From Comamonas badia DSM 17552 (GTDB lineage: Bacteria; Pseudomonadota; Gammaproteobacteria; Burkholderiales; Burkholderiaceae_C), in assembly GCF_000484635.1 (NCBI RefSeq), contig NZ_AXVM01000002.1, positions 248,001 through 312,000 of the forward strand: a DNA stretch of 64,000 bases, given 5' to 3'. A program made the translations under genes and the position numbers. Of this stretch, positions 1 to 64,000 are shown in pieces. Each line of letters starts with the position of its first letter. The stretch's first letter is position 1. The notes beneath the pieces are model-generated. The model was not told the origin of the DNA and searched no databases. It worked only from the letters and a program-made list of their open reading frames with translations.

Positions 1-37
1 CCGCACTTTTATATCAAGCGCTACAGCCTTTTTTCAT

Positions 38-44
<7 letters not shown>
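1..44 (+). repeat. AGCGCT palindrome, copy 1 (cut by window edge)
   Basis: Forward copy of the dispersed palindrome. The right half AAGCGCTACAGCC (16-28) follows a 6-nt spacer (10-15) and a left half of which only the end is inside the window. The tail of T residues ending in TCAAATT (29-44) matches that of the copy at 3815. It lies at the 3' end of hisF. Confidence 0.6.
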
Positions 45-817
<773 letters not shown>

Positions 818-951
818 GTGAATTGGCACAAAAGGGGTGCGCAAGATACCACGCATGGCGCTCCTTGCGCGCAAACCGCCTCTGCGCTGGGTATATTCCC
901 CGGCTGCGCGCCATAAGTCCCCGATAGTGCGCAACACTACACTGACGTCCG

Positions 952-2304
952 ATGGTTCCCCCTGAAGCAAGCGACAGCCCCCCTCTTCCCTCCGAAACTT
1001 CCGCCCCCTGGCTACCCTCGCATTACCAGCGCGCCGTGCTTGCGGTCTGCGAGCGCTGCGTCGTGACCACGCGGGAGGCGGTCTACACCACCAGGGACGC
1101 CAAGCTGGTGGGTGCCGGTACCCGGATGACGCCAGCGCTGTTCGAGCGCCTGATGAAGCACGAATTGCGCACGCCGCTGGAGCATCTGCTGGCCATGGAC
1201 GGCATGGTCAGCCAGGCATCGCTGGCGGCACAGGCCCATCAGATGTGCCTGCAGGATCCCCCCATCGAACTGCTGGTGCAGGACGACGCCGGCGGCGTCG
1301 CCGCCGCCACGCTCGCCGCCCCCCTGCACGCCATCAGCCTGCCTGCCGCACTGGCCTTCATGCTGACGGTGATGCGCGAACTGGCGCCCGCACAGCTCGC
1401 GCATGGTCTTCGGGCAGCGCTCGTCGCCACCTACCTGGGCATGCGCCGCGGCTGGAACAAGAGCGAATGCACCCGGCTGGCGGCCGCCGGCCTGCTGCAC
1501 GACATCGGCCTCCTGCATCTGGACCCGGCCTGGCGCGACACGGCCCGCCCCATGGCGGCCAGCGAGCGCCAGCAACTGGCCGCCCACCCCACCCTTGCCG
1601 CGCGGCTGGTGCACGGCTGGGAGGTTTACCCCCAGTCGGTGGCCGTTGCCATCCTCGAACACCACGAACGCATGGATGGCAGCGGCTACCCGCGCGGCAT
1701 CCGCGGCGAGCAGATTTCCGACATGGGCCAGATGCTGCTGCTGGCCGAAGTGGTGTCTGCCTTTTTCGAGAAATATGCCAATGATGGCGCCTCGGTGCGC
1801 CTTTCGCTGGCGCTGCGCATGGACCGCCAGAAATTTCCGGAGTCGCTTGCAGCGCTGCTGCTGCCCCTGCTGCAATCGAGCGCCATCCAGCCGGGCCATG
1901 CGGGCGATCTGGCGGAAATTCGCGGCGCAAGCAGCCGCCTGGCCCAGGCACTGCGGCACTGGAGCACGCTGCAGGCAGCCCTGCCCGCCGGCGACCCGCC
2001 GGTGCCGGAGGACAGTCCCGCCGCCTGGATGGCGCGGCGCCTGGCCACCCTGCAGACCAGCTTGTTCGATACCGGCGCCCACCCGGACCACCAGACCGAA
2101 CTCCTGCCGCTGCTGCAGGCTGATCCTGCCGGTGTCAAAGAGCTGCTGTTTCTCATGCGCGAGGCCCTGTGGCAACTGCAATCGATCGCCAGCACCGCGC
2201 TCACGCGCTGGCCCGCCTTGGGCGCAGAGGGTGATCCGCGCGACGCTGCCGCGCGCGCCTGGTGCGACGCGCTGCTGCGCAGCCTGCCGGCAGGCGAACC
2301 CTGA
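952..2304 (+). CDS. HD-GYP domain protein (putative cyclic-di-GMP phosphodiesterase)
   Basis: A 450-residue protein whose middle carries an HD-GYP domain, the family that degrades cyclic-di-GMP. Visible motifs are LLHDIG (HD at about residues 183-184), [10 protein letters not shown] (about 211-220), and [14 protein letters not shown] (about 237-250) with the GYP signature, so the metal ligands look intact. The first 130 residues match no sensor domain I recognise, and residues beyond about 300 look helical. No signal peptide or membrane segment is evident. It is divergent from hisF and ends 15 nt before the convergent hisA stop, which breaks the histidine gene run. Confidence 0.9.
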
Positions 2305-2319
2305 CGCAGCCAGGGTTTG

Positions 2320-3063
2320 CTACGGTGCCGCCAGTTCGTCCGCGCGCACCTGGCCCGCGGCGAAGTCGAGATCACCGGAATAGATCGCACGCCCGCAGAT
2401 CACGCCTTCGACGCCCTCGCCCTCAACCGCGCACAGCTGTTCGATATCGGCCATGCCGGACAGCCCGCCCGAGGCAATCACCGGAATGCTCAGCGCCTGC
2501 GCCAGCTTGACGGTGGCCTCGATATTGATGCCGGTGAGCATGCCGTCGCGGCCGATGTCGGTGTAGATGACCGATTCGACGCCCCAGTCCTCGAATTTGC
2601 GTGCAAGGTCCACCACCTCATGGCCGGTCAGCTTGCTCCAGCCGTCGGTCGCCACCTTGCCGTCCTTGGCATCCAGCCCGACGATGACATGGCCGCCAAA
2701 GGCGCTGCAGGCGTCCTGCAGGAATCCCGGGTTCTTCACGGCGGCCGTGCCGATGATCACGTACTCCAGCCCCGCATCGAGGTAGAGCTCTATGGTGTCC
2801 AGGTCGCGGATGCCTCCGCCCAACTGCACCGGAATTTCGTTGCCTACCGCCTTGAGGATGGCCTTGATGGCTCCGCGGTTCTTGGGCTGGCCGGCAAATG
2901 CGCCGTTCAAATCCACCAGATGCAGGCGCCTGGCGCCGGCATCGAGCCACTTGCGCGCCATCTCGGCCGGGTCATCGCCGAAGGTGGTGGCCTGGTTCAT
3001 GTCGCCTTGCTTGAGGCGTACGCAGTGTCCGTCTTTGAGGTCGATGGCGGGTATCAGCAACAT
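2320..3063 (-). CDS. hisA: Phosphoribosylformimino-AICAR-P isomerase
   Basis: TIM-barrel isomerase (247 residues) that opens the ribose ring of ProFAR to give PRFAR, the substrate of HisF-HisH. Family marks are [10 protein letters not shown] with the catalytic Asp, [20 protein letters not shown] with the second catalytic Asp, and VIASGGLS. The ATG at 3063 (MLLIPAIDL) is the normal N-terminus; an upstream in-frame ATG at 3096 would add 11 residues not expected for HisA. It lies downstream of hisH on the same strand. The gene beyond its stop is on the other strand, so the his transcript probably ends here. Confidence 0.97.
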
Positions 3064-3145
3064 TTTGGAGAGGTTGGGGCGTTGGGGGCTGGGCATGGAA
3101 TTCAGACTTCGCGCTCAACGCCCAACGCTGAACGCCAGCCTGTCT

Positions 3146-3814
3146 TCACGGTTTCCAGTGCAGGAAGTTGCGATAGAGCTGCAGCCCTTGGGCCGCACTT
3201 TTTTCAGGATGAAACTGGGTGGCAAAAAGATTATCACGTGCGATGGCCGCTGCAAAGGGCCCGCCATAGCCGGTTTCGCCCGCACAGTGCAGCGCATCGG
3301 CCGGGCGAGCATAGTAGCTGTGCACGAAGTAGAACCAGCTCTCATCGGGCACACCCTGCCACAGCGGGTGCAGCCTGCCTGCCTGCGGTAGCTGGCGCAC
3401 GCGGTTCCAGCCCATGTGCGGCACCTTGTAGCGGCTGCCGTCGTCCTGCCGGCGGCCCGCAAGCTCAAATCGCAGGACCTCCCCGGGAATGAGGCCCAGG
3501 CCATCGACATCGCCTTCGGCGCTGTGCGAGAGCAGCATCTGCATGCCTATGCACACGCCAAACAGCGGCTTGCGCGCGGCGGCTTCCAGCACCGCCGCGC
3601 GGACCCCCGAGGCATCGAGCTCGCGCATGCAATCGGGCATGGCGCCCTGGCCCGGCAGCACCACGCGATCGGCCGCGTGCACGGCGTCGGCGTCGCCCGT
3701 GACGAGCACCCGCCAGCCTTCGCCCTCGGCCGCGGCCCGCACGGCCTGCGACACCGAGCGCAGATTGCCCATGCCATAGTCCACCACGGCCACCGTTTTT
3801 ACTTTATTTTGCAT
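3146..3814 (-). CDS. hisH: Imidazole glycerol phosphate synthase, glutaminase subunit
   Basis: Glutamine amidotransferase class I subunit (222 residues) that feeds ammonia to HisF. The triad is visible: nucleophile Cys in FGVCIGMQ, and His and Glu in QFHPEKS near the C-terminus. The N-terminus [13 protein letters not shown] and the central FVHSYY are typical. A copy of the dispersed palindrome starts immediately upstream of its ATG, between hisB and hisH, so the leader of hisH inside the operon is made of repeat DNA. Confidence 0.97.
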
Positions 3815-3864
3815 AGCTGTCAGCGCTTATCCAGCAAGCGTTACAGGCCTTTTTGATTCAAATT
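3815..3864 (+). repeat. AGCGCT palindrome, copy 2
   Basis: Forward copy with core at 3815-3849: half AGCTGTCAGCGCTTA, spacer TCCAGC, half AAGCGTTACAGGCC, then a tail of T residues ending TCAAATT. It fills the gap between the hisB stop and the hisH start. Confidence 0.85.
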
Positions 3865-4486
3865 ACAGCGCACCCTTGGTCGACGGGATCACCCCCGCGG
3901 CACGCGGATCGGGCTCTGCCGCGGCGCGCAGCGCGCGCGCAAAGGCCTTGAAAATCGTTTCGCACTGGTGGTGCGCATTCACGCCCTTGAGGTTGTCGAC
4001 GTGCAGCGTGACACCCGCGTGGTTCACGAAGCCCTGGAAAAATTCATGCACCAGCTGCGTATCGAAGCCGCCGATCATCGCGGCCGTGAAAGCCACGTCC
4101 AGGTGCAGCCCGGGCCGGCCGGAAAAATCCAGCACGACGCGCGAAAGCGCTTCATCCAGCGGCACGTAGGCATGGCCGTAGCGGCGAATGCCCTTCTTGT
4201 CGCCGATGGCACGCGCCACGGCCTGGCCGAACGCGATGCCCACGTCTTCGACGCTGTGGTGGCCATCGATGTGCAGATCGCCATCGCACTGCACCTCCAG
4301 GTCGATCAGGCCGTGGCGCGCGATCTGGTCGAGCATGTGGTCGAAGAAGCCGATGCCGCTGTTCAGCCGCGTCTGGCCGGTTCCATCCAGGTTGATGGCT
4401 ACGCGGATGCGCGTTTCGGCGGTCTGGCGGCTGACCTCGGCGGTGCGGTCGGTTCGGCTGGAGGCAACGAGAGCAGAAGAAGTCAT
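3863..4486 (-). CDS. hisB: Imidazoleglycerol-phosphate dehydratase
   Basis: Monofunctional dehydratase (207 residues) turning IGP into imidazole-acetol phosphate. The manganese-binding duplicated motifs are visible: [14 protein letters not shown] in the first half and [16 protein letters not shown] near the end, with GIGFFDHML before them. There is no N-terminal phosphatase domain, unlike the fused enterobacterial enzyme. Its start overlaps the hisC stop by 4 nt, indicating translational coupling. Residues 1-20 are probably unstructured; the domain begins at about RTAEVSRQT. Confidence 0.97.
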
Positions 4487-5586
4487 AGCGAGGCGCGCAG
4501 CGCTTGCAAGAGGGCGGTATTTTCGTCAGCGCTGCCCACGGTCAGCCGCAGGCAGTTGGCGAGCAATGGGTGCATTGTAGAAACGTTCTTCACCAGCACC
4601 TTGCGCTCGCGCAAACCGGCGAAGGCGCGCGCCGCATCGGGTACGCGCACCAGGACCATGTTGGCCTCGCTCGGGAAGGGTCGCACCCCGGGCATTTGCC
4701 CCAGTTGTTCCAGAATGCGAGCACGCTGCGCCCGTATTTCCTGCGCCTGAGCGGCAAAAACATCTTCATGCTCCAAGGCAAACAGCGCGCATTCGCTGTT
4801 GAGCACACCCACGTTGTAGGGCGGACGCACCTTGTCGAGCTCGGCGATCAAACCAGCCTCACCCAGCAGATAGCCAATCCGCACACCCGCCAGACCGAAC
4901 TTGCTGAGCGTGCGCAGGATGAGCACATGGCGGTGCATCTCGGGCGCCGAGCGCACGTTTTCCATCCAGCTGCGCGCGGCAAACGGCTGGTAGGCCTCGT
5001 CCATCACCACCAGGCCGCCGGCCGCGCCCTGCGCGGCGATGATGCGGGCGATGGCGCCCTCGTCCCACAGCGTGCCGGTGGGGTTGTTGGGATAGGCCAG
5101 GTAAACGATGGCCGGGCGGTGCCGCGCGATGGCCGCCAGCATGGCCGCTTCATCCAGCTCGAAATCGGCCGTGAGCGGCACGCCGTGAAAGGCCAGGCCC
5201 TGCAGCTGCGCGCTCATGGCGTACATCACGAAGCCGGGCAGCGGCGCGAGGATGGAGGCGCCCGGCACGTCGCAGGCCAGCGCCAGCAGGCTGATCAGCT
5301 CGTCCGAGCCGTTGCCCAGCATCAGCGACCAGCCCGCCGGCGGCTGCGCCTGGCCCTGCAAGGCCGTCCTGAGCTGTTCGGCACCCTCACCCGGATAGCG
5401 GTTGACCGCCACCTGCCCCAGCCGCTTTCCCAACTCGGCCTGCAAGGCGGCCGGGAGGCGATAGGGGTTTTCCATCGCGTCCAGCTTGACCATGCCGCGC
5501 GAATCCTGCACCGCATAGGCATGCATGCCTTGCACGTCATGGCGCAGCCGGGCCAGGGGATGGACAGAAACCTCTTCAGTGGTCAT
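4483..5586 (-). CDS. hisC: Histidinol-phosphate aminotransferase
   Basis: PLP-dependent class I/II aminotransferase (367 residues) that converts imidazole-acetol phosphate to histidinol phosphate. Visible marks are MENPYRLP near the N-terminus, [29 protein letters not shown] and the PLP lysine in [16 protein letters not shown]. It is coupled to hisB by a 4-nt overlap. In most relatives hisD would lie directly upstream; here a foreign four-gene block separates them, so hisC is the first gene of its own segment and needs a promoter in 5587-5801. Confidence 0.96.
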
Positions 5587-5801
5587 GGGATAAAGGCATT
5601 CGTTGGATTGAAAAAAAGGAAGGGAGCACCTGCACCGCCTCGCAACACGGCAGGCGCGGCAGGTACGTCCGGATAACGGGCCGTCAGGCGGACCGTGCGC
5701 CTGTCACGCCTGAAAGCAGGGCACGCATTGCACGGCAACGGCGCTCATCGAGCGCCTGCGGGCAAATTTACCCGAATTCAGCGGCGCCAGAGACAAACGC
5801 T

Positions 5802-6116
5802 TCAAGCACTCGTTCCGCCAAAGCGTGGCGCCAGCGCATTGACGATGAGCGACAGCACATAGATGCCCGCCAGGCTCAGCACATACGAAACCACCATGTT
5901 GGCCAGCCCCACCAGGAAGGGCATGCGCACCGTGGCGCCGAGGCCGCCCATGCCGATCAGCGTCATGCCGATGAAGCCGCAGAGGGCGGGAATGGCGGCG
6001 AGCCACGCCAGGTAGCCGGGATACAGCCCGGCCGCGGTGGCAGGCTCGGCCGCGATGGCCGCCCAGGTGGGCTGGGGACTGAGCAACAGACTCTTGACGC
6101 GATCGACGATGGCCAT
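5802..6116 (-). pseudogene. Yip1-family membrane protein, C-terminally truncated
   Basis: The 104-residue product matches the first half of bacterial Yip1-domain membrane proteins: MAIVDRVKSLLL start, then three hydrophobic stretches at about residues 30-50, 55-80 and 80-97. Family members I know are near 200 residues and continue after the APRFGG motif with two or three more membrane segments. Here the frame stops four codons after that motif, and I cannot find the missing half in any frame downstream. It sits beside hisC at the edge of a block that interrupts the his genes, so it may mark a deletion or insertion end. A short functional form is possible. Confidence 0.6.
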
Positions 6117-6312
6117 GGCGACGCTCCTTGACGGGCATGGTGCCCGAACCCGGGCCCGCAAAAACCCATGCCGTCAATGTAACTATTTCCCGGCGGGTGC
6201 GAAAGCCTCGGTGCCGCCCGCAGCCACGGCCATTGGCGTGCATCCCGAAACGCACCACACGCTCATGTGCCGCTTCGCCCTGCGCGATCGGCCAGTACGC
6301 TGGCGCGCGACG

Positions 6313-7254
6313 TCAAGGATCTGGTTGTCCGCTGCGCCCATCGAGTGGGACGACGGACGCAGCCCGCCAAGCGGAAGGCGTCAACCCTGTCAACTGCCGA
6401 AAACGGCTGGAGAAATGGGCCGGGGAAGAGAAGCCGAGATCCAGCGCCAGTTCGGTGATCGACAGCCGGCTTTCGCGCAGCAGCGCCTTGGCGCGCTCCA
6501 TGCGCATCTCGCTGAGCACCTGGTATGGCGGGCGACCCGTGCTGGCCTTGAAGGAGCGGCTGAAGTGGTCGGGTGACAAGGCGACCGAGCGCGCCAGTTG
6601 GGCCACCGACAGGCCGTGCCCCGCGCCATCGATCGCCTCCATGGTCTTGCGCAGACGCCAGGCAGGCAGGGCTGGCACTTCCTTGCGTCCGGCGTCATCG
6701 GCAGCGGGGCTGGCTTCGAGCAGCAGTGCGAGGATCGCCCCCAGGTAGTTGGGCGCATAGCTGCCGCCTTCGCCCGCACCGCTTCCGGAGTCCCACAGGC
6801 GCCTGGCGATCTGCCCGACCAGCGGCTCATTCAGCTGCCGCCGGGCGAGTTGCTTGATGCGGCTTTCAATCAGATCCGCGTCAGCGCCGAGCAATTGCGC
6901 CAGCGGATGCAGTGCAACGCCCAGGTGCAGAACCAACGGGTTGCCCTCAAAGCGCCAATAGGAGCCGCAGCTCGGCGGCGTCAGCAGCACCTGGCCAGGC
7001 ATTGCGTTGAAGCGTTGAGATCCGCAGCCAATGTCGCGCAGTACCGGCGCATGCCGAGCGCGCAGCACGATGCTGATGATCAGTTCCTGAACGGGCCTGT
7101 ATTCGATGCCGTCCGCCGGCGCGTGCTCGACCAGCGCCATGGTGAGAGGGGTGGACTCAAGCGCTCGCACGTCGGCCCGGCGAATGGGCAAGGTCCGGTC
7201 ATTCAGATAAGCAGTGAAGCCCGGCTGACCCGCGGGGCGGGTGACTGCATCCAT
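6313..7254 (-). CDS. AraC-family transcriptional regulator
   Basis: A 313-residue regulator with a C-terminal AraC-type double helix-turn-helix: LSVAQLARSVALSPDHFSRSF for the first helix pair and ITELALDLGFSSPAHFSSRF for the second. The N-terminal half resembles AraC effector-binding domains of the cupin-like type but the ligand cannot be read. The ATG at 7254 was preferred over 7290 because a strong GGGGAGG lies about 10 nt before it. It is co-oriented with, and 81 nt downstream of, the barrel gene, so it may control the barrel-cupin pair. Confidence 0.9.
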   Translation of the reverse strand: MDAVTRPAGQPGFTAYLNDRTLPIRRADVRALESTPLTMALVEHAPADGIEYRPVQELIISIVLRARHAPVLRDIGCGSQRFNAMPGQVLLTPPSCGSYWRFEGNPLVLHLGVALHPLAQLLGADADLIESRIKQLARRQLNEPLVGQIARRLWDSGSGAGEGGSYAPNYLGAILALLLEASPAADDAGRKEVPALPAWRLRKTMEAIDGAGHGLSVAQLARSVALSPDHFSRSFKASTGRPPYQVLSEMRMERAKALLRESRLSITELALDLGFSSPAHFSSRFRQLTGLTPSAWRAASVVPLDGRSGQPDP

Positions 7255-7335
7255 CGTCGTCCATCCTCCCCAGTCAGCGGCATGCAGCAAAAAAAATGCG
7301 CTGCCGATTCAGGCCGATCGTGAGCCGGCCCCGAT

Positions 7336-8475
7336 TCAGAACTGGTACGAAAGCACAGCGGAAATGATTTGCGCCTTGCGTTTGCTGTCCACGCCGTGGC
7401 GCAGATTGTATTCAAGGTCAAAGCGATAGGGGCCGCCCACCACCGCCAGGCCCAACGACGCCAGGACGTAGCGCCGATCCCTCAAGCGCAGGTCCACATC
7501 GTTGGCGTATTCCGCTTCAAGCCCAAGCGAAAGACTCGGCAGAAATTGCCACTGCGGGCCAGCTGCCTGCTGTTTTTCAACCCGGGCGCGCACCCAGGCC
7601 GCGCCGTAGTCCTCGTGCTTGCCGTGCAGCACCGAGGCGCTGGCCGTATTGAAAAAGCTGCGCTGGTAGTTCGCACCGACGATGGGGCGCAGCAACCAGC
7701 CCGGCGGCAGCAGACCAATATCTTGCGTGCTGAACGTCCCGATCAGTTCAACCTGCGCATAGAACCGGTTTTCATCGTAGTCCTGCCGCTGCCGCATGAA
7801 ATCGTTTGAGACCGTGTAGCTGGCTTTGCCTCGCTGATAGTCCATGCGTGCGGCCAGGCCCCAATGCGGGGTATAAGCCTCAGCGTAGCGCAGCTGCAGG
7901 GCCCAGGCGTTGCGCCGCGATCGACCCAGGGTGTTGACCGGATCCTGGTGGTAGCGCAGGTCGTAGCCGTCATGCTCAAAGCTCAGTCCAATGCCAAGCA
8001 ATCGGCTGGGAATCGGCGCATGGAAATACTGCAACTCGACCTTGGGGCTGTTGCCCACGGGTTCAACCGGCAGGTTGTTGCTGCCGACAACCCGGGTGGG
8101 TTCCACATTGATGCGCAAGAAATGGGCGCCGGTGGCTGCTGGCAGTTCCTTCATCATGGAAATCGGCAGCACGAAGACACGGGCGCGATCCCGGAACGCG
8201 GGCCAGGCGGGCGGCGGCACGCCTTGGCCGATCAACGCGTCGTTGACGTAGCCGGCGGTGGCCCTGGAAGCGCCGATCTTGGTCTGCGTGTTGCCATAGA
8301 TTTCATTGGAAAACAGGGGATTCATCAACCCGGCCTGTCCCAGCGTCATCATGCTGACCATGCCGGGCGTGGGGCTGAAACCGCCGGCCGGCTGCTCCGT
8401 CCCGGCCGCCGCGACACCTGCCAGCAGGCCCGCGAAGGCGAGCGCACACGGTATTCTCATCACCCTTGTTTTCAT
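7336..8475 (-). CDS. Putative outer-membrane beta-barrel protein
   Basis: A 379-residue exported protein. It starts with a signal peptide (about residues 1-24, ALAFAGLLAGVAAA), has many alternating-hydrophobicity stretches rich in Tyr, Arg and Asp, and ends in SYQF with a C-terminal Phe, the usual last residue of outer-membrane barrels. Strand-like repeats such as WALQLRYAEAYTPHWGLAARMDY's first half fit a meta-pathway or transporter-type barrel, but I do not recognise a named family. The ATG at 8475 places the signal peptide at the N-terminus. It lies between the cupin and AraC genes on the same strand. Confidence 0.7.
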   Translation of the reverse strand: MKTRVMRIPCALAFAGLLAGVAAAGTEQPAGGFSPTPGMVSMMTLGQAGLMNPLFSNEIYGNTQTKIGASRATAGYVNDALIGQGVPPPAWPAFRDRARVFVLPISMMKELPAATGAHFLRINVEPTRVVGSNNLPVEPVGNSPKVELQYFHAPIPSRLLGIGLSFEHDGYDLRYHQDPVNTLGRSRRNAWALQLRYAEAYTPHWGLAARMDYQRGKASYTVSNDFMRQRQDYDENRFYAQVELIGTFSTQDIGLLPPGWLLRPIVGANYQRSFFNTASASVLHGKHEDYGAAWVRARVEKQQAAGPQWQFLPSLSLGLEAEYANDVDLRLRDRRYVLASLGLAVVGGPYRFDLEYNLRHGVDSKRKAQIISAVLSYQF

Positions 8476-8641
8476 CACGATCTCCCGTCTCCGTTGTTCT
8501 GTACGCCGCGATGGCAGAGCCGCACGCGCCAACGCATGCGCGTGGCCCGGGCCACGCCTGCGCGCTGGCTGGCGATGAAGCTTGCCGATCGGGCTTGCGG
8601 CTTCAGCCGCGGGGCGTCATCCCGCGCCGCGCCGCGCCGCA

Positions 8642-9064
8642 TCAATGGGTGGGCTCGCCCGGTGCGGCGCCCGACAGGCGCTGCAGCATGGGGATATCCA
8701 TGTGGTACATCGGCTCGTCGTTGGGCCCGAGGAAGGCAGACGCGCCCTGGCACACCATCAGCAATTCCGTCTCTTGGTCAAACGGCAGGGCATCATGGAT
8801 CGCCCCCTTGGGTTCGGAGACGTAGTCACCGGCCTGGAAAGGTCCGGTCTGCCGGTGCACGCCCGTACCCTTGAGGATGTAGATTTCGGCGCTCTCCAGG
8901 TGCTTGTGCCGCGGCAGGACGCCCCCGGGTTCGGCACGAATCATGACGCTGAAGGCGCCGGTTTCAGGGACCAGCTTGATCACCTTGACGAAAACCCGCG
9001 GTGCCAGCGGCAGCCAGGGCAATCCATCGCAGTGCACCGTCGCTCCGCCCTTGTATTCATTCAT
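8642..9064 (-). CDS. Cupin-domain protein
   Basis: A single-domain cupin of 140 residues. The first cupin motif appears as PRHKHLESAEIYILKG, with His, His and Glu placed as metal ligands, and a second part with H in EPKGAIHDALPF. The layout resembles ChrR-type cupins and small ring-cleaving dioxygenases such as 2,4'-dihydroxyacetophenone dioxygenase; the substrate cannot be told. It is first in a minus-strand run cupin, barrel, AraC that lies between hisD and hisC. Confidence 0.75.
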   Translation of the reverse strand: MNEYKGGATVHCDGLPWLPLAPRVFVKVIKLVPETGAFSVMIRAEPGGVLPRHKHLESAEIYILKGTGVHRQTGPFQAGDYVSEPKGAIHDALPFDQETELLMVCQGASAFLGPNDEPMYHMDIPMLQRLSGAAPGEPTH

Positions 9065-9245
9065 TTCCCGTCTCCTGGTCTGATCTGGTGTAGTGCCCGC
9101 TCGATAGCGAGCCTGATCAACAAGCCTGGGCAGCTATTGACCACGACCAGTTTAGGAAACAGGACTCTGCGCCGCTTTCAGTTTTCCGACGCGGCTATCG
9201 GAAAAGCGTCCGCGCCTACGAACGCCCGCACCCACAACGGAGAGG

Positions 9246-10568
9246 CTATGAACTCTTCAGCCGCATCTCCGCCGCCCGCGCATGCGCCTGCAGGCCCTCG
9301 CCATGCGCCAGCACGCTGGCGATGCGGCCGAGCACCTGCGCGCCCTGTTCGCTCACCTCGATCAGGCTGGTGCGTTTCTGGAAGTCGTACACCCCGAGCG
9401 GGCTGGAAAAGCGCGCCGTGCCGCTGGTGGGCAGCACGTGGTTGGGGCCGGCGCAGTAGTCGCCCAGCGACTCGGTGGTGTAAGCGCCCATGAAGATTGC
9501 ACCGGCGTGGCGCAGCAGCGGCTCCCAGCGCTGCGGCTCGCGGCTGGAGATTTCGAGGTGCTCGGGGGCGATGCGGTTGGAGATTTCGCAGGCTTCCTGC
9601 ATGCTGCGCGTGTGGATCAGCGCGCCGCGCCCCGAGAGCGAGGCGGCGATGATTTCCGCGCGTGGCATCTCTGGCAGCAGCCGGTGCATCGCCTGCGCCA
9701 CCTGCGCTATGTAATCGGCATCGGGGCACAGCAGGATGGACTGCGCCAGCTCATCATGCTCGGCCTGGCTGAACAGATCCATCGCCACCCAGTCGGGCGG
9801 CGTCGTGCCATCGGCCAGCACCAGGATTTCACTCGGCCCGGCGATCATGTCGATGCCGACCTGGCCGAACACCCGCTTCTTGGCGCTGGCCACATAGGCG
9901 TTGCCGGGGCCGGTGATCTTGTCCACCTTGGGCACCGTGGCCGTGCCGTAAGCCAATGCGGCAACCGCCTGCGCGCCGCCAATGGTGAAGCCGCGCGTGA
10001 CGCCCGCGAGATAGGCCGCCGCCAGCACCAGCGGGTTCTTCTCGCCACCCGGCGTGGGCACCATCATGATGATCTCGGGCACGCCCGCCACCTGCGCGGG
10101 AATGGCGTTCATCAGCACGCTGCTCGGGTAGGCCGCCTTGCCGCCCGGCACGTAGATGCCCACGCGGTCCAGCGGCGTCACCTTCTGCCCCAGCAGCGTG
10201 CCGTCTTCGTCGCGGTAACTCCAGCTCTCGCCGCAGGCCTTTTTCTGCGCCGCGTGGTAGCGGCGCACGCGGTCGGCGGCGGCGGCCAGCGCATCACGCT
10301 GCACCGTGGGCAGACTGTCGTGTGCGGATTTCAGTTCAGCTTGCGTGAGCTCAAGCTCGGCAACACTTGCGGCAGTCAGGCGGTCAAAGCGCGCGGTGGT
10401 CTCCAGCACCGCCGCATCGCCGCGCTGCTGCACGTCGGCAAGGATGTCGGCCACGCGCTGCTCGATCGCCGCATCCTGCGCGCTGGACCAATGCAGGCGC
10501 GCGGCGAGTTCTTGCTCAAATGTGCCTGAAGCGCTTGACAGCCGTGCGGGATCAGCTATTAATTTCAC
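9246..10568 (-). CDS. hisD: Histidinol dehydrogenase
   Basis: Zinc enzyme (440 residues) that oxidises histidinol to histidine in two NAD-dependent steps. Marks are [40 protein letters not shown] and the catalytic Glu-His of IAPEHLEI, plus NHVLPTSG near the end. The start is GTG at 10568, preceded by AGGAG with 7-nt spacing. The first 17 codons coincide with a diverged copy of the dispersed palindrome, so this N-terminus is partly made of repeat DNA. hisG is 30 nt upstream; hisC is displaced by 3.7 kb downstream. Confidence 0.97.
10523..10557 (-). repeat. AGCGCT palindrome, copy 3 (inside hisD start)
   Basis: Read on the minus strand the halves are AGCTGATCCCGCACG and AAGCGCTTCAGGCA with the 6-nt spacer GCTGTC. 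The first half is diverged. It encodes about residues 4-16 of HisD, in a different codon phase from the other sense copies. Confidence 0.6.
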
Positions 10569-10598
10569 CAGTTTCTCCTGAACCTGCGATGCAGCCGC

Positions 10599-11237
10599 TC
10601 AGGCGGCCACTGCGCTCGCAAATGCCTCGATGATGCGTTTGAGCCGCGCCTGCTTGAGCTTGAACGCGGCCTGGTTCACCACCAGATGGCTGCTGATCTC
10701 CATGATGCGCTCGACCTCCACCAGCTGGTTGGCCTTGAGCGTGTTGCCGGTGGAGACCAGATCGACGATGGCATCCGCCAGGCCCGTGAGCGGCGCCAGC
10801 TCCATGCTGCCGTAGAGCTTGATGAGGTCCACATGCACGCCCTTGCCGGCAAAGAATTCGCGCGCGATATGCGGGTACTTGGTGGCCACGCGCAGGCGCG
10901 CGCCCTGGTGCACCGCCTGCTCATAATCAAAATCGGCGCGCACCGCCACGCTGACATGGCATTTGGCGATACGCAGATCCAGCGGCCTGAAGAGACCCTG
11001 CCCGCCATGTTCGATCAGCGTATCCTTGCCGGTCACGCCGATGTCGGCGCCGCCGTATTCCACGTAAGTGGGCACATCGGTGGCGCGCACCAGCACCACG
11101 CGCACATCGTCCTGGTTCGTCCGCAGGATCAGCTTGCGCGTCTTTTCCGGGTCTTCCAGCACCTCGATCCCGGCGGCAGCCAGCAGCGGCAGGGTTTCAT
11201 CGAAGATGCGGCCTTTGGAGAGGGCCAGGGTAATCAC
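10599..11237 (-). CDS. hisG: ATP phosphoribosyltransferase, short form
   Basis: First enzyme of histidine synthesis, joining ATP and PRPP. At 212 residues it is the short HisG type, which lacks the regulatory C-terminal domain and normally works with HisZ; no hisZ is in the window. Marks are LALSKGRIF at the N-terminus, [11 protein letters not shown], and [16 protein letters not shown] with the PRPP loop. The GTG at 11237 was chosen because it gives the family N-terminus and has AGGAAGG about 7 nt upstream; the frame is open to 11321 without HisG similarity. Confidence 0.95.
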
Positions 11238-11258
11238 GGTATTCCTTCCTGATCTCTG

Positions 11259-11359
11259 ATGACGAAATGACCTCGCTGCGCTTCGATGACGGCGCTGCGC
11301 CGCCATGACCCCGAGAGTCATTTCGTCATGGCTGCCGCGCCAGCGGCGCAGTCATTCTG

Positions 11360-11363
<4 letters not shown>
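11259..11363. repeat. Hairpin cluster between murA and hisG
   Basis: ATGACGAAATGAC (11259-11271) is perfectly repeated in inverted form as GTCATTTCGTCAT (11317-11329); a third near copy, GTCATTCTGTCAT, lies at 11351-11363 and overlaps the murA stop. Between them are further GC-rich inverted stretches. This could fold as a terminator or attenuator between murA and hisG, or be a small mobile repeat. Confidence 0.7.
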
Positions 11364-12634
<1,271 letters not shown>

Positions 12635-12646
12635 ATCATTAAAATC

Positions 12647-12681
12647 AGCCTGCAGCGCAATACCACAAAGCGCTGGCAGCT
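12647..12681 (-). repeat. AGCGCT palindrome, copy 4
   Basis: On the minus strand: AGCTGCCAGCGCTTT, spacer GTGGTA, TTGCGCTGCAGGCT. It occupies nearly all of the short gap between ibaG and murA. Confidence 0.8.
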
Positions 12682-12688
12682 ATCAAAA

Positions 12689-12940
12689 TCAATTATTCTG
12701 CTGCTGGGCCTGCACCCATTCGGCGGGCGTGAAGGTCTTCATCGAGAGCGCATGCAGCGCTTCGCTGTCCATGTGCTCGCGCACGGTGCCATAGACGAGC
12801 TGATGGCGCTGGATAGCCCGCTTGCCCTCGAACGCCGGCGAAACGATGAGCGCATACCAGTGGTGCCCATCGCCATCGACCACCAGATGCTCGCAGGCAA
12901 GATGGTCGGCAATGCATTGCTTGATGTCGTCAGCGGTCAT
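12689..12940 (-). CDS. ibaG: BolA/IbaG-family protein
   Basis: An 83-residue BolA-fold protein. The family partners monothiol glutaredoxins and binds 2Fe-2S clusters; IbaG members sit beside murA and mla genes as here. Visible marks are VDGDGHHWYALIVSPAFEGK and RHQLVYG, the class II KH-like fold with the conserved His. The ATG at 12940 is the family start; the frame runs open much further upstream, through the permease gene, but in another protein's shadow. It lies 23 nt after the ABC permease stop. Confidence 0.93.
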   Translation of the reverse strand: MTADDIKQCIADHLACEHLVVDGDGHHWYALIVSPAFEGKRAIQRHQLVYGTVREHMDSEALHALSMKTFTPAEWVQAQQQNN

Positions 12941-12963
12941 GGGGCACCCTTGCAGAAAAATGC

Positions 12964-13715
12964 TCAATTGCGAATCTTGTAGCCAATGCGCAGCAGATGC
13001 AGCGTGAGGCCGCTGATGAGCAGCCACGCCAGCCCCACTACCGCCAGACTGATCCAGGGGGAGATGTCGCTCACCCCGAAGAAGCCGTAGCGAAAGCCAT
13101 CGACCATGTAGAAGAACGGGTTGAGCTGGCTCACGCCCTGCCAGAACGGCGGCAGCGTGTCGATGGAATAGAACACGCCCGAGAGAAAGGTCATGGGCAC
13201 GATGACGAAGTTCTGGAACGTCGCCATGTGGTCGAACTTGTCGGCCCACAGGCCCGCGATCACGCCCAGCGACGCCAGTAAACCGGCACCCAGCAGGGCG
13301 AACACCAGGCTCCACAACGGCGCCACGAATCCCGGATTGGCGTAAAGCAGCGTGACGATGAACACCCCCAGGCCCACCACCAGCCCGCGCAACACCGATG
13401 AACCCACATAGGCGGTGAACCAGGCCCAGTGCGACAGCGGCGTGAGCTGGACGAACACCAGGTTGCCCATGATTTTGCTCTGCACCAGGCTCGACGAGCT
13501 GTTGGCAAACGCGTTCTGCAGCATGCTCATCATCACCAGGCCCGGCACCAGAAAGGCCGTATAGCTCAGGTGTCCATAGACCTGGAGGCGATTTTCCAGC
13601 ACGTGGCCGAAGATCAGCAGGTAGAGCATGGAGGTGACGATGGGCGCCACCACGGTCTGGAACGCCACCTTCCAGAAGCGCAGCAGTTCCTTGTAGAAGA
13701 GGGTCTGCCAGCCGT

Positions 13716-13719
<4 letters not shown>
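12964..13719 (-). CDS. ABC-2 type transporter permease
   Basis: A 251-residue inner-membrane permease of the ABC-2 (YadH-like) family with about six hydrophobic segments; the MNGWQTLFYKELLRF start is the usual amphipathic entry helix, and the DTLPPFWQ loop before the last segments is typical. Its ATG overlaps the stop of the ATPase gene by 4 nt, so the two are coupled and form one exporter. The substrate is unknown. It is placed between the mla genes and ibaG-murA, which suggests an envelope role. Confidence 0.9.
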
Positions 13720-14645
<926 letters not shown>

Positions 14646-14659
14646 GGCAACCGCGCATT

Positions 14660-16015
14660 TTAATCGGTGTGGCCCTGGCCCGCTCCCGTACCCATCCCGA
14701 GACACACGACCCGGTTGCGCCCCTGCTGCTTGGCCGCGTAGAGCGCCCGGTCGGAACGCGCAAAAATCTGGTCGAATCGCTCATCGCCCGCAACAAGGCT
14801 GGTGACGCCAAAACTGGCCGTCACCTTCATGCCCAGGCCGGAAAAAGCGGCGTGCACGGCCAGGTTCTGGCACAGCCGTCCCGCCAGCTCGGAGGCGGCA
14901 GCCAGCTCCGTCTCGGGCAGGAGGACGCAAAACTCCTCGCCTCCGGTGCGTGCCAGCAGGTCATTGCCGCGCAGGCTGCCCTGCACGCACTGCGCGATGG
15001 TCCGCAGCACCTGATCGCCCACGGGGTGGCCGTGGCGATCATTGATGTCCTTGAAATGGTCGACATCGATGGCCATCAGGCTCAACGGCCGCGCATAGCG
15101 GCGGCTGCGTTCGAACTCCGCCTGGGCCGCCTCCTGGAAGCTGCGCCGGTTGGCAACGCCCGTGAGCGCATCGGTGCGTGCCTGGCGCTGCAGCTCTTCC
15201 TTCAAATCGTGCAGCTCGGTGATGTCGGTGCTCAGGCCGATCACCGCGCGGCTGCCGTCGGCCTGCTGCCAGGGGACGACCACGCTCCAATAGTGGCGCA
15301 TGCGCCCATCCCTGCCCTGCATGGCCTCCTCGCTGACCGAACGCTGGCCGCTGGCCAGGATTTCCTGGTCCTTGCGCCAGAACCGTTCCGCCGCCTCGGA
15401 CGGCATCAGTTCGCCGTCGAGCTTGCCGACCACCTGCTCCGACGGCAGGCCGAAGGCATCGGCGGCGCGCTGGTTGGCGTAGCGAAAGCGCCGGTCTTCG
15501 CCTTTCATGTAGACCAGCGCATCGACGTTGTCGAGTACCGCGGCAAGCAGCGCCTTCTGCTCGGCCACTTCGTTTTCCAGCCGCTTCTTGTCGGTGATGT
15601 CGTAGGACACGCCCACCATGCCCGAAATCGCGCCCGCGGCATCCCGCAAAGGACGCTTGATGGTCCAGTAGGTGCGCACCTCGCCGGTATCCGGAATCAC
15701 GTTCGATTCCTCCCGTGACACCACCTCGCCGTGGATCAGCACCCGCCGGTCTATCGCCGCGTGGTCTTCGTCGTGCGCGAGCTTGATGAAATCGTCAAAC
15801 GTCCTGCCCAGCACCTCCTGCAGGCTTCGCCCGAGCAGCCGCAGCACCATGGGATTGGCATACACATAGCTCCCCTGCAAGTCCGTGGCAAACACGAAGG
15901 CGCCCATCTCGTCGAGGATTTCGCGAAACGGATCGGCCACGAAAGTGGCGGTGGCGGGATGGGCAGGCGCGGCGCAGGCGACACCCTCGGGCCGATCGCC
16001 CCCCGGAAGCGTCAT
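14660..16015 (-). CDS. Diguanylate cyclase with two PAS domains
   Basis: A 451-residue protein with a PAS domain at about residues 35-145, a second at about 165-280, and a C-terminal GGDEF domain at about 290-445. The active site reads GGEEF, and an RGND inhibitory-site motif precedes it by five residues, so both synthesis of cyclic-di-GMP and product inhibition are expected. No membrane segment is evident. Its ATG overlaps the mlaB stop by 4 nt (ATGA), making it part of the mla transcript; a signalling gene in this position is not what I expect from related genomes. Confidence 0.93.
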   Translation of the reverse strand: MTLPGGDRPEGVACAAPAHPATATFVADPFREILDEMGAFVFATDLQGSYVYANPMVLRLLGRSLQEVLGRTFDDFIKLAHDEDHAAIDRRVLIHGEVVSREESNVIPDTGEVRTYWTIKRPLRDAAGAISGMVGVSYDITDKKRLENEVAEQKALLAAVLDNVDALVYMKGEDRRFRYANQRAADAFGLPSEQVVGKLDGELMPSEAAERFWRKDQEILASGQRSVSEEAMQGRDGRMRHYWSVVVPWQQADGSRAVIGLSTDITELHDLKEELQRQARTDALTGVANRRSFQEAAQAEFERSRRYARPLSLMAIDVDHFKDINDRHGHPVGDQVLRTIAQCVQGSLRGNDLLARTGGEEFCVLLPETELAAASELAGRLCQNLAVHAAFSGLGMKVTASFGVTSLVAGDERFDQIFARSDRALYAAKQQGRNRVVCLGMGTGAGQGHTD

Positions 16016-16284
16016 TGCGGCGCCACCAGCAAGGCCTGCACGCCGTACAGCTGCGCCAGACTCTGCAGCGCCTGCGGCATGGCCCGGGCGGTCAAAGCCT
16101 TGCCGTCGTAGAGCGCGGCGCGGCGGCACTCCAGCAGCACCGCCAGCGCAGAGCTGTCGAAGGTCGCCAGTGCCGCGCAATCCACCACCACCTCGGCGCC
16201 TGCCTCGGCCTCCAGCCCCTGCAGCAGCAGTTGCAGGCAGGCGCTGGCCTGGGGATGCGTCAGCGTGGCGGGCAGGACAAGCAC
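16012..16284 (-). CDS. mlaB: STAS-domain protein of the Mla lipid transport system
   Basis: A 90-residue STAS protein. MlaB binds the MlaF ATPase on the cytosolic side and stabilises the MlaFEDB complex, which moves phospholipids between the membranes. The segment VVDCAALATFDSSALAVLLE is the STAS core with the conserved Asp-Ser-Ser turn. It is 13 nt after mlaC and overlaps the diguanylate cyclase start. The call depends as much on the mla neighbourhood as on sequence, since STAS domains vary a lot. Confidence 0.85.
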   Translation of the reverse strand: MLVLPATLTHPQASACLQLLLQGLEAEAGAEVVVDCAALATFDSSALAVLLECRRAALYDGKALTARAMPQALQSLAQLYGVQALLVAPQ

Positions 16285-16297
16285 GGACAGCCGCTCC

Positions 16298-16945
16298 TCA
16301 CTTGCCGGCGGCGTTGGCCTTGTTGCGCGCCACCAGCGCCTCGATCAGGCCATCGACACCCTTGGCGTTGATCTCGGCGGCGAACTGGCTGCGGTAGGTT
16401 TCCACCAGCCAGACGCCCATGACGTTGATGTTGTAGATCTTCCAGGCCTCGCCGGGCTTCTGCGCCAGGCGGTAATCGAGCTGGATTGGGTCGCCCCGCC
16501 CGCGCACCTCGGTGCGCACCAGCACGTCGGTATCCGCGGGCGCGGCCCGCAAGGGCTTGACGACGATGGTCAGATCGGACACCTCCGCCAGGGCGCCCGC
16601 GTAGGTGCGCACCAGCAGCTGCTTGAACTCGTCCTGCAGGCGCTGCTGCTGCTCAGGCGTGGCCTTGCGCCAGCCGGGGCCGACGCTCGCCGCCGTCATG
16701 CGCTTGAAATCCAGGTGCGGCAGGATGATCTTATCCACCAGCGCCACGATCCTGTGCACGTCCCCGGCCTTGATCTGCGGATCCTTGCGCACGGCATCCA
16801 GCACCTCGCTGGACAGGCGTCCGACCAGGGCATCGGGCGCCTCACCGGCCGCCCAGGCGCGGGCCAGGCCGGCACTGGCGCCCAGCGCCCCCGCGGTGCG
16901 CAGCAGCGCCCGGCGATCCATTTTCCAATCCATGTGAGCCATCAA
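16298..16945 (-). CDS. mlaC: Periplasmic phospholipid-binding protein MlaC
   Basis: A 215-residue exported protein that carries phospholipid across the periplasm between MlaA and MlaD. The N-terminus DRRALLRTAGALGAS has a twin-arginine pair and hydrophobic run, so export may go through Tat. The mature part has the MlaC/Ttg2D core, with KIYNINVMGVWLVETYRSQF near the end being diagnostic. The ATG at 16945 overlaps the mlaA stop by 4 nt; an internal ATG eight codons later would give a shorter signal. Confidence 0.93.
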   Translation of the reverse strand: MMAHMDWKMDRRALLRTAGALGASAGLARAWAAGEAPDALVGRLSSEVLDAVRKDPQIKAGDVHRIVALVDKIILPHLDFKRMTAASVGPGWRKATPEQQQRLQDEFKQLLVRTYAGALAEVSDLTIVVKPLRAAPADTDVLVRTEVRGRGDPIQLDYRLAQKPGEAWKIYNINVMGVWLVETYRSQFAAEINAKGVDGLIEALVARNKANAAGK

Positions 16946-17688
16946 TCATCCTCCGGCAGCTTGCCGTCATCGTCACTGCCTGCCTTGTCCGCCGCATCGC
17001 CGCGCACGCCAAGGTACACATCGCGCGTGAAGGTGTAGGGGTCCAGCGCCGCCGCATCGCGCACCCCGGTCACGCCCAGCAGGCTGGCACGCCGGTCCAC
17101 CACGCGCAGGCCGTACAGGCTGTTGCGCGTGGAGACCGGGCGCGCGTGCCAGGCCAGGTCGCCCCAGGTGTCGGCCGGCAGCGCCACCGTATCGCGCAGC
17201 GTGGAAGGCCCGAACAGCGGCAGCACCAGGTACGGCCCGGTCGGCACGCCCCAATGCCCCAGCGTCAGCCCGAAATCCTGCTTGTGGCGCGGAATGTTCG
17301 CTTCGCTCGCCACGTCGAACAGGCCGCCGATGCCGATGAAGCTGTTGATGCCAAAGCGCGCCAGGCTGTCCGCAGCCGCCTGCCCGCGGGCCTGCAGCAC
17401 ATTGTTCACGAACGACCAGAGATCACCGAGGTTGGCGAAGAAGTTGCCGATGCCCGCGCGCACCGGCCAGGGCAGCACGTTCTTGTACACCGTGGCCACG
17501 GGCGTCATCACCACCTTGTCCACCCCGTCGTTGAACTGGGTCATCGCCCGGTTGTAGGGCTCCAGCGGATCCTGCGGGTGGGCGCCAGGCCCCGTCGCGC
17601 ATCCCGCCACGGCCAGGCACAGCGCCGCTGCGGCAAGCCAGCGCCCGCCGCGCAGGCCGCCATGCCAGCGAAGTTTGTTTTTTTTCAT
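16942..17688 (-). CDS. mlaA: Outer-membrane lipoprotein MlaA (VacJ)
   Basis: A 248-residue lipoprotein of the VacJ family that sits in the outer membrane and takes out surface phospholipid. The signal ends in a lipobox LAVAGC with Cys30 as the lipidated residue. DPLEPYNRAMTQFN follows, the usual MlaA start, and GIGGLFDVASE and LPLFGPSTLRD are family marks. The C-terminal acidic tail is short and charged. Its ATG at 17688 overlaps the mlaD stop by 4 nt. Confidence 0.95.
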   Translation of the reverse strand: MKKNKLRWHGGLRGGRWLAAAALCLAVAGCATGPGAHPQDPLEPYNRAMTQFNDGVDKVVMTPVATVYKNVLPWPVRAGIGNFFANLGDLWSFVNNVLQARGQAAADSLARFGINSFIGIGGLFDVASEANIPRHKQDFGLTLGHWGVPTGPYLVLPLFGPSTLRDTVALPADTWGDLAWHARPVSTRNSLYGLRVVDRRASLLGVTGVRDAAALDPYTFTRDVYLGVRGDAADKAGSDDDGKLPEDD

Positions 17689-18173
17689 TTCTTGCCGGCA
17701 GCCGGTGCCGGGCTGCCCCCTTCCTGTGCCTTGCCATATAAAAACTGGCCAATCAGATTTTCCAGCACCACGGCCGATTGCGTCGAGGTCACGCTGTCGC
17801 CATTCACCAGATTCTTCTCGTCCGCGCCCGCCTCGATGCCGATGTACTGGTCGCCCAGCAGGCCGCTGGTGAGGATTTTCAGCGAGCTGTCCTTGGGAAA
17901 CAGATAGCGCTTGTCCATCTCCAGCGCCACCTTGGCCTGGAAGGTGCTGTCGTCGAAGGTGATGGAGCGCACGCGCCCCACGACCACGCCGGCGCTGCGC
18001 ACCGCCGCCTTGGGCTTGAGGCCGCCGATATTGTCGAACTTGGCGCTGATCTCGTAGCCCGACTGCCAATGCAGATTGAGCAGATTGGCCGACTGCAGCG
18101 CCAGAAACACCAGCGCCGCCAGCCCCAGGATCACGAACAGGCCCACCCAGACATCATTCTTTGAACGTTCCAT
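17685..18173 (-). CDS. mlaD: Inner-membrane MCE-domain protein MlaD
   Basis: A 162-residue protein with one N-terminal membrane segment (about residues 8-28) and a single MCE domain that forms a hexameric lipid ring in the periplasm. Marks are FDNIGGLKPKAAVRSAGVVVGRV and the late hydrophobic loop SGLLGDQYIGIE. The last 15 residues are Gly/Pro/Ala-rich. It follows mlaE by 11 nt and overlaps mlaA by 4 nt. Confidence 0.95.
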   Translation of the reverse strand: MERSKNDVWVGLFVILGLAALVFLALQSANLLNLHWQSGYEISAKFDNIGGLKPKAAVRSAGVVVGRVRSITFDDSTFQAKVALEMDKRYLFPKDSSLKILTSGLLGDQYIGIEAGADEKNLVNGDSVTSTQSAVVLENLIGQFLYGKAQEGGSPAPAAGKK

Positions 18174-18184
18174 GCCACCACCCT

Positions 18185-18967
18185 CTACAAGCTGAACATC
18201 AAGGCGGTGAGCATGAAGTCAAGCGCCAGCACCGCCAGCGACGCAATGACCACCGTGCGCGTCGTCGCGCGCGAGACGCCCTCGGGCGTCGGCCTGGCCA
18301 CATAGCCCTGCAGCACCGCGGTGAAGGTCACCGCCAGGCCGAACACCAGGCTCTTGACCACGCCGTTGCCCACATCCTTGAACACATCCACGCCGCTTTG
18401 CATCTGGCCCCAGAATGCACCGGCATCCACCCCGATCATCACGACACCCACCAGCCAGCCGCCCAGCACGCCCACGGCATTGAAGACGAGCGCCAGCACC
18501 GGCATGGCGATGACGCCGCCCCAGAAGCGCGGCGCCAGAATGCGCTGCACCGGGTCCACCGCCATCATCTCCATCGCGGCCAGCTGCTCGCCCGCGCGCA
18601 TCAGGCCGATTTCGGCCGTGAGCGAAGTGCCCGCGCGCCCGGCAAACAGCAGCGCCGTCACCACCGGCCCGAGCTCGCGCACCAGGCTCAAGGTCACCAT
18701 CAGCCCGAGCGAACTCTCCGAGCCATAAAGCTGCAGCACGTTGTAGCCCTGCAGCGCCAGCACGAAGCCGACGAACAAGCCCGACAGCGCAATGATGACC
18801 AGCGAATGGTTGCCCAGGAAGTGCACCTGGTCGCGCAGCAGCGCCGGGCGGCGCAGCGTGGCGCCCAGCAGCGCCAGGAGGCGGCCCAGCAGCCGCGCGC
18901 CGCTGCCCATGGCGGCAAGCTCGCTGCGCACGGTGAATCCGATATCCGAAGGACGCCACCAGCTCAT
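18185..18967 (-). CDS. mlaE: Mla permease MlaE
   Basis: A 260-residue inner-membrane permease of the MlaE/YrbE family with about five membrane segments. The sequences [14 protein letters not shown] and [21 protein letters not shown] form the conserved EQ-loop-like region contacting MlaF. Its start overlaps the mlaF stop by 4 nt, so ATPase and permease are coupled. Confidence 0.95.
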
Positions 18968-19794
18968 CGCCTGCCTCCCACCGGGCCGAAGTCCTGCTCC
19001 ACCGTCGGGCCCGGGTGATGAAACGGCACCGGCCCTGTCGGCAGCGCATGCACGAATTGGCGCACCAGCGGATCGTCGCTGGTGCGCACCTCGCCCGGCG
19101 TGCCCTGCACCGCCACGTTGCCCGCGCCCAGAATCACCACATGGTCCGCCAGCGCGAAGGTTTCCTGCAGATTGTGCGAAACCAGGATGGTCGTCACGCC
19201 CATCGCGTCGCTGAGCTGGCGTATGAGCTGCGCCGCGGTACCCAGCGAGATCGGGTCCAGCCCGGCGAACGGCTCGTCGTACATGATGAGCTCCGGATCG
19301 AGCGCAATCGCGCGCGCCAGCGCCACGCGCCGCGCCATGCCGCCGGAAATCTGGCTCGGCATCAGGTCGCGCGCGCCGCGCAGGCCCACGGCATGCAGCT
19401 TCATGAGCACGATGTCGCGGATCAGCGCCTTACCCAGGCTGGTGTGCTCGCGCAGCGGGAAAGCGACGTTGTCGAACACGCTCATGTCGGTGAACAGCGC
19501 GCCGAACTGGAACAGCATGCCCATGCGCCGCCGTGCGGCATACAGCTGCGCCATGTCCATCGGGCCGATGTCCCGGCCGTCCACCAGCACCTGGCCCTTC
19601 TGCGCCCGCTGCTGCCCGCCGATCAGGCGCAGCACCGTGGTCTTGCCGCCGCCCGAGGCGCCCATGATGGCCGTGACCTTGCCGCGCGGCACCGTCAGCG
19701 AAAAATCGCGCAGGATCACGCGCTCGCCATACCCGAAGGTGACGTCGCGCAGTTCGACAAACGGTTCTGGATGCAAGGGTTCGCTGGAGGGCAT
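18964..19794 (-). CDS. mlaF: Mla ATP-binding protein MlaF
   Basis: The 276-residue ATPase of the Mla phospholipid transporter. Walker A is GASGGGKTT, signature QISGGMARR, Walker [13 protein letters not shown], and the switch His is in LVSHNLQET. The ATG at 19794 (MPSSEPLHP) was chosen as the first Met close to the domain; the frame is open to 19908. It is the first gene of the run mlaF-E-D-A-C-B-cyclase-ABC exporter, so the promoter should lie in 19795-20013, shared with the divergent speD. Confidence 0.95.
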
Positions 19795-20013
19795 GCTGTA
19801 CGGCCAGGGCAGCGGCCTACAGGTGCAGGGAAGACTGCGATCATAAAGGCGCGCGCCAAAGGCTGCTCGGCCCCGTTGGCGGCGCGCCCGGACGGCCGGC
19901 ACGGCCATTCGCTATAGTCGCCCTCTTCCCTCGTCGCACGAATCTGCTGTCGCCGGGCCTGTTCACGCAGCCGGCCGTACAGCCTTTGAGCATGGATGAA
20001 AGGCTTTCCCACG

Positions 20014-20421
20014 ATGAACCAGGCTGTCGCCACCTCTCCCGCCCCCCGCGCCAACCACCGGCTTGCCACCGGGCTGCATCTGATCGGCGACCTGTACGGC
20101 TGCCGCTGCGACGCCCGCCTGATGCTGGATGCCGACCACCTCGAAGATTTCTGCAAACGCCAGGTGGCCGGCGCGGGATTGACCGCCGTCGGCTCGCTGT
20201 TTCACAGTTTTGGCGAGGACGGCGGCGTGACGGGCGTGGTGGTGCTGGCAGAGTCGCACCTTTCCATCCACACCTGGCCCGAATCGGGTTATGTGACGCT
20301 GGACGTCTACGTCTGCAACTACACCGCGAACAACCGCCCCAAGGCGCAGAAACTGTTCGACGGCATCAAATCCGCCTTCAACCCGAAGGAGCCGCGCCTG
20401 CACCGCGTAGACCGGGCCTGA
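20014..20421 (+). CDS. speD: S-adenosylmethionine decarboxylase proenzyme
   Basis: Pyruvoyl enzyme (135 residues) that decarboxylates SAM to supply aminopropyl groups for spermidine. It is the small bacterial type; the self-cleavage site is Glu80-Ser81 in LAESHLSIHTWPE, with the new serine becoming pyruvoyl. ATG at 20014 gives the usual N-terminus, but an ATG at 19996 adds six residues and cannot be excluded. A weak TATAGT at 19913-19918 could serve as its -10 element. speE follows after 5 nt. Confidence 0.93.
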   Translation: MNQAVATSPAPRANHRLATGLHLIGDLYGCRCDARLMLDADHLEDFCKRQVAGAGLTAVGSLFHSFGEDGGVTGVVVLAESHLSIHTWPESGYVTLDVYVCNYTANNRPKAQKLFDGIKSAFNPKEPRLHRVDRA

Positions 20422-20426
20422 CGGAC

Positions 20427-21374
20427 ATGGCAGGCCCCACGCAGCGCGCCCTGGCCGAGCGCCTGAACGCGCATTTCGGCATCTATCTCACGCACTGCCG
20501 CCTGCTGGCGGAAGTGCGCTCGGACTGGCAGCACATCGAGATTCACGAGCACCCCCAGTTCGGGCGGCTCATGCGCATCGATGGCTGCTTCATGACCAGC
20601 GAGCGCGACGAATTCTTCTACCACGAGCCCATGGTGCACCTGCCCGCCATCGCCCACCCCGGCGTGCGCCGGGCGCTGATAGTGGGCGGCGGCGACGGTG
20701 GCGCGGCCGAAGAGCTGCTCAAGCTGCCGGACATGGCGCAGGTGACGCTGTGCGAGCTCGACGGCGCCGTGATCCGCCTGGCGCACGAATGGCTGCCGGC
20801 CATCCACCGCGGCGCGTTCGACGATCCGCGCCTGCGCCTGCAACTGGGCGATGCGCGCGCCTTCATCGCCGCCACCAAGGAACGCTTCGACCAGATCGTG
20901 CTCGATCTCACCGACCCCTTCGGCCCGGCGGTCGAGCTCTATACCGTGGAGTTCTACCAGGCCTGCCGCCGCATCCTGGCGCCGGACGGCGTCGTGTCGC
21001 TGCACCTGGGCTCGCCCATCCACCTGCAGAACAGCCTGCGGCGCCTGCATGCCTCATTGCGGGCGGTGTTTCCCATCGTGCGGCCCTATCTGCAGTACGT
21101 GCCGCTCTACGGCACGCTGTGGTGCATGGCGATGGCGTCCGGCGGCACGGACCCGGCGGCGCTCTCGGCGGCCGAAGTGGATGCGCGCATCGCGCGGCGC
21201 GGCATTGCCGGCCTGCAGCTGTACAACGGCGCCACGCACCAGGCCCTGCTGGCACAGCCCAATTTCGTGCGGGAGCTTTTCGCCGCCCCGGCCCGCCCGC
21301 TGCACAGCGGCGACACGCTGGGCGACGTGGTGGATCCGGCCGGGCTGCCGCCGATCACCATCATCGAAGGTTGA
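20427..21374 (+). CDS. speE: Spermidine synthase
   Basis: Aminopropyltransferase (315 residues) that joins decarboxylated SAM to putrescine. The Rossmann SAM site LIVGGGDGGAAEELL lies at about residues 84-98, YHEPMVH at 65-71, and the catalytic Asp in VLDLTDPFGP. It is 5 nt downstream of speD, forming a two-gene spermidine operon. The ATG at 20427 starts the family match; the frame is open further upstream only as a shadow of speD. Confidence 0.94.
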   Translation: MAGPTQRALAERLNAHFGIYLTHCRLLAEVRSDWQHIEIHEHPQFGRLMRIDGCFMTSERDEFFYHEPMVHLPAIAHPGVRRALIVGGGDGGAAEELLKLPDMAQVTLCELDGAVIRLAHEWLPAIHRGAFDDPRLRLQLGDARAFIAATKERFDQIVLDLTDPFGPAVELYTVEFYQACRRILAPDGVVSLHLGSPIHLQNSLRRLHASLRAVFPIVRPYLQYVPLYGTLWCMAMASGGTDPAALSAAEVDARIARRGIAGLQLYNGATHQALLAQPNFVRELFAAPARPLHSGDTLGDVVDPAGLPPITIIEG

Positions 21375-21535
21375 GGCGGCGCGCGGCGCCGCGCGGAGGC
21401 TTGCGCCACGCCAATTCGCGTCAAATTCCGGCGAGGAAAAAAGGGCACAATGCGTCAACGCCGCTGTGCCCGCACCCGTTGTGCTCAGCGCAACGCGGCG
21501 TTTCGCGCTGCATCCGCAGACAGGAAATGGCAACC

Positions 21536-21772
21536 ATGAAACAACTTTTCGCACTCATCACCGCAAGCCTCTTCGCCGTGGGCGCTTTCGCCCAAGGCAC
21601 CCCTGCTCCGGCAGAGCCCCTGGCGCCCGCAGCGGCTGCCGCTCCTGCCGCCGCGGCACCCGCGGCGGCCGCACCGCAAGCCAAGGCGAAGAAAACCGCC
21701 AAGGCGCACAGGAAGGCCAGCAGCAAGCACGCCAAGCGCCACAGCAAGAAGGCTGCCAAGACGGCCGCCTGA
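21536..21772 (+). CDS. Small exported Ala/Lys-rich protein
   Basis: A 78-residue protein with a clean signal peptide (MKQLFALITASLFAVGAFAQ). The mature part has an Ala/Pro-rich stretch followed by a very basic tail of Lys, His, Arg and Ala repeats, reminiscent of histone-H1-like tails but exported. AGGAA about 9 nt before the ATG at 21536 supports this start over the ATG at 21527. A role in the periplasm, for example binding polyanions, is only a guess. It stands alone between speE and the DUF192 gene. Confidence 0.7.
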   Translation: MKQLFALITASLFAVGAFAQGTPAPAEPLAPAAAAAPAAAAPAAAAPQAKAKKTAKAHRKASSKHAKRHSKKAAKTAA

Positions 21773-21820
21773 AGCCGATCCGGCTGCAGCGCCACCAGCG
21801 TTCTTGCAGCCCGCCGCGCA

Positions 21821-21852
21821 ACAGCCCGCAAAATAGCCGTTTTGCGGGCTGT
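21821..21852. terminator. Perfect 13-bp hairpin
   Basis: ACAGCCCGCAAAA (21821-21833) pairs perfectly with TTTTGCGGGCTGT (21840-21852) across a 6-nt loop. It lies after the Lys/Ala-rich gene and only 15 nt before the DUF192 start, so it is a terminator for the former or a leader structure of the latter. No free T-run follows. Confidence 0.65.
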
Positions 21853-21867
21853 TGACCTTTCCGACCC

Positions 21868-22329
21868 ATGCTTTTGAAGAAAACCACCACGCTGCTGGCC
21901 CTGGGCCTGGCCTTCGTCTGCGCCGGCGCCGCGGCCCAGCAGGGCGAGCCCCAGATGAACCTGCCCCGCACCGAACTGCACGCGGGCATGTACCGCATCA
22001 GCGCGCAGCTGGCCGCCGCGCCGCGCGAGCGCGAAATCGGCCTGATGTACCGCAAACAGATGCCGGAACACGAGGGCATGCTGTTCGCCTTCGAGGTGCC
22101 GGGCGTGCAATGCTTCTGGATGAGAAACACGCTGCTGCCGCTGACGGCGGCCTTCGTCGCCGATGACGGCACCATCGTGAACCTGGCCGACATGCAGCCG
22201 CAGACCGAAGATTCGCACTGCTCGGCCAAGCCGGTGCGCTTCGTGCTGGAAATGAACCAGGGCTGGTTTGCCAAAAAAGGGCTCAAGAGCGGCGCCCGGC
22301 TGACGGGCGCGCCCTTTACCTCCCGCTGA
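21868..22329 (+). CDS. DUF192 family exported protein
   Basis: A 153-residue protein with a signal peptide (about residues 1-23) and one DUF192 domain, recognised from PREREIGLMYRKQMPEHEGMLFAF's core, CFWMRNTLLPL and FVLEMNQGWF. The family is a small beta-rich fold of unknown function, common in envelope proteins. It follows a 13-bp hairpin closely, which may limit its expression. Confidence 0.88.
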   Translation: MLLKKTTTLLALGLAFVCAGAAAQQGEPQMNLPRTELHAGMYRISAQLAAAPREREIGLMYRKQMPEHEGMLFAFEVPGVQCFWMRNTLLPLTAAFVADDGTIVNLADMQPQTEDSHCSAKPVRFVLEMNQGWFAKKGLKSGARLTGAPFTSR

Positions 22330-22396
22330 ACGCGCGCGCCGAATCCGCGCGCCACCCAGGCTCCTGTTGATCCGCCCCCGTGAGGTTTCTACTGCT

Positions 22397-22452
22397 TGTG
22401 GGAGCGGCTTCAGCCGCGAACAGCTGCCTTCGCGGCTGAAGCCGCTCCCACA
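22397..22452. repeat. REP-like inverted repeat pair (REPIN)
   Basis: Two perfect 24-nt arms, TGTGGGAGCGGCTTCAGCC followed by GCGAA and its exact reverse complement, flank an 8-nt centre. The GTGGGAGCGGCTTCAGCCGCG arm belongs to the REP type found widely in Pseudomonas and Xanthomonas relatives, usually spread by a TnpA-REP transposase. It lies between the convergent DUF192 and stress-protein genes. No transposase is in the window. Confidence 0.85.
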
Positions 22453-22484
22453 ACTGGAGATTGCATAGCGCCGGAGCAATAGTC

Positions 22485-22925
22485 TCAGTCGCGCACGACG
22501 AGGATGGGCACCTTCACCACCCCCAGCACGCGCTGCGTCACGCTGCCCAGCACCAGCTTCTCGATGCCGCGGCGCCCGTGCGAGCCCATCACCACCAGGT
22601 CCGCCCCGATGCTCTGCACGGTGGCGAGCACGCCTTCGTGCACGGTGTGGCCCTCGCCCACCACCGTCTCCACCTTGGCGACACCGGCGGCGGTCACCGC
22701 GTCGCGCGCGGCGTCCAGCGCGGTACTGGCCTCGGCATTGGCCGCCGTCAGGTACTGCGCCTGGCCGTAGGCAAAGTCCGCGCCCACGCCGGTGAAGGGA
22801 TAAGGGTCGATCACATACAGCAGCGTGATGTCGCTGCCGAACACCTGCGCCAGCGCCGCCGCGCGCGCCACCGCCTTCATCGAGGTGTCCGAACCATCGA
22901 CGGGAACCAGAATGTGCTTGAACAT
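22485..22925 (-). CDS. Universal stress protein, UspA family
   Basis: A 146-residue single-domain Usp. FKHILVPVDGSDTS forms the first strand and turn, and MGSHGRRGIEKLVLGSVTQ has the ATP-binding glycine pattern (G-2x-G-9x-G-S), so it is of the nucleotide-binding type. GGAG lies 8 nt before the ATG at 22925. It is convergent with the DUF192 gene across the REP-like hairpin. Confidence 0.93.
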   Translation of the reverse strand: MFKHILVPVDGSDTSMKAVARAAALAQVFGSDITLLYVIDPYPFTGVGADFAYGQAQYLTAANAEASTALDAARDAVTAAGVAKVETVVGEGHTVHEGVLATVQSIGADLVVMGSHGRRGIEKLVLGSVTQRVLGVVKVPILVVRD

Positions 22926-22961
22926 GTTGTGCTCCTTTCGCGGCATCACGCCGCTGTGCCA

Positions 22962-23729
22962 TCAAGAATTATGACCATCCTCACCGAGGAAATGATCCCG
23001 CCGGCAGGTCAGAACCAGGGTGTCGCGCCAGCCCTGCCCGGCCAGCGGCTGGATCGGCGTGGTTTCGTGGACCATGCGGGCATCGTCCAGCAGCATCACC
23101 GACCACGGTTCATCGAGGGTAAAGCGCTGCCCCGCCGGGCTGGCCGCCTCAAAAATCCGCGTCTCGCCACCCTTCACGCCCTCGCGCCCCACCAGAAACA
23201 CCGCCACCAGATCCACGCCATCGCGGTGCGCGCCCTCGGGCGTGGGGCGGCCCAGGCCCCCTTCGGTGTCGATGCGGAACTGGTGCGCCTCCACGCACCA
23301 GCGCGCCGGCGGCGTCTGCAGCGGCAGCAGCGCCGCCTGCGCGGCACCCGCGGCGGCGCGCACCAGCGCCTGCCAGGCGGGGCTGGCCACCGTGGCCACC
23401 AGCATGGGCGCAAACCAGCGCTGCATGCCGCCGTGCAGCGCGTTGTACTGCACCGGCTGCCAGTGCGCGCGGTGCGGCGCCTGTTCAAGGCGCTCGCCCT
23501 GCACCACGAAGCAGGCATGGCGCCTGCGCCGGTAGCGCCCGCCATCCTTGAGGTAATCGTCCGGCGGCAGATCGTCCCAATCCGCGCGCAGCCCCTGCAG
23601 CTGCGCCAGCGGCGCGCCCGCCCAGGCCGCCATGTCCTGCGGCGCCAGCACCGCATAACCGCGCTCGCGCAGGTGCTGCGCCAGTTGCGCCGCCGGAACA
23701 TAAGGGGGAGAAAAATGCGTGATGGCCAT
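22962..23729 (-). CDS. 2-oxoglutarate/Fe(II)-dependent oxygenase family protein
   Basis: A 255-residue protein with the iron-binding facial triad visible as His-x-Asp in GAHRDGVDL and a distal His in ARMVHETTPI, followed by RDTLVLTCRR with the likely 2-oxoglutarate Arg. It fits the 2OG-Fe dioxygenase family (Pfam 2OG-Fe_Oxy_2). The substrate is unknown; relatives hydroxylate small molecules such as amino acids. ATG at 23729 starts the conserved part. The gene is divergent from the restriction enzyme gene and follows no obvious operon. Confidence 0.8.
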   Translation of the reverse strand: MAITHFSPPYVPAAQLAQHLRERGYAVLAPQDMAAWAGAPLAQLQGLRADWDDLPPDDYLKDGGRYRRRRHACFVVQGERLEQAPHRAHWQPVQYNALHGGMQRWFAPMLVATVASPAWQALVRAAAGAAQAALLPLQTPPARWCVEAHQFRIDTEGGLGRPTPEGAHRDGVDLVAVFLVGREGVKGGETRIFEAASPAGQRFTLDEPWSVMLLDDARMVHETTPIQPLAGQGWRDTLVLTCRRDHFLGEDGHNS

Positions 23730-23823
23730 GGGTGCCCAGCTTAGCGCAGCCGGCTGCTTTGCGCGGCTGGCCCTTGCGCCAAAATGGCCAGGCCGCGCCA
23801 CCCGGCACTATCACCATAAAAAC

Positions 23824-23858
23824 CTGCTCCAGCGCTTTGCCAGCAAGCGCCAGCAGCT
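23824..23858 (-). repeat. AGCGCT palindrome, copy 5
   Basis: On the minus strand: AGCTGCTGGCGCTTG, spacer CTGGCA, AAGCGCTGGAGCAG. It lies 29 nt before the start of the restriction-modification gene, within its promoter region. Confidence 0.85.
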
Positions 23859-23887
23859 ATATATCTAATATCTCAATACCACCTGTA

Positions 23888-26800
23888 ATGACGCCACACG
23901 ACTTCATCGCCCAATGGGGCCCGGGCGGCAGCAGCAGCCACCTGAACGAAGAACAGGGCGCGCAGAGCCACTTCCTCGGCCTGTGCGAGCTGCTCGGCGT
24001 TCCCAAGCCCGGCAGCCCCGAGGTGGCGGGCGAATACCTGTTCGAGCGCCGCTCGCTCGTGCTGGGCGAAGCCCGCGGCTACGCCGACGTGTTCTACCGC
24101 GACCACTTCGCATGGGAGAACAAGGCGCCCGGCAAGAACCTCGACGCCGCCTTGCGCCAGCTCTTGCAATACAGCCTGGCGCTGGCCAACCCGCCGCTGC
24201 TGGTCGTCTGCGACCGGCTCACCATCCGCATCCATACCCAGTTCAACGGCCACCCGAGCGAGACGCACACCGTGCGCATCGAAGAGCTGGCGCAGCCCGA
24301 AAAACGCGCGCTGCTCGCCCGTCTTTGGCTGGATCCAGAAAGTTTTCGCCCGCGCCAGACCAGCCGCGACATCACCGAAGCCGCCGCCAAAAGCTTTGCC
24401 CAACTCGCCGCGCAACTGCGCGCTCGCGGCCATGCCGGCGAGGCGGTGGCGCACTTCCTCACGCAATGCCTGTTCTGCTTCTTCGCCGAAGACGTGGGCC
24501 TGCTGCCCGGGCGCATGTTCGAGCGCTTGGTCGACAACCGCCTGCTCACCAGCGACAAGCTCACCGCCGGCCTTGCCAGCCTGTTTCACACCATGCAGAC
24601 CGGCGGCCTGTACGGCGCGGACGACATCCCCTGGTTCAACGGCGGGCTGTTCGCGCGCATTGATGTCCCGAAGCTGGAGATCGTGGACATCACCGAGCTG
24701 CGCAACGCCGCCAGCCTGAACTGGAGCGCGATCGACGTCAGCATCTTCGGCACGCTGTTCGAGCGGGGCCTGGACCCCGCCAAGCGCAGCCAGCTCGGCG
24801 CGCACTACACCGATCCGGCCACGATCAACCGCATCATCGAGCCCGTCATCACCCGCCCGTTGCTGCAAGAATGGGAGCTGGTGGCGCAAGACCTGCAAGC
24901 GCTGACAGCCAAAATCAAGAAGAACGGCGACGCCGCCTACAAGAAGGCGCACCAGCGCCTGGTGCAATGGCTGGAGCGCCTGCGCGCCTGGCGCGTGCTC
25001 GACCCGGCGTGCGGCAGCGGCAACTTCCTCTTCATGGGCCTGAAGGCGCTGAAAGACGTGGAGCTGCACGCCATCACCGAAGCCGCGCGCCTGGGGCTCG
25101 ATCGCGAGCAGGACCTGGTCACCGGCGTGCACAACCTGCTGGGCATAGAACTCAACGAATACGCCGCGGAACTCGCCCGCGTCTCGGTCTGGATAGGCGA
25201 AATCCAGTGGCGCATCGCCCACGGCTACGCGGCCAAGACCAACCCGGTGCTGGAGCCGCTGGAGCAGATCGAATGCCGCGATGCGCTGCTGCAGTTTCTC
25301 CCTCCCCCTCTGGGGGAGGACGGAGGTGGGGGCGTTTCACCCCTTCCCCCGCCGGGGGAAGGCAGGGATGGGGGCATTTCTCTCCCTCCCCCGCTGGGGG
25401 AGGGCAGGGGTGGGGGCGCGGGCGCATCCGCATCCACCGCGCCCGATTCCGGCCCCGCAAGCCCCCACCCCAACCCTCCCCCAGTGGGGGAGGGAGTGAA
25501 AGAAGCGCAATGGCCCAAGGCCGATGCAGTAGTGGGCAACCCGCCCTTTCTGGGCGACAAGAAAATGCGCCGCGAACTGGGCGATGCCTACGTCGATGCC
25601 CTGCGCAAGACCTACGCAGGCCGCGTGCCCGGCGGCGCCGACCTGGTCTGCTACTGGTTTGAAAAAAGCCGCGCAGCCCTTGCCAGTCAAGCGCTGACAG
25701 CTTCTGGTTTGGTAGCAACCAACTCCATCCGCGGCGGCAAGAACCGCGCGGTGCTCGACGCCATCGTGCGACAAACGCGCATCTTCGACGCCTGGGCCGA
25801 TGAGCCGTGGGTGAACGACGGCGCGGCGGTGCGGGTGTCGCTGGTGGCGTTTGGAGCGGCTGAAACGCACGATCACCTCAACGGTCAGCAAGTCGCACAC
25901 ATCCACGCCGATCTGACGGCAGGGGACGCTGGGGACTCAACGCTCGATCTCACGGCAGCGTTGCGCCTCCAATCCAATGCCAATTGCTGCTTCGTGGGCA
26001 CGTCCAAGAAGGCCTCTTTCGACATAACGGGTGAACTGGCGCGATCGTGGCTCGCACTCCCCAACCCCAACGGGCGCAGCAGTGCGGAGGTCGTGAAGCC
26101 CTGGATCAGTGGCGCGGACATCGTGCGCCGACCTTCAGACACTTGGATCGTTGACTTCGGCGTGGACGCATCCGAGCAGGAATCTGCGTTGTTCGAGGCA
26201 CCGTTCACCTACGTTCTGCGTGTCGTGAAGCCCGAGAAGGACGCCGTGCGCAGCGCGGCAGAACGGCGACGGTGGTGGCTGCACGCACGCACCGCGCCGG
26301 ACATGCGCACCGCGCTACGGCAACCGCAGCGCTTCATCGCAACCTCCATCGTCGCCAAACACCGCCTGTGGGTCTGGTTCGACAAAAGCGTGTTGCCAAG
26401 CCATGCAACCGGCGTCATCGCCCGCGCCGACGACACCACCTTCGGCATCCTGCACAGCCGCTTGCACGAATGCTGGTCGCTGCGCATGGGCACCTCGCTG
26501 GAAGACCGCCCGCGCTACACCCCCACCACCTGCTTTGAAACCTTCCCCTTCCCGCTCGGCCTCACCCCTGCGGACACCGCCCACCAGCGCACCGAGCTGC
26601 TGGAGAGCGGCGCGCTGATCCCCGCCGATCTGCCCGCCACGCTTGACAATTTCAAGCCAAATCCGGCCCTAACGCAGGCAGGGCAGGCGCCAGCAGCTAT
26701 CAAACCCATACCACCGCGCGATGCCGCAACCGCCATCGCCGAGGCGGCGCACCGGCTCGACATGCTGCGCTGCAATTGGCTGAACCCGCCCGAATGGACG

Positions 26801-27094
26801 CGCCGCGTGCCCGAGGTGGTGCCGCTGGGCATGGCGCATTCCCCCTACCCCGACCGCATCGAGCCGCGCCACGATCTTTCGGAGCAGGATGCCAAGGCGC
26901 TGCAAAAGCGCACGCTGACCAACCTCTACAACGCCCGCCCCGCCTGGCTCGCGCAGGCGCATGAGGCACTCGATGCTGCCGTGGCCGCTGCCTACGGCTG
27001 GAGCGACTACCGCGCCGACATGCCCGACGATGAAATCCTGCGGCGGCTGCTGGCGCTCAATCTGGAAAGGGCGTCAGCGACGCCCAAGGGGTGA
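23888..27094 (+). CDS. MmeI-like (type IIL/IIG) restriction-modification enzyme
   Basis: A 1068-residue single-chain enzyme predicted to cut DNA and methylate adenine. The N-terminal nuclease motif fits MmeI exactly: Asp67, nine residues, then Glu77-Asn-Lys79. A helical spacer leads to the methyltransferase: SAM motif DPACGSGNFL at 372-381 and catalytic NPPF at 551-554. The target-recognition part follows, with ETFPFP typical of the family. Between the two methylase motifs, residues about 470-538 are Pro/Gly-rich and encoded by inserted palindromes; two more palindromes lie at 25668 and 26664. The reading frame is intact, so it may still work, but the insert needs testing. No partner gene is adjacent. 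Confidence 0.88.
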   Translation: MTPHDFIAQWGPGGSSSHLNEEQGAQSHFLGLCELLGVPKPGSPEVAGEYLFERRSLVLGEARGYADVFYRDHFAWENKAPGKNLDAALRQLLQYSLALANPPLLVVCDRLTIRIHTQFNGHPSETHTVRIEELAQPEKRALLARLWLDPESFRPRQTSRDITEAAAKSFAQLAAQLRARGHAGEAVAHFLTQCLFCFFAEDVGLLPGRMFERLVDNRLLTSDKLTAGLASLFHTMQTGGLYGADDIPWFNGGLFARIDVPKLEIVDITELRNAASLNWSAIDVSIFGTLFERGLDPAKRSQLGAHYTDPATINRIIEPVITRPLLQEWELVAQDLQALTAKIKKNGDAAYKKAHQRLVQWLERLRAWRVLDPACGSGNFLFMGLKALKDVELHAITEAARLGLDREQDLVTGVHNLLGIELNEYAAELARVSVWIGEIQWRIAHGYAAKTNPVLEPLEQIECRDALLQFLPPPLGEDGGGGVSPLPPPGEGRDGGISLPPPLGEGRGGGAGASASTAPDSGPASPHPNPPPVGEGVKEAQWPKADAVVGNPPFLGDKKMRRELGDAYVDALRKTYAGRVPGGADLVCYWFEKSRAALASQALTASGLVATNSIRGGKNRAVLDAIVRQTRIFDAWADEPWVNDGAAVRVSLVAFGAAETHDHLNGQQVAHIHADLTAGDAGDSTLDLTAALRLQSNANCCFVGTSKKASFDITGELARSWLALPNPNGRSSAEVVKPWISGADIVRRPSDTWIVDFGVDASEQESALFEAPFTYVLRVVKPEKDAVRSAAERRRWWLHARTAPDMRTALRQPQRFIATSIVAKHRLWVWFDKSVLPSHATGVIARADDTTFGILHSRLHECWSLRMGTSLEDRPRYTPTTCFETFPFPLGLTPADTAHQRTELLESGALIPADLPATLDNFKPNPALTQAGQAPAAIKPIPPRDAATAIAEAAHRLDMLRCNWLNPPEWTRRVPEVVPLGMAHSPYPDRIEPRHDLSEQDAKALQKRTLTNLYNARPAWLAQAHEALDAAVAAAYGWSDYRADMPDDEILRRLLALNLERASATPKG
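25298..25497. repeat. Array of GC-rich palindromes inside the restriction gene
   Basis: Three direct units spaced about 41 nt apart (from 25298, 25339 and 25381) share CTCCCTCCCCC, a 3-nt loop, GGGGGAGGGC and a GGGGTGGGGGC tail, and a fourth unit at 25461-25497 is inverted. Each can fold as a hairpin. The whole array keeps the reading frame open and adds roughly 68 residues to the protein. Similar units occur between genes in many Comamonadaceae and Xanthomonadaceae. Confidence 0.85.
25668..25702 (-). repeat. AGCGCT palindrome, copy 6 (in coding sequence)
   Basis: On the minus strand: AGCTGTCAGCGCTTG, spacer ACTGGC, AAGGGCTGC. It runs antisense to the restriction gene and codes for ALASQALTA. 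Confidence 0.7.
26664..26698 (-). repeat. AGCGCT palindrome, copy 7 (in coding sequence)
   Basis: On the minus strand: AGCTGCTGGCGCCTG, spacer CCCTGC, CTGCGTTAGGGCCG. It runs antisense to the restriction gene and codes for PALTQAGQAPAA. Confidence 0.7.
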
Positions 27095-27099
27095 AAGGC

Positions 27100-27136
27100 A
27101 AAAAAACAAGGGCACGCCCATGACGGGATGCCCTTG
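27100..27136 (-). terminator. Intrinsic terminator of the small exported-protein gene
   Basis: On the minus strand CAAGGGCA (27136-27129) pairs with TGCCCTTG (27114-27107), with extra CCC/GGG pairing inside, followed by seven T. It ends the minus-strand gene at 27176-27481 and lies just past the restriction gene stop. Confidence 0.85.
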
Positions 27137-27175
27137 TTGCCTGGTGTTCATCCCGGGCGGTCGCCCGGCGCCACA

Positions 27176-27481
27176 TCAGGACAGATTGCCGTAGGCCGGG
27201 CGGAAGCCATCCGCCAGCGCCTGGCGCGTGGCTTCGCGCACCTCGGCGCGGGTCAGGCTGCTCTCCACCGCGGCTTGCGCCACCGGCATGTTGCCGGCCT
27301 CGGGCGCCTGGGCGATGGCCTGGGCCTGCACATCGGCACGCTGGGCCTGGTTCACGACCACGTCTTGCGGCTGGAACAGCGGGAAGGCGCCAGCGGCGGG
27401 CTGCGCATCGGCGGCAAAGGCGGTACCCGAGACGAGCACGGCTGCGGCAACGGCGGCGAAAGCGAAATTCTTGCGGATCAT
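27176..27481 (-). CDS. Small exported protein, DUF4148-like
   Basis: A 101-residue protein with a signal peptide (about residues 1-23, ending GTAFAAD). The mature part is Ala/Gln-rich, and SSLTRAEVREATRQALADG near the end resembles the helix of DUF4148-type proteins that are common in Burkholderiales. Function unknown. AAGGAG 7 nt before the ATG and a strong terminator at 27100-27136 indicate a stand-alone, well expressed gene. Confidence 0.75.
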   Translation of the reverse strand: MIRKNFAFAAVAAAVLVSGTAFAADAQPAAGAFPLFQPQDVVVNQAQRADVQAQAIAQAPEAGNMPVAQAAVESSLTRAEVREATRQALADGFRPAYGNLS

Positions 27482-27830
27482 GATTTTCTCCTTACGGTGT
27501 GGTAAACCAAAAAAACAAACAAAACCTATGAGATAAACAGGTGGCCTGAGCCACTTTCCTTACCGGAGGTGCATCGGGTGATGTCCTTCGATGGCTTGTA
27601 TTGTGCGGGTTTACCCTAGTTTAAAAAAGCCTCTTAAATGGATATCACCGTTTCGAATTTGGAAACAATGCCCAAAGCCCTGGATCGACGCTGCCCGCGC
27701 CGAAGCGCTTCAGCCGGCCTGTTCGGCCAGGTGAAAGGCCCGGTGCTCATCCCATGGCGGCTGATGAGCGCCGAGGGCGAGCTGATTGGGGCGTTCTGGG
27801 AAGAGGCCGGGCGCACGTATCATTGCGCCG

Positions 27831-27893
27831 GTTGGCGGTGCTCCCACTTGGTGATGGGCTCAGATGTCCCGGTTCGAATCCGGGCCCGCCAAC
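27831..27893 (+). other. tRNA-like element without an anticodon arm
   Basis: GTTGGCGG (27831-27838) pairs with CCGCCAAC (27886-27893) as an 8-bp acceptor-like stem. A perfect T-arm follows the tRNA consensus: CCCGG (27868-27872), loop TTCGAAT, CCGGG (27880-27884). CCCA and TGGG enclose CTTGGTGA, which looks like a D-arm with the GG pair. Only nine nucleotides join it to the T-arm, so there is no anticodon arm, and no CCA end is encoded. It may be a degraded tRNA, an unusual tRNA, or a tRNA-mimicking RNA. Confidence 0.5.
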
Positions 27894-27979
27894 TCCCGAC
27901 AGCCCACGCTACCCCACGGATTGCGCAAACAACAGGTGCCGCTTGCGCTTGTGCACGGTCACGCTAGCATGCGTGCGCT

Positions 27980-28064
27980 GGATGATCGGTAGATGCGCTC
28001 CCTGGAGGCGCGGCGCCGATGAAAATCGGAAGCTGGCTGGGTTCAAGTCCCTCGCCGATCGTCC
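27980..28064 (+). other. Second tRNA-like element, long acceptor helix
   Basis: GGATGATCGG (27980-27989) pairs with CCGATCGTCC (28055-28064), and three more pairs extend it outward. A D-like arm GCGC/GCGC (27995-28011) encloses TCCCTGGAG, a hairpin CCGAT-GAAA-ATCGG lies at 28016-28029, and a T-like arm GGG-TTCAAGT-CCC at 28039-28051. The length and D-arm and T-arm wording recall a class II (Leu/Ser) tRNA, but there is no 5-7-5 anticodon arm and no CCA. Confidence 0.45.
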
Positions 28065-28150
28065 GGCACCCTTCGTTCAAAAGCTGGCGTTGCGCGGGAT
28101 GAGGCTGACAACCTAGGCTGCCCCATCGACGTCTGTCATTTCCAACACGC

Positions 28151-28327
28151 ATGACTTCTTACCATCCGCACATGCCACGCGTCATTCTGTTCATCGCCTG
28201 CTGCGCCGTGCTCGCCATGGGCGGCGGCATGGTGCGCAGCGCCATGGTGCTGGCAGCGCTGGCCTTTGCCAGCCTGTGCGCCTGGATCGCCTGGCAACTG
28301 GTTCGCATATTTCTCGGCAGGCCATGA
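28151..28327 (+). CDS. Small membrane protein (58 residues)
   Basis: A 58-residue protein with two hydrophobic runs (about residues 10-22 and 29-51), probably one or two membrane helices, and few charges besides a basic C-terminus. I do not recognise a family. Its stop overlaps the start of the next small gene by 4 nt (ATGA), which supports both being real. An internal ATG at 28172 is an alternative start. It lies just after the second tRNA-like structure. Confidence 0.55.
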   Translation: MTSYHPHMPRVILFIACCAVLAMGGGMVRSAMVLAALAFASLCAWIAWQLVRIFLGRP

Positions 28328-28470
28328 ACTCCATCGTGCTCAAGGCTTCGCTCATCCTGCTGCTGGCCGGTCTGCCCACCGCCATCGCAGGCATTGGCCT
28401 GGGTGTGTACCTGGTGCTGGCCGGCATCGCCGCGTACGGCTTGTGGTTCGCCTCGCTGTTGCTGGCGTAA
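28324..28470 (+). CDS. Small membrane protein (48 residues)
   Basis: A 48-residue, almost wholly hydrophobic protein with two likely membrane helices (about residues 5-25 and 28-46) split by a GxGxG-like turn. No family recognised. It is coupled to the preceding 58-residue gene by an ATGA overlap and ends 45 nt before the orphan antitoxin gene. The pair could be a small-membrane-protein module, but no holin or toxin signature is clear. Confidence 0.55.
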   Translation: MNSIVLKASLILLLAGLPTAIAGIGLGVYLVLAGIAAYGLWFASLLLA

Positions 28471-28515
28471 CGACCTGGCGGATGTGTCGGTCGCAGTCTG
28501 GAAAGGGAAAACGCC

Positions 28516-28755
28516 ATGAGCACCGCATTCGACAGCATCAAGCAAGGCCTTCAAGAGGTCATCGCCCATGCCCAGGACGACGAGCGCGGCGTGCGCGTGC
28601 ACCGTCCGCGCGCCATCGACGTGAAGGCCGTGCGCGCCAAGGTGGGCATGACGCAGGAACCATTTGCCGCCCGTTTTGGCTTTTCCACGGCCACCCTGCG
28701 GCACTGGGAACGCGGGGATCGCAACCCGCAGGCGGTCATCGAGGCCTTGGCGTGA
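28516..28755 (+). CDS. Orphan XRE-family antitoxin-like protein, internally shortened
   Basis: A 79-residue helix-turn-helix protein of the HigA/NadS-like antitoxin group: HRPRAIDVKAVRAKVGMTQ leads into FAARFGFSTATLRHWERGDR and the C-terminal NPQAVIEALA. Relatives I know carry about 15 more residues between GDR and NPQAV, so a deletion between two similar short sequences is likely. The usual upstream toxin gene is missing; two small membrane proteins are there instead. GGAAAG lies about 11 nt before the ATG. Confidence 0.75.
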   Translation: MSTAFDSIKQGLQEVIAHAQDDERGVRVHRPRAIDVKAVRAKVGMTQEPFAARFGFSTATLRHWERGDRNPQAVIEALA

Positions 28756-28767
28756 CCGAATCCGGGC

Positions 28768-30432
28768 TCAACCGACCTGCACCCAGTCGCGCCCCGCCGG
28801 TGGTTTGAAGCAAACCTTCCAGGCGCGGGCTGTCCGCAGCGCCTTGGCGATGGCGATCTGTTCCTGTTCGAGCAGGCGCGGCCGGTGTTCGTCGCGCAGG
28901 TGGCCCGGCCCAGCGGGCGCAATGCAGTCGCGCTGCCAGGCCGCGATGCGCCGTATCAGCGCGAGCGGCAGTTCGATCTGCTCGTAGCTGATCGGCTTGC
29001 CCCTGGCGTCCTGCAGACCGCTGCGGCCAAAGCCGATGTCCAGGCGGATTTCGTCGAGCTGGTGCGTGAAGGCGGCGCGTTCGGCCTGGCGTGCCGCCGC
29101 CCGTTCGGGCACGCCGCGCTTCGACAGGGTGGCCTCGGGATTGGACAAGCCCCAGCCGTCTATGCCGTGGTAGCCGACCTTGACGCCGAGCCGCAGGGCC
29201 AGCCACAGCAGATCCTCGGCGTGCTCGGACAGATTCAGGTGGTATGAAAACCGGGCGTCGTTGGCGATGATGCGCACCTCATCGGTCGTGGCCAGCAGCT
29301 CCACCGGGCGCTGCAGCCAGTCGTCCTGCGGCAGGCAACGTGCGCTGCGGCAACGCGCGCCGACGCGGCGCATCCATGCCGGGGTGGCGAGTTCCGGCGG
29401 TGCGGCGAAGCTCACGTCCGCGCCGATATGCTCGGCCACGATCATTTGCGCCACGTCGCGCGCGTCGATGGTCGCAAAGACGACCACCAGGGTCTTGCGG
29501 GCCTGCGGCGGCAGGTAGCGAAGCGTGCATGAACGCCTGCTCCAGAGCCGTTGCCCCAAGTCCAGTTCGAAGGGGTGAGCGTAACTGGCTGGCGCGACCA
29601 ACGCCGCCTTCAATTCGTCTGCGTGACGGGCGCCGCTGGCCTGGAGCAGGTAGCGCACGAAGCCGGAATCGGGCCGGTGGGTGCAGCACCAATGCAGAAT
29701 GAAAAAGCGGTGCGCGAAGTCGATCTGGCCATCGTCCTCGGGGTCGTCGGGCATGACCTCATGGTCGTCGAAGTGGTAGAGCGCGCGCCCCAACGTCTGC
29801 TCCAGCGCCTGCGCGATGGGGCGCATGGTCTGGCGCCAAGCGATGAAGGCCGCGTCCCAATCTGGTGCCTCGCCCTCTTGCTCGCACCATGGGGCGTGGA
29901 AGAACGTGAACTGCTCCCAGGGGCGCGGGTGTGCCGGCAACTGCTGCAAGGAAATCCGGGTCATCGGCGTCGCAGGCCCGCTCTGGTCGGGCCGGAATAT
30001 CGGAGCACTTGCCGCCACCTGCCCAGCCTGCTCCAGAAAATCGAGCGCTGCCGCAGACAAGCTCTGTTGCGTGGTGCGCAGCCAGTCGACGAAGTCGGCC
30101 ACCGGAATGTGCTCTGGCGGATGGGGGTCGCGGGGACTGAAATAGCAGGCCCGGCGTGCGGGCGCCGAATCACCCAGCATTCGCGCCACGATCTGGGTGG
30201 CCTGCGCCTGGGGTGTTGCCGCGCCTTCGCTGCGCAGCAGCGTCGCCAATGCCTGTACGGGTTCGAGGAAGGGCACGCAATATGCGCCCGGTGGTTCGCG
30301 GAGCCAGATGTAGCGGTTGCGCCGCACCATGTCGTCGGCGTCGGCGGCGTCAGCGAACCCGTCGAGGTGCGCGAGGGTCGCCGGCGCCAGCGCCGAGCGG
30401 GGCAATGCACGCACCAGCGCGGCAAGATTCAT
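28768..30432 (-). CDS. Uncharacterised 554-residue protein downstream of higBA
   Basis: I do not recognise this protein. It is soluble-looking, rich in Trp, His, Arg and Asp, with no signal peptide or membrane segment. Distinct stretches are the acidic DDHEVMPDDPEDDGQ near the middle, FFILHWCCTHRPDSGFVRYL, a beta-rich region around TLVVVFATIDARDVAQMIV, and GYHGIDGWGLSNPEATLSKRG. It begins 20 nt after the higA stop on the same strand, so it is likely co-transcribed with the toxin-antitoxin pair. ATG at 30438 is an alternative start. A third, accessory part of the module is possible but unproven. Confidence 0.7.
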   Translation of the reverse strand: MNLAALVRALPRSALAPATLAHLDGFADAADADDMVRRNRYIWLREPPGAYCVPFLEPVQALATLLRSEGAATPQAQATQIVARMLGDSAPARRACYFSPRDPHPPEHIPVADFVDWLRTTQQSLSAAALDFLEQAGQVAASAPIFRPDQSGPATPMTRISLQQLPAHPRPWEQFTFFHAPWCEQEGEAPDWDAAFIAWRQTMRPIAQALEQTLGRALYHFDDHEVMPDDPEDDGQIDFAHRFFILHWCCTHRPDSGFVRYLLQASGARHADELKAALVAPASYAHPFELDLGQRLWSRRSCTLRYLPPQARKTLVVVFATIDARDVAQMIVAEHIGADVSFAAPPELATPAWMRRVGARCRSARCLPQDDWLQRPVELLATTDEVRIIANDARFSYHLNLSEHAEDLLWLALRLGVKVGYHGIDGWGLSNPEATLSKRGVPERAAARQAERAAFTHQLDEIRLDIGFGRSGLQDARGKPISYEQIELPLALIRRIAAWQRDCIAPAGPGHLRDEHRPRLLEQEQIAIAKALRTARAWKVCFKPPAGRDWVQVG

Positions 30433-30451
30433 CGCCATGCCCAGGCCCGGT

Positions 30452-30763
30452 TCAACTTTGCGGTGTCGGCATGCGCGCAATACGTGAAAGCACGTCCCGT
30501 AGTGCCGGGCGTGCGGTAGCCATGTCGTAGTCTGCCTGCAAGCCCATCCAGAACTCGGCGCTGGCGCCGAAGTATTGCGCCAGGCGCAGTGCCGTATCAG
30601 CGGTCACGGAGCGGCGCTCGCGCACGATGTCATTGATGCGCGGCGCGGGCACCTGCAGCGCGTTCGCCAGCGCATGGGCTGTGATGCCCATGGGTTTGAG
30701 GAATTCTTCGCGCAACACCTCGCCTGGGTGTATGGGGCGCATGCCATTGGTGATGGTTTGCAT
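30452..30763 (-). CDS. higA: HigA-family antitoxin
   Basis: A 103-residue helix-turn-helix antitoxin. RPIHPGEVLREEFLKPMG is the typical HigA start, and ITAHALANALQVPAPRINDIVRE's first part is the DNA-binding helix pair, followed by TALRLAQYFGASAEFWMGLQ. It should neutralise HigB and repress its own promoter. It follows higB by 12 nt, the usual toxin-first order. Confidence 0.92.
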   Translation of the reverse strand: MQTITNGMRPIHPGEVLREEFLKPMGITAHALANALQVPAPRINDIVRERRSVTADTALRLAQYFGASAEFWMGLQADYDMATARPALRDVLSRIARMPTPQS

Positions 30764-30775
30764 GGCGGTTCTCCG

Positions 30776-31054
30776 TCAGTGATAGTCCACGATCTCTACT
30801 TGCGCTGCGTTGCTGCCCGTCCACACGAAGCACACGCGCCACTGATCGTTGATGCGGATGCTGTGCTGACCTTTACGATCGCCTTTGAGCGCTTCCAGGC
30901 GATTGTTCGGAGGAATGCGCAGATCGGCCAGACAGGTGGCTCGGTGCACCATCTGAAGCTTGCGTTCGGCGACAGCGCGCAGGTTGGCAAAGCGAGCCAC
31001 TGCCTGCCCGGCAAACAGCGCCTGGGTCTGTGCACATCGAAAGCTCTCGATCAT
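30776..31054 (-). CDS. higB: HigB-family (RelE-like) toxin
   Basis: A 92-residue RelE-superfamily mRNA interferase that cuts mRNA at the ribosome. Marks are MIESFRC, LRIPPNNRLEALKGDR, and HSIRINDQWRVCFVW, with the conserved Arg and the C-terminal VEIVDYH. The first half, RFANLRAVAERKLQMVHRA, is a helix pair usual for HigB-1. It is the first gene of a promoter with an operator-like palindrome at 31071-31085. Confidence 0.92.
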   Translation of the reverse strand: MIESFRCAQTQALFAGQAVARFANLRAVAERKLQMVHRATCLADLRIPPNNRLEALKGDRKGQHSIRINDQWRVCFVWTGSNAAQVEIVDYH

Positions 31055-31064
31055 TGATCGTCAG

Positions 31065-31094
31065 TATATAACGCGCCGCGTTAAATCACTAACA
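31065..31094 (-). promoter_or_regulatory. higBA promoter with operator palindrome
   Basis: Read on the minus strand: -35 TTAGTG (31094-31089), 18-nt spacer, -10 TATACT (31070-31065). The spacer holds a perfect inverted repeat, TAACGCG-C-CGCGTTA (31071-31085), well placed for HigA to block RNA polymerase. Confidence 0.75.
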
Positions 31095-31301
31095 CTGTGT
31101 CGTATGTGGCGTTTTCGAAGCAGACCCGCAGACTCGCCCTGTCAGGCCAAGTACGCACCTGGATACATCTGCCGCGCACCGGTATTCGGAATAGTTGAAA
31201 AAAAGCGTCAGCACGAATTCCATTCTGATTTCAAGACATTGGCAAAACACATGTTTACAGAAACAATCGTGTCATGAATCACATCGAATATCGTGCTGTT
31301 C

Positions 31302-32705
31302 ATGACCACGACATCGGTTGAACAACTGCTGGCAACACTGCGCCGCAAACCCCAGTCCAGCGCGCCTGAAGTGGCCGCCGCCCTGGGGGTAAGCGTGCCC
31401 ACCGCGCAGCGCCTGCTGCGCACTGCGGGCGATGCGGTCGTGAGCCTGGGGCGCGCTCGTCGCACGCGCCACGCCGCGCGCCGCAGCCTGCGCGGGCAGG
31501 CGCAAGACCTGCCGGTGTACCGCATCGACGCCGAAGGTATCGCCCACGCCTTTGCCACGCTGGCGCTGGTGGCGCCCCAAGGCTGCGCGATGGCGCTGCA
31601 AGAGGGCGGCTGGCCGCTGCCCGATGCATCGCGCGACGGCTGGTGGCCGGGGCTGCCCTATCCACTGCAGGATATGCGGCCCCAAGGCTACCTGGGCCGG
31701 CAGTTTGCGCGCGCCGTGCACGACGATCTGCAACTGCCGCCCGACCCGCGCGCTTGGGGGGATGACGAGGTGCTGCTGGCGCTGGCGCACGCGGGCCATG
31801 ACATGCCCGGCGACCTGGTCGTGGGCGAGCGGGCCTTGCGCCTGTGGCAGGCGCAGCGGTTGGCAGCGCCACCTGCGCTGACTGAGGAATGATTGCTAGA
31901 AGCCTACGCGGCGCTGGCCGAGCTGGCGTTGGCGGGCGGCGCAGCGGGTTCGAGCGCCGCGGGGGAGTTCCCCAAGTTTGCGGCGCTGCGCAGCCTGCCG
32001 TTGGCGCAGGAGGGCGGGCCCGATGGCGTGCCGCGCAGCGCGCATGTGCTGGTCAAGTTTTCCGGCGCGGGAGTGTAACCGGCAGAGCGCCGCTGGGCCG
32101 ATCTGCTGCGCGCTGAGCATCTGGCGCTGCAGACGCTGGCCGAGCACGGCGTGCCGGCGGCGCGCAGCCGCATCCTCACCGGCGCGGGGCGCACCTTTCT
32201 GGAGGTGGAGCGCTTTGACCGCCACGGCCTGTGGGGCCGCAGCCCACTGGTAAGCCTGGAGGCAGTGAACGCCGCGTTCCTGGGCCAGCCGCAACGCTCG
32301 TGGGCCGTGCTGGGCGCAGGTCTGGTGCGCCTGGATGTGCTTTCTGATCCGGCGCTGCAGCACATCGCCCGGCTGGAATGGTTTGGCCGCCTGATCGGCA
32401 ACACCGACATGCACCTGGGCAATCTGGGGTTTCGCCCACGGGCCGATGGTTTTTCGCCCGCCCCCGCTTACGACATGCTGCCGATGCGCTATGCGCCGCT
32501 GCCGGGCGGCGAGCTGCCGGCGCTGCGCCCGCTCGATCCTGCCCTGCCGCTACCGGCCGAGCGCAGCAACTGGCAGGCAGCGGCTGACGTGGCCATGGCG
32601 TTCTGGCAGCAGCTTGCCGATGACGTGGGCACTGCGCAAGACCTGCGCGCACTGGCGGGCACCCATGCCGGGCAGCTCACGCAATTGCGTGCGGTGGTGG
32701 GCTGA
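31302..32705 (+). pseudogene. YjjJ/HipA-like serine-threonine kinase gene with two in-frame stops
   Basis: One reading frame of 467 codons encodes a HipA-family kinase of the YjjJ type: an N-terminal winged helix (about residues 5-60), the HipA N-subdomain, then the kinase core with catalytic NTDMHLGN and the metal-binding PAYDMLPM. The frame is interrupted by TGA at 31890-31892 (codon 197) and TAA at 32076-32078 (codon 259), with no frameshift; family-like sequence resumes at once after each stop. It is most simply a pseudogene; the kinase half is otherwise well kept, so decay looks recent. No hipB-like partner is next to it. Confidence 0.8.
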
Positions 32706-32756
32706 GAGGCGCAGAGGCAATCCCCCACATGCCGCGTGCGCAACACCGCGCCTGCG

Positions 32757-34454
32757 CTACAACTGCCCCGCGTCCTGCGCCTCCTGCAGCTGGCGCCACA
32801 TCACCTTGCCGCTGCCGCTCTTGGGCAGTTTGTCGGCAAAGCGCACCTGGCGCGGCGCCTTGTAGGCGGCCATCTGTTCGTGGCTCCAGGCGATGATGTC
32901 CTGCTCGCTCACCTGGCCCTGCTGGCCGGGGCGCAGCACCACCACGGCCTTGACGGTTTCGCCGCGGTAGTCGTCGCGCGCGCTGATGACGCAGACTTCC
33001 TGGATCGCGGGGTGGCGGTACATCAGCGATTCGACCTCGGCCGGCCAGACCTTGTAGCCGCTGGCGTTGATCATGCGCTTGAGGCGGTCGGTGATGAAGA
33101 AGTAGCCCTCCTCGTCCACGCGGCCCAGGTCGCCGGTGCGAAAGAAGCGCTTGCCTTCCAGCATGAAGAACACCGCCTCGGTGGCGTCGGGGTGCTTCCA
33201 GTAGCCGTCGAAAACCTCGGGGCCGTGCACCACGATTTCGCCCTGCTCGCCCTGGGGCAGCTCCTTCAGGGTCTGCGGATCGACGATGCGCGCATCGGTG
33301 CTCATGAAAGGGATGCCCAGGCACTGCTGCTTGGGCCGGTCGGGCGGGTTGCTGTGCGAGGGCGCGGCGGTTTCTGTCAGGCCGTAGCCCTCGGCGTATT
33401 TCAGGCCGTATTGCTCCAATAGCCGCTGGGCCACGGCCTGCGGCATGGCCGCACCGCCGCCGCCGATGTTCTTCAGGCTGCTCAGGTCGAACTGCGCGAA
33501 GTTGGGGCTGGCCATGAGGTCGATGATCATGGTCGGGATGTTGGTCCACACCGTGACCTTGTGGCGCGAGATGAGCCGCCCGGCCAGCTCGCGGTCCCAG
33601 CGCGGCATGAGCACCAGCGTGGAGCCGCAGTACAGCGCCGCGTGCATCACGCTGACCATGCCGGTGATGTGGAACATCGGCACCACGCACAGCGCCACGC
33701 CTTCGGCGGTGGCCGTGCCCCACAGGCTGCTGGCCACGGCGTTGTGCATCAGGCTGCGGTGCGGGTGCATGCAGCCCTTGGGCCGGCCGGTGGTGCCGCT
33801 GGTGTAGGGCAGCGCGGCCAGGTCGTCAGGCCCCACGGTGTGCGCCGGCGCGGCAGCGGTGCAGGCGATTGCTTCTTCCCAGCCATGCACCGCACCGCCG
33901 GCCAGCAGGGGCAGCGGATGGCGGGTGCACAGCCAGTCCTGCCAGGCGGCGGGCATGTCGCCGGGCTGCAGCGCCCGCGGGTCGAACGCATCGGTGTATT
34001 GGCTGACGAGCAGGTGCGCGAGCCGCTGCCCCTCGGGCAGCTGGCTGCTGGCCTGCGCCATCTCGCCCGCCAGATCGCCGGTGGTGATGGCGATGCGGGC
34101 GCCGGAATCCTCGATGTAGTGCGCCAGCTCCTGTGCCTTGTTCATCGGGTTGACGGGCACGACGACGGCATTGGCCCGCAGGATGGCGAAATGCGCGATG
34201 ACCCACTGCGGGCAGTTCTGCATGAAGAGCAGCACCCGGTCGCCCTTGCCCACGCCCCAGGCCGCCAGCTGCGCCGCCAGGCGTTCGGCCGCGTCGTGCA
34301 GCGCGCGGTAGCTGGTCTGCCGGCCCATGAAGACCAGCGCCGCCTTGTCCGGGTAGCGCTGCGCGTTGACCGCGAGGTTGACCCACAGCGAGGTGGCCGG
34401 CGTGGCGATGGCGTGGGGCAGGCGCGCGGGCCAGTGGGCATGGTGGGCTTGCAT
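32757..34454 (-). CDS. AMP-dependent acyl-CoA synthetase
   Basis: A 565-residue adenylate-forming ligase that activates a fatty or aromatic acid with ATP and CoA. The phosphate loop PYTSGTTGRPKG lies at about 216-227, EGYGLTETAAP at about 357, RTGDLGRVDEEGYF and DRLKRMINASGYKV mark the hinge, and Lys in PKSGSGKVMWR is the catalytic C-terminal lysine. The exact substrate is not readable. ATG at 34454 begins the family match. It is divergent from the dehydrogenase gene at 34697. Confidence 0.9.
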   Translation of the reverse strand: MQAHHAHWPARLPHAIATPATSLWVNLAVNAQRYPDKAALVFMGRQTSYRALHDAAERLAAQLAAWGVGKGDRVLLFMQNCPQWVIAHFAILRANAVVVPVNPMNKAQELAHYIEDSGARIAITTGDLAGEMAQASSQLPEGQRLAHLLVSQYTDAFDPRALQPGDMPAAWQDWLCTRHPLPLLAGGAVHGWEEAIACTAAAPAHTVGPDDLAALPYTSGTTGRPKGCMHPHRSLMHNAVASSLWGTATAEGVALCVVPMFHITGMVSVMHAALYCGSTLVLMPRWDRELAGRLISRHKVTVWTNIPTMIIDLMASPNFAQFDLSSLKNIGGGGAAMPQAVAQRLLEQYGLKYAEGYGLTETAAPSHSNPPDRPKQQCLGIPFMSTDARIVDPQTLKELPQGEQGEIVVHGPEVFDGYWKHPDATEAVFFMLEGKRFFRTGDLGRVDEEGYFFITDRLKRMINASGYKVWPAEVESLMYRHPAIQEVCVISARDDYRGETVKAVVVLRPGQQGQVSEQDIIAWSHEQMAAYKAPRQVRFADKLPKSGSGKVMWRQLQEAQDAGQL

Positions 34455-34696
34455 GCAGCTTCCTTGGTCAGCTATCTTTGTTGCGACGGGCTCAGGGTAC
34501 GCAGCGCCCGCGGCGCTGGCAACCGGGCCAACCCCGGGCCGCAGTCGCCCACGCGACCGTGCACACCTGGTTACCCTGAAGGTGCTGGTGCGGGCCGCAC
34601 CATCAACGACAATCAGGGGCGGCGGCATGTCCGCCATCACTGAACCCATTTGACGCCCTGGCGGGAAACCAGCCGGCGCTGACCCATTTGCCTGCA

Positions 34697-35704
34697 ATGA
34701 ATATCGTCATCCTGGACGACTACCAGGACACCGTGCGCAAGCTGCGCTGCGCCGAACGCCTTGCGGCCCATTCCGCCAAGGTCTATACCAACACCGTCAA
34801 GGGGCTGGGGCAGCTGTCGGTGCGGCTGCGCGACGCCGACATCCTCGTGCTCATCCGCGAGCGCACGCACATCACGCGCCAGCTGGTCGAAAAACTCCCG
34901 CGCCTGAAATTCATCGCCCAGACCGGACGCGCGGGGCCGCACATCGACCTGGCCGCCTGCACCGAGCGCGGCATCGCCGTGGCCGAGGGCACCAGCTCTC
35001 CCGTGGCGCCGGCCGAGCTGACCTGGGCGCTGATGATGGCCGCCATGCGCCGCCTGCCGCACTACATCGCCAGCCTCAAGCACGGCGCCTGGCAGCAGGC
35101 CGGGCTGCGCGCGGGCTCGATGCCGCCCAACTTTGGTCTCGGGCAGGTGCTGCGCGGGCGCACGCTGGGCATCTGGGGCTATGGACGCATTGGCCAGATC
35201 GTCGCGGGCTATGGCCGCGTCTTCGGCATGAACGTGCGCATCTGGGGCAGCGAAAACTCGCGCGCCAAGGCGCTGGCCGATGGCTACCAGTCCGCCGCCA
35301 CGCGCGCCGAGTTCTTCGAGCAGTGCGACGTGATCTCGCTGCACCTCAGGCTGAACGAGGCCACGCAGCACCTCATCACATTGGAAGACCTCTCCCTGAT
35401 GAAGCCGACGGCGCTGCTGGTGAATACCTCGCGCGCCGAGCTGCTGCAGCCCGATGCCCTGATCGCCGCGCTCAACCGCGGCCGCCCCGGCATGGCCGCG
35501 ATCGACGTGTTCGAGAGCGAACCCATCCTGCAGGGCCATGCGCTGCTGCGGCTGGAAAACTGCATCTGCACGCCGCACATCGGCTATGTCGAGCAGGACA
35601 ACTACGAGCTGTACTTTGGCGCCGCGTTCGACAACGTGATCAACTACATGAAGGGCACGCCGACCAACATCGTCAACCCCGGCGCGCTGCAGATGCGCCG
35701 CTGA
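34697..35704 (+). CDS. D-isomer 2-hydroxyacid dehydrogenase
   Basis: A 335-residue NAD(P)-dependent dehydrogenase related to D-3-phosphoglycerate dehydrogenase and lactate or glyoxylate reductases. The Rossmann motif GIWGYGRIGQIVAGYG lies near residue 158, and the catalytic Arg, Glu and His are in VNTSRAELL, AIDVFESEP and CTPHIGY. It lacks the C-terminal ACT domain of SerA, so the substrate is open. mnmC begins 6 nt downstream on the same strand. Confidence 0.9.
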   Translation: MNIVILDDYQDTVRKLRCAERLAAHSAKVYTNTVKGLGQLSVRLRDADILVLIRERTHITRQLVEKLPRLKFIAQTGRAGPHIDLAACTERGIAVAEGTSSPVAPAELTWALMMAAMRRLPHYIASLKHGAWQQAGLRAGSMPPNFGLGQVLRGRTLGIWGYGRIGQIVAGYGRVFGMNVRIWGSENSRAKALADGYQSAATRAEFFEQCDVISLHLRLNEATQHLITLEDLSLMKPTALLVNTSRAELLQPDALIAALNRGRPGMAAIDVFESEPILQGHALLRLENCICTPHIGYVEQDNYELYFGAAFDNVINYMKGTPTNIVNPGALQMRR

Positions 35705-35710
35705 CGCGCG

Positions 35711-37639
35711 ATGGCGGAACCCGTCGATTGGCTGGCCGACGGCACCCCGGCCAGCCCGCGCTTTGGCGACCGCTACCGCAGCAGCGCGGGCCATGGGCTG
35801 GACCAGGCGCGCGGCGTTTTCCTGCAGGGCTGCGGCCTGCCGGCGGCCTGGGCGGGGCAGGCGCGGTGGCGCATTCTGGAAACCGGCTTTGGCCTGGGGC
35901 TGAATTTCCTCGTCGCCTGGGCCGCGTGGCGCGCCGACGCGCAGCGCCCGCAGCGGCTGCACTTCGTCTCCTGCGAGGCCTGGCCGGTCAGCGCCGAAGA
36001 CTTGCTGCGCGCCGCACCGCCGGATGCACAGCTGCAGGCGCTGGCCGCAACCCTGGCAGCACGGTTTCACGGTCTGGTGCCGGGCGTGCACCGGCTGGCG
36101 TTTGAAGGCGGTCGGGTACTGCTGACGCTCCTGGTCGGCGATGCGCAAACCATGCTCAAGGCGCAGCGTCCGCAGGCGGACAGCGTGTTTCTGGATGGCT
36201 TCGCGCCGCGCCTGAACCCGGATGTGTGGAGCCCGCACACGCTCAAGGCCGTCGCCCGCTGCTGCCGCCGCGGCACCCGCCTGGCGACCTGGAGCACGGC
36301 GCGCAGCGTGCGCGATGCGCTCACCCAATGCGGCTTTGCGGTGCAGAAAGTGGCGGGAGTGCCGCCCAAACGCGAGAACCTGCACGCGGTGTACGACCCG
36401 CCCTGGGAGCCGCGCGCCACGCGCCCGGCCTTGCCTGCCGTGCGCCCGCCCGCAGGCCGGCGCTGCGCCGTGGTGGGCGCGGGACTGGCGGGCGCGGCCG
36501 TGGCCTGGCAACTGGCCCAGCGCGGCTGGCAGGTGGCGGTGATCGATGGCGCCACGCACCCCGCCACTGGCGCATCGGGCGTGCCTGCTGCGATTTTCGC
36601 GCCGCACCACTCGCCCGACGACAGCGTGATCTCGCGCCTCTCGCGCGCCGGGGTGCGTGCCACGCTGCAGGCGCTGCACCAGCTGGCCAGCGACCTGCAG
36701 GGCACGGCCTGGGACATGCACGGCGTGCTGGAACATGCCGTGGAGCCAGGCGCCCGCCTGGCCGGGGACAGCGGCGCATGGCAGCCCTGGACGCGCCCGG
36801 CCAGCGCCGGAGAACGCGCCCAGGCCCGGCTGGATACCGATGCGCCGGCACTTTGGCACGCCAGCGCCGGCTGGCTGCGCCCGGCGGCATTGGTAGCGCG
36901 ACTGCTGGCGCAACCGGGCGTCACCGTTCGCACCGGCCTGGCGGTTGCGAAAATCGAAGCGGCCGATGCGCGCTGGCGGCTGACCGATGCGCGGAGCACC
37001 CCCATCGCCGAGGCGGAGTGCATCGTGGTGTGCGCCGGCCCCGCCAGTGCCCGGCTGTCCGGCCGCCGGCTGCCGCTGCAGCCGGTGCGCGGCATGGCCA
37101 GCTGGGGCCTGCATACGCCGCACACCGCCGCCGCGCCCTGGCCCGAGGTTCCCGTCAACGGGCACGGCAACCTGATTCCGCGCGTGCCGCTTGCGGGAGG
37201 TGAGGCCTGGGTCTGCGGCTCGACGTTCGAGCGCGATCAGGCATGCTTGCCTTTGAGCGAGGGCGAAATCACCGCCGCGCACCGCGCCAATTTCGCCAAG
37301 CTGCAGCGGCTGCTGCCCGCGCTGGCAGCGGCGCTGCAGCCCGTCTTTGCCGCGCCCGTCGCACCGCGACTGCAGGCATGGTCCGGCGTGCGCTGCACCA
37401 CGCCCGATCACCTGCCGCTGGTTGGCCCGCTGGACGGCGCCGTGCAGCCGGGCCTGTGGCTCTGCACCGGCCTGGGGGCGCGCGGCGCCACGCTGGCGCT
37501 GCTGTGCGCCGAGCTGCTCGCCGCCCGGCTGCACGATGAGCCGCTGCCGCTGGACGCTGCGCTGGGGCGTGCGATAAGCACCGAACGGCTGGCGCGCGCG
37601 GCACAATCCACCACCGCTGCCCCCTCTTCGCGCTCTTGA
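35711..37639 (+). CDS. mnmC: Bifunctional tRNA U34 modification enzyme MnmC
   Basis: A 642-residue two-domain enzyme completing mnm5-uridine at the tRNA wobble position. The N-terminal methyltransferase (about 1-235) has ETGFGLGLNFLVAW for SAM and FLDGFAPRLNPDVWS; the C-terminal FAD oxidoreductase (about 250-620) has VVGAGLAGAAVAWQLA for FAD and GVRCTTPDHLPLVG late. Both parts look complete. It sits between a dehydrogenase and a DMT-transporter gene and overlaps the latter's TTG start by 3 nt. Confidence 0.95.
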   Translation: MAEPVDWLADGTPASPRFGDRYRSSAGHGLDQARGVFLQGCGLPAAWAGQARWRILETGFGLGLNFLVAWAAWRADAQRPQRLHFVSCEAWPVSAEDLLRAAPPDAQLQALAATLAARFHGLVPGVHRLAFEGGRVLLTLLVGDAQTMLKAQRPQADSVFLDGFAPRLNPDVWSPHTLKAVARCCRRGTRLATWSTARSVRDALTQCGFAVQKVAGVPPKRENLHAVYDPPWEPRATRPALPAVRPPAGRRCAVVGAGLAGAAVAWQLAQRGWQVAVIDGATHPATGASGVPAAIFAPHHSPDDSVISRLSRAGVRATLQALHQLASDLQGTAWDMHGVLEHAVEPGARLAGDSGAWQPWTRPASAGERAQARLDTDAPALWHASAGWLRPAALVARLLAQPGVTVRTGLAVAKIEAADARWRLTDARSTPIAEAECIVVCAGPASARLSGRRLPLQPVRGMASWGLHTPHTAAAPWPEVPVNGHGNLIPRVPLAGGEAWVCGSTFERDQACLPLSEGEITAAHRANFAKLQRLLPALAAALQPVFAAPVAPRLQAWSGVRCTTPDHLPLVGPLDGAVQPGLWLCTGLGARGATLALLCAELLAARLHDEPLPLDAALGRAISTERLARAAQSTTAAPSSRS

Positions 37640-38592
37640 CCCAGCCCTCACGCCCCGTCGCCTTTGCCTGCCTGGCGCTGAGCATGGTGCTTGTGGGCAG
37701 CTACGTGGCGCTGTCCAAGCCGCTGGCGCTGGCCTTTCCGGTGCTGCTGCTGGCGTGGCTGCGCTTTGGCATAGGGTCCGTGGCCATGCTGGGCTGGCTG
37801 CGCAAGCCGCCCGGCGAGCCGCCGCTGAGCCGCCGCGCCAAGGGGCTGCTGTTTCTGCACGCGCTGCTGGGCAATTTCCTCTTCACCGTCTTCATGATCT
37901 ATGGCGTGAGCCTGACCAGCGCGACGACGGCGGGCGTGATCATGGCGTCGATTCCCGCCTGCGTGGCGCTGCTGAGCCGGTTCTTTCTGCACGAACGCAT
38001 CAGCGCCCGCACCTGGGCGGCGATTGCCTGCGCGGTGGCGGGGATCGCGCTGTTTTCACTCCATAAACAGGAGCTGCCAGCGCTTGAACCACAAGCGCTG
38101 GAGGCCAAAAACGGTCAAATTCTGCAATGGCTGGGCATGGCGCTGCTGCTGGCCGCTTCACTGTGCGAGGCAGCGTATTCGGTGATCGGCAAGCACCTTA
38201 CGGGCACGCTCGGGCCGCGGCGCATCTCGGCGCTCATCAACCTCTGGGGCTTTGCCCTGGCCACCCCCGCCGGCCTGCTGCTGGCCCTGCGCTTCGACTT
38301 TGCCGCGGTGAGCGGTCCCACCTGGCTGCTGCTGCTTTTCTATGCCCTCGCCGCCTGCATGTGGTCGGTCTGGCTGTGGATGACGGGGCTACGCGTGGTG
38401 CCTGCCTCGCAGGCGGGCGTGTTCACCGTGCTGCTGCCGGTCAGCGCCGCGCTGGTGGGTGTGCTGGCACTGGGCGAGCAGATGAACATGCTGCAGATGC
38501 TGGCATTCGCGCTGGCGCTGGCCAGCGTGGTGCTGGCCACGCTGCCCGCCACCCTCTTCAGCCGTCTTGGCCATGCTCGGCGCGATCGCTGA
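37636..38592 (+). CDS. DMT-superfamily (EamA) transporter
   Basis: A 318-residue inner-membrane protein with ten predicted helices in two EamA repeats, the layout of metabolite exporters. It starts with TTG at 37636, overlapping the mnmC stop; the next ATG is 16 codons later and would remove half of the first helix. Residues about 143-162, in the cytosolic or periplasmic loop between the two repeats, are encoded by a near-perfect dispersed palindrome and are absent, as far as I recall, from relatives. The 3' end overlaps the convergent RraA-like gene by 35 nt. Confidence 0.88.
38072..38121 (+). repeat. AGCGCT palindrome, copy 8 (best copy, in coding sequence)
   Basis: Core 38072-38106: AGCTGCCAGCGCTTG, spacer AACCAC, AAGCGCTGGAGGCC, then a tail with GGTCAAATT. 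It runs sense to the transporter gene and codes for [12 protein letters not shown]. Confidence 0.9.
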
Positions 38593-39073
38593 CGACGATG
38601 CCGTCCGCGTCGGCATAGAGCCAGTCGCCCGGGCGCACCCAGACGCCCTGCACCTGCACCGGCACGTCGACCTGGCCGGTACCGCGCTTTTCGGTCGCCA
38701 TCGGGACCAGCGCCAGCGCGCGTATGCCCACCGCCTCGACATTGAGCTCGGCCACATCGCGCACGCAGCCATTGACGACGATGCCCGCCCAGCCATTGCG
38801 CGCCGCCGCCGCGGCCAGATTGCCGCCCACCAGCGCACGCCGCAGCGAAGCGCCGCCATCGACCACCAGCACGCGCCCCGCGCCGGCCTGGTTGACCGCC
38901 GCCTTCACGAGCGCGTTGTCCTCGAAGCACTGGAGCGTGCTGACCGGGCCATGAAACGCCGCACGCGCGCCAAAGGAGAGAAAGACGGGCGGCAGGACGC
39001 GAAACGCGCCGCTGGCGTCGCTTTTATGTGCGTCGCACAGGTCGCAGGTACTGACGTTGCGGGAATGTGGCAT
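38558..39073 (-). CDS. RraA-like protein
   Basis: A 171-residue protein of the RraA / HMG-CHA aldolase fold. [20 protein letters not shown] and [10 protein letters not shown] are the family core. RraA binds and inhibits RNase E; sequence-similar proteins are metal-dependent aldolases of 4-hydroxy-4-methyl-2-oxoglutarate, so either role is open. ATG at 39073 gives the usual start, though [10 protein letters not shown] is a little longer than standard. The 3' end overlaps the opposite-strand transporter gene by 35 nt. Confidence 0.85.
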
Positions 39074-39178
39074 GGGAGAAATTCTGAAAATTGAACGGCA
39101 AAACGCCGATTTTGCGCCGCCACTGTTGCCGCCATGCCGCAACGTGCGGGGCGCCGCCGCAAAAAACCGCGCGGCCCC

Positions 39179-39206
39179 TTGGCAAGCGCCGAATTCCCGC
39201 TAGTAT
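39179..39206 (+). promoter_or_regulatory. Candidate promoter of the SWIB gene
   Basis: TTGGCA at 39179-39184 and TAGTAT at 39201-39206 are 16 nt apart, placing a start about 60 nt before the SWIB ATG. Confidence 0.5.
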
Positions 39207-39273
39207 GCGTGGGCCAGTGGAGCCGTCGCTTGACGCTGGCGCCACCTATTTGACAACACAAGGAACACCGAAC

Positions 39274-39561
39274 ATGGCCACCGCAGCAAAGAAGGCACCC
39301 GCCGCAAAAAAGCGCACCCCCAACGCCGCCTTCATGAAGCCCCTGACACCGGACGCCGCCCTGGCTGCTGTCGTCGGCGCCAAGCCGCTGGCACGTACCG
39401 AAATCGTCAAGCAGCTGTGGGTCTACATCAAGAAGCACAAGCTGCAGGACGCCACGAACAAACGCATGATCAACGCCGACGCCAAGCTCAAGGAGCTGTT
39501 CGGCAAGTCGCAGGTCTCCATGTTCGAGCTCGCCGGCCTGATCGGCAAGCACGTCAGCTGA
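39274..39561 (+). CDS. SWIB/MDM2-domain protein
   Basis: A 95-residue protein made of a Lys/Ala-rich N-terminus (about 1-20) followed by a SWIB domain, recognised by [20 protein letters not shown] and [24 protein letters not shown] domains are chromatin-associated in eukaryotes; the small bacterial stand-alone form is of unknown role and perhaps binds DNA. AAGGA lies about 9 nt before the ATG. A strong terminator follows at 39586. Confidence 0.9.
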
Positions 39562-39585
39562 GCCGCGGCGCATGCACCGCGAAAG

Positions 39586-39607
39586 AACCGGTCGAGGCCG
39601 GTTTTTT
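39586..39607 (+). terminator. Intrinsic terminator after the SWIB gene
   Basis: AACCGG (39586-39591), loop TCGAGG, CCGGTT (39598-39603) and a run of T to 39607. It ends the SWIB transcript before the bfd promoter. Confidence 0.85.
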
Positions 39608-39636
39608 CATGCCTGCAAAAAAATCGGCAAGACTAT

Positions 39637-39664
39637 TTGAATGCGACAGATTCTCATTTATACT
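39637..39664 (+). promoter_or_regulatory. bfd-tonB-exbBD promoter with possible Fur site
   Basis: TTGAAT (39637-39642) and TATACT (39659-39664) are 16 nt apart. The spacer reads GATTCTCATTTA; its complement AAATGAGAATC resembles half of a Fur box and would cover the -10 element, fitting iron repression of an iron-uptake operon. Confidence 0.65.
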
Positions 39665-39694
39665 CGCAGCCAAACGAGCTTCTGAGCTGCCGCC

Positions 39695-39919
39695 ATGATC
39701 GTCTGTGTCTGCCACCGCATTTCCGACCGCGAAATCGCACGCCATGCGCGCGCCGGCCTGAGCTTCGACGAAATCCAGATGGAGCTCGGCGTAGCCACCC
39801 AGTGCGGCTGCTGCGAGCAGACGGCGCGCGAAGTGGCGGCGCAGTGCGGCACATCAGCCGCCGTTGCCGCATTGCACAACGAAGCCGCGGAAGCGGCCCG
39901 GCACACCATCGCCGGCTGA
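39695..39919 (+). CDS. bfd: Bacterioferritin-associated ferredoxin-like protein
   Basis: A 74-residue 2Fe-2S protein. Cluster ligands are Cys4 and Cys6 (VCVCHRISD) and Cys37 and Cys40 in [13 protein letters not shown]. Bfd gives electrons to bacterioferritin so that stored iron is released. It heads a run with tonB, exbB and exbD behind a promoter that carries a possible Fur site. The C-terminal 20 residues are Ala-rich and variable. Confidence 0.92.
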
Positions 39920-39958
39920 ACCGTCCCCCACTGCTGCCCTTGGCGCCTTCATTGAATC

Positions 39959-39993
39959 GGCCGGTAATGCAGGCCGGGCGGGCGCTGCCAGCT
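39959..39993 (-). repeat. AGCGCT palindrome, copy 9 (diverged)
   Basis: On the minus strand: AGCTGGCAGCGCCCG, spacer CCCGGC, CTGCATTACCGGCC. It lies in the bfd-tonB gap and ends 8 nt before the tonB ATG. Confidence 0.6.
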
Positions 39994-40001
39994 ATTCTTT
40001 C

Positions 40002-40751
40002 ATGAGCCACTTCGAGCAATACGCCCCTACTGGCGGCCTCAGCCGCAACGCAGCCATCGTCGGCTCGGTCGTGGCATTGCATATGCTGGCACTCTGGGCG
40101 GCACAGAACGGTCTGCTGCGCCAGGCCGTGGAAGTGATCGTGCCGGTGCAGGTGATAAGCAACCTCATCACCCCCGCCCCGCCGCCGCCACCGCCCGCAC
40201 CGCCACCGGCACCACCCATTCCTCTTCCCCCGCCACCGCCCGCGCCACCCAAGCCCAAGGCACCGCCGCCTCCCGTGCGCCACGCGCCATCGCCACCCAA
40301 GGCCGTGGCGCCCCAACCAGCGCCCATGCCGGTGGCGATTGCAGACGCGGCGCCAGCGCCGGACGCACCCGTGGGCGTGATCGAACCGCAGCCGCCGGCG
40401 CCGCCCATCCTGGCACCCGTGGCGCCGCCGCCGCCCGCACCACCGGTCCCGCCGGCGGCACCGGCCATGGTGGCGCCTTCCAGCAACGCGAGCTATCTGA
40501 ACAACCCGCCGCCCACCTACCCCGCCGTGAGCCGGCGCCTGGGCGAGCAAGGCCTGGTGGTGCTGCGCGTGCTGATCGGCACCGATGGCCTGCCGCAACA
40601 GGTACAGGTGAACCAATCCAGCGGCTTTGAGCGGCTGGACCAGGCGGCGGTCAAGACCGTCTCGCGCTGGCGCTTCGTGCCCGGCACCAGGAATGGCGTG
40701 CCCGAAGCCATGTGGCACCTGCAGCCCATCAATTTTGTTCTGACTCACTGA
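40002..40751 (+). CDS. tonB: TonB-family energy transducer
   Basis: A 249-residue protein linking the ExbB-ExbD motor to outer-membrane receptors. It has an N-terminal membrane anchor (about residues 17-36), a Pro/Ala-rich periplasmic spacer from about 55 to 165 dominated by runs of Pro, and a C-terminal TonB domain starting near YLNNPPPTYPAVSRRLGEQG and including VKTVSRWRFVPG. ATG at 40002 directly precedes the anchor. exbB follows after 9 nt. Confidence 0.94.
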   Translation: MSHFEQYAPTGGLSRNAAIVGSVVALHMLALWAAQNGLLRQAVEVIVPVQVISNLITPAPPPPPPAPPPAPPIPLPPPPPAPPKPKAPPPPVRHAPSPPKAVAPQPAPMPVAIADAAPAPDAPVGVIEPQPPAPPILAPVAPPPPAPPVPPAAPAMVAPSSNASYLNNPPPTYPAVSRRLGEQGLVVLRVLIGTDGLPQQVQVNQSSGFERLDQAAVKTVSRWRFVPGTRNGVPEAMWHLQPINFVLTH

Positions 40752-40760
40752 AGACACACC

Positions 40761-41477
40761 ATGGAATCACAACTCGGCCTCTGGCACCTCTGGGAACAGG
40801 GCGACTTCGTCACCCGTGCCACGGCAGCGCTGCTGCTGGGCATGTCGCTGCTGACCTGGATCGTGATCATCGTGAAGGCGCTGAACATCGTGCGCTTCAA
40901 GCGCGATGCGCGCAATGCGCGCGACTTCTGGCACAGCGAAGACTTCGCCGCCGGCCTGACCAAGCTGGGCAACCGCCCGGGCAACCCCTTCGTTTACCTG
41001 GCCCTGGAAGCGCGCGAAGCCAACGCGCACCACCGCAACACCCAGACCCATCTGCACGATACGCTGGACGTGAGCGACTGGATCACACGCTGCCTGCGCA
41101 ACTGCATCGACGAGTTCACCGCCAGCATCCAGTCGGGCCTGGCCGTGCTGGCGTCCATCGGCTCCACCTCGCCCTTCATCGGTCTGTTCGGCACGGTCTG
41201 GGGCATCTACCACGCGCTGATGGCGATCAGCAGCTCGGGCGCCTCCACCATCGACAAGGTGGCCGGCCCGATCGGCGAGGCGCTCATCATGACGGCGCTG
41301 GGCCTGGCGGTCGCCATTCCCGCCGTGCTGGGCTACAACGCCCTGGTGCGCGGCAACAAGTGGATCCTGAACCAGCTCGGCAGCTTCGCGCACGATCTGC
41401 ATGCCTACTTCGTGACCGGCGCACGCGTGAGCCCGCCCGGCGAAGCCGTCAACGTGCTGCCGATGAAGAAGGGCTGA
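40761..41477 (+). CDS. exbB: Biopolymer transport protein ExbB (MotA/TolQ/ExbB)
   Basis: A 238-residue inner-membrane protein, the proton-channel part of the TonB motor. Three membrane helices are visible (about 22-42, 127-150 and 170-195); ASIGSTSPFIGLFGTVWGIYHA and GPIGEALIMTALGLAVAIPAVLGYN's core are the conserved MotA/TolQ/ExbB stretch. It is 9 nt after tonB and 4 nt before exbD. Confidence 0.95.
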   Translation: MESQLGLWHLWEQGDFVTRATAALLLGMSLLTWIVIIVKALNIVRFKRDARNARDFWHSEDFAAGLTKLGNRPGNPFVYLALEAREANAHHRNTQTHLHDTLDVSDWITRCLRNCIDEFTASIQSGLAVLASIGSTSPFIGLFGTVWGIYHALMAISSSGASTIDKVAGPIGEALIMTALGLAVAIPAVLGYNALVRGNKWILNQLGSFAHDLHAYFVTGARVSPPGEAVNVLPMKKG

Positions 41478-41481
41478 GGCC

Positions 41482-41892
41482 ATGTCCTTCGGAACGCAGG
41501 ACGACACCGACGAGGTGATGAACGAGATCAACGTGACGCCGCTGGTGGACGTCACGCTGGTGCTGCTCATCATCTTCATCATCACCATCCCGGTGATGAA
41601 CCACGCGGTACCGGTGCAGCTGCCGCGCGCCGTGAGCCAGAAAGAGATCATCCAGCCCGAGACCATCCGCCTGGCGATCACCGCGGATGGCCGCTACCAC
41701 TGGAACGAAACCGACGTCACGCCCGAAGACCTGGAAGCACGCCTGCGCCAGGAAGCCGCCAAGGACCCGCAGCCCGACCTGCACATCCGCGGCGACAAGG
41801 ACGTACGCTACGAATACGTGGCCAAGGCAATGTCGGCGGCGCAGCGCGCGGGCATACGCAAGATCGGCTTCGTGACCGACCCGGAAAAATAG
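41482..41892 (+). CDS. exbD: Biopolymer transport protein ExbD
   Basis: A 136-residue single-helix protein partnering ExbB. The sequence NEINVTPLVDVTLVLLIIF carries the proton-binding Asp within its membrane segment, and the periplasmic domain follows. It ends the iron-uptake operon and is followed by a strong hairpin terminator. Confidence 0.95.
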   Translation: MSFGTQDDTDEVMNEINVTPLVDVTLVLLIIFIITIPVMNHAVPVQLPRAVSQKEIIQPETIRLAITADGRYHWNETDVTPEDLEARLRQEAAKDPQPDLHIRGDKDVRYEYVAKAMSAAQRAGIRKIGFVTDPEK

Positions 41893-41901
41893 CCCGCCAA
41901 C

Positions 41902-41929
41902 GAAAACGGCCTCCGAAGAGGCCGTTTTC
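41902..41929. terminator. Bidirectional terminator
   Basis: GAAAACGGCCTC (41902-41913) pairs perfectly with GAGGCCGTTTTC (41918-41929) over a CGAA loop, 12 bp in all. The A-run and T-run on either side let it serve exbD and the convergent gene at 41946. Confidence 0.88.
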
Positions 41930-41945
41930 ATGCCGGACACGCGGC

Positions 41946-42521
41946 TCACTTGACCCGATGCAGGGTGTTCTTGTCGGTGTGGTGCATTTCCTTGCCGATG
42001 GCGGCGAGCTTGAGCACCAGCTCGGACGTATAGCTCATCGTGCCGTCGTCATGGAAGGTGAAGGCACTCTTGAAATCCTTGAGTTCTGCGCGCTCCAGCA
42101 GGTACTTGTTCTGCAGGATGCCGAACGACGGGTCGCCCGGCTTGGCATTGAAATGCAGCACCTTGTCGAGCGGCTTGGCGATGCTGCCCGCCAGAATCGA
42201 GATGCCGCGGCCAAACACCACCGGCCGCATGATCTGTCCGGTCGCCTTTTCCCACAGCAGATAGCCGACCTCATCGTGAAACGGGTCCATGGCTTCCTCG
42301 CCATGGCGCCAGGCGGTCATCTGGTAGGTGAGGCCTTCAAGACGCTGCTTGCCGTTCGTCTGCAGCGGAATCGGCCTGAACCAGGCCTTTTCGAAGTAGC
42401 CGGTTTCGCCCGTGTGATCGTCTTCGTTGTGGTAGGAAAGATCGACACCGACGTTGCCTTCCCATTCGCCGACAAACGGCGTCAATGGTCCGAGGCGCTG
42501 CGGTCCGTGAATTTCAGCCAT
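41946..42521 (-). CDS. Nitrobindin-like heme-binding beta-barrel protein
   Basis: A 191-residue protein of the THAP4/nitrobindin-like family (formerly DUF1794): PLTPFVGEWEGNVGVD is the start of the barrel with the conserved GxWxG pattern, and the last third shows regular strands. Family members bind heme and act on nitric oxide or peroxynitrite. The heme-ligand His cannot be placed safely from sequence alone. It is convergent with exbD. Confidence 0.75.
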   Translation of the reverse strand: MAEIHGPQRLGPLTPFVGEWEGNVGVDLSYHNEDDHTGETGYFEKAWFRPIPLQTNGKQRLEGLTYQMTAWRHGEEAMDPFHDEVGYLLWEKATGQIMRPVVFGRGISILAGSIAKPLDKVLHFNAKPGDPSFGILQNKYLLERAELKDFKSAFTFHDDGTMSYTSELVLKLAAIGKEMHHTDKNTLHRVK

Positions 42522-42707
42522 GCCTTGTACTCCTTTTCGTTGCTACGCACTCTAAGAAAAGCGGCATGTCACAAGGGCTCGCCGCCCCATCCGTGTGTCG
42601 CGGGTGCGACCACCGGCCCAGTATAGGCACTTGGGCCATGGCCTGCATTCGAAAAATCAATGGGTCCGATAGCCTCAAGGCTATCGGCCGCAGCCGCCCC
42701 AAGCCGC

Positions 42708-43115
42708 CTACAGCCCCAGCGCCGCAATGCCGGCCCGCGCCACCTGCGCGTCCTGCACCGATTTCACGCCGCTCACGCCGACGGCGCCCATGCACTGGCC
42801 GTCCTTGAGGATCGGCACACCGCCTTCCATCAGGCCGTCGAGCTCGGGCACCGACAGAAACGCGGTGCGCCCGTTGTTGATCATTTCCTCGAAGTTCTTC
42901 GTCTCGCGCCGGCCCAGCGCGGCCGAGCGCGCCTTGGCCGGCGCCACATAGGCCGACATCTGCGCGCAGCCATCCAGGCGCTGCAGCCACAGGGGATGGC
43001 CGCCCGCGTCGACGATGGCGATCGCCACCGCCCAGCCGTTCTTCAGCGCCTCGGCCTCGGCGGCCGCGGCAATCTGCTTCACATCGGACAGTTCAAGGGT
43101 GGATTGGTTTTTCAT
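42708..43115 (-). CDS. HbpS/GlcG-family heme-binding-like protein
   Basis: A 135-residue protein of the GlcG/HbpS (DUF336) family. AIAIVDAGGHPLWLQRLDG and GGVPILKDGQCMGAVGVSG are the conserved blocks. HbpS of Streptomyces binds heme and senses redox stress; GlcG occurs in glycolate operons with unknown role. The ATG at 43115 starts the match. It neighbours another possible heme protein. Confidence 0.88.
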   Translation of the reverse strand: MKNQSTLELSDVKQIAAAAEAEALKNGWAVAIAIVDAGGHPLWLQRLDGCAQMSAYVAPAKARSAALGRRETKNFEEMINNGRTAFLSVPELDGLMEGGVPILKDGQCMGAVGVSGVKSVQDAQVARAGIAALGL

Positions 43116-43299
43116 GGAATGCCCTGGTATGGTTTGGAAACCTCCAGCATAGCCCGATACGCACATCAGTACACAACATCTGCATGCAAAACACCCTTGA
43201 CCTGCGGCAACGCAATCCGGGGGTATTGCATCGGGCACTTTTCACACCACATAGAATCAACCGGTCAGCGGCATGTGCCGCGTGGAGGAAACCAAGACC

Positions 43300-43995
43300 A
43301 TGAACACCGACATTACCCGCATGGGTTCCGCTGCCGGCTACGGCGTTTCCAGCGAAGAGCGCCACCGCGTCCTGCGCAATACCTATTGGCTGCTCGCACT
43401 GAGCCTCGTGCCCACCGTGCTGGGCGCCTGGGTCGGCGTTGCCACCGGCATCATGCAGGCCATGCGTGGCGGCGTGGGCCTGATCGTCTTTCTGGGCGGC
43501 GCCTTCGCCTTCATGTTCGCGATCGAAAAGACCAAGAACTCCGGCAAGGGCGTGGCCGTACTGCTGGCCTTCACCTTCTTCATGGGCCTGATGCTGTCCA
43601 ACCTGATCGGCATGGTGCTGGGCAGGAGCAACGGCGCCAGCCTCATCATGACGGCCTTCGCAGGCACCGCCGGCGTGTTTTTCGTGATGGCCAGTATGGC
43701 CAGCGTGATCAAGCGCGATCTCTCGGGCCTGGGCAAGTGGCTGTTCGTGGGTGCCCTCGTGCTCATCGTTGGCGCGGTCATCAATGTCTTCGTCGGCTCC
43801 ACCGCCGGCATGATGGCGATCTCGGTGGCCGCGATCGGCATCTTCAGCGCGTTCATGCTGTACGACATCAAACGCGTGCTCGACGGCGGCGAAACCAACT
43901 ACATCAGCGCCACGCTGGCGCTGTACCTGGACATCTTCAACGTGTTCCAGAGCCTGCTGGCGCTGCTGGGCATCTTCGGTGGCAGCAGCGACTGA
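43300..43995 (+). CDS. Bax-inhibitor-1 family membrane protein (YccA-like)
   Basis: A 231-residue inner-membrane protein with seven hydrophobic segments, of the BI-1/UPF0005 family. The sequence FSAFMLYDIKRVLDGGETNYI before the last helix, with its conserved Asp, and NTYWLLALSLVPT at the first helix are typical. E. coli YccA binds and restrains the FtsH protease. GGAGGAA lies about 10 nt before the ATG. A strong terminator follows. Confidence 0.93.
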   Translation: MNTDITRMGSAAGYGVSSEERHRVLRNTYWLLALSLVPTVLGAWVGVATGIMQAMRGGVGLIVFLGGAFAFMFAIEKTKNSGKGVAVLLAFTFFMGLMLSNLIGMVLGRSNGASLIMTAFAGTAGVFFVMASMASVIKRDLSGLGKWLFVGALVLIVGAVINVFVGSTAGMMAISVAAIGIFSAFMLYDIKRVLDGGETNYISATLALYLDIFNVFQSLLALLGIFGGSSD

Positions 43996-44012
43996 CGCCT
44001 GCGCCCCGCGCG

Positions 44013-44037
44013 AATGCCCCGCCCGGCGGGGCATTTT
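44013..44037 (+). terminator. Intrinsic terminator after the BI-1 family gene
   Basis: AATGCCCCG (44013-44021), loop CCCGG, CGGGGCATT (44027-44035), followed by further T residues. Confidence 0.85.
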
Positions 44038-44082
44038 CTTGCCCGTGCTCAACTAATGGCCGCGGCTGCCGATAACCAGGAC

Positions 44083-44463
44083 ATGCCTGATACCGCCCGC
44101 CGCCATCGCTCCGCCACCACCGCGCGCGCCGCCCTGAGCGCGATGGTGCTGGTGCTGCTGGCGGGCTGCGACATTCCCGGGCTCGGGCCCGACCCGCGCG
44201 TGCAGGCGCGCGAGGCGGAAGCGCAGGCCATAGGCGGCGCCTGCCGCCATGCGATGCGCGGCCTGGAAGACTGCTACACGCTCAACCCCAGATCGTCCAA
44301 GGCCAGCATCTACGCCGGCTGGAAGGAAATGGACGCCTACATGCGCGAGAACAAGGTCGAAGGCGTGCCGTCGGTGCTCACGCAGGCGCCCAGCGACGCA
44401 CCCAGGGCAGCACCGGACGGCGACGAAAAGCCCCCGAAACCCGCGTCCCGCAACCGCGGCTGA
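44083..44463 (+). CDS. Putative lipoprotein
   Basis: A 126-residue predicted lipoprotein: the signal ends LVLLAGC with Cys at about residue 29. The mature part is helical (GGACRHAMRGLEDCYTLNP with two Cys that could form a disulfide) and then Pro/Lys-rich and disordered. No family recognised. The ATG at 44083 gives a normal lipoprotein signal; an ATG at 44056 adds nine residues and is possible. It is convergent with rlmD. Confidence 0.7.
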   Translation: MPDTARRHRSATTARAALSAMVLVLLAGCDIPGLGPDPRVQAREAEAQAIGGACRHAMRGLEDCYTLNPRSSKASIYAGWKEMDAYMRENKVEGVPSVLTQAPSDAPRAAPDGDEKPPKPASRNRG

Positions 44464-44469
44464 GGGCCC

Positions 44470-45906
44470 TCACGCGGCTCGCTCGAACACCGCCATGCTC
44501 TCCACATGCGCGGTATGCGGAAACATGTTGATCACCCCTGCCGCCGTGCAGCGATAGCCCGCCTGGTGCACCAGCAGACCGGCATCGCGCGCCAGCGTCG
44601 CCGGGTTGCAGCTCACGTAGACGATGCGCTCGGGCGGCCGCCATGGCTGCGCCTCGGGCGGCAACGCGGCAGCGCCCTCGGCGCCTGTGCGCGCCTGATG
44701 GATGTCGGCCAGCGCTTTCACCAGCGCAAACGCGCCCTCGCGCGGCGGATCGATCAGCCAGCGCTGGGCGCTGCCATGCGCCACCAGCGCCTGCACCGTG
44801 ATTTCAAAGAGGTTGGAAACTTCAAATTCAGTAGCTGCAAGCGCTTGTCCCGCATGCGCTGTTGCCTGATTTCTATCAAAATTTTCCCTGGCCCTGGCAA
44901 TCAATGCGCGGCTGCCCTCCACGCCCAGCACCTTGCCCGCGCGCGTGGCGATCGGCAGCGTGAAATTGCCCAGGCCGCAGAACCAGTCGATCACACGGTC
45001 GGTCTTGCGCGGCGCCAGCAGGCGCAGTGCACGGCCCACCAGCACCCGGTTGATGTGCGGGTTGACCTGCGTGAAATCGGTCGGCCTGAAGGCGATCGTG
45101 ATGCCGAATTCCGGCAGGCTGTAGCTGAGCGGCACGCCGTCCGCCTGAAGCGGATGCACGCTGTCCGGCCCCTTGGGCTGCAGCCACCATTGCACGCCAT
45201 GCTGCTGCGCAAAGGCGCGCAGCAGTTGCAGATCCGCATCGGCCAGCGGTTCCAGATGGCGCAGCACCAGCACCGTCACGGCGTCGCCGCAGGCCAGCTC
45301 GATCTGCGGGCAGGTATCGCGCGCCGCCATCGCGGCTATCAGGGCGCGCAGCGGCATCAACAGCGCATCAACGTGCGGCGGCAGAATCCTGCAGGTCTGC
45401 ATGTCCGCGATGTAGCGGCTCCTGCGCTCGTGAAAGCCCACCAGCACGGTGCCCTTCTTCACCACATGGCGCACCGCCAGGCGCGCGCGGTAGCGGTAGC
45501 CCCAGCTGGGCCCGTGGATGGCGGGCAGCAGGGTTTCGGCCCGCACCTTGCCCAGGTGCCAGAGGTTGTCCTCCAGCACGCGCTGCTTGGCCGCCACCTG
45601 GGCCGAGGCCTCCAGATGCTGCATCTTGCAGCCGCCGCAGGCACCCGCGTGCAGACCAAAGTGCGGGCACTGCGGCCGCACCCGCTGGCTGGATTCGCGG
45701 TGGATTTCGGTCAAATCCGCCTGCTCCCACTGCTTCTTGCTGCGGCGCGAGACGGCGCTGACCCATTCGCCCGGCAGGGCGCCGTCGACGAACACCACCT
45801 TGCCGTCCTCACGGTGCGCAACGCCCTGCGCCTCCATGTCCATGGAGGTAATTTCAAGCCAGCCGGGGGGAAGGTGCGCGTGGTCGTTGTTCGGGCCGTC
45901 GTTCAT
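44470..45906 (-). CDS. rlmD: 23S rRNA (uracil-1939-C5)-methyltransferase
   Basis: A 478-residue SAM-dependent rRNA methylase. A TRAM-like N-terminus is followed by the 4Fe-4S ligands (Cys in [18 protein letters not shown]), the SAM site [12 protein letters not shown], and the catalytic Cys in [13 protein letters not shown]. Between the SAM domain strands, [18 protein letters not shown] is encoded by a dispersed palindrome, making this loop longer than in E. coli RlmD. It is convergent with the lipoprotein gene. Confidence 0.93.
44833..44867 (+). repeat. AGCGCT palindrome, copy 10 (in coding sequence)
   Basis: Core AGCTGCAAGCGCTTG, spacer TCCCGC, ATGCGCTGTTGCCT. It runs antisense to rlmD, which reads it as [12 protein letters not shown]. 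Confidence 0.85.
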
Positions 45907-45933
45907 GGGCCCGATTGTCGCAGCGCGGCGATG

Positions 45934-46242
45934 TCAGGAGCCGGAAATCAGCCGCTCGGGCGCCTGCTTCCCGGCCTTCTTGGCGGTGGCGGCGACCTTC
46001 AGCGGCAGCTTGTTCACCGGCAGTTCGCAGCCGAAGGTATCGAGCGAAAACACCATGGTGCCGCCCGGCGCCACCAGCGGCAGCGTTTCATGGACCTGGC
46101 GCGACATGTCCACGGGCGGCGTCTGGTTGCGGTAGACCACCTGCTGGTCGGGGCCGTACACCACATAGCAGCCGGCCCAGGCGCCGCTGGTGAACAAGCC
46201 TGCCAGCATGGCGGCAGCGATGGTGGCGGGGAGGCGGATCAT
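45934..46242 (-). CDS. Small exported protein of unknown function
   Basis: A 102-residue protein with a signal peptide (about residues 1-24, ending GAWAG). The mature part starts CYVVYGPDQQVVYRNQTPPVD and ends in a basic stretch; two Cys are present. The opening resembles small periplasmic proteins next to Dsb-like genes, but I do not recognise a family. It is divergent from the TlpA-type thioredoxin at 46326. Confidence 0.7.
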   Translation of the reverse strand: MIRLPATIAAAMLAGLFTSGAWAGCYVVYGPDQQVVYRNQTPPVDMSRQVHETLPLVAPGGTMVFSLDTFGCELPVNKLPLKVAATAKKAGKQAPERLISGS

Positions 46243-46325
46243 GGCAAGCCCTCGGCGTTGAAAATACGCTGGCAATTATTGCGTGCTTTACGCCTTGTGC
46301 ATACTGGATGCAAAGGAGACTGCCC

Positions 46326-47162
46326 ATGGAATCCACCCTGCGCCTGGGCCCGCTCGCCCTGCCGCTGGCGCCGCTGCTGCTGATCTTTGCCTGGATCGTC
46401 GGCAGCACGCTGCACGAGCGCCTGGCGCGCCGCGCCGGCAGGCCGGCAGGCGCGCGGCACAGCTGGCTCATGCTGCTGCTGGTGCTGGCGGCCGCCCGGC
46501 TGGGCTATGTGCTGAATTTCCGCAGTGAATACGGCGCCGCGCCCTGGTCCATGCTCGACATCCGCGATGGTGGCTGGGCGCCATGGTGGGGCGTTTCGGC
46601 GGTCGCCGCCTATCTGCTGTTCCTGTGGGCCGCGCGCAGCCCCTGGCGCAAGACGGCCAGCCTGGGCGCCGCAGCCGCCCTGGCTCTGTGGCTGGGCGGC
46701 ATGGCGCTGCCGCAGGTCGTCCCCGTGGGTGCGGGAGCCACGCAAGCCGCGCAGCGCAATGGCCTGCCCGAGTGGCAGGCCACCGCCTTGGACGGCACCG
46801 TGGTTTCGCTGCCCGCCCTCAAGGGTCAGGCGGTCGTGGTCAACCTCTGGGCCACCTGGTGCCCGCCCTGCCGGCGCGAAATGCCGGTGCTGCGGGAGGC
46901 CAGCCAGCAGCATCCGCAGGTGCGATTCTTGTGGGTCAACCAGGGCGAGGACCAGGAGAAGACCGCGCGCTACGCCGCGCAGCAGGGCCTGCCGGCGGGC
47001 AATGTGGTGCTGGATACCGGCTCAGAACTGAGCCGCATGCTGGGCGCCAATGGCCTGCCCACCACCCTTTTCTACAACGCCGAAGGCACGCTGGTCGCAC
47101 GGCGCACCGGCGAGCTTTCGGCCGCCACGCTCGCCGAGCGCCTGGCGCTGATCAGACGTTGA
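46326..47162 (+). CDS. Membrane-anchored TlpA-type thiol:disulfide protein
   Basis: A 278-residue protein with four hydrophobic helices in its first 130 residues and a periplasmic thioredoxin domain with active site WCPPC (Cys179, Cys182) in VVNLWATWCPPCRREMP. The cis-Pro is in GLPTTLFYN. The membrane half resembles the first helices of prolipoprotein diacylglyceryl transferase, a fusion I recall from related genomes. It likely reduces disulfides, for instance in cytochrome c maturation. AGGAG precedes the ATG at 46326; its end overlaps the convergent ligase gene by 11 nt. Confidence 0.85.
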   Translation: MESTLRLGPLALPLAPLLLIFAWIVGSTLHERLARRAGRPAGARHSWLMLLLVLAAARLGYVLNFRSEYGAAPWSMLDIRDGGWAPWWGVSAVAAYLLFLWAARSPWRKTASLGAAAALALWLGGMALPQVVPVGAGATQAAQRNGLPEWQATALDGTVVSLPALKGQAVVVNLWATWCPPCRREMPVLREASQQHPQVRFLWVNQGEDQEKTARYAAQQGLPAGNVVLDTGSELSRMLGANGLPTTLFYNAEGTLVARRTGELSAATLAERLALIRR

Positions 47163-48795
47163 TCGCCGTTGCCGAGCCGGCGCGCCGGCGCAGTTCGAAC
47201 TTCTGGATCTTGCCGGTGCTGGTCTTGGGCAGCTCGCCAAACACCACCGCCCGCGGCACCTTGAAGCCCGCCAGGTGCTGCTTGCAATGCGTGACGATGT
47301 CCGCCTCGCTCACCTTGGCACCCGCTTTCAGCTCGACGAAGGCGCAGGGCGTCTCGCCCCATTTCGGATCGGGCCGCGCGACGACGGCGGCGGCCAGCAC
47401 CGCTGGGTGGCGATACAGCACATCCTCCACCTCGATCGAGGAGATGTTCTCGCCGCCCGAGATGATGATGTCCTTGCTGCGGTCCTTGATCTTGATGTAG
47501 CCGTCCGGGTACTGCACCGCCAGATCGCCGGTGTGAAACCAGCCGCCGGCGAAGGCCTCGTCGGTCGCCTGGGCGTTCTTCAGGTAGCCCTTCATCGTGA
47601 TGTTGCCGCGGAACATGATCTCGCCCATGGTCTCGCCGTCCTGCGGCACCGGCTGCATGGTTTCGGGGTTGATCACCATCGCCGCGCGCTGCAGGTGGTA
47701 GCGCACGCCCTGGCGGGCGTTCAGGCGCGCGCGCTCGCCGATGTCCACGGCGTTCCAGGCCTCGTGCTTGACGCACACCGTCGCCGGGCCGTAAACCTCG
47801 GTGAGGCCATAGACATGGGTCAGATCAAAGCCCATCTGCTCCATGCCTTCGATGAGCGACGCCGGCGGCGCGGCGCCCGCCACCATCGCCTTGACGCCGG
47901 CAGGAATGCCTTCTTTCATGGCGGCTGGCGCATTCACCAGCAGCGATTGCACGATGGGCGCGCCGCAATAGTGCGTGACGCCGTGGTTGCGGATGGCATC
48001 GAAAATCGCCTGCGCCTCCACGCGCCGCAGGCAAACGTTGACACCCGCACGCGCCGCCACCGTCCAGGGAAAGCACCAGCCATTGCAATGGAACATCGGC
48101 AGCGTCCACAGGTACACCGCGTGCTTGGGCATGTCCCATTCCAGGATGTTGCTGATGGCATTCACCGCCGCGCCGCGGTGGTGGTAGACCACGCCCTTGG
48201 GGTTGCCGGTGGTGCCGCTGGTGTAGTTCAGCGCGATCGCGTCCCACTCATCCAAGGGCAGCTCCCAGGCGAACTGCGGATCGCCCTGGGCAATGAAATC
48301 CTCATACGCCGTGCCGCCCAGGCTTTGCGCAGGCGGGCCGTAGAGCGCATCCGCCGTCTCGATGAGAACGAGCGGCGCCCTGGACTGGCGCAGCGCCAGC
48401 GCCCTGGCCATCACCGGCGTGAATTCAGGATCGACGATCACCGCCTTGGCCTCGCCGTGGTCGAGCACGAAGGCCACGGTCTCGGGATCCAGACGCGTGT
48501 TCATGGTGTTGAGCACCGCGCCCGCCATGGGAATGCCGAAATGCGCCTCCACCATGGGCGGGGTATTGGGCAGCATCACCGCCACCGTGTCGTTCTTGCC
48601 TATGCCCGCGCGCTGCAGGCTGCTGGCCAGCTGGCGGCAGCGCGCGTAGGTCTGGCTCCAGGTCTGGCGCAGATCGCCATGCACGACAGCAAGTTGTTCA
48701 GGATAGACCAGCGCGGTGCGCTCGATGAAGGACAGAGGCGAAAACGGCGCGAAGTTGGCGCCATTGCGATCCAGATGCTGGTCAAAAATGCTCAT
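47152..48795 (-). CDS. AMP-dependent acyl-CoA synthetase
   Basis: A 547-residue ligase of the medium/long-chain fatty acyl-CoA group that includes methylmercaptopropionate-CoA ligases. NYTSGTTGNPKG is at about 190-201, THVYGLTEVYGPATVC is the adenylate motif, and ISGGENISSIEVEDVL the hinge; the catalytic Lys lies in PKTSTGKIQKFELR. Situated after the monooxygenase and hydrolase genes on the same strand, it may activate the acid released from ester cleavage. A 16-bp hairpin separates it from them. Confidence 0.9.
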   Translation of the reverse strand: MSIFDQHLDRNGANFAPFSPLSFIERTALVYPEQLAVVHGDLRQTWSQTYARCRQLASSLQRAGIGKNDTVAVMLPNTPPMVEAHFGIPMAGAVLNTMNTRLDPETVAFVLDHGEAKAVIVDPEFTPVMARALALRQSRAPLVLIETADALYGPPAQSLGGTAYEDFIAQGDPQFAWELPLDEWDAIALNYTSGTTGNPKGVVYHHRGAAVNAISNILEWDMPKHAVYLWTLPMFHCNGWCFPWTVAARAGVNVCLRRVEAQAIFDAIRNHGVTHYCGAPIVQSLLVNAPAAMKEGIPAGVKAMVAGAAPPASLIEGMEQMGFDLTHVYGLTEVYGPATVCVKHEAWNAVDIGERARLNARQGVRYHLQRAAMVINPETMQPVPQDGETMGEIMFRGNITMKGYLKNAQATDEAFAGGWFHTGDLAVQYPDGYIKIKDRSKDIIISGGENISSIEVEDVLYRHPAVLAAAVVARPDPKWGETPCAFVELKAGAKVSEADIVTHCKQHLAGFKVPRAVVFGELPKTSTGKIQKFELRRRAGSATAINV

Positions 48796-48910
48796 GTGAA
48801 AACTCCGACAAGAGAGGGCAGCCCTCGGGCACGACCCACCAATGTACGCTCCTGCCGGGCGCTCGCGGCGCACAGGCGCCGTTTCGGCCAGCCGCCATCG
48901 CCACCACGAG

Positions 48911-48946
48911 ACACCCGGCCCGGCGCCGAAGCGCCGGGCCGGGTGT
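48911..48946. terminator. Perfect 16-bp hairpin
   Basis: ACACCCGGCCCGGCGC (48911-48926) pairs perfectly with 48931-48946 around CGAA. It lies downstream of the MetX-like gene and upstream of the ligase gene, both minus strand, and probably ends the former's transcript. Confidence 0.8.
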
Positions 48947-49042
48947 TCGAGGACGGGCTGTGCCAATTCAACCCTGCATGCGGCTGAACGCGGCCCGAAT
49001 TCGTCAGCGCGATGTCTCGAACCGACGCGATCAGACAAGGTT

Positions 49043-50089
49043 TCAGACCGATAGCGCCAGCAACTCTTTCAGGTGGCTGTCTATCTGGGCAATCGCATCG
49101 GGGTCGGTTCCGAACAAACCCAGATGGCCATCGACGGTCCGGATCGGCCGAAACTCGCTGCCTGGCACCAGCTTCTGCTCTTGCTCGGCGTCTGACGGGG
49201 GGAAGAACATGTCGGAAGAGATGGGCATCACGAACATCCTGGCCTTGACGCGCCCCAGTGCCTTGACCCTGTCGCCACCGGTGTTGCGGCTCACGTCGCC
49301 GCGCTGCCACTTCCAGGCCATGCACAGCAGGTCATTGGGGTCCATCGGAGCAAAGTAGCCGGTCATGAAGCCGTCCACGAACGCCTGTACGCTGTCGAAA
49401 CCCAGCGCCTTGTGGCGGTTGAGGCGGAAGAACTCGGTGCTCCAGCCCATCACCGTCCACAGCTTGGCCTGGCGCTTGAGGCCGGCCGCCACTTCCGCCG
49501 GCGAGCCGTAGTGGCCGCCCTTGAAACCAGGATCGGTGGTGATGGCCTCGTTCAGCGTCTCGGCGAACTGGAAATCGTGCTCGGTATTGCAGGCGGTGCC
49601 GGCGATAGGCGCGGCGCGCTGCACCATGTCGGGAAAGCGCACGGCCCATTCGTAGGTCTGCTGCGCGCCCATGGAGCCGCCGGTGACCAGTGCCAGGCGC
49701 TGGATGCCGAAATGCTCGGTCAGCAGGCGATGCTGGGCCTGCACGTCGTCTTCGATGCGCACCTTCGGAAAATTCGGCCCGGCCTGCGCGCCCTTGGCGT
49801 TGTGTGGCGAGGTGGAAAGTCCGCTGCCGATCTGGTTGACCACGATGATGAAATATTTGGTCGGATCCAGTGCGCGGCCAGGGCCGATATAGACCTGCTC
49901 CATGATCTTGCTCGTGCCCGAATACCAGGTGAGCACCAGGATGGCATTGCTCTTGTCCGCATTCAGCGTGCCGTGCGTGGCCACGGCCAGTTCGCAGTGC
50001 TCCAGCACACCGCCTTCGGCCAGTTGCAGGCGGCCGATGTCAATCATCTGATAAGGCCCGTGGCCTTCTTGCGAGTAGTAGTCGCTCAT
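49043..50089 (-). CDS. Alpha/beta hydrolase, MetX/homoserine acetyltransferase-like
   Basis: A 348-residue alpha/beta-hydrolase-fold protein of the MetX group: nucleophile Ser139 in VTGGSMGAQQTYEWA, oxyanion part in NQIGSGLSTSP, and a catalytic His in VDGHLGLFG near the end. It differs from true homoserine O-acetyltransferase in several loops, and its place directly after a Baeyer-Villiger monooxygenase gene suggests an esterase or acyltransferase in degradation rather than methionine synthesis. 50 nt separate it from the monooxygenase gene. Confidence 0.8.
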   Translation of the reverse strand: MSDYYSQEGHGPYQMIDIGRLQLAEGGVLEHCELAVATHGTLNADKSNAILVLTWYSGTSKIMEQVYIGPGRALDPTKYFIIVVNQIGSGLSTSPHNAKGAQAGPNFPKVRIEDDVQAQHRLLTEHFGIQRLALVTGGSMGAQQTYEWAVRFPDMVQRAAPIAGTACNTEHDFQFAETLNEAITTDPGFKGGHYGSPAEVAAGLKRQAKLWTVMGWSTEFFRLNRHKALGFDSVQAFVDGFMTGYFAPMDPNDLLCMAWKWQRGDVSRNTGGDRVKALGRVKARMFVMPISSDMFFPPSDAEQEQKLVPGSEFRPIRTVDGHLGLFGTDPDAIAQIDSHLKELLALSV

Positions 50090-50139
50090 GGTTTCGTCTC
50101 CAGGTGGGTGAAAAAGGATGTTCTCTTGCCAATGCCGGC

Positions 50140-51801
50140 TCAGCGCATCTGGAACCCGGGGTAGCCCGTGCTCGCCTGCTCTTCGCACTTGGCGCGGTAG
50201 GTGGCGACCCCGCCGATGTAGGACAGCAGACGGCGCGGCTTGCCGTCGATATTGGAGCCCATGTACCACGAGACGGTATCCGCCACCAGGGTCTGGTTGA
50301 CCAGTTCGTCGTGGTGCTTGACCCACGCGTCCTCGAATTCCGCGGTGGGTTCGATGACGTTCTTGCCTTCCTTGCGGGCATGGGCGATGAGGTCGCTGAT
50401 CCAGTCCACCTGCTGTTGCAGACAGGTCGGCATGTTGCACAGGGCCGCAGCGGGGGCCAGCGGGGCGCCGGTGGTGAACAGATTGGGGTAGCCGTGCACC
50501 TGCAGTCCCATGGATGTGCGCAGGTCCTTGCCCCAATCCTGGGTCAGCGAACGCCCCCCGCGGCCATGGATGCCCATGCGGGTCAGCGAGCCCGTCGCCC
50601 CATCGAAGCCCACGGCCATGACGATCACGTCGACTTCATGCACCTTGCCGTCGGCCGTCCTGATGCCCTCGGGCACGATGGACTCGATGGGGGTCGCGCG
50701 GCAGTCCACCACTTCGACGTTGTCCTGCAGATAAACCTCCAGGTATTTGTTCTCCAGAGGGACCCGGTGCGTGCCGAACCCGTAATCGTCCTTGGTGGGA
50801 ATGAGCAATCGGCACAGCTCGGGGTCATGCTTGAGACGCGCGCGCATTTTCTCGCGCACGAATTCGGAAACGACATCGTTGACCGCCCTGTCGAAAAACA
50901 GCTCCGGAAAGCCGCCGACCCAGAACGAGAGCGAGCCATCGTCCCAGATTTTTTCCAGGATTTCATTGCGCTGCTCTGGGGTGAGATCGGCCCAGGGCGG
51001 GCTTCCGAAGTCATAGTCAAAGCCGGCAAACGTGTGCTGCACCTTCTGCTTCAATGCGTCGTAGTTATCCGCGAACTGGTTCCAGTCGGCCTGCGAATAC
51101 TTCGGATTGCGCATCGGGACGACGTACTGCGGCGTGCGCGCAAAAACCGTGAGCGAATCCACTTTCGGGCCGATGGTCTGGATCACCTGGATGCCGGTGG
51201 CGCCGGTACCGATCACCGCGACGCGCTTGCCCTTGAACTCCACGTTTTCCTTGGGCCAGCGCCCGGTGTGGTGGATTTCGCCGCGAAACGAGGACTGGCC
51301 GGGAAAACGGTCGGTCAGCGGCGCCGAAAGCATGCCGGTGCAGGCGACGAGAAGCTGTGTGTTGAAACGTTCGCCGCTTTCGCAAGTCACCTCCCAGCGG
51401 CCTGTGCCTTCGTCGTAATGCGCCGCCGTGACCCGAGTGAGGAACTGGATGTCCTTCTTGAGGTCGAGCTGGTCGGCGACGTGGTTGAGCCACTGCTCGG
51501 TCTCGGGCTGGGCGGGAAAACGCTCGCTTGGCGTCCAGGACTTGTAGAGCGCCTTGGAAATCCAGAACTGATAGACCTCCGCCTGCGAGTCAAAACGCGC
51601 ACCGGGATAACGGTTCCAGTACCAGGTGCCGCCGACGCCGCTGCCGGCCTCCAGGGCCAGCACCTTCAGGCCCATCTCGCGCAGGCGGTGGAGTTGGTAG
51701 AGGCCGGCAACGCCGGCACCAACGACGATGGCGTCGTAGCGGGCAATGCCGTCGGCGCTCTGGGAACTGGCCGCCGGGGCGGTCCAAGTGGCTGTACTCA
51801 T
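50140..51801 (-). CDS. Baeyer-Villiger monooxygenase
   Basis: A 553-residue FAD- and NADPH-dependent enzyme inserting oxygen next to a ketone to give an ester or lactone. The FAD site VVGAGVAGLYQL is at about residues 26-37, the class fingerprint FRGEIHHTGRWP at 172-183 matches FxGxxxHTxxWP, and the NADPH site GTGATGIQ follows at 198. The close match to the cyclohexanone/phenylacetone group is clear, the substrate is not. The divergent gap to the AraC gene at 52023 is 221 nt. Confidence 0.93.
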   Translation of the reverse strand: MSTATWTAPAASSQSADGIARYDAIVVGAGVAGLYQLHRLREMGLKVLALEAGSGVGGTWYWNRYPGARFDSQAEVYQFWISKALYKSWTPSERFPAQPETEQWLNHVADQLDLKKDIQFLTRVTAAHYDEGTGRWEVTCESGERFNTQLLVACTGMLSAPLTDRFPGQSSFRGEIHHTGRWPKENVEFKGKRVAVIGTGATGIQVIQTIGPKVDSLTVFARTPQYVVPMRNPKYSQADWNQFADNYDALKQKVQHTFAGFDYDFGSPPWADLTPEQRNEILEKIWDDGSLSFWVGGFPELFFDRAVNDVVSEFVREKMRARLKHDPELCRLLIPTKDDYGFGTHRVPLENKYLEVYLQDNVEVVDCRATPIESIVPEGIRTADGKVHEVDVIVMAVGFDGATGSLTRMGIHGRGGRSLTQDWGKDLRTSMGLQVHGYPNLFTTGAPLAPAAALCNMPTCLQQQVDWISDLIAHARKEGKNVIEPTAEFEDAWVKHHDELVNQTLVADTVSWYMGSNIDGKPRRLLSYIGGVATYRAKCEEQASTGYPGFQMR

Positions 51802-52022
51802 GGATGTCTCCTGCTGTTCTGACAATGAAGCCGGCGGCTTTGCGCACCGGGGTCCGATCGGTGCTGCAGCGCTCTGTTCATCCGCCGCCGCTGCCGATCT
51901 GGGGACACTGTAGGAGCCGGGTGCCATGGTGGCCTTGTCAAATCCGGGCAAGTTTTTGAACGAACCCGGCGATCGGCGCGGCAGGCGATCGGCCTGCCCG
52001 CCGCCGGCCTGGACGGGAGCCA

Positions 52023-52904
52023 TCAAGCGGTCTTTCGCAGCCGGGCGGGAGTGGTTCCCAGCTGCCGCCGAAACACGCGCGTCATGTGCGCCTGGTCGGC
52101 GAAACCGCACGCCGCCGCAACCTCCTTGAGCGCCAGCAGGCCTTGACCGAGCAGGCGCCGGGCGCGATCCACCCGGCGCGCCAGAACAAACTCGTGCGGC
52201 GCCTTGCCCACCGTTGCACGGAAATGCCGCGCGAAGGTCCAGACGCCCAGGCCTGCGACCGCCGCCATCTGCTCGATCGAAATCGCTTCATGCAGGTGCG
52301 CTTCGACGAATTCCTCCACACGGCGCAGACGGGCGGGCGCCAGCGGCCCCGCCGGGCGGGCGTCCCGGTAGGTCACCGATGCGTAGCTGCGCAGCAGACG
52401 CACCGACAACTGCATGGCCAGCGCCTCGGCGTATATCGCACCGCCCAGCCCCCGGTGCTCCGCCTCGAAGGCGATGGCATCCACGATCGCCGATACACCC
52501 TGGTCGCGCGCGCGCAGCAGATCGTGCAGGCGCACCTCGGCCACCGAGCGCCCCAGCACGTCGGACGCCACGCGCGACACAATCGACTCGGACAGATAGG
52601 TATGGGTCACGTCGATGCCTTCATTCCAGCACCAATGCGATTGCTCCGACCGGGTCAGGAGGGAGAAATCGCCCGGCGTGCACTGGGTCTTGACCCAGCG
52701 CCCATCGACACGGCGCTGCATCGGGGTCGCACCGCTGCGGTATCCCACGATCATGAATTGATCCATGGCCGGCACCGGCACGTCCAGGCCGGTGTAACGG
52801 TAAGTGCGGTGGCCCACGCCCTTCCAGCCCAATCCGTCGCTGGCGGAGAGCACCTGCCCGGGAACCCAGGTGGGCAGGTCACGGGGAGAAATCAACAACG
52901 ACAT
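52023..52904 (-). CDS. AraC-family transcriptional regulator
   Basis: A 293-residue regulator with C-terminal AraC helix-turn-helix pair: ISIEQMAAVAGLGVWTFARHF and LKEVAAACGFADQAHMTRVF. The N-terminal 170 residues are an AraC-type effector domain with a QSHWCWNEG stretch. It lies upstream of the monooxygenase gene on the same strand, so is likely its activator. ATG at 52904 was taken as the first plausible start; the frame is open to 53255 in the shadow of the hydrolase gene. Confidence 0.88.
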   Translation of the reverse strand: MSLLISPRDLPTWVPGQVLSASDGLGWKGVGHRTYRYTGLDVPVPAMDQFMIVGYRSGATPMQRRVDGRWVKTQCTPGDFSLLTRSEQSHWCWNEGIDVTHTYLSESIVSRVASDVLGRSVAEVRLHDLLRARDQGVSAIVDAIAFEAEHRGLGGAIYAEALAMQLSVRLLRSYASVTYRDARPAGPLAPARLRRVEEFVEAHLHEAISIEQMAAVAGLGVWTFARHFRATVGKAPHEFVLARRVDRARRLLGQGLLALKEVAAACGFADQAHMTRVFRRQLGTTPARLRKTA

Positions 52905-52930
52905 CGCATCACGGACGGCGCGCCGCCGCC

Positions 52931-54124
52931 TTATGCCTTCAGGCCGCGGTACACCGCACTCTCGAAATCGACGTAGCCGGGGTAGGAGGCAGCATCCTGG
53001 AACGGCAGAATCTGCGTTGCCCAGTAGCCACCGACACCGGTCTGGCGGTCGATCCAGTAGTAGCAATTGGCCAGACCCGCCCACGCCACCTGGCCAGCGG
53101 GCCGCCCGGTGGGCGCCGGTTCGCGGTTGAACTGAAAGGTGTAGGCCCAGCCCTTGTCGAGCCCCGGGAAGAGATCCCCCGAGTTGCTCAACGAGGGGAT
53201 CGAAGTCGTCCAGCCGCCCGACGACAGCCCCATCGGCTTCAATCCATCCTGGCACATGCGCTGCACCGTCTCGGCCTTGAGCACGCGGCCGTTCGGGCCG
53301 TTGCCGTCGTTCAGGATCATGCGGATGAATTTCATGTAATCGCCCACCGTGCCGTAGAGACCACCGCCGCCGGAGTCGAACTCGGGCGGCTGGGGCAGCG
53401 CCAGATCGGGCAGCGGCGTGAGCTTGCCGTCGGCCGCGCGGTCGTGGATCGTCACGCGGCGCGCCTTCATGGAATCGGTCATCGTGAAGGCGGTGTCGGT
53501 GATGCCCAGCTGCGCAAAGATGCGTTCCGCCATCACCTCGCCCAGGCGCTTGCCGCGCTGCTGCTCGACGATCATGCCCAGCCAGTCGATGTTGACGCCG
53601 TAGCTCCAGCGCTCGCCCGGATCGAACAGCAGCACGGACTTGAAGGCTGCTCTGGTGCTCGAAACGATGGTGGGGATGTTCTTCGCGGTGCGGTATCTCA
53701 GGTCATCGGCCGAGAAGAACTCGTAGCTGAAGCCCGCCGTGTGCAGCATCAGGTCGTTGATGGTGATGTCGCGCCTGGGCGGCCGCGTCTGGGGCTGGCC
53801 GTTGGCGTCAAAGCCCGTCAGCACGCCGACCTCGGCAATCTCGGGCACGTATTTCCTGGCCGCGTCTTCGAGACGGACCTTGCCTTCTTCGACCAGTTGC
53901 ATCATCGCCGTGCCGGCGATTGCCTTGGTGGTGGAGAAGATCGCGAACACGCTGTCGGCGGTCATCGGCTGGTCCTTGCCCAGTTCACGCTTGCCGGCGG
54001 CGCCTTCATAGATGTTGCCGTCGCGGTCGGTCACCATCGCAACGACGCCCGGTGCGCCGCCGAAGCGCTGCGTCGTGTACTCGAGGACGGTGTCCAGGGA
54101 TTGCTTGAGTTTTGCCTGTGGCAT
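52931..54124 (-). CDS. Serine hydrolase, class C beta-lactamase/esterase family
   Basis: A 397-residue cytosolic-looking serine hydrolase of the EstB/class C family. The catalytic Ser64-x-x-Lys67 is in FSTTKAI, and the second Tyr-x-Asn motif is Tyr174 in YGVN; no signal peptide is seen. Members mostly cleave esters rather than beta-lactams. Beside a Baeyer-Villiger monooxygenase it could cut the ester or lactone formed. It is followed by the AraC gene with a 26-nt gap. Confidence 0.9.
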   Translation of the reverse strand: MPQAKLKQSLDTVLEYTTQRFGGAPGVVAMVTDRDGNIYEGAAGKRELGKDQPMTADSVFAIFSTTKAIAGTAMMQLVEEGKVRLEDAARKYVPEIAEVGVLTGFDANGQPQTRPPRRDITINDLMLHTAGFSYEFFSADDLRYRTAKNIPTIVSSTRAAFKSVLLFDPGERWSYGVNIDWLGMIVEQQRGKRLGEVMAERIFAQLGITDTAFTMTDSMKARRVTIHDRAADGKLTPLPDLALPQPPEFDSGGGGLYGTVGDYMKFIRMILNDGNGPNGRVLKAETVQRMCQDGLKPMGLSSGGWTTSIPSLSNSGDLFPGLDKGWAYTFQFNREPAPTGRPAGQVAWAGLANCYYWIDRQTGVGGYWATQILPFQDAASYPGYVDFESAVYRGLKA

Positions 54125-54369
54125 GTTGTCTCCTGTCTGAGCGGATTGAATTGAGTGCCGAATTCCCACGCCCGCCCTGCGAATGCCAGGAAGCGGGGTG
54201 CGCGCACCGGACCTCGCGCATGAGCTGCGCCATGACCCTTGTGCACCGGAAAATTGAAGCAGAAGCCGACGCCGCCGCGGTTCGAATCTGGCAGCGGGCT
54301 GTCTTGATCTGGCAAAAATGCGCAGCGGGCGCGGTGGCGGCGCCCGATGGCGTGCTAGCGAAGCGCCGG

Positions 54370-55377
54370 TCAGCGCCGGGCGAGCGTGGCAGATGGCGTT
54401 TCGTCGAAGCGCCGGCGGTAGTCGGCCGCAAACAGCCCGAAATTGGCGTAGCCCCATCCCGCCGCCACGCCGCGCACCGTGGCGCCCGGAGGGGCGCTGA
54501 GCAGCTCGGCGCGCACGCCGGTGAGCCGCGCCTCGCGCAGCGCCTGCATCGGCGTGCAATCGCGGTACTCGCGAAATGCCGCGTTCAGCGTGCGCACACT
54601 CACCCCCGCGGCCGCGGCCAGCGCGCTGAGCGTGGGTGCATCGCTGGCATGCTCGCGGATATGCTGCTCGGCAGCCAGCACATGCCGTGGCGTCAGCCGG
54701 TGCAGGGTGGGCGCTTGCGGCTGCTGCAACTGCTGGCGCCAGAGCGTGAGCAGATGCACGCCGATCGCCTCTTCCAGATGGCGGCCCAGCGGCCCCTGCT
54801 CCACCATGTCGGGCATCTGGGTGATGCACTGGCAGACGTAGGTGAGCAGCGCAATCCAGCTCGACTGCAGGCCGCCGAACCGAAACGCGCAGGCCCACAT
54901 GCGCTCATCGGCCGGCTGTCCAAACCAGCGCTCGTGCAGCGCTGCCATCGCGTCGTGCCGGAAGGTCAGGTTGATCTGCAGATGACCGGGGTCGGCGTCC
55001 AGCCCGTAGTGCGTGCGCGTGTTGTCCACCAGAAACGCCTCGCCCGCACCCGTGTCGCTGAACGCCTTGCCATGGGTCCAATGGCGGATGGCGCCATGCA
55101 ACGTGGTCAGCACCACGCCTGTCTCGCCCGCCTGGAACTGCGACAGGTGCACCGGGATGCCATATTTGAAGCGGCTGAGGGTGAAATGCCCGATCTGGAT
55201 GGCATCGAGCACCGAATCCGGATGGAGCGCCGGACCAGAGGGTGCCGCCTCATAAGGCATGTAAATCTGGCGGCAGCAGTGCTGGACCTCATCCCAATCC
55301 GCCGATTGCAGCAGACGGTAACGCGTGCTCGGCGCACCGCTGGCATCGGTGATCAAAACATTGCGTAGCGCGTTCAT
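54370..55377 (-). CDS. AraC-family transcriptional regulator
   Basis: A 335-residue regulator. The first 190 residues fit the AraC_binding_2 type (as in AlkR or FeaR), and the C-terminus has the double helix-turn-helix: LSALAAAAGVSVRTLNAAF and VRGVAAGWGYANFGLFAADY. Its position before the hydrolase gene on the same strand (245-nt gap) suggests it activates the hydrolase and perhaps the monooxygenase. It is divergent from dnaG. Confidence 0.9.
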   Translation of the reverse strand: MNALRNVLITDASGAPSTRYRLLQSADWDEVQHCCRQIYMPYEAAPSGPALHPDSVLDAIQIGHFTLSRFKYGIPVHLSQFQAGETGVVLTTLHGAIRHWTHGKAFSDTGAGEAFLVDNTRTHYGLDADPGHLQINLTFRHDAMAALHERWFGQPADERMWACAFRFGGLQSSWIALLTYVCQCITQMPDMVEQGPLGRHLEEAIGVHLLTLWRQQLQQPQAPTLHRLTPRHVLAAEQHIREHASDAPTLSALAAAAGVSVRTLNAAFREYRDCTPMQALREARLTGVRAELLSAPPGATVRGVAAGWGYANFGLFAADYRRRFDETPSATLARR

Positions 55378-55493
55378 TCTGCCTGCTCCATCGCGAGCCC
55401 CAGCGCGGCTGCGGCGCCATGACCCAGCGGCAATGGTAATGCACGGGTCATAGGAATGGTTCCGTGCAGGCGCGGCTGGGCCAAAATCGGCAG

Positions 55494-57359
55494 GTGGCCA
55501 TCCCTCCGTCATTTCTGCAGGAACTGCTCGACCGCACCGACGTGGTCGAGGTCGTCGGGCGCTATGTGCAGCTCAAGAAAAGCGGCGCCAATTACATGGG
55601 GCTGTGCCCGTTCCATGGCGAAAAATCGCCCTCGTTCAGCGTCAGCCCCTCCAAGCAGTTCTTCCATTGCTTTGGCTGCGGCAAGAGCGGCAACGCCATC
55701 GGCTTTCTGATGGAGCACCAGGGCATGGGCTTCATCGAGGCGGTGCAGGACCTGGCGCAGCAAGCCGGCCTGCAGGTGCCCGAGGAGGAGCGCTCGCCGC
55801 AGGAGCGCGCACGCGCCGCCCAGCACAAAGAGCAGCAATCCACCCTCACCGAGGTGCTGGCCAAGGCCGGCCAGGCGTATCGCCAGCACCTGCGCGAGGC
55901 GGCCCACGCGATCGAATACCTCAAGGGCCGCGGCGTGAGCGGCCAGATCGCCAAACGCTACGGCCTGGGCTACGCCCCCGCGGGCTGGCATGGCCTGGCC
56001 AGCGTGTTCCCCGAGTACGACAGCCCGCTGCTGGTGGAAGCGGGACTGGTGATCCAGAGCGAAGAGGACGGCAAACGCTACGACCGCTTCCGCGACCGCG
56101 TGATGTTCCCCATCCGCAACGTCAAGGGCGAATGCATAGGCTTTGGCGGGCGGGTGTTCGGCGATGAAAAACCCAAATACCTGAATTCACCCGAAACCCC
56201 GGTGTTCCACAAGGGGCGTGAACTGTACGGGCTGTTTGAAGCGCGCCAGGCCATCCGCGAGGCCGGCAGCGTGCTGGTGACCGAGGGCTACATGGACGTG
56301 GTGGCGCTGGCGCAGCTGGGCTTTGGCAATGCCGTCGCCACGCTGGGCACCGCCTGCACGGCGGAGCATGTGCACAAGCTGTTTCGCTTCACCGAGCAGG
56401 TGGTGTTCAGTTTTGACGGCGATGCGGCCGGACGGCGCGCGGCGCGCAAGGCGCTGGATGCCGCCCTGCCCTACGCCACCGATACGCGCTCCATCAAATT
56501 CCTGTTTCTGCCGCCCGAGCACGATCCGGACAGCTTCATCCGCGCCTTCGGCCACGACGCGTTCGCGCGCCAGCTGGGCGATGCGCTGCCGCTGTCGCGC
56601 TTTCTGCTGGAAGCCGCCCGCGACGGATGCGACCAGGGCACGGCCGAGGGAAGAGCGCATATGCTGAGCAACGCCGAGTCGCTCTGGAATCTGATGCCCG
56701 ATGGCGCGCTCAAACAGCAGCTCCTCGCCGAATTGGCGGAGCTCGGGCACATGGAAGCGCAGCCGCTGTTGCAGCTATGGAAACAAAAGCATTCAGCGCA
56801 GCATCAGCAAGTGCCAGAGGCCGATTCGACTGGATACCGCTCCTGGCGCAAGGGCAACGATTGGCGCGGCTCCCGCCATGCCGGCGCACGTGTGGCGACG
56901 CAGGCGCCGCTGCCCCGCGGCACGCCGACGCGGCGCAGCGACCACGCGCTGCGCCTGCTGCTCTCGCACATGGCATTTCTGGAATCCCTGGAGCAGGAAG
57001 ACCGGATGGCGCTCGCCAACCTCGCCGAGCCCCACGGCCCGCTGTTCGTCTGGCTGGAAGGCCAATGGCATGAGCACGGCGTGCTGTCCTGGGCGCAGTT
57101 GCGCGAAGCCTTGCAAAACCATGCCTGCCAGCCGCTGGCCGAACGCATCATGACCGGCTCGCACGCACAGACCGAGGGCAACGAGGCCGAATGGCACGCC
57201 GAGCTGCACGACGTGCTGCGGCGCCTGCACATCGAGGCCATAGAGCAGGAGCAAAGCGCCCTCATCGCCGCCAGCGGCCAGGACCCGCAGGCGCTGGAGC
57301 GCTACCGCCAGCTTGAAGAGCGCCGCCGTGCGCTGAAGGCGCCAGCCAACGCGCAATGA
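55494..57359 (+). CDS. dnaG: DNA primase
   Basis: A 621-residue primase. The zinc-binding domain has CPFHGEKSPSF and FHCFGCGKSG, the Toprim part has LVTEGYMDVVALAQ and VVFSFDGDAAGRRAA, and the C-terminal helical domain contacts DnaB. GTG at 55494 (MAIPPSFLQELL) is the family N-terminus; an upstream GTG at 55464 adds ten unrelated residues. Residues about 432-444 (in KQKHSAQHQQVPEA) are encoded by a diverged dispersed palindrome, in the flexible linker before the C-terminal domain. Confidence 0.95.
   Translation: MAIPPSFLQELLDRTDVVEVVGRYVQLKKSGANYMGLCPFHGEKSPSFSVSPSKQFFHCFGCGKSGNAIGFLMEHQGMGFIEAVQDLAQQAGLQVPEEERSPQERARAAQHKEQQSTLTEVLAKAGQAYRQHLREAAHAIEYLKGRGVSGQIAKRYGLGYAPAGWHGLASVFPEYDSPLLVEAGLVIQSEEDGKRYDRFRDRVMFPIRNVKGECIGFGGRVFGDEKPKYLNSPETPVFHKGRELYGLFEARQAIREAGSVLVTEGYMDVVALAQLGFGNAVATLGTACTAEHVHKLFRFTEQVVFSFDGDAAGRRAARKALDAALPYATDTRSIKFLFLPPEHDPDSFIRAFGHDAFARQLGDALPLSRFLLEAARDGCDQGTAEGRAHMLSNAESLWNLMPDGALKQQLLAELAELGHMEAQPLLQLWKQKHSAQHQQVPEADSTGYRSWRKGNDWRGSRHAGARVATQAPLPRGTPTRRSDHALRLLLSHMAFLESLEQEDRMALANLAEPHGPLFVWLEGQWHEHGVLSWAQLREALQNHACQPLAERIMTGSHAQTEGNEAEWHAELHDVLRRLHIEAIEQEQSALIAASGQDPQALERYRQLEERRRALKAPANAQ
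56788..56822 (+). repeat. AGCGCT palindrome, copy 11 (in dnaG)
   Basis: Core AGCATTCAGCGCAGC, spacer ATCAGC, AAGTGCCAGAGGCC. Diverged but with the standard spacing; sense to dnaG and in the same codon phase as the copy in the DMT-transporter gene. Confidence 0.65.
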
Positions 57360-57393
57360 AGTGATTTTTGCCTCTTGAATTCGGCAAAATCGT

Positions 57394-57399
57394 TATAAT
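57394..57399 (+). promoter_or_regulatory. Candidate -10 element for rpoD
   Basis: A perfect TATAAT lies 35 nt after the dnaG stop. TTGAAT at 57375 is only 13 nt away and TTGCCT at 57368 is 20 nt away, so the -35 element is unclear. It would give rpoD a leader of about 230 nt, which includes a hairpin at about 57532-57556. Confidence 0.5.
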
Positions 57400-57636
57400 G
57401 TACGGCTTGACAGGCAAGAGCGACAGCAGTACCTCCGGTCCGGGCAGCACGAACCAGCGCAGCAAGGCGCATCGCCCAACACCACCCGCAAGGGCTGCAC
57501 ACCAAATGTTCGCCCAGACATCTTGCCTTTCGGGAACACGCGCTGAGGCGTGTCCCACCGGTGCGCGCCAAGTGCTCCACCATGCCCATTTCGCATCGAC
57601 GATGTTTGTGACCCTGCCCTGATCTCGAGGAATTTC

Positions 57637-59877
<2,241 letters not shown>

Positions 59878-59891
59878 ACGGTCCATGCGCG

Positions 59892-59917
59892 CCGCGGCGC
59901 GCTACCACGCGCCGCGG
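59892..59917. terminator. Hairpin between convergent rpoD and MFS gene
   Basis: CCGCGGCGCG (59892-59901) pairs perfectly with CGCGCCGCGG (59908-59917) across 6 nt. It covers the stop codon of the MFS gene and follows rpoD by 14 nt. Confidence 0.65.
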
Positions 59918-61281
59918 TGCTCCGGCACCCGCGCCACCACCGGCAGCAGCAAGAGCGACATCGCCGCCAGCAGCGCATAGCTGGCGGCCAGCACGTCGCC
60001 CTGCCCGGGTGACGCGGCCATGGCCGAGGTGATGACCGCCAGCGCCACGATCACCCCCACCTGCTGCGCCGTCGCGCGCAGCGCCGACATGGTGGCCGCG
60101 CGCTCGGGCACCAGCTGCAGCGCGGCATTGCGGCTTGCCGGTCCCATCAGCCCACTGGCCGCCCCGGTGAACACCGTGGCCGCCGCCAGCCACATCCACG
60201 GCGACAGGCCCAGACGCGGCGCCAGCGCCAGCATCAGCATGCCTATGGCGACCAGCACGCCGCCGACGTAAAACGGCAGCCGGTAGCCGCTCCAGCGCAG
60301 CGCCCAGGCCGCCAGCGGCCCGATCACCAGCCCAACCACGGCCTGCGCCGTGAGCAGCGTGCCGGCATCCAGTGCATCCAGACCGTAGCGCAACGCCGCG
60401 TACAGCGGCACCAGCGTGAGTGCGCCTATCACCGCCCCGCCGTAGGTGGCGTTGAGCAGGTTGGTTGCGGCAAAGCCCTTGCCGTAGATCAGGCGCGGCG
60501 GCAAAAAAGGCTCGGCCACCCGTGCGATGTGCCAGAAGAACGCCCAGCCGCTGGCAACGGCCAGCGCCAACGGGACAAGGAAAGGCCAGGACAGCACCAG
60601 CACGTCCGGATTGCCCAGCAGGCTCGCCGCGAGCATGCCCGCGATGACGGCGACACCCAGCAGCAGTACGCCCGGTACATCCATGCCGCGGCGTGAGCGG
60701 TCTTCGGGCCGATCCGGCGGGATCAGCCACCAGCCGAGCAAGGCCATGAAGCAGCCGATGGGCACGTTCACGAAGAACACATCGCGCCAATGCGCGTAAG
60801 TGACGAACAGCCCGCCCAGCACCGGCCCCATCAGGCTGCCTACCGAGAACACCGCGCCAAACAGGCCCAGGATGCGATCGCGCCCGCCGCCGAACCACGC
60901 CACCACGATGCCGGTGGCTGCAGGTGTCAGCCCGGAGCCGCCCATGGCCTGCAGCGCGCGAAACAGTACCAACGCATAGATATTGCCCGCCAGGCCACAG
61001 GCCAGCGACGCCAGCGCAAACGCCAGGGCCGAGAGCAGAAACACGCGCCGGTTGCCAAAGCGCTCGGCCAGGCGCCCGCTGACGGGCAGCATCACCACAT
61101 AGCCAAACCAGTAGGCGGTGATGGTCCAGCCCGTCCAGTTGATAGGCGCATCCAGGTCGCTCGCCAGCGCATGCAGCGCGGTGGCGACGATGGTGGCGTC
61201 GATGGACATCATCATCAGCGCAAACGCTATGACAATGAATACCATAGCGCTTTGCGCACGTCCCATGGGCGCTGGAGCCAT
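59902..61281 (-). CDS. MFS transporter, DHA2 (EmrB/QacA-like) family
   Basis: A 459-residue proton-driven exporter with about 14 helices. Motifs are IDATIVATAL in helix 1 (the DHA2 acidic site), SGRLAERFGNRR for the loop 2-3 motif A, and FRALQAMGGSGLTPAA. The drug or metabolite is unknown. The first 12 codons (MAPAPMGRAQSA) are encoded by a dispersed palindrome that also supplies the ATG, so the start region is recent or was replaced. It is divergent from the tolC-like gene. Confidence 0.9.
   Translation of the reverse strand: MAPAPMGRAQSAMVFIVIAFALMMMSIDATIVATALHALASDLDAPINWTGWTITAYWFGYVVMLPVSGRLAERFGNRRVFLLSALAFALASLACGLAGNIYALVLFRALQAMGGSGLTPAATGIVVAWFGGGRDRILGLFGAVFSVGSLMGPVLGGLFVTYAHWRDVFFVNVPIGCFMALLGWWLIPPDRPEDRSRRGMDVPGVLLLGVAVIAGMLAASLLGNPDVLVLSWPFLVPLALAVASGWAFFWHIARVAEPFLPPRLIYGKGFAATNLLNATYGGAVIGALTLVPLYAALRYGLDALDAGTLLTAQAVVGLVIGPLAAWALRWSGYRLPFYVGGVLVAIGMLMLALAPRLGLSPWMWLAAATVFTGAASGLMGPASRNAALQLVPERAATMSALRATAQQVGVIVALAVITSAMAASPGQGDVLAASYALLAAMSLLLLPVVARVPEHRGAW
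61246..61280 (+). repeat. AGCGCT palindrome, copy 12 (at MFS start codon)
   Basis: Core AGCGCTTTGCGCACG, spacer TCCCAT, GGGCGCTGGAGCC, then a tail with TTGAAAATTC. It runs antisense to the MFS gene and spans its first 12 codons and start codon. Confidence 0.65.
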
Positions 61282-61419
61282 ATATTGCTTGAAAATTCTG
61301 GGTTGGAAAAGCAAACGCCGGCAAGTGCACCGGCCGGCGTCACGCCGCAACGGTGCGGCGCACGCGGCGATTGTCCGTGCTGGCGTTGGTGTATGAAGAG
61401 CTTCTACACTTCAGCCCCC

Positions 61420-62922
61420 ATGAATACTCCGGCATCTGCTGCGTGGCTGCTTGCCCTGCTCACCTTCGCCGCCCTGCCCTGCGGGGCGCAGCAGCCGCCT
61501 GCCAGCGCGCCTGCGGTGGCGCTGAGCTACGAACAATCCTCATTGCTGCTGGCGCAGCGCTCCGATGCGCTGCAGGGCGCGGGCCGCAGCGTGGAGGCTG
61601 CGCGCCAGCAGGCCGAGGCCCTCAAGGCGCTGGCCATGCCGCGCCTGAACCTGGACGTGCAGGGGCTTCACTACCAGAAGACGGTGACGGTCTCGCTCGA
61701 CGATCTGCGTGGCCGGGCGCAGGGCGCAGCGGCCAACGTGCTGGGCGGCATCGCGGGCCAAGGCGTGCCGGGCGTGGACAGCGGCGCCGTCGGCCAGGTG
61801 ATCGACCGCGTGCAGGCGGCGCTGCCATCGATGTTCCGGCCGATACCCGATGAAATCAGCGCCCGCTCGCGCCAAAGCCTGATTCATCCCACGCTCTCCA
61901 CCATCGTGCCGCTGTACACCGGCGGCGCGATCGCGGCGGCGCAGGCGGCAGCGCGATCGGGAGTGGACGTGGCCGAGGCGGCAGGCGACGGCGTGCGCGA
62001 GGCCCAGCGCCTGTCGCTTGCCAAGGCCTACTTCGGCCAGGTGCTGGCGACGCAGGTGCTGGCCGTCTCGCGCGAGACCCTGGCCGGCTTTGAGGGGCAC
62101 CTGGCCAACTCGCGCAAGCTGCAGCAGCAGGGCCAGATCAGCCAGGCACGCGTGCTGCAGGTGGTGGTGGCGCGCGATAGCGCGCAGCGCAACCTGCAGC
62201 GCGCTGAAGGCGAATACGCCGCAGCAGTGCAAACGCTGCAGCAGCTGCTGCGCAGCACGCAGGCCGTGGACCCGACCAACACCCTGTTCGTGCTGAGCCA
62301 GCCGCTGGCACCGGTGCAGGACTACCTGAGCCATGCTGAGGCCTCCCACCCCGCGCTGCGCCAGGCGAGAGCCCTGGAAACCACCGCGCGCCATGGCACG
62401 GAGCTTGCCCAGGCGGCCAGGCGCCCGACGGTCTTCGCCTTCGGCAGCATCAACCTCAACCGCCGCAACGAGCTGCTGACCGAACCGGACTGGATCGTCG
62501 GCATAGGCATGCGCTACACCCTCTGGCCGCAGGTGGACCGCAGCAGCAACGAGGCTGCCGCACTTGCACGCGAAGAAGCTGCCGAGTCCGCCACGCGCGA
62601 AGCCTGGACACAGATTCAGACCGGCATCCATCAGAGCTGGCAGCTCACCGAATCGGCACGGCGCGAATATCTTTCGCTCGCCTCGAGCATTGCGGCAGCC
62701 AGAGAGTCGCTGCGCGTGCAGGAAGTTTCCTTCAAGGAGGGCGTAGGCACGATGAGCGAGCTGATCGATGCACGCAACGCCCTCGCCCAGGCGCGCACCG
62801 AGCGCGCGATGGCAGCCTACAAATACGATCTCTCGCTTGCGTCGCTGCTGCTCGCCAGCGGCCAGGGCGAGCAATTCCAGGACTACCTGCTGCGTGCGGA
62901 TGAGCACGTCAACACCCCATGA
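61420..62922 (+). CDS. TolC-family outer-membrane efflux protein
   Basis: A 500-residue outer-membrane channel with a signal peptide (about residues 1-25, ending PCGAQ) and two TolC repeats, each with long helices such as EAQRLSLAKAYFGQVLATQVL and LTESARREYLSLASSIAAARE's first part. The conserved GVGTMSELIDARNALAQARTE near the C-terminus is the equatorial region. ATG 61420 is preferred; ATG 61393 would add nine residues before the signal. It overlaps the HlyD gene by 4 nt. Confidence 0.92.
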   Translation: MNTPASAAWLLALLTFAALPCGAQQPPASAPAVALSYEQSSLLLAQRSDALQGAGRSVEAARQQAEALKALAMPRLNLDVQGLHYQKTVTVSLDDLRGRAQGAAANVLGGIAGQGVPGVDSGAVGQVIDRVQAALPSMFRPIPDEISARSRQSLIHPTLSTIVPLYTGGAIAAAQAAARSGVDVAEAAGDGVREAQRLSLAKAYFGQVLATQVLAVSRETLAGFEGHLANSRKLQQQGQISQARVLQVVVARDSAQRNLQRAEGEYAAAVQTLQQLLRSTQAVDPTNTLFVLSQPLAPVQDYLSHAEASHPALRQARALETTARHGTELAQAARRPTVFAFGSINLNRRNELLTEPDWIVGIGMRYTLWPQVDRSSNEAAALAREEAAESATREAWTQIQTGIHQSWQLTESARREYLSLASSIAAARESLRVQEVSFKEGVGTMSELIDARNALAQARTERAMAAYKYDLSLASLLLASGQGEQFQDYLLRADEHVNTP

Positions 62923-63938
62923 GCCAGAGCACCTTGCCCCCCGCCTCGCGGCGCATCCTGCGCGGCGTTGCCGCGTTCCTCGTCTTTTGTGCCTTCCTGG
63001 CCTTCATCGCCTGGGGCCTCAAACAGGCGCTGCAGCCCGTGCCGCAGCAGATCCAGGGCATGGTCGATACCAGCCAGATCAACGCCGCCACGCGCATGAC
63101 CGGGCGCGTCGCCGAGGTGCTGGTGCACGAGGGCGACAAGGTTGAGGCCGGGCAGCTGCTGGCGCGCCTGGCCAACCCCGAGATCGCCGCGCAGGAAGAC
63201 CAGGCACTGGCGTCGCTCGGCAGCGCGCAGGCGCTGCAGGAGCGCACCGATGCCGGCGCGCGCGCGCAGGACATCGCCTCGCTCAAGGCCACCTGGCAAA
63301 GCACGCAGGCGCAGGCCGATCTGGCGGCGGTGACCGCGCGGCGCATGCAGAACCTGTATGCCGAGCAGGTGATCTCCGAACAACGGCGCGACGACGCCGT
63401 GGCCGCGCAGAAGGCCAGCGCCGAAATGGCGCAGGCCGCGCTGCAGCAATACCAGAAGGCGCTGGCCGGCACGCGCGTGGAAGACAAGAAGGTGTCCGCC
63501 AGCCAGGTGGCCGGTGCCCAGGCGCGCGTGCGTGGCGCCCAATCCATCAGCGCCGAGCTGGAGCTGCGGGCCCCCGCCAGCGGCGAGGTGGACAAGGTCT
63601 TTGCCCATCCGGGCGAAATCGTGCTGCCCGGCGTACCCGCCATCACGCTGGTGAACCTGGACAGGCTCTGGGTGGCCTTCAATGTGCGCGAAGACCAGTA
63701 CGGCGCGCTGGCCGAGGGCCGGGAGCTGCGCGGCAGCATCCCGGCGCTGCAACTGCAGCACGTGGCCTTCAAGGTCAGCCACATCCGCGCGCAGGGCGAC
63801 TTTGCCACCTGGCGCGCCACGCGCCAATCCAGCGGCTACGACGTCAAGAGCTTCGAGGTGCGCGCCGTGCCGGTGCAGGCCATCCCCGGCCTGCGCCCGG
63901 GCATGAGCGTGCTGTTCGCGTGGCCGCAGAACGGCTGA
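62919..63938 (+). CDS. HlyD-family membrane fusion protein
   Basis: A 339-residue adaptor with one N-terminal membrane helix (about 13-35), a biotinyl-lipoyl-like start (TGRVAEVLVHEGDKVEAGQLLA), a helical hairpin, and the second lipoyl half ASGEVDKVFAHPGEIVLPG. It joins an inner-membrane pump to the TolC-type channel. Its start overlaps the tolC-like stop by 4 nt; the partner is the ABC-2 permease beginning at 63920. Confidence 0.92.
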   Translation: MSQSTLPPASRRILRGVAAFLVFCAFLAFIAWGLKQALQPVPQQIQGMVDTSQINAATRMTGRVAEVLVHEGDKVEAGQLLARLANPEIAAQEDQALASLGSAQALQERTDAGARAQDIASLKATWQSTQAQADLAAVTARRMQNLYAEQVISEQRRDDAVAAQKASAEMAQAALQQYQKALAGTRVEDKKVSASQVAGAQARVRGAQSISAELELRAPASGEVDKVFAHPGEIVLPGVPAITLVNLDRLWVAFNVREDQYGALAEGRELRGSIPALQLQHVAFKVSHIRAQGDFATWRATRQSSGYDVKSFEVRAVPVQAIPGLRPGMSVLFAWPQNG

Positions 63939-64000
63939 GCGGCCTGGCGGCGTTCACGGCTTCGCTGCGCCGTGAACTGCGGCTGCTGGCGGCCAGCCGC
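63920..64000 (+). CDS. ABC-2 type permease, start only (partial)
   Basis: The first 27 codons of a frame starting GTG at 63920, overlapping the HlyD gene by 19 nt and running off the window. The opening VAAERLSGLAAFTASLRREL with an Arg-Arg-Glu pair before a hydrophobic turn fits the amphipathic start of YhhJ-type permeases, which follow HlyD and TolC genes. The call is mainly from context, and an ATG start further on is possible. Confidence 0.5.
   Translation, partial: MAAERLSGLAAFTASLRRELRLLAASR

What the first reader, a model, noticed from the sequence alone, without database searches (positions are those of the whole stretch)
25668..61280. Palindrome copies inserted into proteins keep one codon phase
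Seven copies overlap genes (hisD, restriction enzyme twice, DMT transporter, rlmD, dnaG, MFS gene). All four antisense copies (25668, 26664, 44833, 61246) are read with codons starting at the same position of the repeat, giving related peptides around QALTA, GQAPAA and GQALAA; two of three sense copies (38072, 56788) also share a phase. This recalls Rickettsia palindromic elements, which add peptides to proteins.
Basis: seen in the sequence. Interest (0 to 1): 0.82.

Follow-up and report, generated by a model that had tools for sequence, protein, structure and literature searches.

The report
DNA motif overprinted on bacterial genes
A 47-base two-fold symmetric DNA motif, scattered through the genomes of one bacterial family, also lies inside protein genes, usually in one codon phase, and the bacteria seem to keep its DNA letters rather than the peptide, mostly without having lengthened the protein.

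Summary
The window lies in a Comamonadaceae genome rich in a 51-nt palindromic repeat. In a sample of this genome 25 of 35 copies deep inside genes use one phase (28% expected from open frames, p=1.5e-7), which reads (A)L..QAL on either strand because the core is a palindrome. In another genus, G018, it is 3 of 10 (no bias).

The Rickettsia-style reading is not supported: of 97 element-lacking orthologs 67 keep the length within 4 residues and 3 are shorter by 13 or more. The DNA is kept beyond what the peptide needs: in element-rich relatives 46 of 59 orthologous sites still match and 49 of 59 beat all 300 synonymous recodings; in element-poor ones 1 and 6 of 24. Constrained wobble bases are better conserved than free ones within the element (0.86 against 0.68, p=0.008).

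Best reading: a dsDNA recognition site maintained in place (recogniser unknown), with phase set by tolerated residues. Its core was listed in 2017 as an unexplained motif; old REP-like insertion is the main rival.

The parts
3807..3857 (+). copy of the 51-nt dyad element at the 5' edge of a called gene
   Evidence: model R1, 37.5 bits; gene context
   Evidence: 16.1 bits, E 0.058; below matrix threshold 16
12639..12689 (-). copy next to a gene 3' end; a changed copy lies at the same place in G006 and G008
   Evidence: 42 bits; gene context; DNA alignment
23816..23866 (-). copy just upstream of the MmeI-like gene (it overlaps only a doubtful called ORF of 49 residues)
   Evidence: 35.6 bits
24868..24918 (+). 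weak genic copy, sense, phase P1, peptide QEWELVAQDLQALTAKI
   Evidence: matrix score 24.0; 11.2 bits
25659..25710 (-). genic copy, antisense, phase P1, peptide FEKSRAALASQALTASG
   Evidence: 30.8 bits; phase
26656..26706 (-). genic copy, antisense, phase P1, peptide KPNPALTQAGQAPAAIK
   Evidence: 17.8 bits; matrix 34.9
38064..38114 (+). genic copy, sense, phase P1, peptide [17 protein letters not shown], just behind the first EamA match of a DMT-type transporter
   Evidence: 49.6 bits; Pfam; orthologs
44825..44875 (+). genic copy, antisense, phase P1, peptide [17 protein letters not shown], in RlmD
   Evidence: 38.9 bits; ortholog DNA
56780..56830 (+). very weak or decaying genic copy, sense, phase P1, in DnaG
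   Evidence: matrix 17.6; not found by the covariance model
61238..61288 (+). unsure copy overlapping the start of an MFS gene
   Evidence: 11.9 bits, E 1.5; nearly the same DNA in G002
23888..27094 (+). host gene, MmeI-like restriction-modification enzyme (three copies)
   Evidence: Pfam PF20473, PF20464, PF20465, PF20466
37636..38592 (+). host gene, EamA/DMT transporter
   Evidence: PF00892
   Evidence: PF05958
55464..57359 (+). host gene, DNA primase DnaG
   Evidence: PF08275, PF01807
59902..61281 (-). gene whose start overlaps the unsure copy, MFS transporter
   Evidence: PF07690

Best explanation
The repeat is a sequence-specific, two-fold symmetric double-stranded DNA site of about 47 bp: A/T tract, ATAGCT, GCGCTTG, 5-nt spacer, CAAGCGC, AGnC, ATTT. 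A protein or process of the cell recognises it, and copies are maintained in place, at the DNA level, both beside gene ends and inside genes. Genic copies are overprinted on existing codons, mostly without a length change. Phase is an after-effect: on the palindromic core, phase P1 reads Ala/Leu/Gln-rich residues (xAL..QAL) from either strand, whereas the other frames read more Arg, Lys, Cys or Ser, so copies survive mainly in P1 (and sense P0). When a lineage loses the maintaining factor, its copies fade and the protein takes its preferred residues (in RlmD, LAPT against LAAT). Shown: reality of the repeat, phase bias in this genome, length neutrality at most sites compared, conservation of the DNA beyond the peptide. 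Inferred: the recognising factor, whether selection or molecular drive keeps the sites, and tolerance of residues as the cause of the phase.
For: Half-sites hardly occur alone: at score >=14, 177 left halves in all and 5 outside full copies, 165 right halves and 3 outside. No covariation of the arms in 54 genic copies (7.43 pairs of 13, 7.54 when arms are swapped). Length neutrality. Substitutions in orthologs from element-rich genomes mostly keep the motif (z mostly 3-6 against random placement). In element-rich relatives 49 of 59 ortholog sites beat all 300 synonymous recodings and 46 of 59 score >=16; in element-poor ones 6 of 24 and 1 of 24. Four-fold wobble columns: constrained by the motif 0.86 majority (19 columns), free element columns 0.68 (11), rest of the genes 0.80 (1519); constrained against free p=0.008, against rest p=0.044. 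Column 9 is T in 93-100% in RlmD, GluQ-RS and DUF3025 although GCT is 4% of Ala codons. The RlmD copy is kept in 18 of 23 loci with another copy nearby, 10 of 57 without (p=5e-7). In L335 the site differs from four sister Acidovorax by 43-47% against 13-15% in the rest of the gene, and its stretch holds 0 copies, against 3-4 in five of six sisters and 1 in the sixth, a 6.7-kb contig (RlmD copy included).
Against: Corrected for the tree, the RlmD association rests on 6 independent pairs (on average 3.4 one way, 0 the other, 2.6 no difference; median p 0.25). Only 30 wobble columns in the element could be tested; A/T at wobble sites is raised in free element columns (0.44) as much as in constrained ones (0.42; rest 0.08), so that excess marks element-derived DNA and is no proof of constraint. 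Pooled four-fold identity inside copies is hardly above the flanks (0.71 against 0.68). GluQ-RS, AtuA, RecB-like copy 1 and carboxyltransferase sit in variable stretches, some shorter without the element. G018 shows no phase preference (3 of 10). Non-genic copies show weak arm covariation (z 2.9 own, 1.5 G018) and, between tandem genes, sit a median 8 nt behind the stop codon, which also suits a terminator. No cognate protein is known.
Confidence: 0.47

Rival explanations
1. A REP/MITE-like insertion family. Copies were inserted long ago as about 50-nt blocks, mostly behind genes and sometimes into genes; only in-frame, tolerated ones survived; loop lengths were later trimmed, and lineages without the mobiliser let them erode.
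For: Placement beside 3' ends, rare between divergent genes (8 of 128 against 15 of 80 gaps, p=0.007), as reported for REPs (PMC3733652, section read). About 9 residues more in RlmD of most family members than in most order-level outgroups, and 2 of 5 GluQ-RS and the 1 AtuA without the element shorter by 13 or more. Raised A/T at free wobble columns fits foreign DNA.
Against: 67 of 97 element-lacking orthologs have the same length within 4 residues, 3 are shorter by 13 or more; transporter copy with an unchanged core, yet 6 of 7 element-lacking relatives within 4 residues; no Y1_Tnp (RAYT-type) transposase found in the genome, other mobilisers not searched; maintenance beyond the peptide.
Confidence: 0.32
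2. A bidirectional intrinsic terminator or mRNA hairpin element, kept for RNA structure.
For: Stem with T-tracts on both sides (consensus -22 and -23 kcal/mol for the two strands), median 8 nt from the upstream stop codon between tandem genes.
Against: Genic copies show no arm covariation yet keep sequence; a terminator inside a gene should be harmful; both orientations occur in genes.
Confidence: 0.12
3. The peptide is what is kept: the repeat spreads a useful xAL..QAL peptide, as one could propose for protein-coding palindromes.
For: Shared phase and similar peptides.
Against: Amino acids inside copies are less conserved (0.56) than flanks (0.75), while the DNA beats synonymous recodings; other phases also occur.
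Confidence: 0.04
4. Chance resemblance of common codons (GCG CTG and the like) to a palindrome.
Against: 0 matrix hits in all controls; in 5 element-poor relatives (about 24 Mb, best 150 candidates scored in each) 4 model matches at E<=1, all E>=0.5.
Confidence: 0.02

Closest known systems
Motif pair GCTTAT(N)5AAGCG of Acidovorax ebreus TPSY and perhaps ATAGCT(N)22CAAAAG of Polaromonas naphthalenivorans CJ2 (PMC5217627, one section and passages read)
   Same: The A. ebreus pair fits our core (GCTT, 7 nt, AAGCG); 114 copies, 107 intergenic, 44 convergent, 4 divergent, close to genes.
   Different: Reported only as a potential novel motif without function; genic copies (5 of 114; 18 of 125 for CJ2), phase, orthologs and DNA-level maintenance are not studied in the section read. 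The CJ2 pair does not fit our spacing letter for letter.
GTAG- and CGTC-tagged REPs with intragenic copies (PMC3733652, one section and passages read)
   Same: Short palindromes, behind genes, supply stop codons, some inside genes, many of them repair genes (ours include MutS and UvrD- and GyrA-type families).
   Different: ATAG at the tag place in 198 of 253 non-genic copies, GTAG in 15; no Y1_Tnp found; no length gain at most genic sites compared.
Rickettsia palindromic elements (recalled; only mentions in PMC3733652 and search listings seen)
   Same: Palindromic repeat read in frame inside unrelated proteins.
   Different: Those are described as insertions that add peptides; here most hosts compared keep their length.
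DNA uptake sequences and molecular drive (PMC1939737, passages read)
   Same: Said to accumulate by change of existing sequence in tolerant coding and non-coding DNA rather than by insertion.
   Different: Uptake sequences are short and not palindromes; here a 47-bp dyad whose halves hardly stand alone, in fewer copies (uptake-sequence counts recalled).
Beta-proteobacterial repeat element BRE (PMC3110155, one section and passages read)
   Same: Repeat in Comamonadaceae among others, some copies within genes.
   Different: About 90 bp, 69% GC in Bordetella, often tandem; its sequence is not in the text read, so identity could not be tested.

Membership tests
Rickettsia-type protein-coding palindromic element | insertion adds a peptide absent from orthologs without the repeat | tested here: not met
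   3 of 97 element-lacking orthologs shorter by 13 or more residues, 67 of 97 within 4; met at best for GluQ-RS and AtuA
Rickettsia-type protein-coding palindromic element | repeat read in frame inside unrelated proteins | tested here: met
   35 deep genic copies in this genome sample; varied Pfam hosts
GTAG REP | GTAG tetranucleotide at one end | tested here: not met
   GTAG 15 of 253, ATAG 198 of 253
GTAG REP | RAYT (Y1_Tnp) transposase in the genome | tested here: not met
   no match to PF01797 at E<=0.001 in the genome (24 contigs), 5 of 14 control genomes ring
REP in the broad sense | short palindrome, many copies, behind genes and rarely between divergent genes | tested here: met
CGTC REP | CGTC tetranucleotide at one end | tested here: inconclusive
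   CGTC anywhere on either strand in 24 of 253 copies; not scored at the end itself
DNA uptake sequence | short single site over-represented on its own | tested here: not met
   half-sites outside full copies 5 and 3, of 177 and 165 in all
DNA uptake sequence | preferred uptake of DNA carrying it | not testable with these tools
   needs a transformation assay
Intrinsic terminator | stem followed by T-run behind genes | tested here: met
   consensus fold and placement; termination itself not tested
Rfam families | match at gathering score in the window | tested here: not met
   0 matches

The most novel reading that the evidence does not exclude
A new class of chromosomal landmark in Comamonadaceae: a 47-bp dyad DNA site, read as a whole by an unknown factor (nucleoid, segregation or DNA-uptake machinery), that spreads and is kept in place by point change, strongly enough to hold wobble bases and even residues inside core proteins such as RlmD, MutS and RecB-like helicases, and that vanishes from the whole genome when the factor is lost.
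Probability: 0.28. Interest if true: 0.85.

Novelty: new variant of a known kind. Interest (0 to 1): 0.6.

Why it matters
Palindromic repeats inside genes are usually taken as insertions of selfish DNA that add peptides. Here conserved genic sites can be followed through many genomes (96 RlmD sequences), and DNA constraint can be told from protein constraint. If a factor recognises the site, proteins of this family are shaped in part by a non-coding duty of their genes, and comparing genomes that have lost the element with those that keep it could name the factor.

Tried and rejected
Rfam scan of the window: nothing. Y1_Tnp/RAYT as mobiliser: no match; other mobilisers were not searched. Viruses: an exact core pattern in 5 stretches of the IMG/VR collection, so rare there. 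Uneven spread over the nine largest contigs: not significant (p=0.12). Codon log-odds of the six frames as the cause of the phase: rank correlation 0.37, p=0.47. Pooled four-fold identity gave almost no difference; it mixes constrained and free columns and was followed by the column test, which was run again with other cut-offs and with the dropped rows put back. The random-placement test starts from our own copy and overstates the neutral loss if the common ancestor was a perfect copy. The recoding test on copies chosen by score is biased by that choice and is not used as evidence. A search for the core letters gave 894 papers; the 20 listed looked unrelated. That the genic behaviour is unreported rests on searches.

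Rows dropped: of 148 matches, 12 opposite-strand doubles were merged (136 left). Three genic calls from relatives (L200:19134, L200:7925, L205:2360), whose called genes I judged wrong, are left out (54 of 57 kept); L203:3628 may also be wrong and was kept. One search leaves out hits under 38% identity or not spanning the site. One search leaves out L312 (same RlmD as G005) and L338 (same as G003, no motif at the site, one copy nearby); one search puts them back and the result stands. Four RecB-1 rows are probably misregistered by alignment gaps and count as misses. The G018 stretches were chosen for clusters of strong copies, so weak genic copies are under-sampled there.
Full report
What the repeat is. 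The window is G000:C2:248001-312000 of a 3.68-Mb genome in 24 contigs, from Comamonadaceae to judge by its RlmD (best match in named contigs 81%, an unnamed Burkholderiales MAG, then Oryzisolibacter, Giesbergeria, Simplicispira, Acidovorax and others). Exact-core copies have the form AAAAnAATAGCTGnCAGCGCTTGnnnnnCAAGCGCTGnAGnCCnATTTTTGC. A covariance model gives 148 matches at E<=1 in the genome, 136 distinct copies, with the first look capped at 150 scored candidates; weaker copies exist besides. Of 40 genomes, ours included, 16 have matches at E<=1e-6; the 15 others are all in the same family (up to 148 matches each, the cap), 8 more of that family have none, and none of the 16 from other families of the order has any.

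Controls. In five element-poor relatives (G009, G013, G015, G019, G021; about 24 Mb, best 150 candidates scored in each) the model gives 4 matches at E<=1, all at E>=0.5; G017 (26 matches) and G014 (3, down to 4e-5) carry diverged or faded copies. A position matrix built from 100 copies not inside genes gives 0 hits at score >=12 in 1.25 Mb of reversed DNA and 106 kb of element-free loci, in 400 kb of element-poor relatives and in 6.85 Mb of codon-shuffled genes.

Where copies lie. The matrix finds 182 copies in 0.74 Mb of own DNA, a sample chosen mostly around copies: 81 intergenic, 40 at 3' ends, 9 at 5' ends, 52 inside; 35 of these are deep, that is more than 60 nt from both gene ends (or the gene runs off the stretch) in a well-scoring gene. 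Copies outside genes and between tandem genes lie a median 8 nt behind the upstream stop (n=172, own and G018) and copies are rare between divergent genes, 8 of 128 against 15 of 80 gaps (p=0.007). In 11 of 40 own 3'-edge copies the gene's stop is the TGA or TAG of the element's TGATAG.

Phase. I define phase by the codon start relative to the core AGCGCTT. Because the core is a palindrome, sense P1 and antisense P1 read the same GCG CTT ... CAA GCG CT. Of the 35 deep copies 25 are P1 (16 antisense, 9 sense), 7 P0 and 3 P2. From the share of stop-free non-genic copies in each frame P1 is expected at 28%; p=1.5e-7, and p=1.4e-4 for the 16 copies with a score of at least 40 (12 P1). Sense P1 holds a stop in 91% of non-genic copies, by the consensus its TAG, and the sense P1 genic copies have that codon changed. 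In G018, another genus, P1 is 3 of 10 (p=0.57) and sense P0 leads with 5; that sample was chosen for strong copies. In 80 more genomes 6 host clusters give P1 5 and P0 1, of which RlmD and the transporter are shared with ours. The preference is thus shown for this genome and only suggested for others. Codon preference alone does not explain it. The residues differ, Ala/Leu/Gln in P1 against Arg/Lys/Cys in P2 and Ser/Ala in P0, so a filter by protein tolerance is the natural, inferred, cause.

Insertion or not. Pfam families of hosts include tRNA_U5-meth_tr (RlmD), EamA, MmeI domains, MutS, DNA_topoisoIV (GyrA/ParC type), UvrD with PDDEXK (RecB-like), tRNA-synt_1c (GluQ-RS type), AtuA, biotin carboxylase, carboxyl transferase, N6_Mtase/HsdM, IPPT (MiaA type), LNT_N, DUF3025 and LytTR (gene names beyond the Pfam names are recalled). 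For 11 host sites I compared protein length across the site. Of 97 element-lacking orthologs 67 are within 4 residues of the element-bearing median and 3 are 13 or more residues shorter (2 GluQ-RS, 1 AtuA). In MutS and DUF3025 conserved residues run through the element region in relatives without it, and the orthologs compared are not shorter by more than one residue. In RlmD most family members have about 9 residues more than most order-level outgroups, with or without the motif; G013 of the family is short. Genomes without the motif often read LAPT where bearers read LAAT. So most genic copies are not recognisable insertions. An old insertion with later trimming is not excluded for RlmD, GluQ-RS, AtuA and the linkers.

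DNA-level maintenance. Orthologous sites in element-rich relatives that keep the motif (score >=16) differ from ours at 6 to 24 of 51 bases. Against 300 synonymous recodings of each ortholog's own peptide, 49 of 59 sites in element-rich genomes exceed all recodings and 46 of 59 score at least 16; in element-poor genomes 6 of 24 and 1 of 24. Genomes were classed by total copy number, not by the site. At four-fold wobble sites in element-rich genomes (for RlmD also genomes with another copy near the gene), columns that the motif constrains have majority 0.86 (19 columns), free element columns 0.68 (11) and the rest of the genes 0.80 (1519); constrained against free p=0.008, against rest p=0.044, and similar with other cut-offs and with dropped rows put back. 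A/T at these sites is 0.42, 0.44 and 0.08: raised in free columns too, so it marks element-derived DNA and does not by itself show constraint. Amino acids inside copies are less conserved than flanks, 0.56 against 0.75; the pooled four-fold identity inside is hardly raised, 0.71 against 0.68.

Loss. Over 80 genomes the RlmD copy is present in 28: in 18 of 23 loci with another copy nearby and 10 of 57 without (p=5e-7). On the RlmD tree it changes 14 times at the fewest; tree-corrected pairs hardly ever disagree but are too few for significance. In L335, inside an Acidovorax clade of bearers, the site differs from four sisters by 43-47% against 13-15% in the rest of the gene.

Hairpin or site. 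Genic copies keep sequence but show no arm covariation; half-sites hardly occur alone. This points to double-stranded recognition of the whole dyad, though intergenic copies may well serve as bidirectional terminators too.

Known work. The core was listed in 2017 as a potential novel motif in Acidovorax ebreus, 114 copies, 107 intergenic, no function given (PMC5217627, section read). Intragenic REPs, many in repair genes, are known in other bacteria (PMC3733652, section and passages). In-place spread by drive has been proposed for uptake sequences (PMC1939737, passages). I found no report of phase, length neutrality or wobble conservation for this family in searches.

Noticed in passing
window 25297-25501: Four copies of a second, GC-rich repeat (CTCCCTCCCCC..GGGGGAGGG; three direct, one inverted) lie inside the same MmeI-like gene; a peptide PLPLGEGRGEG, which looks like the same kind of repeat, stands in AtuA, RecB-like and biotin carboxylase proteins here or in relatives. 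It might be the published BRE, not tested.
   Followed up: no
window about 23900-34600: The MmeI-like gene and neighbours have almost no counterpart in the syntenic stretches of G006 and G008 (one 354-nt piece matches elsewhere), so this looks like an island.
   Followed up: no
own-genome 3'-edge copies, e.g. L071, L044: The element's TGATAG supplies the stop codon of neighbouring genes (11 of 40 own 3'-edge copies, 8 of 27 in G018).
   Followed up: partly
L079 1395-10728: Three genic copies stand in one gene cluster (carboxyl transferase, biotin carboxylase, AtuA).
   Followed up: partly
L022 2852-4531 and L230: An antisense P2 copy with almost the same peptide (SQIGLQRLSGKRYQLLN / SQIGLSRLSGKRYQLLN) is shared by two genera.
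   Followed up: no
G017: Carries 26 weak matches, perhaps a diverged version of the element.
   Followed up: no
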